From Zygnema cylindricum (Eukaryota > Streptophyta > Zygnematophyceae > Zygnematales > Zygnemataceae), in the NCBI GenBank assembly GCA_037447655.1, contig JBBHKE010001966.1, positions 336,329 through 400,328 on the forward strand: a stretch of DNA of 64,000 bases, written 5' to 3'. Positions 1-64,000 of this stretch are shown here, in pieces (position 1 is the first letter of the stretch; each line of letters opens with the position of its first letter). A program made the position numbers and the translations under genes. The notes beneath the pieces are model-generated. The model was not told the origin of the DNA. It saw only the letters and a list, made by a program, of their open reading frames with translations, and made no database searches.

Positions 1-287
1 CAAAAGAGGCGATAGTCCATTATACTTTACACCCCCAATTCCCCCCTGTTTCCTCCCCATTTTTCCTTCCTCCTTTCACATTTTCACATCTCGTTTCCCC
101 TCTCTTCCTCTCCTCTTCTCCCCCCCCTTGAGATGAGACGAAAGCCCCAGTCTCTCTGCCTCCCCCCTCCCCCCCCCTCCACCCTTCCTCTTGGACGACT
201 TTGGAAGCCTCATATCAAGGGGGTAGAAGTGGGGGGAAGGGAGGGGAGAGGAGAAATACGGGGATTGGCTTTTATCCACTCTACAAA

Positions 288-447
288 AAATAAGGCGGAG
301 GGAGAGGGGGAGCGAGATGGGGAGGGAGAATGGGAGGGGGAGGGAGAGGGGGAGGGAGAGGGGAAGCGAGATGGGGAGGGAGAAGGGAGGGAGAGGGGGA
401 GCGAGAGGGGGAGCAAGAATTGGAGGGAGAGGGGGAGGGAGTGAGGG
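288..447. repeat. Purine-rich (GGGAGAGG)n tract
   Basis: The plus strand is almost pure G/A with GGGAGGGAGA-type units; the complement is the same kind of pyrimidine tract that precedes module exons elsewhere in the window. No kinase-like module is seen next to it. Open frames through it on either strand are low-complexity and are not taken as genes. The first 60 bases of the window reappear inverted near 36390-36465, so this may be the edge of another repeat unit in the opposite orientation. Confidence 0.7.
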
Positions 448-591
448 AAGAGGAATAACGTGGAATGGTTAAAGGAAGAAAAATCAGATAAAAAAAAACC
501 TAAAAAACCTCTTCTAGAACGCTTTTGGAAAATGGAGAGATAGTCAGCGATACGCTTCGATATAGTACGGCACATAGAAGTACGAAGTGTA

Positions 592-1111
592 TCGTTTTTA
601 CTTTTTAGCCCTCAACGTTTTTTCGACCGGTCCAAATTTTTCTTGTCGTTTCCTCGAACTGTAAAGGACCCTTCGATCCGTACCTAACTAACTTTTCCCT
701 GTGTAAAGATGTACTATTTTCGTTTGGAGACCTCCAATCGAAGATTGAGATCCTTACTTTTGCATCGAAACCGTCGGATTAGAAATAAGACACGCGTGAT
801 GGAGAAAATACGGTTTAAGTGACGAAAAAACGACTGACTTTGACAACGAGACAGCGATACACGATGTAACGCCAGTTCCGGTTGACCCTTACCGACAAGA
901 CACAAACGACAAGCACGTGTACGAAAAGTGTCCGTACGGTGCCGTGCGCAAATCTCAAAGCATAAGAGTTGCACATCGTATCGTAGAACTGACGATACTA
1001 CTCAACATACCACCACAGGACCGTGCAGTTTAATGTCCGCTTTACCACACCCCATTTCTTTCCTGTGAGCATAATACGACATGTTCAGTCCTGTGGTAAA
1101 GTACAGTACAG
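592..1111. other. Intergenic, no gene recognised
   Basis: No convincing coding region. Short GTAC-rich runs resemble the promoter-side DNA of the module genes, but no conserved block is clear. Confidence 0.4.
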
Positions 1112-1313
1112 TACACCGCCAATCGCTATTAGAGTCAAGGATTAAATAGCGTCAAAAAATAATTAGCGTTATTGATTCTTATTTAGTGCCTGAGACGTGG
1201 CAGATTATGGTCCACGTACTTAAATAGCGTTATAAATTCTATTTCAGGTTTTGGGGTCAAAATTTAGGGGCACCGTATTAGCGTTATATACTCTAATAGC
1301 GATTGGCGGTGTA
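1112..1313. mobile_element. TA-flanked MITE, subfamily X
   Basis: A non-coding element of about 200 bp bounded by TA and by terminal inverted repeats CACCGCCAATCGCTATTAG / CTAATAGCGATTGGCGGTG. The interior contains a GACGTGG..CCACGT motif and repeated TTAGCGT steps and has no open frame. The termini and the TA target suggest a Tc1/mariner-type miniature element. Related copies lie at 1317, 2247, 3529, 41711 and 60735. Confidence 0.85.
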
Positions 1314-1316
1314 CAG

Positions 1317-1519
1317 TACACCGTCCATCGTATTTAGCGTGTAGAAATTATTAGAGTAAAGAAAAAATTAGCGTCATTAATTCTAATTCAGTGCCAGGAG
1401 ACGTGGCAAATTATGGTCCACGTCCTTAAATAGCGTCATTTATTCTATTTAAGGTTCAAGGGTCAAAATTTAGGGGCGCCGAATTAGTGTTCAACACGCT
1501 AAATACGATCGACGGTGTA
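1317..1519. mobile_element. TA-flanked MITE, diverged copy of subfamily X
   Basis: It lies 3 bp after the previous element and shares its interior (the GACGTGGCAAATTATGG region), but the termini are decayed: CACCGTCCATCGTATTTAG on the left and CGATCGACGGTG on the right. The head-to-tail position suggests two insertions into the GTACAGTAC-rich target, or a tandem duplication followed by decay. Confidence 0.75.
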
Positions 1520-2189
1520 CTGTACTCCGCGTAATCGCTTACGAAGTTACAATATACTGTACACATGTATATTGCGGCGTATAATACGAACAGTACATAG
1601 AACAGTACACCGCATAGTTGTTCAAACCGTATTTTACGCACGATTCAAACGCGCGAATTATATACTTAGAAATCGGAAGGAACTTTGAAAAAATCGTTAA
1701 TGATTTTGAATTTCGTACATATTAAAAATTTGAATTTTACATGTACCGCAGATTATACATTTACGTACAGCGCAAAGTCACAGTCCGTACATTTTTGGAA
1801 CAATTCCGTACATTCCCGTAAAATTTCTGTTCAGCTTACCCGACAGAAAGTATTACGAAGTGCAACGTATCTTTTTGTCAGAATCCGTACATTTCCCGTA
1901 AAAAACCGTACATTTCCCGTAAATTTCCCGACAAAAAGTACACAGCGTTTTTTTGCGATTTTTTCAAAAGTCACGAATTATACGTTGAAATCAGAAAAAA
2001 GGAGAAAATCGCACGATTTGAACAAAAGCGGAACACCGTGAATGGCAATTAATCTTTATTCGTACGGTTTACACGGTACGACATGTATGTTGCGACCTAT
2101 AAGGCTATAATTCGACGTGTACTGTACTGTAGTACAGCTGTACAGGGCACCGTGTCTCCCTACTAATCTCGGTGTCCTGTACAACATTT

Positions 2190-2576
2190 GTTTTTAGCGT
2201 ATAATACGACATGTGGACATAAGAGTTCAGTACAGGTTCAGTACGGTACACTATTAGCGTCAACGAATAAATAGCGTAAAAGAAAAATTAGCGTTATTAA
2301 CGCTAATTGGAAATTTCAAAATTTTAGGGCAAATCGTTTACTCTAATTAGAATTAGGGTTTTTTTTAAATAGTATGGATAATTCGATTTGAGAAAAAAAA
2401 ATTAGGGGGCACCGAATTAGATTATTGACGTTAACAGCGATTCGCGGTGTACTGAACTGTACAGTACTGGTAAGTACTGTACTGTACTGTACAGCACTTC
2501 TGTACTATGTTGCAAAAGCGAAAACAGCAAAGGGCGGCACTTAGGGTTTGTCCATGCACTGGTCACTTCGTCCGCC
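2190..2576 (+). promoter_or_regulatory. Promoter block of remnant copy 0, split by a MITE
   Basis: Two parts of the upstream block shared by the module genes are present: the GCGTATAATACGACATG motif near 2198, and after the MITE at 2247-2461 the TGCAAAAGCGAAAACAGC and cTTAGGGTTTGtCCATGC motifs just before the ATG at 2577. The match to the same region upstream of copies I, IV, V and VI identifies it. Confidence 0.6.
2247..2461. mobile_element. TA-flanked MITE, subfamily Y
   Basis: The right end keeps TTCGCGGTG followed by TA. The left end is degraded (TACACTATTAGCG). The interior shares the ATTAGAATTAGGG block, in opposite orientation, with the elements at 3529, 41711 and 60735. It interrupts the promoter block of copy 0. 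Confidence 0.7.
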
Positions 2577-2830
2577 ATGGACTGGCAGGGCACAGGGATC
2601 CGACAGTTCAGGTCGCAATTTTGCCCGATTGCTGAAAGCATACAGGGGCCACCACTGCCACGTGTCGTTTCCATCTGCAGCTGATGTGGACGACTGTCTG
2701 AAGGCAGGAGGTGATCTGGTGAGAGAACTCTATCATGTGGCTGACACTGTGGAATCAAAGAAGGTCCCTCATCTATGGAGGAAATGTGCCTCAGAGGCTG
2801 TACTCTATAGATCTTGTGAATTGTCAAATA
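2577..2830 (+). pseudogene. Copy 0: remnant of a pseudokinase-module first exon
   Basis: The ATG-GAC-TGG start shared by the family (MDW) is followed within about 15 bases by sequence matching the end of a B-type C-half. In the frame starting near 2600, SGRNFARLLK corresponds to RSFGRFLK, and ADVDDCLKAGGDLVREL to ADDLNDYLKAGSSALMEL. Roughly 500 bp of the exon, the whole N-half and the start of the C-half, is missing. The ATG frame and the tail frame differ, so no product is expected. A clear internal-deletion pseudogene. Confidence 0.7.
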
Positions 2831-3300
2831 TTAATCAAAGAAAATTATGTGTTTCCACGAATGCTACTGTTAGCTGTAAAAACCCTAATGTCTTCACATT
2901 GACTTATTAGCATTGGTTTTCTCTTTCTTTTTTTTTCCTACATGAATGCAATTTCGGATCAGGGTGCAATTTCTCAGCATGAAACTGTATCCTGTTTATT
3001 TCTGCAACATCGAACCTTCCCCGGATCAGCGAGGTTGATGTGTCGCATGATACTTACTCGAAACCATCAATGTAGTCATGTAAAAGAAAAACAAAAACGT
3101 ATGTCATTTCCTATCGATACAATATATATCTCATGGACCTTCAGCCTTCAATGAACTGTCGACGCGTCTTTTTTCTCTAAAGAAAATAATCTTACCTACA
3201 AGTAAAAAAATAATCTTACGTACAAGTATGTTTATGTATGTTTGACTGTTTATGTACGTATGTATGTTTTAAAAAAAAACATACACACTTTTTTTTCTCG
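2831..3300. other. Spacer, no gene recognised
   Basis: AT-rich, with a TGTATGTTT/ACGTACGTATG simple stretch at 3215-3290. No conserved frame. Confidence 0.4.
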
Positions 3301-4275
3301 TTTGTTGAGGTTTAGAAATTAGAAGGGTACCGACATTTGAGCCGACCGCAGCTTTAAAGGTACGAAGAGTCGGGCCGTACGACTCACTTTCGGTGCGGTT
3401 TGTAACGCCGCACAGAAAGGGTTAAATACGGAATCAATGCTACGCACTTTAAATCTATCGCACCAAAAAATGGAAGGACCGCCAAAAACTAAAAAAGTAC
3501 AATCATGATTTCACACGCGTGAATCCAGTACACCGCCAATCGCTATTAGCGTACTGAACGCTAATTCGGTCCCGCTTTTTTTTTCTCAAATTCTCAAATA
3601 AAATTATCCATAATATTTAAAAAAACCCTAATTTCAAATTAGAGTAGACGATTTCTTTCAAAATTTCCAAATTCCCAATTAGCGTTAATAACGGTAATTA
3701 TTCCTATACGCTAAAAAAACTTCTACGCTAATAGCGATTGGCGGTGTAGTGTACTGTACAGTACACTGCTACACACGCGTGAATCCAGTACTGTACTCTG
3801 TACTGTACTGTATTGTATTGCCGGCAACGAACCTCCAATACCGAACTTTGTTGTGCAAACGTGGAAGGTCAAGAAGGTCAATCTTCAACATTTTGTTTTG
3901 TTCACGAAAGCCCCATTTTTGTCCGTCTCCATCTCTCCCCCATCTTACCCCAGGAACACCCCTCCCCCTCGCTGGCCCCCCTAATACTCTTTTCTGCCAT
4001 TTTCTCGAGCAAAAAGTCTTACCCCTTTTCCACCGTCTCTTTATCCCCCTCCTTTCCGCACCCTTCCTGTTCCCCTCCCTCCCTCCCTCCCTCCCTCCCT
4101 CCCTCTAGTCTAGGATCATAGGAAACCGTAGTGTAATTTTCCCACTGCGCCTATTATACCAAGCCTGGGCGTATAATACGACATGAAGTACCGCACTTTT
4201 TTCCTACGTTGCAAAAGCGAAAAAAGCAAATAGCGACAGTTAGGGTTTGCCCATGCGCGGCTTGCCTCGCCTGCC
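3300..4275 (+). promoter_or_regulatory. Upstream region of copy I with conserved promoter block
   Basis: The far part (3330-3500, GCCGACCGCAGCTTTAAAG to ACGCACTTTAAA) is shared with the upstream DNA of copy V (37450-37550) and with 40320-40440. The near part, 4160-4275, holds the block common to the family: GCGTATAATACGACATG, then GTACCGCACTTTTTTCC, then TTGCAAAAGCG, then GTTAGGGTTTGCCCATG, ending 5 bases before the start codon. Conservation of non-coding DNA over all copies argues for a core promoter and 5' leader, though recent duplication could explain part of it. Confidence 0.6.
3529..3748. mobile_element. TA-flanked MITE, subfamily Y
   Basis: Well-preserved termini CACCGCCAATCGCTATTAG / CTAATAGCGATTGGCGGTG inside TA dinucleotides. 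The AAACCCTAATTTC and AGACGATTTCTT internal blocks are shared with the copies at 41711 and 60735. No coding capacity. It sits in the promoter-side DNA of copy I. Confidence 0.88.
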
Positions 4276-5052
4276 ATGGACTGGCTGCGGGGCAAGAAGA
4301 GGAGCGGAGGGCAGGGGAGGGGAGTGCAGGGAAGGGAGGAGGAAGAGGACCCGCTCAGAGCCCTGCGCACTATTCCTCGCCGAAATGTGATAACCTGCCG
4401 TGACAAGCTGTGTGAGGAGCCTTGGAAAGTGTACAGGGGGTGGTTAGAGGGCGGCTTTGTGGCTGTCCATGTTTTGGGACGTGACCACAATGTGGATGAC
4501 GTGGCGAGGCAGATGCTGAGTGTCAGCCATTGCCACGTGGCGAAGGTCATAGGCTGGTGTGAAGACAGTGGAAGCATTGTGGTGGAGGGAGGAAAGGGAG
4601 GGAGCTTAAAGGATAGGATAGAGCAAGGTTTGGGTTGTCGGAGTTGTTGTCGGATAGCAAACCAAGTAGCGCTTGCAATGCTGCACCTTAGCAAAAAAGA
4701 TATTGTTATGTCGGTACGTTCTGAAGCAATATTTTTTGATGACAACGAGAACATCAAGGTTGTTCACTTTCCAGTCCTTTCAAAATTCGGTACTAACTGT
4801 CTTACTTTTGGCGAGATGGTTAGAGGAATGCTGACAGGACAATTTGGCAAGGGAGGTGTCACGTCACAAGCTGACCTCAAAGCGAATCTCGACCCTCTTG
4901 TTAAAAAATGGCCGAATGATGTGATTGAAGAACTTACTCGACTCACTGCAAAGTGCTTGGAATTTTTGATGAAGGACCAGACGGATCTGTCCATGGAGAC
5001 GGTGGCAGAAGAGATGGATCGAATCGGTAAACTGGCAGTGGCGGTGGATCAG
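4276..5052 (+). CDS. Copy I exon 1: N1-A pseudokinase module
   Basis: First exon, 259 codons, of a multi-exon pseudokinase protein. The ATG opens a charged leader (MDWLRGKKRSGGQGRG), then EEDPLRALRT. The N-lobe follows: VYRGWLEGGFVAVHVL matches kinase strands beta1-beta3, but the usual VAVK lysine is His. VDDVARQMLSVSHCHVAKVIGWC stands for helix alphaC and beta4; IVVEGGKGGSLKDRI is the hinge and helix alphaD. IANQVALAMLHLSKKDIV then leads to SEAIFFDDNENIKVVHF, where HRD, the catalytic Asn and DFG are all lost. The activation segment is reduced to a few residues before CLTFGEMVRGMLTG. The C-lobe ends in LTRLTAKCLEF and MDRIGKLAVAVDQ. The donor CAG/GTTAGG gives phase 0. The frame is open. A catalytic role is unlikely; a binding or regulatory role is inferred. 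Confidence 0.75.
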
Positions 5053-5898
5053 GTTAGGCATCCTCTCTCTCTCTCTCTCTCTCTTCACCCCCCCCCCTCC
5101 CTTCTAGTGGGTACGAGGTTGTGCCACCTGTGTGGAAAATGACCTGTGGGTACCATCTTCTAGAGAATTTCCTTAAAGTTATATGAGGATAAGAATGCAA
5201 AGAAGAACTGTGACAAATGTTATCCACATTTTAACGGTGTCAACACTACTCGGGAAGCAACTTCTTGGAGGCGGGTGGGGAAGGAGGGGAAAGGCAAAGG
5301 GAATTTTTAGAGTCTGAGCTCCGACAAGCAAGCAGCAGGACCCCGCCCAACCATGCTTTCATCCAAGGGATGACAAAAAATAGAATTTAAAAGACAAAAA
5401 GATAAGCCAAAAAAGGTTGTCAAAAAAATTGTGCAAATATGACGCCATTTGTCAAAATTGATTTTCAATTTCAGCAATAATTCTGAGATATAAGGAATTT
5501 AAAAATTGTTCGATGATGCACTATGACTTCCTTGGAACCTTCTATTTGCTTCTCTCTCTCCCTCTCCCTCTACCTTTCCCTCCCCCTTCCTCTCCCACTC
5601 CCTCTCTACCTCTACCTCTCCCTCTTCCTCCCCCTCTCCTTCCCCCTTCCATTCTCTCTATCTCCCCCTCTCCCCCTCTTCCGCTCCCCTTCTTTCCCCC
5701 TCTCCTCTCCTTCACTGTCTCACTCTCCCTCACTTCCTCACCCCCTCTCCCCCTTCCCTCCCCCCCCTCGTTCCACCTCTCCACCTCCCACTCGCTCACC
5801 CAATACCCCTCGCCCTCTCCCTCTTTCCACATCACTCCCTCCCCCCTTACCCCCTCTCCCCCACATCCCCTCTCCCCCACATCCTCTCTCCCCCTCAG
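5053..5898 (+). other. Copy I intron 1 with a 350-bp pyrimidine tract
   Basis: The first half (5160-5500) is shared with DNA after every A-type module: TATCCACATT, GGGAAGCAACTTCTTGG, AAGCAAGCAGCAGG. From 5535 to 5898 the plus strand is almost pure C/T (CCCTCTCC units) and ends in the acceptor CCCCCTCAG. The tract acts as an extreme polypyrimidine tract for exon 2 and also produces false open frames. Confidence 0.65.
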
Positions 5899-6579
5899 GA
5901 CCCGCTCAGAGCCCTACGCAATCTCTCTCGCGAACAAGTGGTAAACGCCTGCCGTGACAGGCTGTGTGAGGGGACTCGAGAAGTCTACAGGGGGTGGTTA
6001 GAGGGCCACTTTGTGTTCGTCCTTATTTTGGGACCTCCCCACAATGTGGACGACGTGGCACGGCAGATGCTGAGTGTCAGACATCCCCACGTGGCGAAGG
6101 TCATAGGCTGGTGTCGCGACAGTAGAAGCATTGTGGTGGAGGGAGGAGTAAACATAGAGAGACTAATGACACATTGTCCACTACAATGGCACGAATGCTG
6201 TCGGATAGCGCGAGGAGTGGCATCTGCTGCTGCGCATTTGGCCAGTCAAAGTGGTGGTGTGAGAATAGATCCTCAACTTGTATTCATTTCTGAAAACGAC
6301 ATCGTCAAGCTTGTGTACATGCTCGGTAGATCCGGCAGTGCAGCTCGCAGTTTTGGCCGGTTTCTGAAACGATTGGTGCAGGGACATTCCGAACATAGGA
6401 TTGAAGAATTAAAACGTCAAATGACTGCAGATTTTCCGACAGATGAACGATTACCTCCGGCAGCACCTTTTGCACTGAAAGAACTTGAAAAATTAGCCGA
6501 CATGTGTGGAAGCACAGATCCCCCATCGATGGAGGAAATTAAAGCGAAAATTGCCCACATTGTCGAGAAAGGCAAAGAG
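5899..6579 (+). CDS. Copy I exon 2: N1-B pseudokinase module
   Basis: Internal exon of 227 codons, phase 0 at both ends. It begins DPLRALRNLSREQV, the position homologous to residue 27 or so of a first exon, so the charged leader is absent. The N-half is VYRGWLEGHFVFVLIL, then DDVARQMLSVRHPHVAKVIGWC and SIVVEGG. The B-type C-half follows: VNIERLMTHCPLQWHECCRIARGVASAAAHLASQ, then VRIDPQLVFISENDIVKLVYM, which sits where HRD..N..DFG should be. SAARSFGRFLKRLVQG replaces the DVYSFG helix, and LEKLADMCGSTDPPSMEEIKAKI matches the kinase end region (LA..C....RPSM). The 160-180 region (ELKRQMTADFPTDER) differs from other B modules. The donor is GAG/GTCAGA. The frame is open. Confidence 0.72.
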
Positions 6580-6584
6580 GTCAG

Positions 6585-6845
6585 ACTTGGCTTCTCTCCT
6601 CCCCCTCCTCTCCCTAACCCCATCCCCAACCCCACCTTCCACCACCATTCAACCCCGATAGTCCGTCTCCGACTCCTTCGCTCAGAATCCCTCCCTCTCT
6701 CTCTTCCCCTCTCCCCCTCTGACCCTCTCCCCCTCTCACCCTCTCCCCCTCTCTTCCTCTCCCTCTATCCACATCTCCCCCTCCCCTTGCCTCGCCCCCT
6801 CTGCCTCCCCCTTCCCTTTCCTGACCTCTCCGTTCTTTCCTCCCA
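6585..6845 (+). repeat. Pyrimidine-rich tract in intron 2 of copy I
   Basis: C/T-rich tract starting directly after the exon 2 donor (CCTCCCCCTCCTCTCCC). Here it lies at the 5' end of the intron, not next to an acceptor. The remaining intron to 7373 is AT-rich and ends in a second, shorter CCCTCC/CTCTCT tract and the acceptor GGGGATTCAG. Confidence 0.65.
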
Positions 6846-7373
6846 ATATTTTGAACATTTGGAATATAAACATCGGATTTACAGTGGAAAAGATTCTTAG
6901 ATGATGTTCTGAGTGTGTCACCAAGTTGTTTAAATTTTGGCACCATTCGAAAATTTTAATTTTTAATGTCAACAAGAATTTTGAGATGTAATACTCGAAT
7001 GTTTCCGGGTGGTTCACCGGCTATGACCTACCTCGAACCGTCCACCTGATCGTATGGTGCCATAGGGTTGTCAAAGAGTGTAATTTACATATTTTGTTGT
7101 GTCATGTCTCATATGTCTTGTATTATGGAGTATTTGTTTTTCTTCTTTTGTTAACATTTTTTTGTATTTTGTCTAGGTTTCTTCAGCCTTCCCTCACTTT
7201 TTGATGGTCCATGATAATGCAACATCTGACCACATTTTTGTCCTTTTGGCTTCCTGTAACGATCGAAACCCTCTCCTCCTCCTCTCGTCCCTCTCCATCC
7301 ATCCCTCCCGTCCCTCCCTCCCTCCCTCTCTCTCTCTCTCTCTCCCTCTCCCTGTCCCCTCTCGGGGATTCAG

Positions 7374-8051
7374 AGTGACCTGTTCAGAGCCCTGCGCACT
7401 CTCTCTCCCAAACAAGTGGAAGACGCTTGCCTTGACAAGCTGTTGGAGGCACCTTGGGAAGTGTACACAGGGTGGTTAGAGGGCGACCTTGTGGCTGTCC
7501 ATGTTTTGGGACATGACCACAATGTGGACGACTTGGTTTGGCAGATGCTGAGTGTCAGCCATCCCCACGTGGCGAAGGTCATTGGCTGGTGTCGCGACAG
7601 TAGAAGCATTGTGGTGGAGGGGGGAGTAAACATAGAGAGCCTAATAACACATTATCCACTGCTATGGCACGATTGCTTTCTCATAGCGCGAGCGGTGGCA
7701 TCTGCTGCTGCGTATTTGGCCAGCCAAAGTGGTGGTGTGAGAATAGATCCTAAACTTGTATGGATGTCTGTCAACAACATCGTCAAGGTTGTCTACATCC
7801 CCGGAGCTTCCGTAGTGCACACTGACAGTACAGCTCGCAGTTTTGGAAGCTTTCTGAATTTAGTTCTGAAGGGACCTTTGCAACGTCTCAATGCCATCTC
7901 TGCAGATGATCTCAACGACTATCTCAAGGCAGGATTTCCTGCACTAAAAATACTTGATCAAGTAGCTGATTTGTGTGGAAGCAAAGTTCCCCCATCGATG
8001 GGGGGAATTGAAGCAAAAATCGCCCACTTTGTCAAAAAAAGCAATGAGAAG
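7374..8051 (+). CDS. Copy I exon 3: N1-B pseudokinase module
   Basis: Internal exon, 226 codons, phase 0 to phase 0, open throughout. It starts SDLFRALRTLSPKQVEDACLD, then VYTGWLEGDLVAVHVLGHD; the beta3 lysine is again His. The shared HPHVAKVIGWCRDSRSIVVEGG core follows. The B half reads VNIESLITHYPLLWHDCFLIARAVASAAAYLASQ, then GVRIDPKLVWMSVNNIVKVVYI with no HRD-N-DFG set, TARSFGSFLNLVLKGPLQRLN, SADDLNDYLKAGFPALKILDQVADLC and IEAKIAHFVKK. It follows another B module directly, showing that B exons can be reiterated within one gene. The donor is AAG/GTCAGG, and the next intron carries the TTTTTAAGTGAGG sequence that follows most B exons. Confidence 0.72.
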
Positions 8052-8638
8052 GTCAGGCGTGCCCTCTTCCGCCCCCCTCCTCTCCCCCCCCCCCTCACCA
8101 CCACCTCGACGGCAAGTAGTCTGATGTCCTTGACTCTTTTTAAGTGAGGAACCTTTGAATTTCTTTTCCGTTTTGCCCAAAAGATTATGCATAGATATAT
8201 TGAAAACTGATGGTCTCCAGTATTGTTCCATTTTGTTTCTTTCTTGGATTTTCCACTGCTACTTGGTTCATTTTCTTGGTGTTTTTTTTTTTTCTGAGTT
8301 TTTTGGATGTTTTGCCAGTCTGGTTTGGACAAATTTGTACAAGAAGATGTGATTGCCGTACAAAACGCATTTACAAATGGAGTTCAGATTTAGATCGGTC
8401 TTGAAACAAATGAGATTGATGTCAATGCATTAGTTCAATTTAAAAACCAAAACAAAAGGTACAATGTGATAAATAGATATGATGGAATCACATGTTTGAC
8501 TGAGAGTAACTTAGCAAAAACACTTAGTATTCTCATTATGCCCCTCGCAATCTCTTTCCCACCCACACCCTTTCCCCTTTCGCCCAGCCCACCCACCCTC
8601 TCATTTGACAGATGCATGTGGGGCCCACCACTGTGCAG
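8052..8638 (+). other. Copy I intron 3
   Basis: AT-rich intron whose sequence (TTTTTAAGTGAGGAACC, AATTGCCGTACA-like, CAAATGAGATTGATGTCAAT) recurs after the B exons of copies III, IV, V, VI and VII, always leading to an N2-A exon. This shows that B exon, intron and N2-A exon were duplicated as a unit. The acceptor chosen is CACTGTGCAG, the only AG kept at this place in all five N2-A copies. Confidence 0.6.
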
Positions 8639-9442
8639 ATGGAAGATGGCCTCAGAAGCATCCGTACACTCTCTCAGAAACAAGTGGAGGACGCCAAAGG
8701 TGGCAGTCAAGTTATAAATTGGAGAAATTTATCAGTCTGCAGGGGGACTTTGGAGGGCACACCCGTAGTGGTCCTTGTACTGCAAACCGACTTCGTCGTT
8801 CCGACCCTTGTTTTGGTTCCTGACCACAAAGACGATGGCCCCGACATGGGAGACATGGCTTGGCACATGCAGTGTGACGGCCATCCCCACGTGGCAAAGG
8901 TCATAGGCTGGTGTCGCGACAGTAGAAGCATTGTGGTGGAGGGGGGGGAGGGAGGGAGCTTAAAGGATAGGATCACGGAAGGTTTGGGTTGGCAGGACTG
9001 TTGCCGGATAGCAAATCAAGTAGCACTTGCAGCAATGTACCTTAGAAGACGAGGTATTGTTGGGGTGATAGATTCTAAAGCAATATTTTTTGATGACAGA
9101 GACAACGCCAAGATTATTCACTTTCAAAAACATTCAAGATTCGGTGACGATTGTCTTTCTTTTGGAAAGATGCTACAAGAAATGCTGACGGGAGACTCAC
9201 TAACTGATAGAGGAATGCGCCCATTTTGGCCGGGAGATGTCATGTCACAAGCTGATCTGAAAGTGAAGCTCGATCCTCGCGTGAAAGAATGGCCGAAGGA
9301 TGTGATTGAAGAACTCACTCGACTAACTGCAAGGTGCTTGAAATTATTGCAATTAGGTCTAAAGGACAAAATGGATTTGTCCATGGCGACAGTGGCAGAA
9401 GAGATGGACCGCATCAGTAAACTGGCAGTGACATTGGATCAG
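8639..9442 (+). CDS. Copy I exon 4: N2-A pseudokinase module
   Basis: 268 codons, phase 0 to phase 0, open. It starts MEDGLRSIRTLSQKQVEDA. An earlier AG (TTTGACAG, 8611) would add nine codons, but that site is lost in copies III, IV and VII. The N2 half has CRGTLEGTPVVVLVL and GDMAWHMQCDGHPHVAKVIGWC. The A half reads GGEGGSLKDRITEGLGWQDCCRIANQVALAAMYLRRRGIV, then DSKAIFFDDRDNAKIIHF, which aligns with a catalytic loop plus DFG with every catalytic residue replaced, then CLSFGKMLQEMLTGDS directly, so the activation loop and APE are absent. ADLKVKLDPRVKEWPKDVIEELTRL and MATVAEEMDRISKLAV close the C-lobe. The donor CAG/GTAATG runs into a CT repeat and the N gap, so the next exon of copy I is unknown. 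Confidence 0.72.
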
Positions 9443-9454
9443 GTAATGCATCTC

Positions 9455-9486
<32 letters not shown>

Positions 9487-9560
9487 TCTCTCTCTCNNNN
9501 NNNNNNCCCCCCCGAGGGGGCGGGGGGGGGGGGGGGGGGGGGGGGGGGGGAGGGGTGGTT
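9443..9560. other. CT repeat, 10-base assembly gap, poly-G run
   Basis: The (CT)n intron start is followed by ten Ns at 9497-9506, then C7 and a long G run, then poly-A. The gap of arbitrary length is joined to homopolymers, so the physical linkage of copy I to what follows is uncertain. A kinase exon of copy I may be missing here. Confidence 0.85.
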
Positions 9561-9574
9561 TTAAAAAAAAAAAA

Positions 9575-10705
9575 AAAAAAATTCATTTTCGATATATCGT
9601 CGATGCGATATATCGGCAATATATCGCGATATTTCAATAATCGATATATCGAAGCGATATATCGATTATCGGGTACCTAAAATTCGGTACATATCGAATA
9701 TCGGCAAGTGGTCCTCGATACCCAACACTAGTGTCTACACTGCCCACCGCTGTTAGAGTTAATAACAGTTATCTTTTTTTTTTAGTACTTGATACCAGGT
9801 TTTATGATTGGGCCTCAAAGCGAGCCTTTTGCATTCAATGTTATCTATAGGTCTGAAATATTCCGGCATAATTATTTTTTTAACCTCAATTAGATGCAAT
9901 TGTGATTCTAAAGTGTGTTCAATCGGCTTTGCAATTTCGCATAACTTAAACAAGCAAAAAAAGTAAATAGTTGATACCCTCTCTGATGTTACCTGTAAAA
10001 ATCGAAAAAAACACATGAAAAATTGTTCCACCCTTATATATCGGTTATTTTCACTTTGGAAAATGGTGTATTGTCGAAGATCGCGAGTTTCCTTAACATG
10101 ATGAATTGAAAATTGACAGTTTTAATTTAATACCCAACATTCGAGTGTTGTTTATGTTACGATTCATTGAAGTTTATTATCGATCCTTTCAGTTTATTGA
10201 AAATTAATTTTACGATAAGTTGCGCGACACGCGATAAATTATAGAACTAAGAGTAAGTGATTTGCGTGTGACGTGAAACTACAACATTGTTGAAGTGTAT
10301 CGAAAAGCCGTTTCCAGCTATCCAACATATGCCTTTTTTTGACCCATCTATAATGGATATATCAGTCTAGTATATCGATAAGGCTAATATCGAAATATAG
10401 TTGCGATATGCCGGATGAATTATCGGGTTAATAACTATCACGTTATCTCTATACGCTGGTTTTTCACTTCTTTTCAAAAGCCCTCCCCGGCTCCCCCGCA
10501 AGCCTCCCGGGGGGAGGGTGGCGGGAGTCCTCATAGTTTGTCGTACATTTTTCCGTACTATATTTGTACGGACCTCACCTCCCACCACATAGATCGCGAT
10601 GGTTTTTGCTGGTTGCGATATACCGAGCCCTCTAACCGTTCGACATCGATATATCGAGTACCGAATCTATCGCGATAAGAAAAATCCCGATACACAACAC
10701 TATAC
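9575..10705. repeat. CGATATATCG-rich element, ends near CAACACTA
   Basis: Palindrome-rich DNA (CGATATATCG repeated at 9589-9665 and 10640-10660). Two places end alike: TCGATACCCAACACTA at 9715-9730 and CCGATACACAACACTA at 10688-10703. A third such end is at 17115-17130. Read in reverse, the ends begin TAGTGTTG, which resembles hAT-type termini. No coding region was found between 9740 and 10600. Confidence 0.4.
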
Positions 10706-11497
10706 TTGAAAGACACGTCTCCGTTTGTTGCGCGCGTTTGTCGTTTTGTACAAGGAAGCAGCAAATCCTGCAACTGCAAGTCGGAACTTCGATGTTCCAA
10801 CGTCGAAGTTCAAACGTCGAGATTTTCTATTGCTTCCGTTCCTGGTGGCGTATGTAAAGCCACACGTGTACAATGGTTATTGTCAGATGTGTTTGTTTTT
10901 TTCCCAGCCGTCCGTCACGTCAATATGCTTGAAATCGTGGCGGTGCGCCGAGACATTTTTGTCGGTGCAATCGAATACAGTACAGTACAGTACTCTACGG
11001 TTATGCTGTGAGCGGCAGTTCGAGAGTCAAACTTCCAGAAATATCTTGCTTTGCTGTCGGTGCCTATCAGCGGCTGGATATACACGTGTAGGGCGATATA
11101 CGTCGCATGACTTGTAAATTTTTTCAGCCAATGGTCAAATCTGTTCGCCTATGATTGTGACGCAGCAACTGCACTCGTGTCGGTGAGGTATCGTACGGCA
11201 CAGTTCTGTACCGTCGGATTTGAACAAAAGTTCCCCTCAATCTTTCCAACAATTCCCCGGAAGACCCGGCCTTGTCCGTCTCAATCTCCCTCCCATTCTA
11301 ATGGAGAACCCACTCCCTTTCGCTTTTCCCCCTGATCCTCCGGCCGGCCTTTTCTTCCCCTAAAAAATCTCATCCCTTCTCCCCCCATCTCTTCATCCGT
11401 ATACTTTTCGCACTCTTCCTTTTCCCCTGCCTCCTTCCCTCCCCTCTAGTCTGTGCAGCAGTTAGGATTTCCCCATGCACGGCTCGCCTCGACCGCC
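10706..11497 (+). promoter_or_regulatory. Upstream region of copy II
   Basis: About 790 bp shared with the upstream DNA of the other copies: a region around GCAGCAAATCCTGC and AACTTCGATGTTC, then GGATATACACGTG near 11078, then TCTGTTCGCCTATGATTGT (11139-11157), then TTCCCCTCAATCTTTCC and CCGGCCTTGTCCGTCTC. The near block TTAGGATTTCCCCATGC lies just before the ATG. The GTATAATACGACATG part seen in copies I and IV is missing here, so the promoter may be shortened. Confidence 0.5.
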
Positions 11498-12267
11498 ATG
11501 GACTGGCTGCGAGGCACGAAGAGAAGCGGAGGGCAGGGAAGGAGAGTGGCGGCGAGGGAAGAGGAGGGAAGCCAGAATGACCCGCTCAAAGCCCTGCGGA
11601 ATCTCTCTCGCAAACAAGTGAAAGAGGCCTGCCGTGACAAGCTCTGTGAGGAGCCTTGGGAAGTCTACAGGGGGACTCTAGAGGAGGAATATGTGGTTGT
11701 TTATGTTTTGGGACGTGACCACAATGTGGATGACGTGGCGCGGCAGATGCTGAGTGTCAGCCATCGCCACGTGGCGAAGGTCATAGGCTGGTGTGAAGAC
11801 AGTAGAAGCATTGTGGTGGAGGGGGGGAAGGGAGGGAGCTTGAAGGATAGGATAGAGCAAGGTTTGGGTTGGCAGGATTTTTGTCGGATAGCGAACCAAG
11901 TGGCAATTGCAGCAAGGTATCTTAGAAGACAAGGGATTGTTGGGGTGATAGATTATTTTTTGACGAATACGACAACAGCAAGCTTGTTCACATTCCGAGT
12001 TATTCGCATTTCGGTGAGGAGTGTTTTACTTTTGGCTTGATGCTAAGAGGAATGCTGACTGGACAATTTGGGGAAGGAGATGTCACGTCACAAGCTGATC
12101 TGAAAGCGAATCTCGACCCTCGTGTGAAAGAATGGGCGAATGTTGTGATTGAAGGACTCACTCGATTGGCTGAAAATTGTTTGGAAGATAACTTTATGGA
12201 GCTGTCCATGGAGAAAGTGGCAGAAGATATGGATCGCATCGGTAAACTGGCAGTGAAAATGGATCAG
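11498..12267 (+). pseudogene. Copy II exon 1: N1-A module with 10-base deletion
   Basis: The ATG opens MDWLRGTKRSGGQGRR, then DPLKALRNLSRKQVKEA, VYRGTLEEEYVVVYVL, DDVARQMLSVSHRHVAKVIGWC and the A half up to RRQGIVGVIDY. Other A modules read GATTCTAAAGCAATATTTTT here; at 11954 ten bases of this are missing and the frame shifts. The original frame ends soon after, and the A half continues in another frame from about 11957 (FDEYDNSKLVHIPSYSHFGEE, then LMLRGMLTGQFGEG, DLKANLDPRVKEW) to MDRIGKLAVKMDQ. The splice donor is also broken: CAGCTAAGG where the sister exons have CAG/GTAAGG. Two independent defects make this a likely pseudo-exon in front of a good kinase exon. Confidence 0.7.
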
Positions 12268-13191
12268 CTAAGGCATCCTCTCTCTCGTTCTCTCTCTCTT
12301 CCCCACCCTCTTCCTCCCTTCTAGTGGATTTGTGGTTATGCGACCTGTGTGGAAAATAACCTGTGGGTACTACTTTTAGAGAATTTCCTTAGGAAAAGTT
12401 ATAGGAGGATAGAATGCAAAGCAGAGATGTGAGAAATGCTATCCACATTGTAATGGTGTCAACACTCGTCAAGGAGAAAGTTCTTGGGGGCGGGGGTGAA
12501 GGGAGGGGAGAGGCAAAGGAATTTTTTGAAGTCTGATCTCCGTCAAGCAAGCAGCAGGCCCCCTCCCTCCATGGGAGTGAGAGAGGGCATGAGGAAAATG
12601 GGGAGGGTGCGGGAGAGGTGGAGGCGGAGGGAGGGCGAGAGGGAGATGGGGCGGGAGAGGGTTTTATCACGTTGTCTTATGTCTCATCCTTTTTGTATCT
12701 GGAGCGTTTGCTTGCCTTGTCATGATGACATTTTCTTTATGTCAGGTTTTTCGGAATTTCTCTGTCTTTCTTACCACATTTTGTCATCTTTTATGGCATT
12801 TTATGTCAGATTTGGCTATATCTCATCACGTTTTGTTTGTCTTGTTGCATCATATCACATTATCTCCTCTATTTTTTTCCGGGGACTTAGTGCATCTAGA
12901 GGATAAGGTTCTATTTACACCTTTCTTAATGCTTCTGTTGTCTTTTCTTTCGATACAAGGGAAATGTTTGTGAGAGGATTGTTTTTGTAGATCAGATCAA
13001 ATTTAGTTTGGAGAACAACTTAGTCTGCCCTCGTAAAATGCATATGAATTTGAATTTCCTAATGGTTGATGAATGGGTTCGCAATTTCTGTTGCAATGGG
13101 TTACTCATCTTTGGATGTAATGCGGCCGTCGAAATGCGCTTAAATGATGTATGAGAGTCAAAACTTAAAGCCTGACTCGCCGTTGTTGCAG
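12268..13191 (+). other. Copy II intron before the kinase exon
   Basis: It carries the usual post-A sequence (GTGGAAAATAACC, TATCCACATTGTAATGG, AAGCAAGCAGCAGG), then a G-rich stretch 12580-12660, then AT-rich DNA shared with copy VI upstream of its kinase exon (GAATTTGAATTTCCTAATGG). It ends in a branch-point-like CTGAC and the acceptor TTGTTGCAG. Confidence 0.55.
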
Positions 13192-14346
13192 GCTGGTATC
13201 GACCTTTGGCTCATCACTGCAGAAGAAATTGCAGCCGCAACTTCCAACTTCTCTTCTTCAAACAGGATAGGCAAAGGAGGCTTTGGTGAAGTTTTTAAGG
13301 GGCACCACAAAGGATTGTGTGTAGCCGTGAAAAAGCTCCTCCCTGGAAAAGCAAGTAAGAACTTTAAACAAGAAATCCTGCTTCTCAACAAGCTAAGGCA
13401 CCCGCATATCTTGTCTTTGATTGGTTTTGAGCCCAGTCGACCCTGTCTAGTGAGTGAGTACATCTCAGGAGGCAGCCTTCAAGACTACCTTCAAGAAACG
13501 GGAGGTGCCTTGACTTGGGAGGACAAAGTGCGAATCAGTCGAGAAATGGCGTCTGCTGTGGCATACATGCATAGTCGAGGAGTGGTGCATCGAGACTTGA
13601 AACCGGTGAATGTGCTTCTCGATCACGGTAAAAGAAGCAAAATATGTGATATGGGTTTGGCCAAACTGTGTGAGGGGAACCAGGTAAATATGTCCGGTAT
13701 TCAAGGCACTTACGGCTATATGGATCCTTACACAGTAAATACTGGACTTGTGGGTCCTTATTCGGACACGTATGCACTTGGACTCATTGTTCTGCAACTA
13801 CTAACAGGGATGAAGCATATCCGAGATGTTCATAACTTTTTAGGTCAACATGAAAAGCAAGTTAAGGCTAAATTTCAATCGATAGAAAAATTCACGGAAG
13901 ATAGTACCACTGTCGAGATTTTAATGAAACTAAGTAGCAGCAGCACAGGAAGTGGAGAGTCTGTTGTTGGTCAATCAGGCAGCCGATGGGAGGAGGATCC
14001 TGATGCTTTTAATAATATTGTTGAACAGTTCTGTTTACGATTGGATTCAAGGAGCTCTGTGATGCCCAAAGTGGCTCTAGAAAAGACTGTGGGGTTTCTC
14101 CTCCGATGCTTGGAGCGCCAGCGGGAATACCGGCCCAACCTCGATGACTTCCTGTTTGCCTTAGTAGAACTGGAACGTTTGGCCAGCAAGAAAGACCTTG
14201 AGAAGTCAGACATCTCAACCCATGGAGAATTTGACCCCCTCGTCTCTAGTGAACTTGGAGATCAGCTGGCAGAACAGGAAAAGGAAACTGATGAACAATT
14301 AAAATGTCTGTTGGAGGAATCCTCCAGATTGAAGGCCGAGCTCGAG
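13192..14346 (+). CDS. Copy II kinase exon: Ser/Thr kinase, RLCK-IX/U-box-kinase-like
   Basis: 385 codons, phase 0 at both ends. It starts AGIDLWLITAEEI after TTGTTGCAG; reading on from an upstream ATG at 13144 is possible, but the branch-point-like CTGAC and acceptor fit better. All core kinase elements are present: GKGGFGEVF (27-35), VAVKK with Lys47, Glu61 in alphaC, HPHILSLIGF, HRDLKPVN with Asp135 and Asn140, and Asp153 in DMG in place of DFG. APE is replaced in GYMDPYTVNTGLVGPYSDTYALG. The DxGLAKL and YxDP..TGL..PYSD pattern is like plant U-box/RLCK-IX kinases. After the domain come Ser-rich (SSSSTGSGESVV) and QLAEQEKETDEQLKCL segments leading into a coiled coil. It probably phosphorylates Ser/Thr in the cytoplasm; no membrane segment or signal peptide is visible. 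Confidence 0.88.
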
Positions 14347-14605
14347 GTAAGATCTTTTTCTTATTTCTAGAGAGTTGTCAAAGGGTATGGAAGCAGTATT
14401 ACGTGTTCTGACGGGAGTTATTGCGTTGTAAGCCATAAAAACCATAATCTCTTCGCAAGATCTTATCAGCATTGCTTTGTGGAATATTCGTTTTCCTTCT
14501 CGCCGTGTAGGCAGTATTTTTGGACATGGAAGAGAATTTAATAGGTGCAAAATATTTATCCTCACCTGGAAGTCTAAGCTAATCTTATCCTTTTTGGCTT
14601 TCCAG

Positions 14606-15073
14606 ATACTGGTTGCTGCACAAGAGAAGCTTCAACAGGATTTGGCGGATATTCAGTTGCGTGCAGAAACTTCAAAAATAAAGGTGTCAAAACTGCAGCA
14701 AGAAATTTCGACAGCAGCGAGCTTACAAAAATTTAAGGACCTCACACGCCTTGCCGATGATCTGAAGCTTTTGGGGCAGGCTATGACGGTTGAGGAAGAG
14801 AATAAGGTAGAACTGCAAATGGAGCTGAATGTACTGGAATTGAAAATGACAGAAAATAAAACAATAGCTGCTGACGTGGACAAAGCATTACAAAAAGTGA
14901 CGGAACCGGTTATGGCACTCTATGAGAGTCTGCGAGCACAGGCTTTGGAAAAACAAAAAGAAATAGAGACGGCATTGAAGGGAAGTGACCTCGAGAAGGT
15001 GATGTCATTAGCGAAGGAGGCCACAACATCAAATGAGAAAGCAAGTAAGCTTCAGAAAAAGTACGGGTTCTGA
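14606..15073 (+). CDS. Copy II last exon: coiled-coil C-terminus
   Basis: 155 codons plus stop, entered in phase 0 after GGCTTTCCAG; the preceding exon ends CTCGAG/GTAAGA, so the join reads through in frame. The sequence is rich in Glu, Lys, Leu and Gln with heptad-like spacing (EKLQQDLADIQLRAETSKIK, KLQQEISTAASLQKFKDL, VELQMELNVLELKM, RAQALEKQKEIETAL), predicting a long coiled coil and self-association. It ends KASKLQKKYGF and TGA. No second copy is found in the window: the kinase of copy VI is cut before it. A possible AATAAA signal lies at 15256. Confidence 0.85.
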   Translation: MLVAAQEKLQQDLADIQLRAETSKIKVSKLQQEISTAASLQKFKDLTRLADDLKLLGQAMTVEEENKVELQMELNVLELKMTENKTIAADVDKALQKVTEPVMALYESLRAQALEKQKEIETALKGSDLEKVMSLAKEATTSNEKASKLQKKYGF

Positions 15074-16364
15074 ATAATCGAGGTTTGGCTGCCATTTACT
15101 GTAACATCGATGGTTTTTATCATTAGTTTTCAATGAAATAATTTTTGAAAACAATTTTTTGCCAGAGTTCGTTCGAAATAATTGCTTGCCCGACCAGGAG
15201 CCTTTTGGCTGGTCAGCTAAAGCTTAGTCCTAGTGCTGCTTTCCCTAAAACGCTTAATAAAAAATGGTCAATAACTTAAATACTTCATTGGCCAAAGTAG
15301 AATTCTGGTATACGTCTATATAGGCAAAAGGTACAAATAAATTGGTAATTTGGTAGAAGTACATTTGTTACATACGTCCCTAAAAGCTAAGGGTACAAAT
15401 AAACGCCTTGATTCCATAAGTTCACATAGGTTGAGAAAAGGATTATCTTATTTTTTGTAGTTCTCCTGTGATGTAGTTAGTAACATCTATGTACAGTATT
15501 TCCAGGCAACATTTTAGAACATTAGTGATGCATAGCCGTCAGTGTCTCTATTTTGTACAAATCTCAACCAAATTTGCCTTAAAAAGGTTTTTGGGGAGAG
15601 GCAAATATTATTTTATCTTATTATTTTTATATTATTATTATTACCTTATTTATATTATTTATTTGTGTTTCGAACAAATGGAAGAAGGGGAGAAGGGAAA
15701 GCCAGGAGAGAAGGGAAACAGAAAATATGTGGTCGGAGAACCTCATATTTTTTTTATTAAAGAAAAAATGTAGCTTTACGCAGTTTTAATCCTCCAAAAA
15801 GGAGAATTGCGAAAGATTTGGTATTGATGCCAAAACCGAATCGATCAGTTGACATTTTCTCGTCTTTTTATTCTTTGAAAAGGTTTTTTTAAATAAATTC
15901 GATGCCTGTCACATTCAATCTGGAGTAGATCCTCTCCTATTTTGGGTTTTTAGGGTTTTTAGGGTTTTTAGAGTTTTTTAGAGTTTTTAGACATAGGATA
16001 AAAAACCAAAAAAAAAAAAAAAAAAAAAAAGAAACAAAAAAAAAACAAAATAAAAACAAAAAAAAAGAGAGGGAAAAAAAAAGTCTGAATACCAGCTCCG
16101 TCCACCCCAAATGAAAGGTGGGGGAGGGAGGCAAACAAAGTGGGGGGTGGGAAGGAGTTGGGAGCGAGGGGTGAGAGCCAACAAAGAGGGGGAGGGGGGA
16201 AGAGGGATATAATCAAAAACAATAAAACTAAAAAGGTTGTAGCTGTTTTTCTTTCCTTGTCTTTTGTTGTTACTTATTTGATTAAAAAACCGTGTTTTAT
16301 ATGACAACGCCCCCCCTAGAAGGGTACATGGAAAGGGGGCTTGGACTCTCTGTTATTTATTTCC
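15074..16364. other. 3' flank of copy II, no further gene
   Basis: It contains an AT-rich region, a TTATTATTATATT stretch (15605-15660), three TTTTTAGGG units at about 15948-15972 that look telomere-like but are too few and one base pair off the plant type, and a long A tract with AAACAAAAAAAA at 16008-16080. No coding region is supported. Confidence 0.5.
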
Positions 16365-16835
16365 TCTAACCTTCTTCCTCCTCCCCGCTCTCACTTCCTC
16401 CCCTCCTCCCGCCCATTCCCTCCCTTCTGTTTTTAAAAACCATATCTTGCCTCTCTTCCCCATCCCTCCCCTCCCCTTCCGTCTTCTTCCTCCACTCTCC
16501 CCCCCCCTCTTCTCCCCCTCCCCCTCTTCTCCCCCTCCCCCTCCTCCCTCCCCCCTCCCCCCTCCCCAAAAAATTCCCAGAAAGCTTCCTAAATCCTCCT
16601 GAAAACTCCCTCTCAACTTTCCAAAACCCCCAAACTAACTCCCCGAACCCAATCCTCACTCTTCCCACCCCCCCAAACCCGAATCTCTCCTCCCCTCTCT
16701 CTCTCTCCAAACAGAAATCTTGCAGTCCCTCCCTCTCAATCCACCCCTCTTTCCCCACCCCTTTCCCCCTCCCTTCCCCCCCCCCCTCTCCCTTTCCCCC
16801 CACCCCTCTCCCCCCCCCCCCCCCCTTCCCCCCTA
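16365..16835 (+). repeat. Pyrimidine tract, 470 bp
   Basis: Nearly pure C/T on the plus strand (CCTCCCCCTCCTCCC units, then C runs at 16809-16826). It resembles the intronic tracts of the module genes, but no module exon follows within 1 kb, so it may be what remains of a lost unit. Confidence 0.65.
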
Positions 16836-16924
16836 GCTGGCAGTCTTCTCACAGAGTCACCTACACCCTTGGGGGGGGGAGGGGGCTGGAAAAAAAAACT
16901 GGAACTGACGTCTTTTCGATATAT

Positions 16925-17063
16925 CGCGGTTTAAATTCTATGATGAGTCAACCGACCGTAACCGCCCGACCCCCAAAATTTGGCAACCGAATCCGTTCCG
17001 GATCCGGCGCGGGCGGTCGGTTAACGGTCGGTCACGGTTTCGGTTGACCGTTTGCGACCTCTG
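16925..17063. mobile_element. Right-end fragment of a hAT-like miniature element
   Basis: Matches the right end of the element at 41366-42458: CCGACCCCCAAAATTTGGCA, then GGCGCGGGCGGTCGG, then TTGCGACCTCTG at the tip. The left end is absent, so it is truncated. Confidence 0.6.
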
Positions 17064-17129
17064 AGTATGGGGAACCTAAAATAAGGTACATATCGAATAT
17101 CGGATAAGGGCCTTCGATACACAATACTA

Positions 17130-18089
17130 ACATTATGGTTTGATGGCACCGACAATGTAGCCGTACAGCCTCCACGGTTTGACTTTTATGTGAAAACTGC
17201 CGTACAGAACTATGTCGTACTCCGTTGTACCGATAACAGCGTAGGAGCACCGACAAAATGACACGCGTACATAGCGACAGAGTTCAGAGATTGGACATGA
17301 CCGGAGAAAGTACAGAAATATCCATTGCATGTGTTACACGTGTTTAGCCATTGCCGCATGTGCTACGGACATCGAAGCAGGACATTTTCATTGGATGTTC
17401 AAAATTCGAAGTAATAAAAATTTGATATTTTTGTTGCTTCGTTTCAGGCGGCGAATGCGATAAGAAAACCTGTCGAATGGATAATTGTCGGATGTGTCTG
17501 CTCATTTACCTGCCGACAGTCACGTCAATATGCATAAAAGTACAATAATGTCGGCTTGACGACGACACTATTGTCAGTGCGATAAAGTACAACACAAGCT
17601 AATTTTTTGTACGGCTGTTTCGAGTCAAACTTCAACAAATTTCCTGCTTGCGCCTATCAGGTGCAAGATATACACGTGCGAAATGAAATAACCTTTTCAT
17701 GAGGTTAAACTATCTAGTCAAATCTGTTCGCCCGATGATTGTGTCGCGTCGGTGGTAGAGTACGGTACGGTCTGGAATTGGACAAAAATTCCCCTAAGTC
17801 TTCCTCGAATTCCACGAGAGTCCCGATTTTGTCGTCTCCATCGCCCCCCACCTCGCTGGGCCCCTAATCCTCTTCCCCGCCTTTTTTCTTGAACAGAAAA
17901 CCCTACATTTTCTCCCCGTCTCTTTGTCCCTCTCCTTTCCACACCCTTCCTTTCCCCCTGCCTCCTGCCTCCCTCCCTCCCTCCCTCCCTCCCTCCCTCC
18001 CTCCTTCCCTTCCTCCCTCCCTCCTTGCCTGCCTGCCTCCCTCCCTCCCTCCCTCATGGTTTGCCAATGCACTGCTCGCCTCTTCCCCC
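17130..18089 (+). promoter_or_regulatory. Upstream region of copy III
   Basis: Shared with copies I, II, IV and V: ACAATGTAGCCGTACAGCC, GACATGACCGGAGAAAG, GGGCGAATGCGA-like, ATATACACGTGC (17670), TCTGTTCGCC, then AAATTCCCCTAAGTCTTCC. A CCCTCC tract (17970-18050) follows. The close-in GTATAATACGACATG and GTTAGGGTTT motifs are not seen; the tract joins almost directly to the start region, so the core promoter seems deleted. Confidence 0.45.
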
Positions 18090-18685
18090 ATGGACTAGCT
18101 GCTTGGCATGAAGAGGAGCGAAGGGCAGGGAAGGGGAGTGGCGAAGATGGTGGGGGAGGAGGACCCGCTCAGAGACTTGCGCACTCTCTCTCTCAAAGAA
18201 TTGAAATACGCCTACATGGACAAGCTGCGTGAGGAGCCTTGGGAAGTCTACTTGAGGTGGTTAGAGAGCGAATATGTGGCTGTCCATGTTTTGGGACGTG
18301 ACCACAATGTGGATGACGTGGCGCGGCAGATGCTGAGTGTCAACCATCGCCACGTGGCGAAGGTCATAGCCTGGTGTCGCGACAGTGGAAGCATTGTGGT
18401 GGAGGGGGGAATAAATACGGATAAGCTATTAATACAAAGATTATTGGAATGTCCGAGTGTGTTTGAGATAGCACGAGCGGTGGCATCTGCTGCTGCGTAT
18501 TGGCGTATTTGGCCAGTCAAAGTGGTGGTGTCGGAAAAGTGCCTAAACAGGTAATTTTTAATGAAGAGAACATCCTCAAGCTTGTCTACTTTCCACTTTC
18601 CTGTGGATTAGACAGTGCAACTCGCAGTTTTGGAAGATTTCTGAAAGAAGTGGTGAAGGGACCTTTGCAACGTTTGAATGCCATC
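18090..18685 (+). pseudogene. Copy III exon 1, 5' part: broken N1-B module
   Basis: The expected MDW start reads ATG-GAC-TAG, a stop at codon 3. An in-frame ATG at 18108 (MKRSEGQGRG) could serve, since copies IV and V also have Met at that position. The N-half is intact (DPLRDLRTLSLKELK, VYLRWLESEYVAVHVL, DDVARQMLSVNHRHVAKVIAWC). In the B half an extra eight bases (a GCGTATTG repeat near 18500) shift the frame after AVASAAAY. The B half then continues in another frame (YLASQSGGVGKVPKQ, ENILKLVYFP, ATRSFGRFLKEVVKG). The exon is interrupted at 18685, within LNAIS, by the composite insertion that follows. Not functional. Confidence 0.75.
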
Positions 18686-18810
18686 GTTGTATTGGAAGTG
18701 GATTGGCGGAAGCCATAAAATTATCCCAAATACAAATCAATTTCTCTCTCCAATGCATTGATCTTTCTCTTGTGTATAATTTCATGGCTTCCGCCAATCC
18801 GTAGGGGACG
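18686..18810. mobile_element. Left unit of the composite insertion, with 17-bp inverted repeats
   Basis: GGATTGGCGGAAGCCAT at 18700-18716 is perfectly complementary to ATGGCTTCCGCCAATCC at 18784-18800, with CT-rich DNA between. The right arm begins TGGCTTCC, at the place where the neighbouring units have a primer-site-like TGG.., and is followed by GTAGGGGACG, a polypurine-like run just before the next LTR. It may be a truncated miniature LTR unit or a separate hairpin element. Confidence 0.5.
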
Positions 18811-18919
18811 TGTTGGAGGAATGTCCACTTCGGACTCCACATGTGTGTATCGCAGTAAATGTTGGATCCGCTAGTGCGCCGTTCTGCGCCATTCAGTTTC
18901 ATGCGCTTGCATGCACATC

Positions 18920-18992
18920 GGCCGGGTAGCTCAGTTGGTAGAGTTTTTGTACGGCTAACACAAGGTCCCGGGTTCGATCCCCGGCTTGGCCA
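18920..18992 (+). other. tRNA-like sequence inside LTR alpha-1
   Basis: A 7-bp acceptor stem (GGCCGGG with CTTGGCC), a D-arm with the A-box TAGCTCAGTTGGTAGAG, a perfect T-arm (CCGGG-TTCGATC-CCCGG) and a final A. The anticodon arm is degenerate and no T is found at the position before an anticodon, so a working tRNA is unlikely; it may serve as an internal RNA polymerase III promoter. Confidence 0.65.
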
Positions 18993-19226
18993 TTTTCCAA
19001 AAATTTCACTTTGGTGCCCATGCGGTACGTAGAATATCGTCGATCCTCAATATGGTACCAAAGCAAGGGGGCATTGGCAAGCCACACGAGATGGAGTACA
19101 TCGTGAGGGGGCGTGTTGGAGGAAGGTCCACTTCGGACTCCACACGTGTGTATCGCGGTAAATGCTGGTTCCGGCAGTGCGCCGTTCATTGTCGTAAATT
19201 TGGTTTTTGGCGCTTGCATGCACATC

Positions 19227-19300
19227 GGCCGGGTAGCTCAATTGGTAGAGCTAGTGTACAGCTAAACACAAGGTCTCGCGTTCGATCCCCGGCTTGGCCA
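19227..19300 (+). other. tRNA-like sequence inside LTR alpha-2
   Basis: Counterpart of the alpha-1 tRNA-like core, with the same acceptor stem and A-box. The T-stem has a mismatch (CGCG in place of CGGG) and the anticodon region is one base longer (CTAGTGTACAGCTAAACAC). Confidence 0.6.
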
Positions 19301-19521
19301 TTTTCCAAAGTTTTCACTTTGGTGCCTATGCGATACGTAGAATATCGCCGATCCTCAATATGCTATCGAAGGCAGAGGGACCAGGTTTACATGGATAATT
19401 ATGACCGGCTACCTCTCGAGGGGGGGTGTTTACGTACGAAAAATGTACCGATCGATACCCAGAATTGTGGTAATATCCACGTTGAAACCTAAATAAAATT
19501 GGACCCACCAGCGTAACATCT

Positions 19522-19594
19522 GAGCTTGTGGTACAGTGGTTAGTACATTCACACCTAAAGTGAAAAGTCTTAGGTTGAAATCTTGGCCGGCTCA
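19522..19594 (+). other. tRNA-like sequence inside LTR beta-1
   Basis: Acceptor strands GAGCTTG/CCGGCTC pair over most positions; the A-box-like TGGTACAGTGGTTAGTAC is present. The anticodon stem TTCAC/GTGAA is perfect around ACCTAAA, but the residue before the CTA triplet is not T and the T-arm is decayed. Confidence 0.5.
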
Positions 19595-19805
19595 TCATTT
19601 CCTTTTATTGGGATCGTCTATTCTATCCCCCGATTCTATGAATCTTAACATGGCATCGGAGCCGATTCTATGAATCTTAACATGGCATCAGAACCAAGGG
19701 GATCAGGGGGTGTTGACGTACGAAAAGTATACCGATCGATACCCGAAATTGTGGTAATATCCACGCTAAAACCTAAATAAAATTGGACCCACCAGCGTAA
19801 CATCT

Positions 19806-19878
19806 GAGCTGGTGGTACAATGGTTAGTACATTCACAGCTAAAGTGAAAGGTCCCATGTTCAAATCCTTGCCGGCTCA
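19806..19878 (+). other. tRNA-like sequence inside LTR beta-2
   Basis: GAGCTGG/CCGGCTC gives a full 7-bp acceptor stem; TTCAC-AGCTAAA-GTGAA forms an intact anticodon stem-loop; the B-box-like GTTCAAATCC is present. The T-stem is mispaired. Probably a tRNA-derived promoter module, not a tRNA gene. Confidence 0.55.
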
Positions 19879-19933
19879 TCATTCCCTTTATTGGGATCGT
19901 CCATTTTATCCCCCGATTCTAGGAATCTTAACA

Positions 19934-20087
19934 CTCTGCAGATGATCTCAACGATTATCTCAAGGCAGCTTCTTCTACACTGGTGAAACTCGATCAATTA
20001 GGTGACACGTGTGGAAGAAAATATGTCCTATCGATGGAGGAAATTGATGCCATGATCGCCCGCATTGTTGAAAAAAGCAATGACAAG
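19934..20087 (+). pseudogene. Copy III exon 1, 3' part
   Basis: Resumes the interrupted B half: (S)ADDLNDYLKAASSTLVKLDQLGDTCGRKYVLSMEEIDAMIARIVEKSNDK, ending at the donor AAG/GTCAGG. Joined to 18685 it gives the LNAIS-ADDLNDY sequence of the sister modules, which defines the ends of the 1.25-kb insertion. The same RKYVLSMEEI variant is found in copy VII, making III and VII close relatives. Confidence 0.8.
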
Positions 20088-20706
20088 GTCAGGCGGGCAC
20101 TCTCTCCTCACCCTCCTCTCCCCTCCGTCCATCCCAACCACCACCCAACCACCACCTCAACCTTGAGTAGTTTGATGTCTTTGTTGCTTTTTGAGTGAGG
20201 GACTTTAGGGATATTTTTTCTATTTTACCCAAAATATTATGTGTAGATAGATCGAAAACTATTGTTTTCCAGTATTGTCATTTTTCTTTTTTGGTTTTCC
20301 CAAATCTACTGGGTTCATTGCTTGTTTTTTTTTTTTTGCTCAGTTTTGGATGTTTTGACAGTTTAGTGTGTTGAAAGTTGTAAAAGGACATGAGGTTGCC
20401 GTATGGATAACATTTGCAGATGGAAGTTCAGATTTAGATAGGTCTTGAAACAAATGCGGTTGATCTCAATGCATGAGTTCATTTTAAAATCCAAAACGAA
20501 AGATACGATATGACAAAATAAGATGTTTGAGCAAGAGTAACTTTGCATTAACGCTTGATTTGCTCATTCTCACCATCTCTTTCCCACCCACATCCCCTCT
20601 CTCCTGCCCACCCAGCCACCCAAGCACCCAGCTGACAAATTCGTGTGGAGGGCACCACTGTGCAAATGGAAGATGACAAATTCGTGTGGAAGGCACCACT
20701 CTGCAG
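20088..20706 (+). other. Copy III intron 1 with small tandem duplication
   Basis: Typical post-B intron (TTTTTGAGTGAGG, GACATGAGGTTGCCGTA). Near its end GACAAATTCGTGTGGA.GGC occurs twice (20634 and 20676), together with the CACCACT.TGCA.ATGGAAGAT acceptor region, so two candidate acceptors exist; only the second keeps CTGCAG. Confidence 0.55.
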
Positions 20707-21512
20707 ATGGAAGATAGCATCAGAGGCATCCGTAAACTCTCTCATCACCAAGTGGAGGACTCTAAAGGTGTCATTCAAGTCATAAATTGGACCCTTTATC
20801 TGTATGCACGGGGAGGTTCGAGGGCACACCTGTAGTTGTCCTTGTACTGTAACCAAACTTTGTGGCTGACCGTTATTGGGAATCTGACCTTTGTTGGGAA
20901 TCTGACCACAATGTCAATGCCCCCGGTGTGCCAGACATGGCATGGTGTATACAGAGTATCAGCCATCGCCACGTGGCGAAGGTCATAGGCTGGTGTCGTG
21001 AGTGTAGAAGCATTGTGGTGGAGGGGGGGAAAGGAGGGAGCTTAAAGGATAGGATAGAGCAAGGTTTGGGATGGCAGGATTGTTGTCGGATAGCAAACCA
21101 AGTAGTGCTTGCGACGCGGTACCTTAGAAGAAAAGACATTGTTATGCCGATACTTTCTGAAGCAATATTTTTCGATGACAATGACAACACCAAGATTATT
21201 CAATTTCAAAAAAAATCAAATTTAGGTGAAGACTGTCTTTCTTTTGGAAAGATGTTACAAGAAATGCTGACGGGACACTTACTGGACGATGCAGCAATGT
21301 GGATTTTTTTTGCCGGGATATGCCACAACGTTACAAGCTTATTTAAAAGCAAATCTCGACCCTCGTGTGAAAGAATGGCCGAAAAATGTGATTGAAGGAC
21401 TCACGCGACTCGCTGCAAAGTGTTCGGAATTATCGAGTAAGGTCGAAACGGATCTGAGACAGTGGTAGAAGAGATTGACCGCATCAGTAAACTGGCAGTG
21501 GCAATCGATCAG
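20707..21512 (+). pseudogene. Copy III exon 2: broken N2-A module
   Basis: Starts MEDSIRGIRKLSHHQVEDSKG. A TAA at about 20849 stops the frame after VVVLVL. Further on the frame is open (WESDHNVNAPGVPDMAWCIQ, SHRHVAKVIGWCRECRSIVVEGG, KGGSLKDRIEQGLGWQDCCR, RRKDIVMPILSEAIFFDDND, LSFGKMLQEMLTGH) until about 21310, where T-rich DNA shifts the frame before the DLKANLDPRVKEW region. Near the end ATGGAGACAGTGG is also damaged. The donor CAG/GTAAGG is intact. No kinase exon follows before the next region, so copy III is a pseudogene without its 3' half. Confidence 0.75.
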
Positions 21513-22375
21513 GTAAGGCATCCAGTCTTTCTCTCTCTTTCCCCTCTCTCTCCCTCCTCCCTTCTAGTGAGTATGTGGCTGTGCCACGTGTGAGAAATTG
21601 AATGTGTGAACCTGTGTTGCTGTCTAGTACTGAATTTCTCTACTCAACTTCTTGGGGTAGAGGGGGGAGGGAGGGGAGAGGCAAAGGGAGTTGTTGAAGT
21701 ATGAGCTCCGGCAAGCAAGTAGCAGGCCCCCTTTCACCCATGCCTCCGCCAAATGGGATGTCACCATTCTCTTCCTTATGCTTCATTTTGATGATGTCTA
21801 AACGCAGGACAAGAACAAGGTCAAGCCGTTTTCTACACTTTGAATAGGTAAGCAGCCTCTAGAATCCAGTCAATCATGGGCTACGCTTTTGAAGGCATCT
21901 GACAGTCACAGCACATGTTGGTGCAATATTCAAGAGAATTACTCTTAAATAAAGAACATACCCAAGGTTCTCTACCCTCATGCTAGACCAATTGCCACCA
22001 TAAACCATCCCATTTGACAGAGAGCACAAAAACTTGAAGATCAATAAACTGTAACCACCACAAGAAGCAGTATGGGTGGGCTAGTCTTACACAGATGTAA
22101 GGTCAAGCTTGATCATGCATTGGGATTTTTCATTCGCTTTTCTTTGTTCCCTTGGAGCAGCAAAAGTGGAAACAATTTCAATAAAGGCACAAGAGAAGTA
22201 AAGAGTAGGAAAATGGCTGAACTTTTTCAAGTTTAACACCGCAACAAGTGTGAATAGGAAAGCTAGTGACTCAATAGTGTGCCAACCTGTTCAGCATTCA
22301 ACAATCAACAATCTTATTTCATAGTCCTTGTGCACATGGAGAGCAGGCCCTTGTTTCTGACAAATTTTTTTTTTT
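21513..22375. other. Remnant intron, then unassigned DNA
   Basis: The family intron runs to about 21765 (GGGAGTTGTTGAAGTATGAG, AGCAAGTAGCAGGCC) and then breaks off into unrelated DNA with no recognisable gene on either strand. This marks the boundary between the module cluster and the AT-rich region. Confidence 0.5.
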
Positions 22376-22379
22376 CTTC

Positions 22380-23110
22380 AAAAAGTATTAGTACATCTAT
22401 ATGTTTGTATAGTTAGTGATAACACAATTATTAGTCTGTACTCTAGTAATAGTACAGTTATTAGTCTGTACAATTTGTATCACTATAGTTGTATCACTAT
22501 AGTTTTTAGTATGTGTTATTAGTGGTAGCACAATTATTAGTACAAATAACTCTTTACAATAGGGAAATCAATATAGTTTTTAGTATGTTTAATTAGTGCT
22601 AGCACACTTATTAGTACAGATAACTCTCTACAATTAATATCAGATCAGTTTTTTGTTTGCATAATTAATATTAGCACATTATTGGTTCATGCATTTGGTG
22701 TTAGTACAATTAGCATTAAATTACTATTGGTACGGTTATTAGTCTGTAACATTAGTATAGGTACAGTTAGTTTGTATAATAAGTATTATTACAGTGTTTA
22801 GTATGGATTATTATTGTTTTACTGTTAGTAGTTTGTATAATCAGTATTGGTTCTGCTAGTTGTCTGGATAATTAGGTTTAGTGTATAATTTGTATTACTG
22901 CAGTTAGTAGTTTGTACATCTGTACAATCAGTTTTGTACAGTTACTAGTTTGTTTAATTAATACTAACACAGTTATTAGTTTGTATAATTAGGGTTAGTT
23001 CAATTAGCATTAAATTACTGTTGGTATGGTTATTAGTCTGTAACATTAGTATAGGTACAGTTAGTTTGTATAATAAGTATTATTACAGTTTTTAGTATAG
23101 ATTATTTTGT
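22380..23110. repeat. Degenerate TTAGTACAGTTATTAGT repeat tract
   Basis: Dozens of imperfect tandem units of about 22-25 bp built from TTAGTATTAGTACAGTTA and TTAGTCTGTATAAT. One segment (TTAGCATTAAATTACT.TTGG) recurs twice about 310 bp apart, showing higher-order duplication. No coding capacity. The same repeat forms the tract at 27605-29400. Confidence 0.8.
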
Positions 23111-23701
23111 TTTACTCACCTTCAAAAGCCCAAAGCGTTCCACTCGTCTCAACCGATTTGCAGTTTTTTTTCAGTTATTTCTCAGTTACTCGGTCAATTT
23201 CCCAAAGATAATTATTTCTCAGTTTATTTTCAATTACTCAGTCTATGTTCCAAAACTGATTCTAGTTGTTTCACTTAAACAATCAATTTCCCAAAAATGA
23301 TCATTTCTCAATTATTTTCAACACTCAAATTGTTCCAGTTAATCAATTTCCCAAAAGTGATTATGGGTTTGCCCAAAGTGATTAATTTTCAGTTTTAGTC
23401 ACTCTCTAAAATGAGCTTGCAAGAAAAAAAAAATTTAATATACAGTTCTTTGCCTTTCTTAGTATTTCTCTCAGTCAAAGCATACTTACGGCCAGATAAT
23501 ATATCCAAACACAAAGTTGCAAAATAGATCGGGATTACAGATTTTTGTGACATTAAACTGTGACGAATTACAATTTGCTAGTTGGTCTGAGCTTAAATTT
23601 TTCAAAATTCTCAGTTTCCTGTTAAAGTTTCAAACATTTCGCTTCGATATTTATTGCAGTGATAGATTTTCATCAGTGTTTCACAAAAAACCATGTCTTA
23701 C
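23111..23701. other. AT-rich DNA, presumed intron side of the PTA exon
   Basis: T/C-rich with repeated TTTCTCAGTTATTT and CAATTTCCCAAA words. A GTGAGT donor-like site lies on the minus strand near 23106-23111, but no exon is identified. Confidence 0.35.
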
Positions 23702-23764
23702 CTGTTGGACCGATTTATACGTATTGTTTCCTGTAATCAGGTCAGGGAAGATTAACACGTTGGC
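23702..23764 (-). CDS. pta: Phosphate acetyltransferase, one internal exon
   Basis: On the minus strand a 13-base T run and CAG at 23765-23767 form a strong acceptor, and GTAAG at 23697-23701 is a good donor. Between them lie 63 bases, 21 codons, that read ANVLIFPDLITGNNTYKSVQ plus Q. This is the hallmark segment of the C-terminal phosphotransacetylase domain (..FPDLxTGNxTYKxVQR..). The enzyme interconverts acetyl-CoA and acetyl phosphate. The intron-bounded exon argues against bacterial contamination. The following segment (GPxLQGLxKPVNDLSRG) and the upstream exons were not found in this window, so the gene may have long introns, or this may be a relic. Phosphotransacetylase is known from green algae and some bryophytes but not, to my knowledge, from flowering plants. 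Confidence 0.75.
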
Positions 23765-24048
23765 CTGAAAAAAAAAAAACATGTTTGTGATGTCGACTTG
23801 CTTTAACATTTGAAGTGTACAGAAAAAAATGCAAATGGAGACTTTATCCAATTAGCGAATATGCGGAGAAAAGACATACCTGAAGTTCGTACGGCAAAAT
23901 AAAATGGATAACATAATCACTAAATAAACATAGTGACATAGCGATTATGTTTAATCACTTAACAATAATTAAGCAGTAATGACTTACCATAGACTCCTAC
24001 ACTGAGCTTTTATTTTAGAGGAGATGAGCTTTTATTTTAGAGGAGGAG

Positions 24049-24425
24049 AGGAGCAGTACCGGCAGGGAGTGGGAAAAAGGTAACCCTTTTTTTTTTCGAT
24101 AGGTGCTTTTTTTTTTTTTTTTTAACATTACATGTTCTCTTTTCTGATTGGTCCACTAGTTTGTTCATAAGTTTGCGAGGGAATAATATATTGTACGGTT
24201 CACGTCCGTGCACTTCGTTTCGTAATTCTTTAAAAACGAAAAAGTGCATTCCGAACATGATGTCCGATGGCGGACGGCAATTGCCGTTTGCTATCCGCAG
24301 CTGTCAAGTTTTGACGCTTAGAACTGCATCTTTTGTCCGTCGCTACGCTCCAAAACGGTCGAAACCAACAGTCCCAACGGTCAAAGCCACGATTTTTGTC
24401 ATTTTATGAAATTTGGCGTACGGAT
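24049..24425. repeat. Direct repeat, copy 1 (about 380 bp)
   Basis: GAGCAGTACC.GCAG.GAGTGGG to AAATTTGGCGTACGGAT, shared with 29875-30245 in the same orientation, including two poly-T runs, the GTACGGTTCACGTCCGTGC segment and GATGTCCGATGGCGGACGGC. The copies differ at scattered positions. No retroelement genes lie between them. Confidence 0.8.
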
Positions 24426-24704
24426 AAAACGGTATGGTATGAAAACGGTACTTTTCTTTGTCCGCCGTGAACTGGCACGTGACGCTAACCTACGTCAACT
24501 AACGTGTCGTGACACGAGCCCACTTGTCCGTACGAAAAGGAAACGCTTTGCGGACATGATATGTACAAATCCTTTCAAACCAAAATGTACTGCCACGCAA
24601 GCGTTTGTACAGACCGAAATTAACCGCGAAGGAACTTTGAACATGCCCAAAAAAATTACCACGGGCGCCCGAAAAAAAAAAAAGCAAAGTACCACGCAGG
24701 ACCA

Positions 24705-25165
24705 AGCGGACCCTCTCCCTCTCTCTCTCTCTCCCTCTCTTCCACTCTCTCCCTCTCTCTCTCTCTCTTCTAGGTGATAAAACTCACGCAGCCACTGGCA
24801 CATCCATCTTTCCTTCGGTCCTCTTTCCTCTTTTTGTGCTTCCCTTCTTCCCATCCTTCTTTTTTTCCTCCTTACCTTCTATCCTTTTCCCTTCTACCTT
24901 CTTCCTCCTTTCCTTGTTTCCTTTTCTCCCTTCCTTTTTCCTTTGTCGATTCCTTCCTTCCTTTCCTCCTTTTACTTTCTTTATATCCTTCCTTACCTCT
25001 TTTCTTCTCTTCCTTTTTCATCCCTCCTCCCCTCCCTCCCTCCCTCCATTCTCTCTTTTTTCCTTCGTTCTTTCCTCCCTTCTTTCTTTCCTACTTTTCT
25101 TTTTTTCATTTCTCGTTATTTTTTACCTTTTCTTTTATTTAAAAGAAAAGTTTTTTTTTTTTAAA
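24705..25165 (+). repeat. Pyrimidine tract (CTCT, then TTCC type)
   Basis: (CT)n ending in CTTCTAG at 24773, then about 300 bp of CCTTCCTTTTC-type sequence. The open frames within are low complexity. More T-rich than the C-rich tracts of the module genes. Confidence 0.65.
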
Positions 25166-27180
25166 TGTTTCTTACGAAATCACGATTTTAAACCGTCTGG
25201 GTACACAGTCACAAGATCAGAAGGCATTAGAAAACTGAAAAACTGAATGCATGGGAACAAACTAAAAAAGGAAACAAGTGCGAAAAAAAAACCAAAATTT
25301 ATTGTACAAAGGAACCCAAGATTTTTTTTTTTTTTAGAGACTTTATTAGAAAGCACGATGGTAAACTATCCGAGTACATGGGAAGAGAATACAAACAAAA
25401 TGAAACAAAACCCTAAAAGTAAACTAAATGGAAAAACGGTGGGAAACAGTTTACACCATCGTCGTTATTGAAGTTAACAACACTAGTTTGATCGCATTTT
25501 TTTTCGTCCAAAAATCACAAAATAGTGTGAGCAACACTATTTAAGCAAGTGGACTTCGAATCTCCCACATCTACTTGCACTAAGTTAGTATTACAAATTC
25601 TAATTTCCCATTATCATTAATAAATCCTTAATGTTGATAAAGATGGTTGGTCTAGCACACATAAAAATTGGAATTGAACATATGTGTGCTTTTTATTGAA
25701 AGTCAAAAATTATATGCATTATGTATATGAGCATTGAAAGGAACAACAGCAAAATAGTATATAGCCAAAACGAAAACTACTCAACCAAATCTTAACATAT
25801 TTATAAAACTAATAAAAAACATTTGAGTCTCCTAAGCTTGGGGAAGTACATGGAGGGAGTTCCGCAACACATCAATGGTTAAATCGAAGGATCTTGCACT
25901 CATTGTAAAGTCGCTAACATTAAAATGAAGTGTCGCGCTTTTTAATGAAGTATTGTGTTACCTTTAGTATTAGTATGGCCAAAAGAGAGAGGGCTCTCAT
26001 GGCCCTTTTCTCATGAAAGAACGTTACTTTAAGTATGGAGAAAGTCACCCAAAGCAATTCCCAAACAAGGAAAAACCTCGACTGCCATAAGAATAAAAAT
26101 TCAATGACTGTAACAAAGACAAAGACTTCAGGGCAAGATTCAGTAAAACAAAAAACATTGTCAACAAAAATATGACGTCACCATCGAGCAAAACGACATC
26201 TATCCGTCACGAAGCGATAATATGTAAAACATCCCGACTAAGGGACTATCACTTATTAGAAAACAATAGTCGCAATAGTGCTGCCAATAGTGCCGTGTGC
26301 TTAAATTCAAACTTGTTAAAGGGACCAACAAAACAAACGGATGCCATCTTTTGTCTTTCTTGCATTTGCAATTGAAGCAAGCATTTTTTCGACCTTACAA
26401 GTTGAAAAGTTTGTCAATAAGTTTACAAGCAAATACTCAATTTACCTGTGAGCGCTCTTGTTTGTGTGTGTTTATCACCCTCCCTCCATCCCACTTACGT
26501 TTGTATCCTTGAAACATTCCTAAACACATCAATGGCCTAAACAAGATCGTTGATGATGGACCAAACGTAACCTTCACCAACGATCACATTGTGAACTGTC
26601 ATTTCAATATCAACCGTGATGTATCCCTTGAACACCAATAATGGTCTGGACATCGATAATTGTCCAAGTGAACATCTCAACAACATCTGAAACTGATTCC
26701 ATGCTTATCGGTACCATAAATCACTTTCAAGAAATGTACGTCAAAAAATGTGTAAGATTAGGTTTTATTTTTTTGTTTTTGGTTTTAATTTAGCTCGTAA
26801 GAGAAGTGGACAATTTTTGGTTTTAATAACACTTTTACTTTCAAGCCCAAGAAGAACTGGCACCAATTTACTGTTAAATTTTTATGCCTCTATCTTTCTG
26901 CAACAATGACAAAAGACTAAATGAAATGCAAAAATGGCTTGTAGTTTTGTATTAAAAAAAAATGTATTTTCAATGTTTTCACCAAAAGTTGTCATAACAA
27001 AAGCTAATACAAACCTTGAGCACCTTGAAAAAATTAAGGGAGAGCACAATATCTATTTTCACTACAACACTTTCCTCCCGTTCTAACAAACACAAGAATA
27101 CAAGAGATCATCATAATAAAATAAAAGTCCATGAAGACTATCGCAACTACATTCGTTTTTGTTCTTCCTAGTCAACAAAA
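25166..27180. other. AT-rich region, no gene recognised
   Basis: About 2 kb at low GC with scattered short frames on both strands and no conserved protein segment that I can identify. Confidence 0.4.
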
Positions 27181-27184
27181 CAAC

Positions 27185-27412
27185 AAAAAGGATCAAGAAA
27201 CAAAACTACTTAAGACTCATGTTCTTTTTCCTCTTCTCTTCCTCTTCTCTTCCTTTTCCTCCTTTACTTCCCCTTCCTCGAGATCCAAACCACGATTAAC
27301 AAAACTACTTAAGCCTCCACTTCTTCCTCTTCCTCCTCTTCCTGGGACCCCCTGTTCCTCTACTTCCCCTTTCCCTTCCTCAATCTAAACCACGTTTTGC
27401 TGACAAAACTAC
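27185..27412. repeat. Two extra tandem copies of the acidic-tail/stop region
   Basis: CAAAACTACTTAAG followed by CTTCC-rich DNA occurs at about 27202, 27301 and 27404, a period of roughly 100 bp. On the minus strand each copy reads as a run of Glu codons, then GCTTAA or a close form, then CTTTTGT. The third copy is the end of the exon at 27413-27556. Confidence 0.6.
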
Positions 27413-27556
27413 TTAAGCCTCCGCTTCTTCCTCCTCCTCCTCTTCTTCTTCTTCTTCGTCCTCGATTCGAACCGCGTTCGATAAACGACGTCGATTCACT
27501 TTCAAGTACGGAAAAGCTCCCACAACCTTATAGATATCACCTTGGAAGATCGGCCT
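27413..27556 (-). CDS. C-terminal exon with poly-Glu tail, protein unrecognised
   Basis: On the minus strand the acceptor TTATTATACAG (27557-27559 is the CAG) opens 48 codons ending in TAA, exactly in frame: RPIFQGDIYKVVGAFPYLKV, then NRRRLSNAVRIED, eleven Glu codons (GAA and GAG mixed) and AEA. Acidic tails of this kind are common in chromatin, ribosome-biogenesis and chaperone proteins, but I do not recognise the family. The upstream exon would lie beyond 27560 in repeat DNA and was not found. It is separate from the PTA exon, which lies downstream past this stop. It could also be a chance open frame; the good acceptor and exact fit favour a real exon or a relic of one. Confidence 0.42.
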   Translation of the reverse strand, partial: RPIFQGDIYKVVGAFPYLKVNRRRLSNAVRIEDEEEEEEEEEEEAEA

Positions 27557-27604
27557 CTGTATAATAATAATTCACATAATTTCCATGATCAATACAAACA
27601 CAAT

Positions 27605-29400
27605 TTCTAGGGTTTAGTACAGTAATTAGTTTGTGTAATCAGTATTAGTACAGGTATTTGTATATATAACTACTACTGGTACGCTTATTTGTATATAATT
27701 AGTATTAGTACAATTTCTAGTTTTTATAATCAGTGGTAGTACAGTTATTCGAATAAATAATTAGTGTTAGTACAGTTATTAGTCTGTATATTTAGTTATT
27801 AGTCTGTATAATTAATAATTCTATTAGTATTTGTCTGTACAATTCGTAGTTTTTAGTATGTATAATTAGTGCTAGCATAGTTATTAGTTTATACAACTAA
27901 TATCAGTACAGTTTTTTGTCTGTATAATTAGTATTAGAACATTATTAGTTCATGCAACTAGTATAAGTACGTTTTGTTTAATAAGTATTTTTACAGTTAT
28001 TAGTCTGTATAATAAGTGGCGTGGTAGTACAGTTATTATTTAATTACTATAAGTACTCAAAGAAATGATACATTGACTGTCCTAATACTAATTAAACATT
28101 GCTAATAATTGTACTAACACTAACTATGCAGACTAATAACTCTATGAATCATAATTACACCGACTAATAAGTGTACCAATACCGATTATACAAACTCATA
28201 ACTGGACTCATATTAAGTATACAAACTAATAGATGTACTAATACTTACTATAAATACTTATAACTGTACTAATACTGATTATACTTACTAATAACTGTAC
28301 TATTACTAATTATGTATTACTCATAATTGTCCTAATACTAATTCTACATTACTAATAAATGTACAAATCCTAATAATAATCCTAATTTTGTAGACTTAAA
28401 AAGACAGTAATACAAAATATATAGATTAAGCACTTCACTAATACGAGATATGCAGGTTAAGCACTGTATTTATACTAATTATACAAACTAACAATTGTTC
28501 AAATTAATAATCACACAGACTGATAACTGTACTTATACTAGATATTCATACTAATTATTTGTGTATTATCTGTATCAGTCCAGCTATTAGTACATATAAT
28601 CAGTATTAGTAAAGCTATTAGTATGTGAGTATAGTTATGAGTTTGTATCATCATTTTTGGTACAATTATTATTCTGTAAAATTAGTATTAGTACAGTTAT
28701 GAATTTGTATAATAATTATTAGTACAGTTTTTAGTATGTATAATTAGCGTTTTATAGTTAGTAGTTTGTATAATCAGTATTGGTTGAGTTATTAGTTTGT
28801 ATAATTAGTATTAAAACAATTAAAAGTCTGTATAATTAGTATTGATACAGTTATTAGTCTCAATAGTTAGGGCTGGTACAGTTATTAATAGTGTTTAATT
28901 AGTATTAACACGGTTATTACTTTGTATAATTAGTCTTAACACAGTTCTAGTTTGTATAACTAGTGTTTTTACAGCTATAAGTCTGCATAATTAGTATGAG
29001 TATAGTTATTAGTCTATATAATGAATGTCAGTGCAGTCATTAGTATTGTATAATTAGTATTATGACAAATATTATATAATCAGTATTTGTAAAGTTATTT
29101 GTATGATTAGTATTGATTCAGTTTTTTGTATGTATAATTAGTAGTACTATTAGTACAGTTTTTAGCATGTATAAGTAGTGTTAGTACAGTAATTAGTATG
29201 TATAATCAATATTACTACTATAATTAGTCTCTATAATGAGTTTTAGTGCAGTTATTAGTCTGTATAATTAGAACAGATATTATTATGTATAACTAGTGCA
29301 GGCACAGCTCTGTACCAGTACAGTTGTACCAGTACAGTTCTAGTACAGTTCTTTGTCTGTATAATTAGCATTAGGACATTTTTAGTTCGTGCAATACTAA
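27605..29400. repeat. Long degenerate TTAGTACAGTTATTAGT repeat tract
   Basis: About 1.8 kb of the same 22-25-bp unit as at 22380-23110. It changes orientation: from about 28060 to 28560 the complement predominates (TACTAATACTAATTATAC), then the forward form returns, giving an inverted block inside the tract. No coding capacity. Confidence 0.8.
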
Positions 29401-29874
29401 CCATTACTAAAGAGTTGCAATACTAAAGGGTTTTTTACCACACCTAATTTGGTGAGTTTCCTTGCTCTCAAATATAAAACAAAGAACCGAAAAGATAACT
29501 TAGTTATAATTTAGCCAACAAAGCCACACTGAAACGGTATGAAAACTCTTTCCTTTTTTAATGTGTCATTTTTCCTTTCTCTTCTTACCACATCTAATTG
29601 GTGAAAAAAAAAACCAAAACCACAGTAAAACTATTTGTTGTGTAAGCTTTACTAAGCTTTACTTGCGAACCGAGATAGACAGAGACCACCCGGGCTTAGA
29701 GAAATAATGGAAAAATTGAGCTTAACTACTAACCACGAATAGTATGGAAAAGGAGGATTCCTTTAGGGAATCGAAAGTACAAATAACCTTCTACGTAAAA
29801 ATCGGGATCCAAAAACGATTTGCTTTGCAGTATAGGAAGAGAGGAAGAGAGGAAGAGAGGAGCAGAGGAAGAGA
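29401..29874. other. Spacer, nothing recognised
   Basis: AT-rich, ending in GAAGAGAGGAAGAGAGG purine steps just before the direct repeat. Confidence 0.35.
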
Positions 29875-30245
29875 TGAGCAGTACCAGCAGAGAGTGGGAA
29901 AAAGGGTTTTTTTTTTTCCATTGGTGTTTTTTTTTTTTTACATTACATGTTCTCTTACCTGATTGGTCGTCTAGTTTGTTCACAAGTTTGCGAGGTAATA
30001 ATATCTTGTACGGTTCACGTCCGTGCGCTTCGTTTTGTAATTCTTCAAAAACGAAAAAGTGCATTCCGAACATGATGTCCGATGGCGGACGGCAATTGCT
30101 GTTCGGTATTCGCAGCTGTCAATTTTTGACGCTTAAAACTGCATTTTTTTTACGCCGCTACGCTCCAAAACGGTCGAAAACTACTGTACCGTCCCAACCG
30201 TCACCGCCGCGTTTTTTGTCATTTTATGAAATTTGGCGTACGGAT
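29875..30245. repeat. Direct repeat, copy 2
   Basis: Same-orientation copy of 24049-24425. Directly after it two short tandem pieces follow: TATGACATCRTTTNCCCATT with TTTTTCCAAGTGTGAACNACGCA, and GTGTTTATCTACAA. Confidence 0.8.
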
Positions 30246-30399
30246 CCCAAAATTTATGACATCATTTTCCCATTTTTCCAAGTGTGAACCACGCATATGA
30301 CATCGTTTATCCATTTTTCCAAGTGTGAACAACGCAACGGACTTGGCCCACAGATCACTCTACAAGTGTTTATCTACAAGTGTTTATCTACAACATCGG

Positions 30400-31441
30400 G
30401 AATAATTGTGTGCTATAGTTTTTTTCGTCTCTTTAAACATTTTCTCCGTACACGTATGTCAGTGTTTAAATCTGACGGTTGCGATTGAAATGTAAGATTA
30501 TCGGCCTCCAATTGACGGTCTCAAAAATAGAAACGGACAAGTGTGTACGGAGAAAATTTGTTTTAAGTGGCGATTGTTTTTTTAGCACTAATAGAGAATC
30601 ACGGGTGTACCTCATGTGCCAGGGTAAACGATGCAGGAAACTTTGATGTTCAAACATTCTACGGTCAACTTCGAGATTTTTCATTGCTTCGTTCCGGGTG
30701 GCGAATGTGAGCGGTACACGTGTGAACTGGTAATCATTGTATGTATTTGCTCGTTGACCAGCCCACGGTCAAGTCATTTCGGTGCGCTGACACACTACAG
30801 GACCGATGGTACACTATTGTCGGTGATATAAAGTACAACATGGATATTTTATGTACGGCAGTTCCGACTCAATCCTCAACAAATTTCCCTACTTCAGTGT
30901 CGTACCTATCAGGTGCAGGATATACACGTGCAAAAAGATAAAATGGTAAACTTTGCATGACTATGAACCTTTGACTGGTCAACTCTGTTCGCCTATGATT
31001 GTCCCCCGTCAGTACAAAAGAGTACGGCAAAGTCTGTCGGATTTGGACAAAAAATCCCCAAAATCTTCCTCGTTTTTCACGAGAGCCACGACCTTGTCCG
31101 TCTCCATTGCCCCTCACCCTACCCCACGTCTCCCCTCCCTCCTCCCTTCCCTGGCCCCCTTAATCCTGTGCCCGTCTTTATCTTAGAACAAAAAATCTTT
31201 CCTCTTCCCCTCGTCTCTCCATCCCCCTCTTTTCCACACCCTTCCCTTCCCCCTCCCTCTCTCCCTGCCTCTAGTCTAGGACCGTAGGAACCTGTAGCGC
31301 AATTTCCCCACTGCGCTTATTATACTAAACCTGGGCGTATTATACGACATGAAGTACCGCACTTTTTTCCTACGCCGAAAAAGCGGAAAAAGCAAAGAGC
31401 GGCAGTTAGGGTTTTCCCATGTACTGCTCGCCTCGCCCCCC
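30400..31441 (+). promoter_or_regulatory. Upstream region and promoter block of copy IV
   Basis: The far part is shared with copies II, III and V: AACTTTGATGTTCAAAC, GGTGGCGAATGTGA, GGATATACACGTGCAAAA, TCTGTTCGCCTATGATTGT. The near block is complete: GCGTATTATACGACATGAAG at 31337, CCGCACTTTTTTCC, AAAGAGCGGCAGTTAGGGTT and TTTCCCATG, ending at the ATG at 31442. This is one of the best-preserved promoters in the cluster. Confidence 0.6.
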
Positions 31442-32200
31442 ATGACCTGCCTGGGGGGCATGAAGAGGAGCGGAGGGCAGGGGAGGGGAGTGGAGGGAAG
31501 GGAGGAGGAGGAGGACCCGCTCAGAGCCCTGCGCACTCTCTCTCGTCGAAAAGTGAAAGGCGCCTGTCGTGAGAAGCTCTGTGAGGAGCCATGGAAAGTC
31601 TACAGGGGGTGGTTAGAGGGGGAAGATGTGGTTGTCCATGTTTTGGGACGTGACCACTATGTGGATGACGTGGCACGGAAGATGCTGAGTGTCAGCCATC
31701 GCCACGTGGCGAAGGTCATAGGCTGGTGTCGCAAGAGTAGAAGCATTGTGGTGGAGGGGGAAAGTTTAATAGAGAGATTAACGACACATCATTCACTGTC
31801 ATGGCGCAAATGTTGTCAGGTAGCGGGGGCGGTGGCATCTGCTGCTGCGTATTTGGCCAGCCATAGTGCTGACGTCAGAATAGATTTTAACCTTGTTTGG
31901 ACTCAACTTGTACGGACAACATCCTTGTCTTTCAGCGACATCTTCAAGCTTGTCTACATCCCCGGTGGATCCGACAGTGCAGTTCGCAGTTTTGGAAGCT
32001 TTTTGAAAAAACTGGTGGAGGAACTTTTGCAACGTTTCAATGCCTTCCCTGCAGATGATCTCAACGGCTATCTCAAGGCAGCATCTTCTGCACTGATGGA
32101 ACTCGATCAACTAGCTGACACGTGTGGAAGCACAGATCCCCCATCGATAGAGGAAATTGAAGCGAAAACAGCCGACATTGTCGAAAAAGGCAATGAGAAG
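31442..32200 (+). CDS. Copy IV exon 1: N1-B pseudokinase module
   Basis: 253 codons, open, donor AAG/GTAAGG in phase 0. The start is ATG-ACC-TGC (MTCLGGMKRSGGQGRG), not MDW; a second in-frame Met is at codon 7. It continues DPLRALRTLSRRKV, VYRGWLEGEDVVVHVLGRDH, DDVARKMLSVSHRHVAKVIGWC and SIVVEGESLIERL. The B half (LSWRKCCQVAGAVASAAAYL) leads to VRIDFNLVWTQLVRTTSLSF, which has about seven extra residues relative to other B modules, then DIFKLVYIPGGSDSAVRSFG, DDLNGYLKAASSALMELDQL and STDPPSIEEIEAKTADI. None of HRD, Asn or DFG is present. One of the best candidates for an expressed module exon. Confidence 0.75.
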
Positions 32201-32751
32201 GTAAGGCGTACCCTCTCCCCCCTCCCTCCCCCCTCCCACCTCCACCACCACTCCCACTCCCATCCCCATGCCCACCTCTACCGCGACTAGTCTTAGGTCC
32301 TTGTCTCTTTTTAAGTGAGGGATCTCTGGGAATTTCTTTTACATTTTACCCAACAGATTATGCTTAGAATCATCCATTATTGTTCTTTTACTATTTGTTC
32401 CTGGATTTTTTCACTTCTACTTGGTTATATTTTTTGGTTCTTTTTTATTCTGAGTTTTCTGCATGTTTTGACGGTTTGGTTTGTAGAAATGTGTACAAGA
32501 AGATGTAATTGCCGTACAGAAAACATTTGCAAATGGAAGTTCAGATTTAGTTCGGTTTTGAAACAAATGAGATTGATGTCAAAGCGTGAGTTCCGTTTAA
32601 AACCCAAAACAAAAGATACAATATGATGATAAGATATAATGGAATCAGAAGTTTGAGCGAGAGTAACTTTGCAATACTTGATCGTCTCATTATTCCCCTT
32701 CCCGTCTCTTTCCCACCCACCCACCCACGTGTGGAGCCCACCATTGTGCAG

Positions 32752-33510
32752 TTGGAAGATATCCTCAAAGGCATCCGTACACTCTCTCAAAAACAATTGG
32801 AGGATGCAAAAAGTGGCATTCAAGTTATAGAGATGGACGAAATATCTGGCTACTGGGGGACGTTGGAGGGCAACACCGTGCTGGTCCTTATAGTGAAACC
32901 CAACCCTAATTATTTGGAAACGGACCATGCCTTCGATGTGGGAGACATGGCATGGTACATGCAGAGCATCAGCCATCGCCACGTAGCGAAGGTCATAGGC
33001 TGGTGTGAGGACAGTAGAAGCATTGTGGTGGAAGGAGGGGAGGGAGGGAGCTTAAAGGATAGGATAAAGCAAGGTTTGGGTTGGCAGGATTGTTGTCGGA
33101 TAGCGAACCAAGTAGCGATTACAGCGTTGTACCTTAGAAGACGAGGTATTGTTATAAGGATAGATTCTAGAGAAATATTTTTTGATGGAAGCAACAACAG
33201 CAAGATTATTCACATTCAAAACCATTTAGGTTACACTGACGCCTATCAATCTTTTGGAAAGATGCTACGAGAAATGTTGACGGGAGACTCTCCTAGACCA
33301 CTTTGGGCGGTAGGTATCACGTCACAAGCTGATCTAAAAGCGAATCTCTACCCTCGTGTGAAAGAATGGCCGAAGAATGTGATTGAAGAACTCACTCGAC
33401 TCACTGCAAAGTGTTTGGAATCTTGGAGAATGTGCAAAAGGGATTTGTCCTTGGAGACAGTGGCACAAGAGATGGACCGCATCAGTATACTAGCAGTGGC
33501 AATGGATCAG
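32752..33510 (+). CDS. Copy IV exon 2: N2-A pseudokinase module
   Basis: 253 codons from the acceptor ATTGTGCAG to the donor CAG/GTAACG, phase 0 at both ends, no stop. The frame is also open upstream to 32623, but that stretch is family intron. It starts LEDILKGIRTLSQKQLEDA; the N2 half has YWGTLEGNTVLVLIV, GDMAWYMQSISHRHVAKVIGWC and SIVVEGG. The A half reads EGGSLKDRIKQGLGWQDCCR, RRRGIVIRIDSREIFFDGSN, then NSKIIHIQNHLGYTDAYQSF, where the activation segment is collapsed, and GKMLREMLTGDS. C-lobe: LKANLYPRVKEWPKNVIEEL, ETVAQEMDRISILAVAMDQ. No kinase or coiled-coil exon follows before copy V, so copy IV either ends here or has lost its 3' part. Confidence 0.75.
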
Positions 33511-33980
33511 GTAACGCTTCCTCTCTTTTCTCTTCTTCTCTCTTCCTCTCCGTGCCCTTCCTCCCTCCTATGTGGTTGTGCCACCTGTGTGGAAAATGAC
33601 CTTAAAGGAAAGTGTGTTGCCTCTAGTATAGAGGTTTTCTATGGTAAAAGGATGATAAGAATGCAATGCAGAGAATTGAGAAATGCTACCCACATTGAAA
33701 CGGTATCGGCACTAGTCGGGAAGCAACTTCTTGGGGGCGGGGGGGGAGGGAGGGAAGAGGCAAAGGGAATTTCTGAAGTAAGCAAACAAGCAGCAGGCTC
33801 CCTCCCACCCATGCCTCCACCAAAAGGGAGGATAAAAAATAGAAATTTAAATGACAAAAAAAAAAGCCAAAAAAGGTTGCCAAAAAGAGTTGTTCACATT
33901 ATGGCACCATTCGAAAAAATATTTTTGCACTTTCAACAGGAATATTTGCGATATTCGGAATAAAAAAAATGTTCGATGAT
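33511..33980 (+). other. Post-A intron sequence of copy IV
   Basis: Carries the family sequence GTGGTTGTGCCACCTGTGTGG, AAATGCTACCCACATTG, GGGAAGCAACTTCTTGGG and CCATGCCTCCACC, then leads into the pyrimidine tract. Confidence 0.55.
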
Positions 33981-33984
33981 ACAC

Positions 33985-34915
33985 TATGACTCCCTTGAAA
34001 ACTTCTGCTTGCTTCTTCTCTCATCTCCATCTAACGCTCTCTGTCCTCTTTCTCCCGTTCTCTCACTATCCCTCTCCCTCTATACCTCTCCCTACCCTTC
34101 CCCCTCCCCTTTCCCCTCCCCCTTCCCATCTCCACCTCTCCCCCACTTCCGATGGCCTCCTTTCCCATCTTCAATCCCTCACTTTCCCACTCTCCCTCAC
34201 CCGCTCTCACCCTTCCCACCTTCCACTCGTTCCCTCTCTCCACTTCCGACTCGCTCAGGCACTCCCCTTCTACCCCTCTATCCTCTTTCTCCCTCACGCC
34301 CTCTCCCCCTCTCCCCTTCTCCCCCTCTCCTCCCCCATCTCCCTCACCTCACTCTCCTTGAGTCCCTCACCCCCTTCCCCCTCTACCCCTCTTTCCCTCT
34401 CCTCTCCCGTTTCACTTATCTCAAGCTCCCTGACTCCCTCACCGTTCCCGCCTCCCCCTTGTTTCCCCTCCCTCTCTCCCCCTCCCCCTTGCTTACCCTC
34501 TTCCGCTGTTCCTTTCTTCCCCTATTCACCTCTCCCCCTCTCCCACTCTCCGTCTCCCCCTAGATCCCCCTCTCTCCCTATCACCTTTCCTCCTCTACCA
34601 CTCTTCCCCTCTCTGTCTCCCTCTCTCCCCCTCTACCCCACCTCCTCTCCCTTCTCACCCTTTCCTCCTCTGTGTCTCTTCCCCGTCTGCCCCTCTCCCC
34701 CTCTCCCCTCTCACCCTCTCACCCTCTATCCCTCTCTTCCCTCTCTTTCCCTCTCCCTCTCTACTCTCGCTCTCTACTCTCTCTCTCCCTCTCTCTCCTC
34801 TCTTTACTCTCTCTCCCTCTCTCCTTTTCTATCTCTCTCCCTCTCTCTCCCTCTCTCTCCCTCTTTCTTCCTCTCTCTCCTCTCTTCCTGTCTCTTTATC
34901 TTCTTTCTCTTTCTT
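33985..34915 (+). repeat. Pyrimidine tract, about 930 bp
   Basis: The longest C/T tract of the window (CCCTCTCCCCCTCTCC, later CTCTCTCC). It occupies the place where copy I has the tract and acceptor before a B exon, but ends in TTTCTTGCTTTGGG with no module after it. All three plus frames are open over long stretches only because the tract lacks purines; they are not counted as genes. Confidence 0.75.
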
Positions 34916-35317
34916 GCTTTGGGTTCGAAATTTAGACGGTTTTATTCGTGTCTTCTGAACCTAAATTCATGACTCTGGAATTGTCCAGGCCATTGTTGAT
35001 TTGGTCCCTTGACTTCTACAGTAAGGTTAATATATGCTTCTAAATAGATCATTAGTTTCTATGTTTTCCTACAAAACTGAAGGGTGGGAGATGTGTGTAT
35101 ATGTGAGCGGAGTCTATCCAAACTATTTTTATAATTATAACTTATTTTTTCCGCAGGTTTCAAATTGAGGGGTACGCTGAATGAATTTCCCATGAACGAA
35201 CTGCAAACTGAAGACAAAACAGATAATTCTTTTTGTTCTCATGAGATTGCATGTCAACATAAAATACGTAAAAGCTACTTGGAGAATTCCAAAAAATGCT
35301 TCCTTTTGCATTTCCAG
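34916..35317. other. Spacer, nothing recognised
   Basis: AT-rich. A possible acceptor TTTTTTCCGCAG lies at 35145-35156, but no conserved coding follows it. Confidence 0.35.
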
Positions 35318-35700
35318 AAAACTAAATAAAAAAAAGATAAATGGATAAATAATAACAATAAATAAATAGAGGAATTGAATGGAATGCAATAAAAATCATT
35401 CCACATAATTGTGTCAAAATCAGATGACATTTCTAACAGATAATCTATGCGAGATACATTTCTAAGTTGTGAAAGTGTTAATGGTGGTAGTTTATTAAAT
35501 GAAATACTGTTTTTCTTTTCAAGCGGATTAGATGTAAAATGGTTTATGCATAACAAATAAAGAGAGTTTTGGAACAATTGTCTGGATTATGATTTGTCAG
35601 TTTCGCGATTTTTCCTAAAAAACGCACGCGTTTATAGAATTTAGCTTTTTGTTCCTAAGAGTGATTTCCTTATTTTAAGTGAATTCAAGGTCAATTTTTT
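35318..35700 (+). repeat. Large imperfect inverted repeat, left arm
   Basis: Pairs with 36735-37122. Matching words include ATGGATAAATAA, GACATTTCTAAC, TCTATGCGAGATACATTT, AAATACTGTTTTT, ATGTAAAATGGTTTATG and CCTTATTTTAA. Identity looks like roughly 75-80 percent by eye. The arms are about 380 bp and the spacer about 1.03 kb. Confidence 0.7.
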
Positions 35701-36734
35701 TTGTGTTTTGTGCATATTTGTAGATTTGTGTTCAAAGGGCGCTCAAAATAACCATTCAAACTTTATTGGGGACAGACAAATATTATGTATCAATTTGATA
35801 TCAAGAATTTGATGTGTTCTGTGTAATCCATATGACGAGCATGTTTTCGCATTTAATGAAATATCGAACGACTGATGATTGACAAAGACAAAAAGAAACG
35901 GAGTAAAAATTAGCTTTAGGGTCACTTTAAAGCCGTTGCAGAAAAAAAAACGGTTCTTGTAGAGGGCTGTTTGAACATCAAATCTGATTCACAATATTTC
36001 AAAGGTACAACTCAATTTATTTACATTTTTTTTTTTTAAAGATAACTTCTCCAGTTAACGTTGTGCAAGCTTTATAGAACCAATTGATTTTCGCCAAAAT
36101 TTCTTTGGTAGAATAACTCTTAACATGCCGGAACCTTTTTAAAAAATCCTTACCGTATATTATTCTATTCAAGCTATCTCCTCCTCAAATCCTTGTGAAG
36201 TCTAATTTTTATATGTAAATACTTTGTCGTTTCTTACAATTTTCCTCAGACAATATGATTTCTATGATATTGTTGATTTTGTAAAATTGCTCCGTAAAGT
36301 TTGACACCGTTCGCTAGGATATACCCCTTTACTTATACGGAATCGACGAAGGAAGGGAGAGAGGGGAAATGAGGTGCAAAAATGGGGAGGTAGGAAGGAA
36401 ACATTGGGAGAAGAAGGGTGGGGAATTGGGGAGGAAAGGTATAATGGACGATCGTCTCTTTTGATTCCATTTTTTTTTTTTTTTTGGATATAAGCCCAGA
36501 ATTTTCTATTGATAATAGTACATTTTTTTGTTAATCGTTTTTTTTTTTTTTTTTTGAATCTCTCTCTCTCTCACATAGTACTCTCCGTACAAACTTGATC
36601 ATTATGCAAAAATGTTAACTGGAATGAAGAAATGTTTTAGTTGAAGATGTGAAATTAATGCATTGTCCTATTATCAAGAGTCACTATAATCAATACATTT
36701 ATGATTGGTGAACAAATCGAAAAATTGTTTATTT
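35701..36734. other. Spacer between inverted repeat arms
   Basis: AT-rich. At 36385-36468 it carries a purine-rich stretch ending GGTATAATGGACGATCGTCT, which matches the first 60 bases of the window in inverse orientation. No transposase or other protein is recognised. Confidence 0.45.
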
Positions 36735-37122
36735 GCAGATGACCTTGGTTTCAATTAAAATAAGGATGTCAAGCATAGAAAGAATAGGTTAAATTGCATA
36801 AACGAGTGTGTGTTTTAAGAAAAATGGCAAAACTGAGAAAACATAATTCAGACAATTATCTCAGAACACAGTAAATTTGTTATCCATAAACCATTTTACA
36901 TTTCTTTCTTAAAAAAAAAAAAACAGTATTTTACATAACACCGCCATTAACGATTTAATACTTTAAAAATGTATCTCGCATAGATCCTCCGTTAGAAATG
37001 TCGTCTGCTTGTGACACACTTATGTGGTGTGGTTTTTGTTGCACACCATTCCTTTCCTCCATTTGTTTATTATTTTTTTTACTATTGTTATTTATCCATT
37101 ATTTGTTTTTCATTTTAGCTCT
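36735..37122 (-). repeat. Large imperfect inverted repeat, right arm
   Basis: Complement of 35318-35700. It ends at CATTTTAGCTC, directly before a C/T-rich stretch leading to the direct repeat at 37203. Confidence 0.7.
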
Positions 37123-37202
37123 CTGCCTGTCCACCTTTCCCTCCTCCCCCTCCTGCCCCCTCATCCCCCTCCTCCTCCCCTTCCCTCCCCTCCCCCTATA
37201 GC

Positions 37203-37555
37203 TGGCGTTTCCCAAAACTCCCCTGGAACCTCCCTATCTCACAACCACCTCCTACTTTTTCTTCCTCTCTCCCTCCCTCCCCTCTCCCCCCCTTCCCTCC
37301 CCCCCTTCCTTGAGCTGCCAGCCCCCGGTAGGAGGGGGCGCACGCAGGAAGCAGCCGAGAGCGAGAATAAGACAAAATAAATTTGGCGCTATTCTGCGGC
37401 CTTGCAGCTGCCCCCCCCCCCCAGGCCTCCCCTCTGCTGCAGCGCCGACATTTGCGCCGACCGCCGCTTTACAGTGCGAAGATTGGGCCGTACGGCGCGC
37501 TTTCGGTGCGATTTGTGACGCCGCACGGAAAGAGTTAAATACGCACGCAGTGAGT
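37203..37555 (+). repeat. Near-identical direct repeat, copy 1 (upstream of copy V)
   Basis: GCGTTTCCCAAAACTCCCC through GAGCTGCCAGCCCCCGGTAG, AGCCGAGAGCGAGAATAAG and the GCGCCGACATTTGCGCC region. 40067-40420 repeats it in the same orientation with only a few differences. Confidence 0.85.
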
Positions 37556-38716
37556 CAGAGGCGTACGGATGTCATCGTAGGCTTGACAGAATGACAGAAA
37601 GTACAAACGCATCCAAAATATATATAACGCCACCGACAATGTATCCATACAGCCTCCATGATTTGACTTTTATGTGAAAACTGCCGCACAGAACTATGCC
37701 GTACGCCGTTGTACCGATATAGCATAGGAGCTCCTATGCATTTACACGCGTGGAAAACGACAGATTTTAGAGGACGGACATGACCGGAGAAAAAACAAAC
37801 ATATCACATCACACGTGTTAATCTGCTACAGTACTGTACTGTACCTCATGTGCCAGGGACAGCGAAGCAGGAAATCCTCCGAGTCCGATCTCTGATGTTC
37901 AAACTTCGAAGGTCAAACTTTTTTCTTTCTTTTTTCTACGAATGTTTATTGCATCGTTCCGGGTTGGAGATGCGATCATTACACGTGTGGATTGGTTAAT
38001 TGTCGTATGTGTCTGTTCTTTTACAAGCCCACGGTGACGTCGATATGCCTAGAATCGTGTCGGTGCGCCGTTACGCTATTGTATTGTCGGTGAAATAAAG
38101 TACAAGACGGTTATTTTCTGAGCGGCTGTTCCGAAGTCAGATTAGTTGTCGGTAGTTTTTGTGGGTGCAGGTGCTGAATACACACGTGCAAAATGATAAA
38201 GTTTGCAGGATTCTGTAGTTTCTGCCAGCGTAAAGTCAACTCTGTTCGCATATGACGCTGCGCCTACACTACAACTGATGTCGGTGCGACAGAGTACGGT
38301 TTTGTCCTGTAGTGTAGAATTCTGACACGAGCTCCCTTTAATCTTCCTCCGAATTTCCAAATTGTCCCACTCTTGTCGTCTCTATCTCCCCGCCAACCCT
38401 AACCCTAGGAACGCCCCCCCCCACGTTGCCCCCCCTGTCCACTGGCCGGCCTTGGCCTCGAACACAAAATCCTTCCCTCTCTCCTCCGTCTCTTTATGCC
38501 CCTCCCTTCCGCACCCTTCCTTTTCCCCTCATCCCGCCTGCCCGCCCACCCTCCCTCCCTCCCTCCCTCCCTCCCTCCCTCTCTTCTAGGACCATAGGAA
38601 ACCGTAGTGCAATATTCCCACTGCGCCTATTATACTAAGACTGGGCGTATAATACGACAAGTAGTACGGCACTTTTGTCGTACGTGGCAAAAGCGGAAAC
38701 AGCCGCCTCGCCCGCC
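37556..38716 (+). promoter_or_regulatory. Upstream region and promoter block of copy V
   Basis: Shared blocks: GACATGACCGGAGAAA, the GTGCCAGGGACAGCGAAGCAG segment, GTCAACTCTGTTCGC, a CCCTCC run, AGGACCATAGGAAACCG and CACTGCGCCTATTATACTAA, then GCGTATAATACGAC and GGCAAAAGCGGAAACAGC. The GTTAGGGTTTGCCCATG step is deleted: GAAACAGC joins straight to CGCCTCGCCCGCCATGG. Confidence 0.55.
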
Positions 38717-39478
38717 ATGGACTGGCTGCTGCGAATGAAGGAGAGCAGAGGACAGGTGATGGGAGAGGAGGGGAGGGAGGGCGAAGAGATCCAGAATGAC
38801 CCTCAGCTCAGAGCCCTGCGCACTCTCTCTCGCAAACAAGTGAAAGAGGCCTGCCGTCACAGGAGCAAGCTCTATGAGGAGCCTTGGGAAGTCTACTTGG
38901 GGTGGTTAGAGGGCGGCCATGTGTATGTCCATGTTTTGCGACGTCATCACAATGTGGATGACGTGGCGCGGCAGATGCTGAGTGTCAGCCATCGCCACGT
39001 GGCGAAGGTCATAGGCTGGTGTCGCGACAGTAGAAGCATTGTGGTGGAGGGAGGAATAACATTATGGTTCGAAAAAATAAAGTCTTCCCATTCATGGCAC
39101 GAATGTTGTCGGATAACGCGAGCGGTGGCATCTGCTGCTGCGTATTTGGCCACCCAAAGTGCTGACGTCAGAATAGATCTTTGCCTTCTTTTCATTTCCA
39201 ACCACATCGTCAAGCTTGTCTACATCCCCGCTGGATCCGCAGTTCAGACCGACAGTGCAGTTCGCAGTTTTGGAAGATTTCTGAGAGAGGTGGTGAAGGG
39301 ACATTTGCAACGTTTGAATGCCATCTCTGCAGATGATCTCAACGACTATCTCAAGGCAGGATCTTCTGCAATGATGGAACTCGATCAACTAGCTGACAAG
39401 TGTGAAAGCACAGATCCCCCATCGATGGAGGAAATTGATACGAAAACTGTCCACATTGTCACGAAAGTTATCTAGAAG
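38717..39478 (+). CDS. Copy V: single N1-B pseudokinase module with stop before donor
   Basis: The ATG opens MDWLLRMKESRGQVMGEEGR, then DPQLRALRTLSRKQVKEACR with an extra HRSK, VYLGWLEGGHVYVHVLRRHH, DDVARQMLSVSHRHVAKVIGWC and SIVVEGG. The B half has WHECCRITRAVASAAAYLAT, VRIDLCLLFISNHIVKLVYI, DSAVRSFGRFLREVVKG, SADDLNDYLKAGSSAMMEL and MEEIDTKTVHI. The last codons before the donor AAG/GTCAGG read GTT-ATC-TAG-AAG where sisters have ..AAT-GAG-AAG, so a GAG to TAG change ends the protein at codon 252. It could still make a one-module protein. No N2-A exon follows; the intron is cut at about 40060 by the direct repeat. Confidence 0.68.
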
Positions 39479-40066
39479 GTCAGGCGCAACGAGAAGGCCC
39501 ACTTCCCACCCCCCTTCTCCCTCCCCGTCCCACCCCCGCCGCCATGCGCACCCCCACCCCCACCCCCATCACCACCTCAACCGCCTGTTGTCTGATGTCC
39601 TTATCTCTTTTTAAGTCAGGGACCTTTGAATTTATTTTCCATGTTACCCAGAAGATTATGCATATATTGTTCATTTTTGGTTTCTTTCTAGGTTTTTCAA
39701 CTTTTTTTTTTTGAGTTTTTTCAATGTTTTGTCAGTTTGGTGAGTAGAAATTGTGTACAAAAATACGTGATTGCCGTACAGAAAGCATTTGCAAATGAAA
39801 GTTCAGATTTAGTTCGGTTTGAAACAAATGAGATTGATGTGAATGCATGTGTCCAATTTAAAATCCGAAACGAAAGGTACGATAGGATGATAAGATATGA
39901 TGGAATCAAATGTTTGAGCGAGAGTAACTTTGCAACACTTGATAGGCTCATTCATCGTTTTCCCCTCCCCCTCCCCTTCCCCCTCCTCCTCCCCTCACCC
40001 TCACCCTCCCCATTCCCCTCCCCTCTCCCTCTCTCTCTCCGTGTCCCTCTCCCTCCTCTTCTCTTG
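39479..40066 (+). other. Copy V intron, truncated
   Basis: Family post-B intron (TTTTTAAGTCAGGGACC, ATTGCCGTACAGAAAGC, AGCGAGAGTAACTTTGCAA) followed by a C/T tract. Instead of an N2-A exon it joins the second direct repeat. Confidence 0.5.
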
Positions 40067-40420
40067 CGTTTCCCAAAACTCCCCTGGAACCTCCCTATCT
40101 CACAACCACCTCCTACTTTTTCTTCCTCTCTCCCTCCCTCCCCTCTCCCCCCCCTTCCCTCTCCCCCCCCCTTCCTCGAGCTGCCAGCCCCCGGTAGGAG
40201 GGGGCGCACGCAGGAAGCAGCCGAGAGCGAGAATAAGACAAAATAAATTTGGCGCTATTCTGCGGCCTTGCAGCTGCCCCCCCCCCCCCAGGCCTCCCCT
40301 CTGCTGCAGCGCCGACATTTGCGCCGACCGCCGCTTTAAAGTGCGAAGATTGGGCCGTACGGCGCGCTTTCGGGGCGCTTTGGATCGCCGCACGGAAATA
40401 GTTAAATACGCACGCTAGGC
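40067..40420 (+). repeat. Near-identical direct repeat, copy 2
   Basis: Same-orientation copy of 37203-37555. The unit from 37203 to 40066 (2.86 kb, containing copy V) has the shape expected from unequal crossing-over between promoters of neighbouring genes. Confidence 0.85.
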
Positions 40421-40888
40421 GACGCACTTTAAAACTTTCGCACGGAACAATGTACGGGCACCGACACGATCAGCGGCGTACGGATGTGATCGTAGGGTTG
40501 GAAGAATGTACAAAAGCACCCGAAATTTATGCAACGGCATCCGACAATATAGCCGTACAGCCTTCACGCTTTAAAATTTATGTGAAAACTGCCGCACAGA
40601 AGAACTATTTCGTACTCCGTTTTACCGGAAACTGCACTGACATTATTTCACGCGTGCAAAACGACAGAGTGCATAGCACGGACATGACCGGAGAAAGTGC
40701 AAACATATCACGCTACAAGTGTTTATCGACTACCTCATATGCCGAGGACAACGAGGCAGGAATTCCTCCAAGTCTGACCTCTGATGTTCAAACTTTGAAG
40801 GTCAAACTTTAATTTTTTTTATTGGATCGTTCCGGGTGGCGTATGTGAACGATATACTTGTGGATTGGTCTATTGTTGTGGTGACTGT

Positions 40889-41363
40889 CAGAGGTCGCAA
40901 AAGTCAAAATTTTAGATAACCGAAACCGACAAATTTTTTTTTTCAAAATTTGAACACCCGATACCCGACCGGGTTATGTCACGCTCCTAAATGGTTAACC
41001 GCTACGAGACACGCGTTTTTCGAACAAAAAACTTAAAAAAGTTAAACAAAACTCGATTTCTCGCGACTACCCGTACCCGCCCATGCCCGAATATGTTCAA
41101 AATTAATGGTACATCTCCCTCAAACTTTCGGCGATACCAAGAGTATAAAATAAAATAATGTTGGATAGTATGGACAGTACAAAACCTTCAATTTTTTTGT
41201 TTTTTTTCTTACCCGACCGTACCCTAATTTTTTTTTTTTCTTTTGAATCACCCGCCCGAATGTGACCGGCCCCCAAAATTTGGCACCCGAATTTGTTCCG
41301 GGTCCGGCGCGGGCGGTCGGGGAATGGTCGGGTACGGATTCGAGCACCCGATTGCGACCTCTG
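40889..41363. mobile_element. hAT-like miniature element 1
   Basis: Terminal inverted repeats CAGAGGTCGCAA / TTGCGACCTCTG, with subterminal CCGAAACCG and ACCCGACCG repeats and a GGCGCGGGCGGTCGG block near the right end. About 475 bp and non-coding. CAGAG-type ends fit the hAT superfamily; no clean 8-bp target duplication is visible, perhaps because element 2 abuts it. Confidence 0.65.
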
Positions 41364-41639
41364 GTCAGAGGTCGCAAAAGTCAAAAAAAATCATACCCGA
41401 AACCGACCGTTTTTTTTTTTTTCAAAATCTGAGTAACCGACGCCCGACCGAGTTTTGTCACGCTCCAAAATTGTTAACCGTTAACCGACCGTCGTTTACG
41501 AAAAAAAATTTAACCGAATCTTGATTTTTCGCGACTAACCGTGCCCGCCCGTAACCGAAAAAGTACAAAATTAATCAATGTACGACGGAATAAGCCAATA
41601 ATTACGATTTGTCGCGTTCCTTAAAATTTGCGAAATGAA

Positions 41640-42210
41640 TAGTGTTACTACCGTGTCAGATTTGCGACGCATTGTCGCGTTCCCTAAGATTTGCGAAATG
41701 AATAGTGTACTACACCGCCAATCGTTATTAGCGTTGTGTACGCTAATTCCGTCCCGCTTTTTTTTTTATTATTCTCAAATATAATTATCCACACTAATTG
41801 AAAAAAAACCCTAATTCCTAATTAGAATAGACGATTTCTTCGAAAATTTTCAAATTCCCAATTAGCGTAAACCACGCTAATTATTCGTATACGCTAAAAA
41901 AAACTACACGCTAATAACGATTGGCGGTGTACTGTGTCAGATTTGCGACGCTTTGTCGCGTTCCCTAAGATTTGCGAAATAAATATTGTACTACCGTGTC
42001 AGATTTGAGACGCTTTGTCGCTTTGCCTAAGATTTTCGAAATGAATAGTGTACTATCGTGTCAGATTTGCGACGCTTTGTCGCTTTCCCTAAGATTTTCG
42101 AAATGAATAGTGTACTATCGTGTCAGATTTGCGACGCTTTGTCGCGTTCCCTTTGATTTGCGAATTAAATAGCTTACTACAGTACCGTGTCAGATTTGCG
42201 ACGCTAATCA
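41640..42210. repeat. 62-bp minisatellite, about 5.5 copies
   Basis: Units read GTGTACTA.CGTGTCAGATT, then TGCGACGCTTTGTCGC, then TTCCCTAAGATTT, then GCGAAATGAATA. Counting one unit gives 62 bases. The array is split by the MITE at 41711. Confidence 0.8.
41711..41931. mobile_element. TA-flanked MITE inside the minisatellite
   Basis: Termini CACCGCCAATCGTTATTAGC / GCTAATAACGATTGGCGGTG-like, flanked by TA. Neighbouring uninterrupted repeat units read GTGTACTACCGTGTCAG, while this one reads GTGTAC-TA-element-TA-CTGTGTCAG, so the empty site shows directly that TA was duplicated on insertion. Confidence 0.92.
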
Positions 42211-43000
42211 TGATGCCACGTACTTCCACGATACCAAAAGTACAAAGAACAATAATGTTGGAAAAAAAAAGTACAAAATTTTCCTTTTTTATGGTTTTTT
42301 GTTTGACCGACCGTAACTGACCGTTTTTTTTTTCCTGGTGATTCAACCGACCGTAACCGCCCGACCCCCAAAATTTGGCAACCGAATATGTTCCGGATCC
42401 GGCGCGGGCGGTCGGTTAACGGTCGGTCACGGTTTCGGTTGACCGTTTCCGACCTCTGCCTCTGGTGTTTGTTCTTTCACCATCAATATGCTAAAAATCG
42501 TGTCGGTGCGCCGATACACTATTGTCGGTGCGATAGAATACAACAAGGCTACTTTCTGAGCGGCAGTTCTGAGCCAAACTTCAACAAATTTACTGCTTCG
42601 TTGTCGGCACCTATCAGGTGCAGGATATACACGTGCAAAAGGATAAACTTTGCATGAGTTTCAACTTTCTGTCGGCCTATCTGATTCGCCTATAATTGTG
42701 ACACGTCTGTACAATAGAGTACGGTGCAGTCTGTACTACCTAATTATGACAAAAATGCCTCTAAATCTTCCTAGAATTTCAAGAAGGCCCGACCTTGCCT
42801 ATCTCCATCGGGCCAGACTCCCTCCCCTGGCTGCCCCCCTTATTCTCTGACCCCGTTTTTTTTTCTCAAACAATAAATCTTACCTCTTCTCCCCTTCTCT
42901 TTATCTCCCTCCTTTCCACACCATTCGTTTTTCCCCTCCCTTCCTCCCGGCACCAAGTTTAGGACCATAGGAAATCGTAGTGCAATTTCCCCGTTGCGCC

Positions 43001-43572
43001 TGTTATTATGATTCGCTGTGGAAATGAATTGTTACGTCTAGCGTGTCGTCTCAGTTCCAGTTTTGCTGGTTCGTTTTACTTCAATGTGTGGATTCACTTT
43101 GGCGTCATTTGATTTAAGTTGGCGTCTTATGAGTTGTTAGTTGTTTCGTCCGTTGCATATTGTCCGGTACGGTTTATGATGTTATTTAGTGCAACGTAAT
43201 GTTGTGTTTCGCTTTCAGTGCGCGCCATTCAGTTTCGGCGCACACTGTCTGTATTAGGCGCAGGTTCGTCTACCTTTGGCACATCTTCATCGTCTGTATT
43301 AGGCGCACGTTCGTCTACCTTTGGCACATCTTCATCCGCAGCTTTATCACTAAGTGTTAGTGGTAGTTTTATGTCGGTTAGGCAGAAGTATTTTTAGTGA
43401 GGAGAGTTGTGTAGTTTATTATCATCAAGAAGAGAAGGAGGAAAAATATGTTGTAAGAAAGTCTTCAATTAAATATATTATTGATTGGGGAATTCTGTGG
43501 GCTCCTATCTGAATGCTTCCGCATGCAATTCTGATTGAATGTTCTGTAGTAAACCGTGCTCCATTTCTAACA
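43001..43572 (+). mobile_element. Copia LTR 1
   Basis: Starts TGTTATTATGATTCGCTGTG and ends CCATTTCTAACA. It contains a short internal duplication (GTCTGTATTAGGCGCA.GTTC and TACCTTTGGCACATCTTCAT). It is followed after one base by TTGGTATCGGAGCGGG, a site complementary to initiator-tRNA 3' ends as in plant copia elements. Confidence 0.85.
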
Positions 43573-45245
43573 ATTGGTATCGGAGCGGGTAGAAGTCCTT
43601 AGTATCCGGTATCATCAATCAGGAGTGATTTGTTACTATGGGAAGGAAGAAGAAGGCCGTAGCTCCACAGTTTGCTCCTGCGCAGTCTGATACTCCAGGG
43701 CCGAGTCGTGGGGGCTTCAGTGCTGCACAATTCGAAGAAGATGAAGATACAGATACTTCTATATAGCGGGAAGAAGCAGGAGGAGGAGCAGCAGGAGCAG
43801 CAGGAGGAGCAGGAGGAGCAGGGATGACTTCTATATAGCGGGAAGAAGCAGGAGGAGGAGCAGCAAGAGCAGTAGGAGGAGCAGGAGGAGCAGGGATGTT
43901 TCTCACAGAGAAGAGGCTTCAGACACTTCTGACTGGAGTTCTTCAAGGCGTGCTCTCAACTGCCCCTCAAGGGGGCAGGCTGCAAGTCTACAATAGAGGA
44001 GGTAGCAGATACGTGGAGGCGTGCTCTCAGCTGCCCCTCAAGGGGGCAGGCTGCAAGTCTACAATAGAGGAGGTAGCAGATACGTGGATGGAGAAACTGA
44101 AGATGAAAGGAGAGAAAGAATCCGGAAAGGAAAATTCGAAGCCGAAGATGAATCTGACTCGGAGGAAGACGATGATGAGGAGGATGATAAACTGATGCAG
44201 ATGCCCGGTAAAGTCGTTCTCTTCAATGGAACGAACTACTATATCTGGAAGAGATATATTCAAGGACAGTTCGAACTTCGGCGTCTTTGGAAGATTGTTA
44301 CAGGAGAGGAGCCTATGCCGATTTCTGGTCGCAAGGCTAGAAATAGATGGAGACGTAGGAATGTTGCCGCCTATACCGGATTAATGCAAACTTGTACGCC
44401 TGCAGTTCATGATTATTTCTTGACACATGATTCTGCACATGAATGTTGGCGGGCCATTGAAAACGAATTTGAAAAAGGAATTCAAAATCGCGGTCAACAT
44501 GCATACAAAGAATTTCTGAATTTTAAGATGACTTCAAATGAGTCGATTAGAGACGTTTCAAAACGATATAATCTGATTGTGGAACGACTAGCGCCTACCG
44601 GTCGGTTTTTTATTGAGACGGACAAGGGGACCGGCTTTCTTAATGCCTTACCAGAGAGGCTTGTCCATATAAAAGAAATCTTGAGTGTGAAAAAGAGATT
44701 GACTTATTCATTTATTATATCATACTTGAAAGATAACGCAGATAATCGAGGGAGTCTTTCTCAGAGCACTCCTCCCCCCGGTTTGTTAAATTAAACCAGT
44801 TCTAATTCCGCCGACTTATCTTATCTCCGTGATGGCGGAAGAGGAGGAGGAAGGGGAGGAGGCCCGAGAGGTAGAGGAAGGGGTCAAGGGAAAAACGAAA
44901 ATCCAAAGCCCTTTCCGTCCGCCCCCGACCTGAATTCAGTCACTTGTTTTCATTGCAACAAACTTGGACATTTGGCGGTGTCATGTCCCGATCGACAATG
45001 TTACTCTTGCGGCAAATGGGGGCACTTAAGTTCTCAATGCTATACAAAATCGGAAGGAGAAGTTGGAGGTGGTAGAGGAGGATTTATGGAGGCCGTGGTG
45101 GCTTTAACTTAGGCCGCGGAAGAGGCCGCATAGGCAGCCGAGGAAGAGGACGCTTTGGAGGCCGTGGTGGTGGCCGTGGTGGTGGCCGTTTTGGCGGTCA
45201 AGGACATTTTTTCGGAGACGGTGGATATGAAGAGGAAGAGGAAGA
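43573..45245 (+). pseudogene. gag: Copia element 1: gag region
   Basis: Begins after the primer site. The start MGRKKKAVAPQFAPAQSDTP (ATG 43638) meets a stop at 43765. The main gag frame runs to 44793: LMQMPGKVVLFNGTNYYIWK, LWKIVTGEEPMPISGRKARN, FLNFKMTSNESIRDVSKRYN, typical of the UBN2-type copia Gag. Two zinc knuckles follow in the 44940-45050 region (CFHCNKLGHLAVSC, CYSCGKWGHLSSQC), then a Gly/Arg-rich stretch. Element 1 carries two small tandem duplications not in element 2: about 75 bp at 43760-43895 and 71 bp at 43940-44090. Stops and frame changes make it non-functional. Confidence 0.85.
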
Positions 45246-46990
45246 AGGTGCTCAGATTTTCACTTGTCTCAACCTCTCGGTTAATTCATCAACGGAAAAC
45301 GGAAATGTGGAGAAGGAGTGGGTGATCGATACGGGTGCATCACATCACGTTTGCACCGATGTGACACTTTTTGATGACTTGCGACAATAGACAATTCCAA
45401 AGAAAATTACGGTTGCAAGCGGACAAGTAATTTTTGTCACCAATGTGGGAACCGTCTGTTTAGACCTTCCCACATTGAATTCCAAAGGAAGAGAGCGTGT
45501 CACTCCGACCCGTTTGGTCAACGTACTTTATATCCCCGATGGTTCGGTTAACTTATTGAGTGTCCCGCAGATCCAACGCACGGGTGGTAGTGTATATGCT
45601 CTTGGAGATTCGATTAGTTTGGCGGCGGCCTAAGGTTGATGCACATCCGAACATGAGTTTGAATCAAATTTCAGAATTTTAAGGTGATTTAAGTCTTTGG
45701 CATCACCAGATGTGTCATACATCCAAGGGAAACCTAAGGAGGATGATCAACACCGGTTGTGTGAGAGGGTTAGATTTGGCTTCGGGTGAAAATGTTAATG
45801 GATGTGAGGGGTGTAGTCACGGGAAGCACATTCGAAAACCTCATCCACCGAAAGATTTTAAGTTTCGGTCCTCTCATCCCCTTAATTTAATCAACATTGA
45901 TTTGTGTGGACATATGAAACCGAAGAGTATTGGTGGAAATCGGTACATGATGGTCATTGTCGATGATTACTCACGTTTCTCATGGGTGATCCTTTTAAAA
46001 CATAAATCTGAAGCATTAGAGAGGTTTAAGGAGTGGCACATCATGGTGGAACGAGAATGTGAACGAAAATTGAAATCCATTCGTTCAGATAATGGCGGTG
46101 AATTTATTGCTTTTGATGGATATTGTCGAGAATGGGGGATTAAACATCAATATACGGCATCTTACTCCCCGGAATCAAATGGAGTGGCTGAACGCAAAAA
46201 TCAAACTTTCGAAGAAATGGTCCGAGCTATGGTGCATGCATCCAGTTGTTCTATTTCACTTTGAGGAGATGCTCTCTTAACCGCCAATTATATATGTAAT
46301 TGTCGACTTACTTCCATCTCGGGCGATAACACACCTTATGAGTTGTGGTACGGACGGAAACCAACTCTACATCACTTGGCGGATATGGGGATGTCGTGTT
46401 AGCGTATATGTTGAATCACAAAATCGACGAGGAAAATTTGCATCGTGAAGTTGGTCGGGAATTTTTGTAGGATATAGCACGCGAGGGAATCTTTACCGAA
46501 TTTATGATCCCTCACGGCATATGATTATTGAATCACGAAATGTTAATTTCCACGAGGACCTGAAATCTGCAATTGAAGAATCGGCAAAATTGCGGAGAAA
46601 TTTGGATTTTCATGAAGAAGCCGAAACCTCAAATTTCCCGGACATTGAGGAGTCCGATGATGAAATAGAGGCTGATCCGGCTGTCAATGTCAAGAGGGGG
46701 AAACGAAAGCTGGGCATTGAAGAAGAAATTGACAACATTGACATTGAATCGCGACATTCAAATTCTCGAATGTCATCCGAATCACGGAATTCCACAAATT
46801 CAAAATCTTCATCTTCAAGTCAAACTGAATTGAATAAAGATAAGGAGTCGGATGTTAATTTACGAAGAAGTACACGAGAAACTAAGGGTAGAAAACCAGC
46901 TAGATTGTCTTTTGACCGAAAAGGAGGAAATGTTGAAAACTCACATTACTTCATTTCGGCGACTAACGAGGAGGATTTCCTCCTTTAGCA
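45246..46990 (+). pseudogene. pol: Copia element 1: protease and integrase
   Basis: The protease motif WVIDTGASHHVCTD is at about 45322, with a TAG shortly after (45388). The prepeptide-like WHHQMCHTSKGNLRRM with the C..C of the integrase zinc region (GCEGCSHGKHIRKPH) lies at 45699-45850. The integrase core follows: IDLCGHMKP (Asp), IRSDNGGEF (Asp), SPESNGVAERKN (Glu), a complete DDE set in the open frame ending at 46262. Further on, MIIESRNVNFHED and an acidic Ser-rich linker (46521-46985) lead to the reverse transcriptase. Frameshifts near 46260-46520 break the polyprotein. Confidence 0.85.
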
Positions 46991-49108
46991 ATCACTTTGT
47001 GAGAACTCCGTCGGTGACCCCCGATCATACTCTGAAGCAAGAAATTCGGGTGATTGGAAGTCCAAATGGCAACCGGCATGGGAGAAAGAATATAAGTCCA
47101 TTGTCGAAAATCGAACATTTGAGGAAGTTGATTTACCGGAAGGGAAAAATGCGATCGATGCGAAGTGGATTTTCAAGACAAAAACTGGAGCTTCTGGAGA
47201 AGTAATTAAGTATAAGGCTAGACTAGTTAGCAAGGGTTTTCAGCAACGGGAAGGAATTGATTTTACAAAGACATATGCGCCAGTCGTAAAATTTGACTCT
47301 TTGCAGATGATTATTGCAATCGCGGCAGTTGGAAAGAAACACATCCATCAAATGGATGTCGAAACCGCGTTCTTAAACGGCGAGCTTGAGGAAGAAGTGT
47401 ATATGAAGATCCCGGAGGGAGTTACCTCAAAGGAAGGGAAGGTATGGCGCCTGAGGAAGTCTTTGTACGGGCTGAAGCAAGCACCCCGTACTTGGTATCT
47501 GAAAGATTACAAACCTAATAAATTACACACAGAACAATGGTGTTCCTCCAAAAAAACATTCAATATGTTAAGCACAATGCAAATACAACTTCTTTTCTTA
47601 CTTCTTTTTACTTCTGATCTTTCTACGCCTCCTTAACAAGCTACGCCTCCAAAAAGATAATTCTACCACGAAGTCCCAACTAATATATATAGGTACACGA
47701 CTAGAAACGCGTAGCAATCAACGTGGTAAAATGCACGACCAATAAGTTGAACCGACTTGAACAACACGGTACGACTAGGAAAGTCAACCGCGAACCAACT
47801 TGAATCACACGGTACGACTTGAACTTACGTGAACCAAAACTACCAAGCAATTTCCACGTCACTTCTATAGTACTATTCAAACATACGTGAAACGAAACGA
47901 ACACTTAATTTCTACGTCACTTCAAATATCCATCGACGAAACTACTTCGTCGCTAACTTCTACGTCACTTCAGATATCTAGCGACGAGACAACTTTCGTC
48001 GCTACTTTAGCTACGAGACTATCTCGTCGCTAAGTAAGTGCTCAGTACAATATCCTAACACTATCTACGATTACATTCGGTACTAACCGATTACGGATTT
48101 AGACAGACTACGTCAGATTTGGGAGTTTATATTAAAGGGGAAGGAGAAGATCAAATTATCTTCTCAGTTTATGTTGATGATTTTCTGATGACTTCTGACA
48201 GTCTGTATAAAATCAATGAACTGAAGGCTTATTTGCACCTTCACTTTAAGGTGACCGATTTGGGAGAAGTCCGGTACATTTTGGGGATAGAGGTGATTCG
48301 TCACCCTAACGGTGACATCAAATTGAGCTAGGCTCAATATTGTAGGGAATTTCTTACACGGTTTGGCATGCTGCATACAAAACCGATTTCTACTCCTTTG
48401 GATCCGAAATTGCAGATTCGGAAATTTGAGGAGGAAAAAGATGTTGAAGTTCCGTATCGAGAAGCGATCAAAAGCTTGATGTACCTCAGTGTGGGTTCAA
48501 GGCCTGACATATCGGCAGCAGTCTCTGTCGTCAGCCGATATTGTCATGCGCCGAAGAAGGCTCACTGTGAAGCCGTGAAGCATATATTTCGATACCTGGC
48601 CGGTACGGTTGACATCGGCCTATTATTTCAATCGAGTGGAAGTTTGGAGTGTACCGGTTACTGTGACGCGGATTGGGGTGGCGATTTCGACTCCGAAAAG
48701 TCGACTTCCGGATACGCATTCGTGTTCGGCGGTGCGGCAGTAGCCTGGAGTTCGCGTCTGCAACCAACAGTTGCATTAAGTTCGACGGATGCTGAATATA
48801 TGGCGGCTTGCCATGCCGCTAAAGCATCAATTTGGTTAAAAGAGAAACTCAGTGAATTAAAGATTTCAATTGGCTGCGTCCTGATTTTTACGGATAGCAT
48901 GAGCTCCATGGCGCTTGTTAAAAATCCTGTATTTCACAAGCGTACGAAGCACATCCGTATTCAATGGCATTTCGTACGCGATTTAGTCACCTCAAAAGAC
49001 GTGGAGTTTGTGTACGTGTCGACTTTGGAAGAAGCCGCAGACTTACTCACTAAGGCAGTTACCTATGATGTGTTTGTAAGAGGGCGTCCAAAGTTAGGAT
49101 TAGCCTGA
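46991..49108 (+). pseudogene. pol: Copia element 1: reverse transcriptase and RNase H, interrupted
   Basis: The reverse transcriptase starts in changing frames: ARLVSKGFQQREGIDFTKTY, HIHQMDVETAFLNGELEEEV, VWRLRKSLYGLKQAPRTWY. At 47500 it is split by a solo LTR (to 48060) and resumes with the YVDDF polymerase motif at about 48171, RYILGIEVIRHPNGDIKLS and a TAG at 48329. The last frame (48368-49108) covers the connection and RNase H: CDADWGGDFDSEKSTSGYAF, SSTDAEYMAACHAAKASIWL, FTDSMSSMALVKNP and the HIRIQWHFVRDLV C-terminal motif. The RNase H acidic residues are intact. Confidence 0.88.
47500..48060. mobile_element. Solo LTR of another retrotransposon
   Basis: TGAAAGATTACAAACC to AATATCCTAACA, 561 bp, inserted in the reverse transcriptase. 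GTATC precedes it and CTATC follows, a 5-bp target duplication with one mismatch. Element 2 shows the empty site (TTGGTATCTACGATTACATT at 51371). The right part contains repeated CGACGAAACTACTTCGTCGC-like short inverted words. Confidence 0.85.
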
Positions 49109-49147
49109 CATGTTATGTTTGCAGATTTCCACATCGAAGAGGAGGAT
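49109..49147 (+). other. Polypurine tract of copia element 1
   Basis: CACATCGAAGAGGAGGAT lies directly before LTR 2, at the usual place for second-strand priming. The counterpart before LTR 3 is CATCGAAAAGGGGAAT. Confidence 0.6.
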
Positions 49148-49658
49148 TGTTATGATTCGCTGTGGAAATTATGTCTAGCGTTGAATATTTCAGTTGTAAT
49201 TTTTTGGTCTCAGTTCAGTATACGGGTTCAATTGATGTTTTGTTTGATTTCAGTCTGGCGTCGTAGAAATTGGTTTGTTTCGTCTGTTGTATTTTGTCTG
49301 GTCCGGCGTTTGATGTAATTTAGTGCGACGTACTTGTTACTTTCTCTTTAGTGCGTGCTTTTCAGTTTCGGCGCACACTGTCTGATTAGGCGTACTTCAC
49401 CTCCTCTCTGTCATGTTATTATTTGTGGCCTTACCACTTAGTGTTAGTGGTAAGTATATGTCGGTTAGGCAGAAGTATTTTAGTGAGGAGAGTTGTGTAG
49501 TTTATTATCATCAAGAAGAGAAGGAAGAAAGATATGTTGTAAGAAAATCCTCAATGAAATATATTATTGATTGGGGAATTTTGTGGGTTCCTATCTGAAT
49601 GCTTCCGCATGCAATTCTGATTGAATGTCTTGTAGTAAACTGTGCTTCATTTCTATCA
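49148..49658 (+). mobile_element. Copia LTR 2, shared middle LTR
   Basis: TGTTATGATTCGCTGTGG to CATTTCTATCA, 511 bp, followed by TTGGTATCAAAGCTGG. Its first 200 bp differ strongly from LTRs 1 and 3 (ATTATGTCTAGCGTTGAATA) and the internal duplication is missing; the end of the LTR is similar. Confidence 0.85.
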
Positions 49659-50870
49659 TTTGGTATCAAAGCTGGTACAAGTCCTTAGTATCTGGTATCA
49701 TCACTCAGGAGTGATTTGTTACTATCGGAAGGAAGAAGAAGGCCGTAGCTCCACAGTTTGCTCCTGCGCATTCTGATACTCCAGGGCCGAGTCGTGGGGG
49801 CTTCAGAGGAGCAGCAGGAGGAGCAGGAGGAGCAGGGATGTTTCTCACAGAGGAGAGGTTTCACACACTTCTGACTGGAGTTCTTCAAGGCGTACTCTCA
49901 CTTGCCCCTCAAAGAGGCAGGCTGCAAGTCTACAATAGAGGAGGTAGTGGATACGTGGATGGAGAAACTGAAGATGAGAGAAGAAAAAGAATTCGGAAAG
50001 GAAAATTCGAAGCCGAAGATGAATCTGACTCGGAGGAAGACGATGATGAGGAGGATGATAAATTGATGCAGATGTCCGGCAAAGTCGTTCTCTTTAATGG
50101 AACAAAATACTATATCCGGAAGATATATATTCAAGGACAGTTCGAAATTCGGCGTCTTTGGAAGATTGTTACAGGAGAGGAGCCTATGCCGATTTCTGGT
50201 CGCAAGGCTAGAAATAGATGGAGACGTAGGAATGTTGCCGCCTATACCAGATTAATGCAAACTTGTACGCCTGCAGTTCATGATTATTTCTTGACACATG
50301 ATTCTGCACATGAATTTTGGCGGGCCATTGAAAACGAATTTGAAAAGGGAATTCAAAATCGTGGTCAACATGCATATAAAGAATTTTTGAACTTTAAGAT
50401 GACTTTGAATGAGTCGATTGGAGACGCTTCAAAACGATACAATCTGATTGTGGAACGACTAGCGGCTACCGGTCGGTTTGTTATTGAGGCGGACAAGGTG
50501 ACCGGTTTTCTTAATGCCTTACCGGAGAGGCTTGTCCATCTAAAAGAAATCTTGAGTGTGAAAAAGAGATTGACTTATTCATTTTCTATATCATACTTGA
50601 AAGATAACGCAGATAATCGAGGGAGTCCTTCTCGGAGCACTCCTCCCTCCGGTTTGTTAAATTCAATCAATTCTAATTCCGCCGACTTATTATCTCCGTG
50701 ATGGCGGAAGAGGAGGAGGAAGGGGAGGAGGCCCGAGAGGTAGAGGAAGGGGACAAGAGAAAAACGGAAATCGAAAGCCCTTTTCGTCCGCCCCCGACCT
50801 GACTTCTGTCACTTGTTTTCATTACAACAAACTTGGACATTTGGCGGTGTCATGTCCCGATCGGCAATGT
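49659..50870 (+). pseudogene. gag: Copia element 2: gag
   Basis: The start codon matching 43638 is changed to ATC (CTATCGGAAGG). The main frame 49838-50701 gives the same Gag as element 1 (KVVLFNGTKYYIRKIYIQGQ, FLNFKMTLNESIGDASKRYN). The first zinc knuckle is damaged (FHYNKLGHLAVSC lacks the first Cys) and the second stops at CYSC. Confidence 0.82.
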
Positions 50871-52419
50871 TACTCTTGTGAAACTCCGTCGGTGACCCCC
50901 GATCATACTCCGAAGCAAGAAATTTGGGTGATTGGAAGTCGAAATGGCAACCGGCATGGGAGAAAGAATAAAAGTCCATTGTCGAAAATCGAACATTTGA
51001 GGAAGTTGATTTACCGAAAGGGAAAAATGAGATCGATGCGAAGTGGATTTTCAAGACAAAAATTGGAGCTTCTGGAGAAGTAATTAAGTATAAGGCTAGA
51101 CTAGTGTGCCAGGGTTTTCAACAACGGGAAAGAATTGATTTTACAGAGATATATGGGCCAGTCGTAAAACTTGACTCTTTGCGGATGATTATTGCATTGC
51201 GGTAGTTGGAAAGAAACACATCCATCAAATGGATGTCAGAAACCGCGTTCTTAAACGTCGAGCTTGAGGAAGAAGTGTATATGAAGATCCCGGAGGGAAT
51301 TACCTCAGAGGAAGGCAAGGTATGGCGCCTGAGGAAGTATTTGTACGGGCTGAAGCAAGCGCTCGGTACTTGGTATCTACGATTACATTCGGTACTAACC
51401 GACTACAGATTTAGACGGACTACGACAGATTTGGGAGTTTATATTAAGGGGGAAGGAGAAGATCAAATTATCTTCTCAGTTTATATTGATGATTATCTGG
51501 TGACTTTTGACAGTCTGCAAAAAATGAATGAACTGAAGGCTTATTTGCGCCTTCACTTTAAGGTGACCGATTTGGGAGAAGTCCGGTACATTTTGGGGAT
51601 AAAGGTGATTCGTCACCCTAACGGTGACATCAAATTGAGCCAGACTCAATATTGCAGGGAAGTTCTGACACGGTTAGGCATGCTGAATGCAAAACCGATT
51701 TCTACTCCTTTGGATCCGAAAATGAAGATTCGGAAATTTGAGGAGGAAAAAGATATTGAATTTCCGTATCGAGATGCGATCGGAAGCTTGATGTACCTCA
51801 GTGTGGGTACAAGGCTTGACATATCGGCAGCAGTCTCTGTCGTTAGCCGATATTGTCATGCGCCGAAGAAGGCTCACTAGGAAGCCGTGAAGCACATATT
51901 TTTATACCTGGCCGATACGGTTGACATCGGCCTATTATTTCAATCGAGTGGAAGTCTGGAGTGTACCGGTTACTGTGACGCTGATTGGGATGGCGATTTC
52001 CACTCCGGAAAGTCAACTTCCGGATACGCATTCGTGTTCGGCGGTGCGGCAATTTCTTGGAGTTCGCGTCTGCAACCGACAGTTGCGTTAAGTTCGACGG
52101 AGGTTGAATATATGGCGGCTTGCCATGCAGCTAAAGCATCAATTTGGTTAAAAGAGATGCTGAGTGAATTAAAGATTTTGATTGGCTGCTTGCAAATTTT
52201 TACGGAAAGCTGAGCTCCATGGCGCTTGTTAAAAATCCAGTATTTCACAAGCGTACGAAGCACATCCGTATTCAGTGGCATTTTGTACGCGATTTGGTCA
52301 CCTCAAAAGAAGTGGAGTTTGTGTTCGTGTTGACTTTGGAAGAAGCCGCAAATTTACTAACTAAGGCAGCTACCTATGATGTGTTTGTCAGAAGGCGTCT
52401 AAAGTTAGGATTAGCGTAA
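50871..52419 (+). pseudogene. pol: Copia element 2: reverse transcriptase and RNase H after a 2-kb deletion
   Basis: TACTCTTGTGA joins to AACTCCGTCGGTGACC, so everything from the second zinc knuckle through protease and integrase is missing relative to element 1 (about 45009-47002). The short CTTGTGA/CTTTGTGA match suggests the deletion used microhomology. Reverse transcriptase follows with frameshifts: ARLVCQGFQQRERIDFTEIY, TAFLNVELEEEVYMKIPEGI, YIDDYLVTF at the polymerase motif (YIDD for YVDD), then a TAG at 51879 and RNase H (CDADWDGDFHSGKSTSGYAF, SSTEVEYMAACHAAKASIWL). The third RNase H motif is interrupted (FTES-stop). Confidence 0.85.
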
Positions 52420-52459
52420 AATTTTATAATTACAACTTTTCCACATCGAAAAGGGGAAT

Positions 52460-53010
52460 TGTTATGATTTGTTGTGGAAATGAATTGTTACGTCTAGCCT
52501 GTAGTCTCTGTTCCAGTTTTGCTGGTTCGTTTTACTTCAATGTGTGGATTCAGTTTGGCGTCATTTGATTTAAGTTGGCGTCTTATGAGTTGTTAATTGT
52601 TTCGTTTGTTGCATATTGTACGGTACCGTTTATGATGTTATTTAGTGCGACGTAATGTTGTGTTTCGCTTTCAGTGCGCGCCATTCAGTTTCTGCGCACA
52701 CTGTCTGTATTCTGCGCACGTTCGTCTACCTTTGGCACATCTTCATCGTCTGTATTAGGCGCACTTTCGTCTAACTTTGGCACATCTTCATCCGCAGCTT
52801 TATCACTAAGTGTTAGTGGTAGTTTTATGTCGGTTAGGCAGAAGTATTTTTAGTGAGGAGAGTTGTGTAGTTTATTATCATCAAGAAGAGAAGGAGGAAA
52901 ACTATGTTGTAAGAAAGTCTTCAATTAAATATATAATTGATTGGGGAATTCTGTGGGCTCCTATCTGAATGCTTCTACATGCAATTCTGATTAAATATTC
53001 TGTAGTAAAC
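52460..53010 (+). mobile_element. Copia LTR 3, left part
   Basis: TGTTATGATTTGTTGTGG onwards. It matches LTR 1 (GAATTGTTACGTCTAGC, the GGCGCAC.TTCGTCTA duplication) far better than LTR 2. Interrupted at TGTAGTAAAC (53010); the last 18 bases are at 55614-55631. Confidence 0.85.
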
Positions 53011-54066
53011 AGTAGAAATTAATGGTCCATTATTAAGTATTTTCTAGGTCTAAATAGAAAGAAGCCGAGGCAGTCTACCTCTAACTTCTCTCTCCAACTC
53101 TCAAACTTGTCGCAGTCACTGAGAAATTAGAGAGGGAGCTAGAGCCATGGCTTTCTAGGCTATCCAGAGGTTTACGCGAAAAATATATTAGTTAGGGGTT
53201 TTTTACTAGAAGGAATGTGCTGGCCACAGGATTTGATCCTTGTACCTGCCGGCTGGCAGACTGCCGGTAGCCGGTAGTCTTAGCCGTTAACTCTATAACT
53301 AGTGTTACGTACTATATAATTCGATAATTAATTAAACATTATCTGTTTGGATAATTCATTTAATTGTAACTATTTACGGGATACATAGATCCAGTAATAT
53401 AACAGTACGGATTACGGAACGGATAAAAAACCAATACCGCGCATGTATTTCTTTAATGAAACGAATATCGCGCATTTATTTATTACGGCTACGATTAAAT
53501 GTGAATTTAATCGGACAGCCGCAATTAACGCCGCGATCGCGGAATAGGATTTCGGCGGTTTGTGGTCATCGCCACATCTGATGACACGTGGCGGAGTTAC
53601 ATTGGATCGCGGTATCTCCGAGGATTAAAAGAGCGAATCCTGACATACCACGTGTCGACATTTAGGCCATGTCGTATAGTGTCCGTACAGAAAGTACACC
53701 GACAGTTGTACTTTTGTGTACGGAACTGTAATCTAATTGGTTCCGTACATCAGTAGATAGAGTCTTTGAGAGAGATAGGACTTAGAAAAATTAGGAGATA
53801 GGACCCTCTCTCCCACAGAGCTTCTGTACAAAAGGTCAACTTTGACCCTCGATACCTTACTGCTCAGGGGAGCAAATTCAAAGATTCTTTTTGCTATCGA
53901 CTCAGGGGAGTCTTGCCTTCACAGGGGTGAAGTTGGTCAAAGTTATTGTCTGCCAGTTTTTTTGGGTGGCAGTTTTTTTTTGCCGAAACACAAAGGGGTC
54001 AGGGTTATCCTATAGGCTTCTTGGAAGCTGTCCACTCTGAGGACTTATGGAGGTCTCAGAGTTTCA
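53011..54066 (+). mobile_element. Nested LTR retrotransposon: 5' LTR
   Basis: Runs from AGTAGAAATTAATGG to CTCAGAGTTTCA. Its last 360 bp are repeated at 55250-55608, ending in the same GGTCTCAGAGTTTCA. TAAAC is duplicated at 53006-53010 and 55609-55613, proving a single insertion of 53011-55608 into LTR 3. The left terminus AG is unusual for an LTR. At 53220-53310 the minus strand contains a tRNA-like piece with a B-box-like GGATCAAATCC. Confidence 0.75.
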
Positions 54067-54130
54067 AGTTATGGGCCCACCCTCTAGGGTACCAATCTTT
54101 AAAGGAACTGGCTTCATATACTAGGAAAGT

Positions 54131-54724
54131 ATGATGATAAGAGCTTTATGCGAAAAAATGTTTTGGGGGATAGTGAGTGGACGGCTGGGGCGTCCATCAA
54201 GTCTTGGAATTCCTCCAGGGTTTGGAGGAAGCAGATTTACCAAGAAAGAGGATCCACCTTCAACGGAGGAAACAAAAGAAAGAGAGGTGGTGGACAAAGG
54301 AAATGAGAGGGAGGCGACCACACCAATTGCAACTGGTTCGGCATTCATGTCACCTATTCCGAGGAACGAGGAGAATGATACTGAAACCTGGGACTTCAAC
54401 AATATGGCAGCAAAGCACTTCATCCTACGCCATCTCACTCAAGGACTTGCATGTCCTCATTTGCAGGTAGAGAGGGCATCCGATCTTTGGATGGCTCTCA
54501 TAGAGATGTACCGAAGTGGTACGATTCAGCAACAACAGTTGGCTGATCAGAAAGTTAAGGAGTATGTATACGAAGGGGGGAAGATGTTGGATTTTTGCAA
54601 CGAGCTTGCTACAATCTTCATGGAGCTAGAGAGTACGGGAAAAGTTTTTAGTGAAAAAGAAAAGGTTGACTGTTTACTAATGAAGTTACTCGATGAGTTC
54701 GAGAACATAGTCAACCGTGTGTAG
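54131..54724 (+). pseudogene. gag: Nested element: copia-type gag
   Basis: The frame MMIRALCEKMFWGIVSGRLG continues with ETWDFNNMAAKHFILRHLTQ, ERASDLWMALIEMYRSGTIQ, MLDFCNELATIFMELESTGK and KEKVDCLLMKLLDEFENIVN, the UBN2 pattern of copia Gag of a family different from elements 1 and 2. It ends in TAG at 54722. The usual N-terminal start and tryptophan-rich segment seem altered. Confidence 0.75.
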
Positions 54725-54757
54725 GACTTTCCAGACTCAAGGTGGATATAGAACTCA

Positions 54758-55249
54758 GTGGTAAGGATGATTCTCGTTCGGGAGAATACGATTGAGATCC
54801 GAAGGGGAGGAAAGAGTGGCCAAGCGTTGGCAACTGTGACCGATTGGAGGAACAAAGATTCCCGGAAACCGGTTGGAAGCTATGGGGGGAGGGAGCAGAA
54901 AAATCAGATCGACGAGTTCGGACCAAGGGCTCCCAAAGGTTTATGTCATTTTTGTAAGAAACCTGGGCACTGTATGGCAGAGTGCACTATGCTAATCGAG
55001 CTTCAGTTAAAGGAGGGGCAGACCGGTGGCACCCCGAGGGGAAAGAAAAAGGCCCTTGTGACACAGGTACATGAGGCTGAATCCGAGGACGAGGACGATG
55101 AGCTCCTTTTAGATGAGGAGTTGGAGGTGAAAAACGAGGTCGAAATTCCACGAAGGCAGAAATGTGCTTACGGTGGATTGAAAGATGAAGCACGCTATAT
55201 TGTAGATTTAGGTGCCTCCATGCACATGTGTAAGGATAGGCACCTGTTC
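54758..55249 (+). pseudogene. Nested element: Gag zinc knuckle and protease start
   Basis: In a shifted frame, GLCHFCKKPGHCMAECTMLI gives a CX2CX4HX4C knuckle, followed by an acidic linker (EAESEDEDDELLLDEELEV) and YIVDLGASMHMCKDRHLF. The active-site triplet DTGAS is DLGAS (Thr to Leu), which should kill a retropepsin. The frame then runs straight into LTR sequence, so integrase, reverse transcriptase and RNase H are deleted. Confidence 0.75.
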
Positions 55250-55608
55250 CCGGCAGCTGCACTTTTGCGTACGGAACTGTATCCTGATTCGTTCCGTACA
55301 TCAGTAGATAAAGTCTGTGAGAGAGATAGGACTTAGAAAAATTAGGAGATAGGACCCTCTCTCCCAGAGAGCTTCTATACAAAAGGTCAACTTTGACCCT
55401 CCATAACTTACTGCTCAGGGGAGCAAATTCAAAGATTCTTTTTGCTATCGACTCACGGGAGTCTTGCCTTCACAGGGGTAAAGTTGGTCAGAGTTATTGT
55501 CTGCCAAGGTGACAGTTATTTTTGCTGAAACACAAAGGGGTCAGGGTTATCTTAGAGGCTTTTTGGAAGCTGTCCACTCTGAGGACTTATGGAGGTCTCA
55601 GAGTTTCA
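55250..55608 (+). mobile_element. Nested element: partial 3' LTR
   Basis: Matches 53700-54066 (GTACGGAACTGTA, GGACTTAGAAAAATTAGGAG, GGTCAACTTTGACCCTC, GAGGACTTATGGAGGTCTCA). The first 690 bp of the LTR are missing on this side, lost in the same deletion that removed pol. Confidence 0.8.
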
Positions 55609-55613
55609 TAAAC

Positions 55614-55752
55614 CGTGCTCCATTTCTAACACCTATTATACTTAGCCTGTGCGTATAATACGACAAAAAGTACCGCACTTTTTTCCTACGTTGCAAAAGT
55701 GGAAACAACAAAGAGCGGCAGTTAGGGTTTGCCCATCCACTGTTTGCTCGCC
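55614..55752 (+). promoter_or_regulatory. End of LTR 3, then right part of the copy VI promoter
   Basis: CGTGCTCCATTTCTAACA ends LTR 3 at 55631. CCTATTATACTTAGCC, GCGTATAATACGAC, CCGCACTTTTTTCC, TTGCAAAAGTGG and GTTAGGGTTTGCCCATCC follow, the family promoter block. With 42960-43000 this reconstitutes TGCGCCTATTATAC as in copies I and V. Confidence 0.7.
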
Positions 55753-56442
55753 ATGGACTCGCTGCTTGGGATTCAGAATGACCCGCTCAATGACCCGCGC
55801 ACTCTCTCTCGCTGAATAGTGAAAGGCGCCTGTCGTGAGAAGCTGTGTGAGAAGCCATGAAAAGTCTATAGGGGGACTCTAGAGGACGAATATGTGGTTG
55901 TCCATGTTTTAGGACCTGACCACAATGTGGGTGACATGGCGCGGAAGATGTTGGGTGTCGGCCATCGCCACGTGGCAAAGGTCATAGGCTGGTGTCGCAA
56001 CACTAAAAGCATTGTGGTGGAGGGGGGAAAAGACACAAAGAGCCTACTGACATATAAACAACTGTCATGGCACAAATGTTGTCGAAAAGCGTGGGCGGTG
56101 ACATCTGCTGCTGCGTATTCGGCCACCGAAAGAATAGACTCTAGCCTTGTATTTTTTTATGACGACAAAATCTTCAAGCTTGTCTACATCCTTGGTGGAT
56201 CCGCAAATCACACCGATAGTACAGTTTGTAGTTTTGGAAGTTTTCTGAAAGAAGTAGTGAAGGGACCTTTGCAACGTTTGAATGCCATCCCTGAAGATGA
56301 TCTCTACGACTTTATCAAAGCAGGATCTTTTGCCCTGATGGAACTCGATCAATTAGCTGACACATGTGGAAGCACACATCCCCCATCGATGCTGGAAATT
56401 GATGCGAAAGTTGCGCACGTTGTGGAAAATGGCAATGACAAG
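55753..56442 (+). pseudogene. Copy VI exon 1: N1-B module pseudogene
   Basis: The ATG opens MDSLLGIQNDPLNDPRTLSR, followed by TGA, and AAGCCATGAAAAGTC adds another stop. The leader is shortened: the charged GQGRG..EEED part is deleted. From about 55870 the frame is open: EYVVVHVLGPDHNVGDMARK, GHRHVAKVIGWCRNTKSIVV, LSWHKCCRKAWAVTSAAAYS, IFKLVYILGGSANHTDSTVC, SFGSFLKEVVKGPLQRLNAI, EDDLYDFIKAGSFALMELDQ. The donor AAG/GTCAGA is intact. Together with the copia block in the promoter, expression as a normal first exon is very unlikely. Confidence 0.78.
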
Positions 56443-57062
56443 GTCAGACGTGCCCTCCCTTCCCCCCCGACCCCCACCACCATCACCACCCCCACCCCCA
56501 CCACCAACACCACCATCCCCACCCTCACCCCACTTCGACCGTTAGTAGATGATGTCCTTGTCTCTTTTTAAGTAAGGGACCTTTGATTTTTTTTTCCATT
56601 TTAACCAAAAAAATATGTGTAGATAGATTGAAAACTATTGTTTTCCAGTATTATTATTTTTTGGTTTCTTTCTGATTTTTTCCATTCCTACTTGCTTCAT
56701 TTTCTTGGTTTTCTTTTTCTTTCGAGTTTTTTGGATGCCTTGACAGGTTGGTTTGTAGAAATTGTACAAGAAGATGTGATTGCCGTACAGAAAAACAATT
56801 GCGGATGGAATTCCAAATTTAGTTCCGTTTTGAGACAAATGAGATTAATGTCAAAGCATGAATTCAAATAAAATCAGAAACGAAAGGTGCGACACAACGA
56901 TAAGACATGATGGAATCAAATGGTTGAGCAGGAATAACTTTGCAAAACACTTGATAGTCGCATTATGCCCCTCGCCAACTCTTTTTCACCAACCCCCTTA
57001 CCCCTCTCTCCAACCCCCACCCACCCAAGTGACAGATGCATGTGGGCCCCACCACTATGCAG
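56443..57062 (+). other. Copy VI intron 1
   Basis: Post-B type intron (TTTTTAAGTAAGGGACC, GATTGCCGTACAG, CGAAAGGTGCGAC) ending at the acceptor CCACTATGCAG. Starts with a CACCCCCACC-type repeat. Confidence 0.55.
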
Positions 57063-57819
57063 ATGGAAGATGGCCTTAGAGGCATCCGTACACTCTCTCG
57101 AAAACAAGTGGTGGATGCGCGACAAGGTAATCATGTTATGTATAGACCCTTTTTAGGCACCATGTGTGTCTGCAAATGGTCGTTTGAGAGCACACCCGTG
57201 GTGGTCCTTCAATCAAAACGATGGTTTGTTGATGGTGTGGGAGACATGGCCTGGTACATGCAGAGCATCAACCATCCCTACGTGTCGAAGGTCATAGGTT
57301 GGTGTCGCGATAGTGGAAGCATTGTGGTGGAAGGGGGGGAGGGAGGGAGATTAAAGGATAGGATACAACAAGGTTTGGGTTGGAAGGATTGTTGTCGCAT
57401 AGCAAACCAAGTAGCGCGTGTCATGCTGCACCTTAGCAAAAAAAAAACTGTTATGTGCACACATTCTGAAGCAATATTTTTTGATGCCAACGACAACAGT
57501 AAGATTATTCACTTTCAAAACCAATCAATATTCGGTGAAGATTTTCTTTCTTTTGGAGTGATGCTGATAAAAATGTTGACGGGAGACTCACAGGGTAGCT
57601 TCTTGTGGGCTTCACAAGATGATCTGAAAGCGAATCTCGACCCTCGTGTGATAGAATGGCCGAAGGATGTGATTGAAAAACTCACTCGACTTGCTGCGAA
57701 GTGTTTCGAATATTGGCCAACAATTTTAAAATCACGGAGAAAAGACGAAACGTATCTTGAAGGAGATAGTGGCAGAAGAGATGGACTACATTAGTAAATT
57801 GGCAGTGGCGATGGATAAG
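57063..57819 (+). pseudogene. Copy VI exon 2: N2-A module, late frameshift
   Basis: Starts MEDGLRGIRTLSRKQVVDAR. An N2 half with a changed middle (GTMCVCKWSFESTPVVVLQS), GDMAWYMQSINHPYVSKVIG and the A half GGEGGRLKDRIQQGLGWKDC, HSEAIFFDANDNSKIIHFQN, FLSFGVMLIKMLTGDS, LKANLDPRVIEWPKDVIEKL. Open until about 57757, where one base shifts the frame: the plain frame ends at a TAG near 57793, while VAEEMDYISKLAVAMDK lies in the next frame up to the donor AAG/GTAAGG. HRD, DFG and APE are absent as in other A modules. Confidence 0.75.
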
Positions 57820-59512
57820 GTAAGGCATCCTCTCTTATTCTTTCTCCATTCCCCTCTCCCCCCCTCCTCCCTTCTTGTGGGTATGTGGTTGTGCCACTTG
57901 TGTGGAAATTGACTTGTTGGAACCTGTCTTGCTGTCTAGTACAAATTTTTTATGTAATACGAGGAGGATAAGAACACAAAGGAGTGTGAGAAATGCTATC
58001 CACATTGTAGTGGTGTTAACACTAGGCAAGAAGCAACTTGTTGGGAGGCGGCGGGAAGGAGGGGAGCGACAATTTTTTTTTTTTAAAATTTGAGCTCTGG
58101 CAAGCAAGCAGCATCCCACCTATGCCACCTCCAAAAAGGATTACAAATAAAAAAATGAAAGGACATAAAAAAAAGCAAAAGAAGTGTCAAAAAAAGTTGT
58201 GCGAGTATAACGCCATTCGTCAAAATTGATTTCTAATTTCAGCAAAAATTCTGAGATGTAAAGGGTTTGAAAATTGTTCCATGATGCACTATAACTCCTT
58301 TGGAACCTTTTGCTCGTTTTTCCCTCTACCTCTCCATCTACCTCTCTCTCTCGTCTTCAACCTCCCCATTCCTCCTACTCTCTATCTTTACCACTCCTTA
58401 CCCTTACGTCTCCCCTTCCCCCTCCTCCTTCCCATACCCCCCTCTCCCCCTCTCCCGCTCCCCTCTTATCCCCCTCTTCTCTCCCTCACTGTCTCACTTT
58501 TCCTCGATCCCTCACCCCCTCTCACCTTCTTCCCCTCCCGCTATCCACTCAAATCTCACTCATCTCACTCTCTTTGACTCCCTTGCCGTTTGCCTCTTCC
58601 TCTCTCTCGTTGATCACTTCCTTCCCCTATTCCCTTTTTCCCCTAGTCACCTCTCCCTTTATCCCCCTCTTCATATCCCACTCAATCCTCCTTACCCCCT
58701 ATCTACCTTTTCTCCTCTACCCCTCTCCCCTCTGCGTTTTTCTCCCTCTCTTTGACTCTCCTCCTCTACCCTACCCCCTCTCCCTCCCTCACCCTTCCTC
58801 TGTGTCTCTCCCTCTCTCCCCCTGTTCCCCTCTCCCCCTCTCTCACGCTCCCCCTCTCCTCTTTACCTCCTCTCTTCCTCTCCGTCTGTTCCCAACTCCC
58901 CCTCTCCCCATCCACCCCCATCGCTCTTCTGTAGTTCGTGAGGAAGGGGTGGGGGAGTGTTTACTTGTCTTTTCATTGCACAACATTGTCTTTTTGTCAG
59001 GTTTTGTTGCATTCTCTTTGACTCTCTAACAACATTTCGCCATGTTTCAATGCAATGCCTCAATTTATCACGTTTTTGTCTTTTGTGCTTTACTTTGTTT
59101 TGTTGCATCATATCATATTATTTCCTCTATTTTCGTCTGAGGATTTCATGCTTTTAGAGGTTAGGGTTCTTATTACACTTTTCATGATGCTTCTGTTGCC
59201 TTTTCTATCAATGCAAGTGAAATGTTTGTGAGAGAATTATTTTTGTTGATAAGATCAAATGGAGTTTGGAGATAAAATTTGTCTGCACTCGTAAAAATCA
59301 TATGAATTTGAATTTCCTAATGGCTGATGAATGTATATCAACTTTAGGCATCCTTCAGAACTTTTTTTCTTCTCTGCGTTCTAACCATTAAAGCTTAGTT
59401 TTCATTTTTTTCTTTCCGTGGGTTTATCATATTTGGATGCAATGACATCATCCGAATGCGTTTAAATGACGTGTGGCGTCAAAACTTAAAACCAGACTCC
59501 CCTTTGTTGCAG
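57820..59512 (+). other. Copy VI intron 2 with 620-bp pyrimidine tract
   Basis: Post-A intron words (GGTTGTGCCACTTGTGTGG, TATCCACATTGTAGTGG), then a C/T tract at 58305-58930, then the AT-rich part shared with copy II (GAATTTGAATTTCCTAATGG, AAACTTAAAACCAGACTC) and the acceptor TTGTTGCAG. Copy I has such a tract before a B exon; here it precedes the kinase exon, so a B exon may have been lost from this copy. Confidence 0.6.
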
Positions 59513-60407
59513 GCTGGTAGCGACATTTGGCTCATCACTACAGAAGAAATTGCAGTCCTAAGTGCCAACTTCTCTTCCTCGAACAGGAAAGGAAAGGGAG
59601 GCTTTGGTGAAGTTTTTAGGGGGCATCACAAGGGATTGGGTGTAGCCGTGAAAAAGCTCCTCCTTGGAAAAGTAAGTAAGAACTTCAAACAAAAAATCCT
59701 ACTTCGCCAAAGGCTCCAACACCCGCATATCTTGTCTTTGATTCGTTTTGAGCCCAGTGGACCGTGTCTAGTGGGTGAGTACATGTCCGCAGGCAGTCTC
59801 CAAAACTACCTTCAAGAAGCGGGAGGTCCCTTGACTTGGGAGGACAAAGTGCGAATCAGTCGAGAAATGGCGTCTGCTGTGGCATACATGCACAGTCAAG
59901 GAGTGGTGCATCGAGACTTGAAACCGATAAATGTTTTTCTTGATTATGGCAAAAGAAACAAAATAAGTGATATGGGTTTGGCCAAACTGGGTGAGGGGAG
60001 CGAGGTTATTATGTCCGGTTTGCAGGGGACTCGCGGCTATATGGATCCTTACACAGTAAAAACTGGACTCGTGAGTCCTTACTCGGACACCTATGCACTT
60101 GGACTCATTATTCTGCAACTCCTCACAGGGATGAAACATATTAGAGATGTTCACAATTTTTTAGGTCAACTTGAAAATCAAGCAAAGTCTAATTTTCAAT
60201 CGACGATAGAATTTTTCATGGAAAATAGTACCACTGTAGAGATTTTGACAAAACAAAGTAGTAGCAGCACAAGAAGTGGAGATTATGTTGTTGCTCCATC
60301 GGGCAGCCGATGGGAGGAGAATCCTGATGCTTTTGATGATATTGCTTGAAATTTCTGTTACGATTGGATCCAAGGAGCTCTGCGATGCCCAAAGTGGCAC
60401 TAAAGAA
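59513..60407 (+). pseudogene. Copy VI kinase exon, truncated
   Basis: AGSDIWLITTEEIAVLSANF, GKGGFGEVFRGHHKGLGVAVKK, HRDLKPINVFLD, ISDMGLAKL and GYMDPYTVKTGLVSPYSDTY closely match copy II. Two changes matter: the alphaC glutamate is lysine (FKQKILL for FKQEILL), removing the salt bridge to the beta3 lysine, and the residue before the glycine loop is Lys. One extra base at about 60340 (ATTGCTTGA for ATTGTTGAA) stops the frame. Homology continues out of frame through GATGCCCAAAGTGGC and ends at 60407, where an LTR begins. The C-lobe end and the coiled-coil exon are missing. Confidence 0.85.
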
Positions 60408-61723
60408 TGTTACGTTATTGTGCGAATCGTCAAAGAGGACGAAATTGCGTGGAGTTTTGATTTGAGGAGTTTTGGCGATTCTGCCAATGAGAGGGGGATT
60501 GTTAGATTCATTGTTAAATCGCGCGAAGTGACGCTTCAATGAACCGCAATGTATTGCGCGTTCACGTACGAAGCGCTCAACTTTGATTCGCATCTATGTA
60601 ATTGTATGGAGATATTTCGTGCGATTACTTCGCACAGGTGGACGTCACTTTCATATCGGGTTGGCGATCGAACCGTTCGACTTCGATTCGCAAGTACACA
60701 TTTGGAGTAATATTGGAGTACATTTAGAGTTTGGTACACCGCCAATCGTTATTAGCGTTGTGTACGCTAATTTCGTCCCGCTTTTTTTATTTTTTATTCT
60801 CAAATAGAATTATCCACACTATTTAAAAAAAACCCTAATTCCTAATTAGAATAGACGATTTCTTCGAAAATTTTCAAATTCCCAATTAGCGTAAACCACG
60901 CTAATTATTCGTATACGCTTAAAAAAACTTATGCGCTAATAACGATTGGCGGTGTACTTTCGAAGTATTGATGTTTTGCGCTGAAACGTACGACTTTGTT
61001 TCGCGTCAATATTTAATGAGTCAGGAAACGAAATGTACGATTTCGTTTCGCGTCACTTTTGTTTCACGTGCAGGTGAGTTATTTCGTGTGCAGGTGCTCA
61101 TTTCGTGCGCACGCACGAAACTTCTCTTTTAGAGTTTCGTGTTTTGGAAGGAGAAGGCGTGTACGCCTTCCTTCGTGGAAGTTTTCTTTCAGTGTGCGCC
61201 AACCAGGAAGGAGATTGGAGTTTACCGCCTTACTAGTTTGCTTGCTTTGCTTTGTAAGCTAGTTAGAGAGGCTATTTAGGCAGCGTAGTTCAGCTGCAAA
61301 ATTATCCTTGTATTAGCTTTGGATCAATTGAAGAGTAAAGATGTAGATCCTTTGTGGTCGATTAAGAGAGAGAGGAAGATCCTTTGTGATCGATTAAGAG
61401 AGAGAGAGAAAGACCTTTTGGTCAATTAAGAGAGTATGATCATTTTTGGTCAATTAAGAGAGTATGATCATTTTTGGTCAATTAAGAGGTGTTGATGATC
61501 CTTAGTGATCCATTTGGAGAAAAGAGGTTTTAAGGAGTATGATCATTCTTGAGTGATCTTTTAAGAGTGAAGAGAGAGAGAGAAGAAGAGAAGAGAAGAG
61601 TTGATGTAAAGAGGCTTCGGCTAGGAACACTTTTAGGCGATTATCTCTTGTTGTTTTTGGGGCGGTGATGTTTTATGTTTTTGAGCATTTAATTTGAGTG
61701 GGTATTTATTTTAAGATCCAACA
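60408..61723 (+). mobile_element. LTR of a third retrotransposon family
   Basis: TGTTACGTTATTGTGCG to AGATCCAACA, 1.3 kb including a nested MITE, followed by TTGGTATCGGAGCTGG (61725-61740), a primer site. 61320-61570 holds tandem GATCATTTTTGGTCAATTAA and AAGAGAGAG units. No second LTR is in the window. Confidence 0.7.
60735..60956. mobile_element. TA-flanked MITE, subfamily Y
   Basis: Nearly identical to the element at 41711 (same TTCGTCCCGC or TCCGTCCCGC start, AAACCCTAATTCC and AATTAGCGTAAACCACG), which suggests recent movement of this family. It lies inside the LTR. Confidence 0.9.
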
Positions 61724-62836
61724 ATTGGTATCGGAGCTGGTTTTGCTTCAGTTTCTGAGAGAGGTGTGTGCAAGGAGAAGGAAGATTGTATTCAGTTTTC
61801 GGAGGTGCTCAGTTTGAAGGTTCCCTTCCGTCGTACCCTTCACGTTCGGGAAAATTGGCAATTCGGAAATTCGGCTACAAAATTCCGTGGATGAGTTGAG
61901 GAAATTTATGAACAAGAAAAGGAGGAGAAATCGGATTCTTGTTCCAGTTTGAAAGAAGAAAAGATTAGAGATGAAGTGGAGGTAGAGAGAGATTATTTTC
62001 TTGGAAGGAAAAAGAGTACTCCTTCCCTCCTTGCGGCTTTGACGTTCGTTCGGAGAAATCATTCAATTTTTTGAGTTTTATTTGTGGAAGAATCTCGGAT
62101 GTATGGAGTCCCGAGTAATTTGGAAGATCAATTTCCGAAATTGTTCGACAAATTGATGTGGTATATTGATGCGTGATTGCAATCTGAATCGAGAGGTGAA
62201 AAGAGGAAGAAACATCTTCCGGATAATTCAGATTCCTATTTTGATGGAGATGGAGATGAGAGTACACGAATTTGTGAAAAAAGAAGGGGAAATTGTCACG
62301 TATACTTCCGAGGAGGAGAGGTGACATTTATGGAGTTTGTGGAAATATTATTCCTCAATGTTACTTGATTTATTTTTGGAGGAAAAGGTCGTGTAAAAGG
62401 TGACCGAAGCGATTGCGGTATAGACCGCGACCGTGTTGATGATTTTTGAATTTGGAAATTATGTCGATTATGGAAATGATACCAACGACATATTTCAGAT
62501 TTTTATTTTGATGATTGATCCGATAAGTGGAGAATGAAGATTAAGAGAAAATTTTGATTTTTATGAGGATTTCGAATTTTATGATTTCTCGGACATTGCG
62601 GATTTGGAATTGGAGGAAAAATCGCAAGTCTATATTCGGAGAAGAAAATTGAAGAGAAATGTTGACATGAAGAGTGACATTGAAATTTACAATGATGATT
62701 GGAGTGATTCAATTTTTAGTTCCCGAGTGATTTTGAATTGCTCGAAATTTAAAGGGTTTTACATTGAGTTTACAATTAAGCTTCAACGTTGTAGAATTGG
62801 AGGAAGAAAAAGAAAAAAATGTTTGAATGAGTTTTT
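61724..62836 (+). mobile_element. Internal part of the third LTR element, truncated
   Basis: Begins at the primer site. It contains broken short frames rich in Asp, Glu, Arg and Lys and no recognisable gag or pol motif. It stops at 62837, where the inverted N2-A module of copy VII starts. Either a truncated or a non-autonomous element. Confidence 0.5.
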
Positions 62837-63266
62837 GTATCAGCATAACAATGTCTTTTCTTCTAAGGTACCGCGTCGCAAGCGCTACTTGGTTTGCTAT
62901 CCGACAACAATCTTGCCAATCCAAACCTTGCTTTATCTTATCCTTTAAGCTCCCTCCCTTCCCCCCCTCCACCACAATGCTTCTACTGTCCTCACACCAG
63001 CCTATGACCTTCGCCACGTGGGGATGGCTGAGACATAGCATGTACCATGCCATGTCTAGCACACCGATGACATTGTCATTGTGGTCAGATTCCCAACGAA
63101 GGTCAGAGACTCGATTTGGTTTCAGTACAAGGACCACTACGGGTGTGTCATCGAACCTCCCAGTGCATACAGATAATTGTGTCTAATTTATGACTCGAAT
63201 GACACTTTTGGCGTCCTCCACTTGTTAATGAGAGAGTTTACGGATGCCTCTGATGCTATCTTCCAT
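62837..63266 (-). pseudogene. Copy VII exon 2: N2-A module, truncated
   Basis: On the minus strand, after CACTGTGCAG: MEDSIRGIRKLSH, then TAA. The frame is open again further on: VSDLRWESDHNDNVIGVLDM, AWYMLCLSHPHVAKVIGWCE, GGKGGSLKDKIKQGLDWQDC and ATRYLRRKDIVMLI, where it breaks off at 62837. The rest of the A half, including the SEAIFFDD region, is missing, replaced by the LTR element. The stop and the GACAAATTCGTGTGG sequence before the acceptor are shared with copy III. Confidence 0.75.
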
Positions 63267-63844
63267 CTGCACAGTGGTGCCCACCACACGAATTTGTCAG
63301 CTGGGTGGTTGGGTGGCTGGGTGGGGGGTAGAGATAGGGATGAGGGTGGGAAAGAGATGGTGAGAATGAGCCTATCAAGCTTCAATGCAGAGTTACTCTT
63401 GCTCAAACATCTAATTTTATCCTATCGTACCTTTCGTTTTGGATTATAAAATGAACTCATGCATTGAGATCAACCGCATTTGTTTCAAGACCGATCTAAA
63501 TCTGAAATTCCATTTGCAAAGGTTTCCTATACGACAATCACATGTCCTTGTACAAATTTCTACACACAAACTATCAAAACATCCAAAAACTCAGCAAAAA
63601 CAAAAAAAATCCAAGAAAATGAACCCAGTAGATTTGGGAAAACCAAAAAAAAAAAAGTAAAAGGACAACACTGGAAAATAATAGTTTTCGATCTATCTAC
63701 ATGTAATCTTTTGGGTAAAATTGAAAAGAAATTCCTAAAGTTCCTCACTCAAAAAGCAACAAAGTCATCAGACTACTCAGGGTTGAGGTGGTGGTGGGGA
63801 TGGACAGGGGAGAGAGGAGGGTGAGGAGAGAGTGCCCGCCTGAC
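63267..63844 (-). other. Copy VII intron
   Basis: Minus-strand post-B intron very similar to that of copy III (GTCAGGCGGGCACTCTCTCC, TTTTTGAGTGAGG, ACATGTGATTG). It contains no other feature. Confidence 0.6.
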
Positions 63845-64000
63845 CTTGCCATTGCTCTTTTCGACAATGCGGGCGATCATTGCATTAATTTCCTCCATCG
63901 ATAGGACATATTTTCTTCCACACATGTTAGCTAATTGATCGAGTTCCATCAGTGCAGAAGATCCTGCCTTGAAATAGTCGTTGAGCTCATCTGCACAGGT
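63845..64000 (-). pseudogene. Copy VII exon 1, 3' end of an N1-B module (cut by window end)
   Basis: The minus strand reads CADELNDYFKAGSSALMELD, then QLANMCGRKYVLSMEEINAM and IARIVEKSNGK up to the donor AAG/GTCAGG. This part is open, but the following exon is broken, so the gene is counted as a pseudogene. The N-half and start lie beyond the window. Confidence 0.7.

Follow-up and report, generated by a model that had tools for sequence, protein, structure and literature searches.

Tandem genes assembled from pseudokinase exons, with linked RLK/Pelle-type kinase exons, in a 64-kb stretch of the Zygnema cylindricum genome

A 64-kb stretch of Zygnema cylindricum DNA (the whole of which is called the window here) carries a series of diverged kinase-like exons. 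This raises the question of what kind of protein is encoded by repeated whole kinase domains (modules), and whether these are joined to each other and to an active kinase. Our preferred reading, to which we give about an even chance, is that of tandem multi-exon genes in which each exon encodes one dead kinase domain of RLK/IRAK-Pelle descent, the products being intracellular pseudokinase strings which may act as scaffolds or decoys. We regard this as a real and unusual gene family, a dying cluster being the main sober alternative. The genome is plant-like, as judged from the RLK-type kinase exon K1 described below and from ORFs in the window which we take to be copia-like.

Using three modules as tblastn queries against the 64-kb window, 14 modules were located in seven tandem units, and their boundaries were refined beyond the tblastn matches from translations and by inspection of splice sites. 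The modules are thus reiterated as originally predicted, with the earlier count (thirteen, in at least seven copies) corrected. The exons, one to four per unit, are about 230-270 codons long and belong to two types (A and B). A BLASTn self-comparison of the window revealed the seven units and one remnant, and a 5' region common to units I-VI (starting at 3898, 10785, 17354, 30610, 37981, and 42483). The array had been placed from position 4276 onward, but the shared 5' region begins at 3898 and the remnant at 2489. In the remnant (unit 0, 2489-2785; BLASTn self-matches 31354-31455 and 31967-32157), a B module is represented by its 3' part only, to which the 5' leader region is fused. Except for unit VII, all exons and 5' regions described here are on the forward strand. 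A dispersed repeat of about 225 bases (3528-3752, 41711-41935, and 60734-60958; 86-96% identity) is found outside the module genes.

Unit I has the order A1, B1, B2, A2, with all four modules open. Its 5' region (3898-4275) matches 31073-31764 at 82% and 38366-39056 at 75% (BLASTn). The first exon, A1 (4276-5052), starts with an MDWL leader and is a chimera of a B-type N-lobe and an A-type C-lobe. It is followed by the internal exons B1 (5899-6579; acceptor CAG|GAC, donor GAG|GTCAGA), B2 (7374-8051; acceptor TTCAG|AGT, donor AAG|GTCAGG), and A2 (8639-9442; acceptor GTGCAG|ATG, donor CAG|GTAATG). Directly past A2, the last module of the unit, is an assembly gap of 10 N (9497-9506) beside a long G run (gap and run together, 9497-9555). 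In unit II, the 5' region (10785-11497; BLASTn matches 30639-31277, 17391-17977, and 37981-38529) is followed by the chimeric first exon A3 (11498-12267), by the kinase exon K1 and by a further exon. A3 has a 10-nt deletion near 11953, and its donor GT is replaced by CT. A short TTTAGGG-like, telomere-type run (15940-15991) is located after the kinase gene of unit II.

Unit III (5' region 17354-18089, BLASTn) is decayed. Its first exon, B3 (18090-18685), has a TAG at codon 3 and frame changes, and is split by an insertion (18686-19933) from its remainder (19934-20087; donor AAG|GTCAGG); the decayed module A4 (20707-21512) follows. The insertion contains two internal tandem pairs (18803-19071/19106-19379 at 85% and 19422-19650/19706-19933 at 90%). 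Between units III and IV are AT-rich arrays with a period near 31 bases around TTAGTACAGTTATTAGTATGTATAA (22384-23116 and 27607-29394), which are separated by about 5 kb and partly inverted. Part of this AT-rich region is flanked by a direct repeat of about 390 bases (24039-24425/29864-30245; 87% identity), which could be a terminal repeat pair.

Unit IV (5' region 30610-31441, BLASTn) consists of two open modules, the first exon B4 (31442-32200; donor AAG|GTAAGG) and A5 (32752-33510; acceptor GTGCAG|TTG, donor CAG|GTAACG). Unit V (5' region 37981-38716, BLASTn) has B5 alone (38717-39478), which is open up to a TAG one codon before its donor AAG|GTCAGG. The order in unit VI is B6, A6, and the kinase exon K2, all decayed; B6 (about 55774-56442) has stops in its N-terminal part, and A6 (57063-57819) is decayed near its 3' end. 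The 5' region of this unit (42483-43006, BLASTn) is separated from its own gene by LTR elements. This LTR block (43003-55632), located between the 5' region and B6, includes two or more copia-like elements, nested or side by side, with long terminal repeats at 43003-43557 and 52459-53013 (95%); another element has its repeats at 53699-54066 and 55250-55608 (91%). Unit VII, with B7 and A7, is on the reverse strand and is cut by the window edge, which leaves the decayed A7 (62838-63266) and the C-terminal part of B7 (63830-63994). Clearly broken units thus number four of seven (II, III, VI, and VII), with unit V as a fifth that carries a stop at the module end, which bears out the many decayed copies of the original prediction.

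The relation of the modules to kinases was analyzed by profile searches and structure prediction, two of the checks proposed with the original prediction. Among eight module ORFs scanned, the curated cut-off of Pfam PK_Tyr_Ser-Thr was reached by A1 (28.9 bits), A2, A3, and A5; B4 and B5 matched below it, and no Pfam kinase match was obtained for B1 and B2. No other Pfam family scored above cut-off in these ORFs or in the exon after K1. In an alignment of 12 members (ten modules and both kinases), nine matched PK_Tyr_Ser-Thr at E<=0.1, and hence at least seven modules. A nine-module profile retrieved 236 distinct PDB sequences at E<=1, of which the best 60 are all kinases. Based on these Pfam and PDB matches, the kinase likeness is not due to chance. 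A two-lobe kinase fold was predicted for both modules modelled, A2 and B2. The A2 model is weak (pLDDT 59), which, like the lack of a Pfam kinase match in B1 and B2, counts against the preferred reading. In Foldseek searches, the maize pseudokinase GRMZM2G135359 (PDB 6cpy) was the first match of the A2 model and the second of the B2 model; identity is 17-18% over one domain, and the matched chain has no repeated modules.

In contrast to IRAK4/Pelle and plant RLK kinase domains, the modules are devoid of the catalytic residues and of most of the activation segment. The beta-3 Lys is absent from 12 of 12 modules scanned (those covering the site, that is, all except A4 and B7) and is replaced by His, Leu, or Tyr. 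HRD is missing in all ten modules scanned, as is the DFG Asp, for which His, Gln, or Tyr is found. Seven of these ten modules still have an Asp in the vicinity of HRD, as [RV]ID, in an ambiguous register. In the 12-member alignment, the distance between DMG and helix F, counted by eye, is about 38 residues for K1 but only about 10 for B2, so that the activation segment of the modules is essentially missing. The view that each exon encodes a whole pseudokinase domain is thus corroborated. Since the usual mechanism of phosphate transfer is closed to the modules, any function they have most likely lies in binding. Among eight proteins tested, only A2 has a hydrophobic 19-mer (from residue 43; mean 2.11), which begins within the predicted beta-3 strand and continues into a loop modelled with low confidence. 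An intracellular location of the module proteins is likely, although this A2 segment speaks against certainty.

A derivation of the modules from a K1/K2-type exon of this locus was considered but is not supported, as K1 scores no better with the module profiles than other kinases do. The nine-module profile gave 22 bits for K1 and 16 for K2, and K1 scored 27 with an A-only and 21 with a B-only profile; a closely similar module profile gave 31 for B-raf and 26-27 for IRAK4 and RLKs. The alike exon start positions of modules and kinase (LSxKQV and ITAEEI motifs) are a hint of shared exon ancestry only.

Conserved splice signals support the putative joining of modules to each other in one protein. 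Acceptors of A modules read (G/C/A)TGCAG|(A/T)TGGAAGAT in 5/5 cases checked, and their donors CAG|GTNANG in 4/5, the fifth being the CT of unit II. For B modules, donors read AAG|GT(A/C)AG in five of six, the exception being B1 (GAG|GTCAGA). According to the translations, all module donors and acceptors are in phase 0, and this is conserved between modules, so that modules can be added or removed without a change of frame. Module boundaries and phase-0 signals agree with the earlier claim of one exon per module and a variable module number. We also considered whether the A modules are followed by a short terminal exon, starting in phase 0 after CTTCTAG, but it is not conserved: the AG is missing from units IV and VI, and unit III is interrupted by a stop.

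Two RLK/Pelle-type kinase exons are linked to the modules. K1 (13144-14346, from an in-frame ATG to the donor GAG|GTAAGA; Pfam Pkinase, 1.5e-43) has plant RLKs and IRAK4 as best PDB matches and retains VAVKK, the alpha-C Glu (KQE), HRDLKPVN, and DMG, the residues of an active RLK/IRAK-type kinase as far as the sequence tells. In K2 (59456-60436), Lys, HRD, and DMG are likewise retained, but the reading frame is broken by a frameshift and stops, and the alpha-C Glu is changed to Lys. Of the two true kinase exons originally claimed, one is thus intact and the other decayed. K1 and K2 differ by dN 0.109 and dS 0.244. The exon after K1 (14606-15073), which ends in TGA and looks helix-rich, had been described as a coiled coil; this was not established by a heptad test, in which 35/500 shuffles were as good.

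A rival reading, which we consider doubtful, is that modules and kinase form one tandem kinase-pseudokinase protein, with the pseudokinase part sensing and the kinase signalling. It is favored by the phase-0 module donors, for which the kinase exon offers a phase-0 acceptor-like site, TTGTTGCAG|GCT (CAG|GCT; 13191/13192 in K1), identical in K1 and K2. The order of module(s) and kinase also recurs in two units, II and VI, with a homologous interval before the kinase (12701-13075 vs. 58954-59333; 77%). The start of the kinase exons argues against fusion. An ATG precedes the acceptor-like site at 13134 in the K1 region and at 59456 in K2; in K1, the frame of this first ATG is broken by a one-base difference and re-established by a second ATG at 13144. 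From ATG to CAG|GCT, 7/7 K1-K2 substitutions (outside one indel) are at third codon positions, in a test devised after the alignment had been viewed, so that this stretch looks coding. Over the next 600 nt, differences by codon position are 24, 17, and 30. A conserved reading frame upstream of the ATG was rejected, as the differences over 93 nt (6, 2, and 4 by codon position) are without third-position bias, and the nearest AG before the ATG is at a distance of at least 112 nt in K1 and 59 nt in K2. With a coding signal that sets in at an ATG and no acceptor close to it, the kinase may be a separate linked gene; there is moderate evidence from these alignments that it starts its own gene.

The state of the units also argues against fusion. 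The sole unit with an intact kinase is unit II, whose module is broken and has lost its donor, and open modules and an intact kinase occur together in no unit of the window. No kinase exon was detected in units I, III, IV, and V by tblastn with K1 (E 1), unit I abutting the assembly gap. The earlier statement that modules are followed by a kinase in one gene thus does not hold for any intact gene of the window, A3 being frameshifted and without its donor.

Modules of the two types appear to have exchanged parts. A1 and A3 (for the latter, only the part before its deletion was compared) have N-side synonymous differences of 0.19 and 0.23 to B but 0.56 and 0.55 to A, whereas on the C-side these are 0.24 and 0.39 to A but 0.63 and 0.53 to B. 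The type switch falls in a shared beta4-beta5 block of 23 codons, GHPHVAKVIGWCRDSRSIVVEGG, for which pS between A and B types is 0.22. Windows starting just upstream of it have the lowest value of all sliding windows (0.15; median 0.58). Among B modules, pS of the block is 0.08 against 0.23-0.26; among A modules it is less low (0.20 against 0.24-0.37). Conversion or crossing-over inside the block would produce such a pattern, as might a constraint at the DNA level.

That the array is a dying cluster, in which a former RLK-derived gene was duplicated in tandem and most or all copies are now functionless, is somewhat unlikely in our view. The dN/dS values of module pairs (0.53 to 1.55) and the similar divergence of introns (78-83% identity) and exons (77-88%) are expected also for genes losing function, and thus count against the preferred reading. 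The stops and frameshifts, the LTR insertion upstream of unit VI, and the lost donor of unit II point in the same direction. On the other side, six open modules are kept in units I and IV; in a neutral simulation, the chance of this was 0.01-0.08 for each of them at its divergence, so that their frames were kept beyond neutral expectation. Gaps are multiples of three in 32/74 cases in exons compared to 18/85 in introns, counted over overlapping pairs that are not independent. For A1-A2 (P 0.013) and A2-A5 (P 0.043), dN/dS is below 1 (bootstrap, P<0.05), but the remaining six of the eight open-module pairs tested have no such support.

A further rival, which we hold to be unlikely, gives the modules no immune part: as pseudokinases they would regulate the kinase linked to them during development or stress signalling, in a way similar to JAK JH2. 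An RLK/Pelle kinase exon is physically linked in two units, but module shuffling and module-only units are left unexplained.

Returning to pseudokinase strings as scaffolds or decoys, the closest known parallels are from plants. ZRK/ZED1 proteins are RLK-derived pseudokinases which act as adaptors or decoys; they are encoded by clustered genes and are single-domain proteins working with the NLR ZAR1. We know of no multi-module genes among them. They share RLK-derived pseudokinases with the array, a likeness based on description and not on sequence. Plant tandem kinase proteins (WTK1/Yr15, RPG1, Pm24, and Sr62) resemble the array in their tandem kinase-like domains, pseudokinases without catalytic residues, RLK/Pelle descent, and tandem duplication as one origin, according to PMC6170490 and PMC8956640. 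This similarity, noted in the original prediction, holds for the dead tandem kinase domains but not for an intact fused kinase, which is absent from the window. Two or three kinase domains have been described in plant tandem kinases to date (PMC8956640); in the array, the number of pseudokinase modules per unit ranges from one to four, and every module is encoded by a single phase-0 exon. Most units are without any kinase exon, the module-kinase fusion is a candidate only, and the activation segment is nearly absent from the modules. As to the "no extra conserved domains" trait of these proteins, K1 is followed by an extra exon that looks helix-rich, and no non-kinase Pfam family scored above cut-off in this exon or in the eight module ORFs scanned.

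No open-access paper pairing tandem kinases with charophytes was found, which does not prove absence elsewhere, and the titles and abstracts of open-access papers on multi-pseudokinase proteins describe no such array. Streptophyte algae can have many RLKs, for example about 435 in Chara (PMC10868138). Pattern matches in GTDB (26, prokaryotic genomes) and IMG/VR (34, viral) were not confirmed as relatives by tblastn, which has little bearing on plants.

In the preferred reading, each array protein would reside inside the cell and string together one to four pseudokinase domains. These would have a non-catalytic role, scaffolding the binding partners of RLK/Pelle kinases or acting as decoys for them. 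For plant kinase fusion proteins, it has been proposed that the fused domain, be it a pseudokinase or another, serves as decoy and that signalling is left to the active kinase (PMC8956640 and PMC10260397); pseudokinases have also been mentioned as baits for effectors (PMC6170490). By analogy, the strings might bind RLK/Pelle partners, with the linked kinase as signalling partner, either as a neighboring gene in trans or, less likely, as a fused C-terminal domain in cis. The shuffling of modules, together with sequence change that is near-neutral or diversifying, would modify what the strings bind, and pathogen recognition would be the most likely reason for such turnover. Nothing in the 64-kb window links the genes to immunity, and an immune role of the array is put forward as an inference. 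It is distinctly improbable, though worth stating, that this is a recognition family with dead-kinase strings in place of leucine-rich repeats, built through duplication of whole-domain exons and recombined at the homogenised beta4-beta5 cassette, each gene reporting in trans to its linked RLK/Pelle kinase.

The family is fast-changing and could be raw material for recognition or regulation. If the preferred reading is true, the origin and variation of such architectures could be followed in genes that combine a variable number of dead kinases with self-contained exons, compatible splice phases, and a recognizable exchange point, and the idea of pseudokinase domains as variable decoys could be tested directly.
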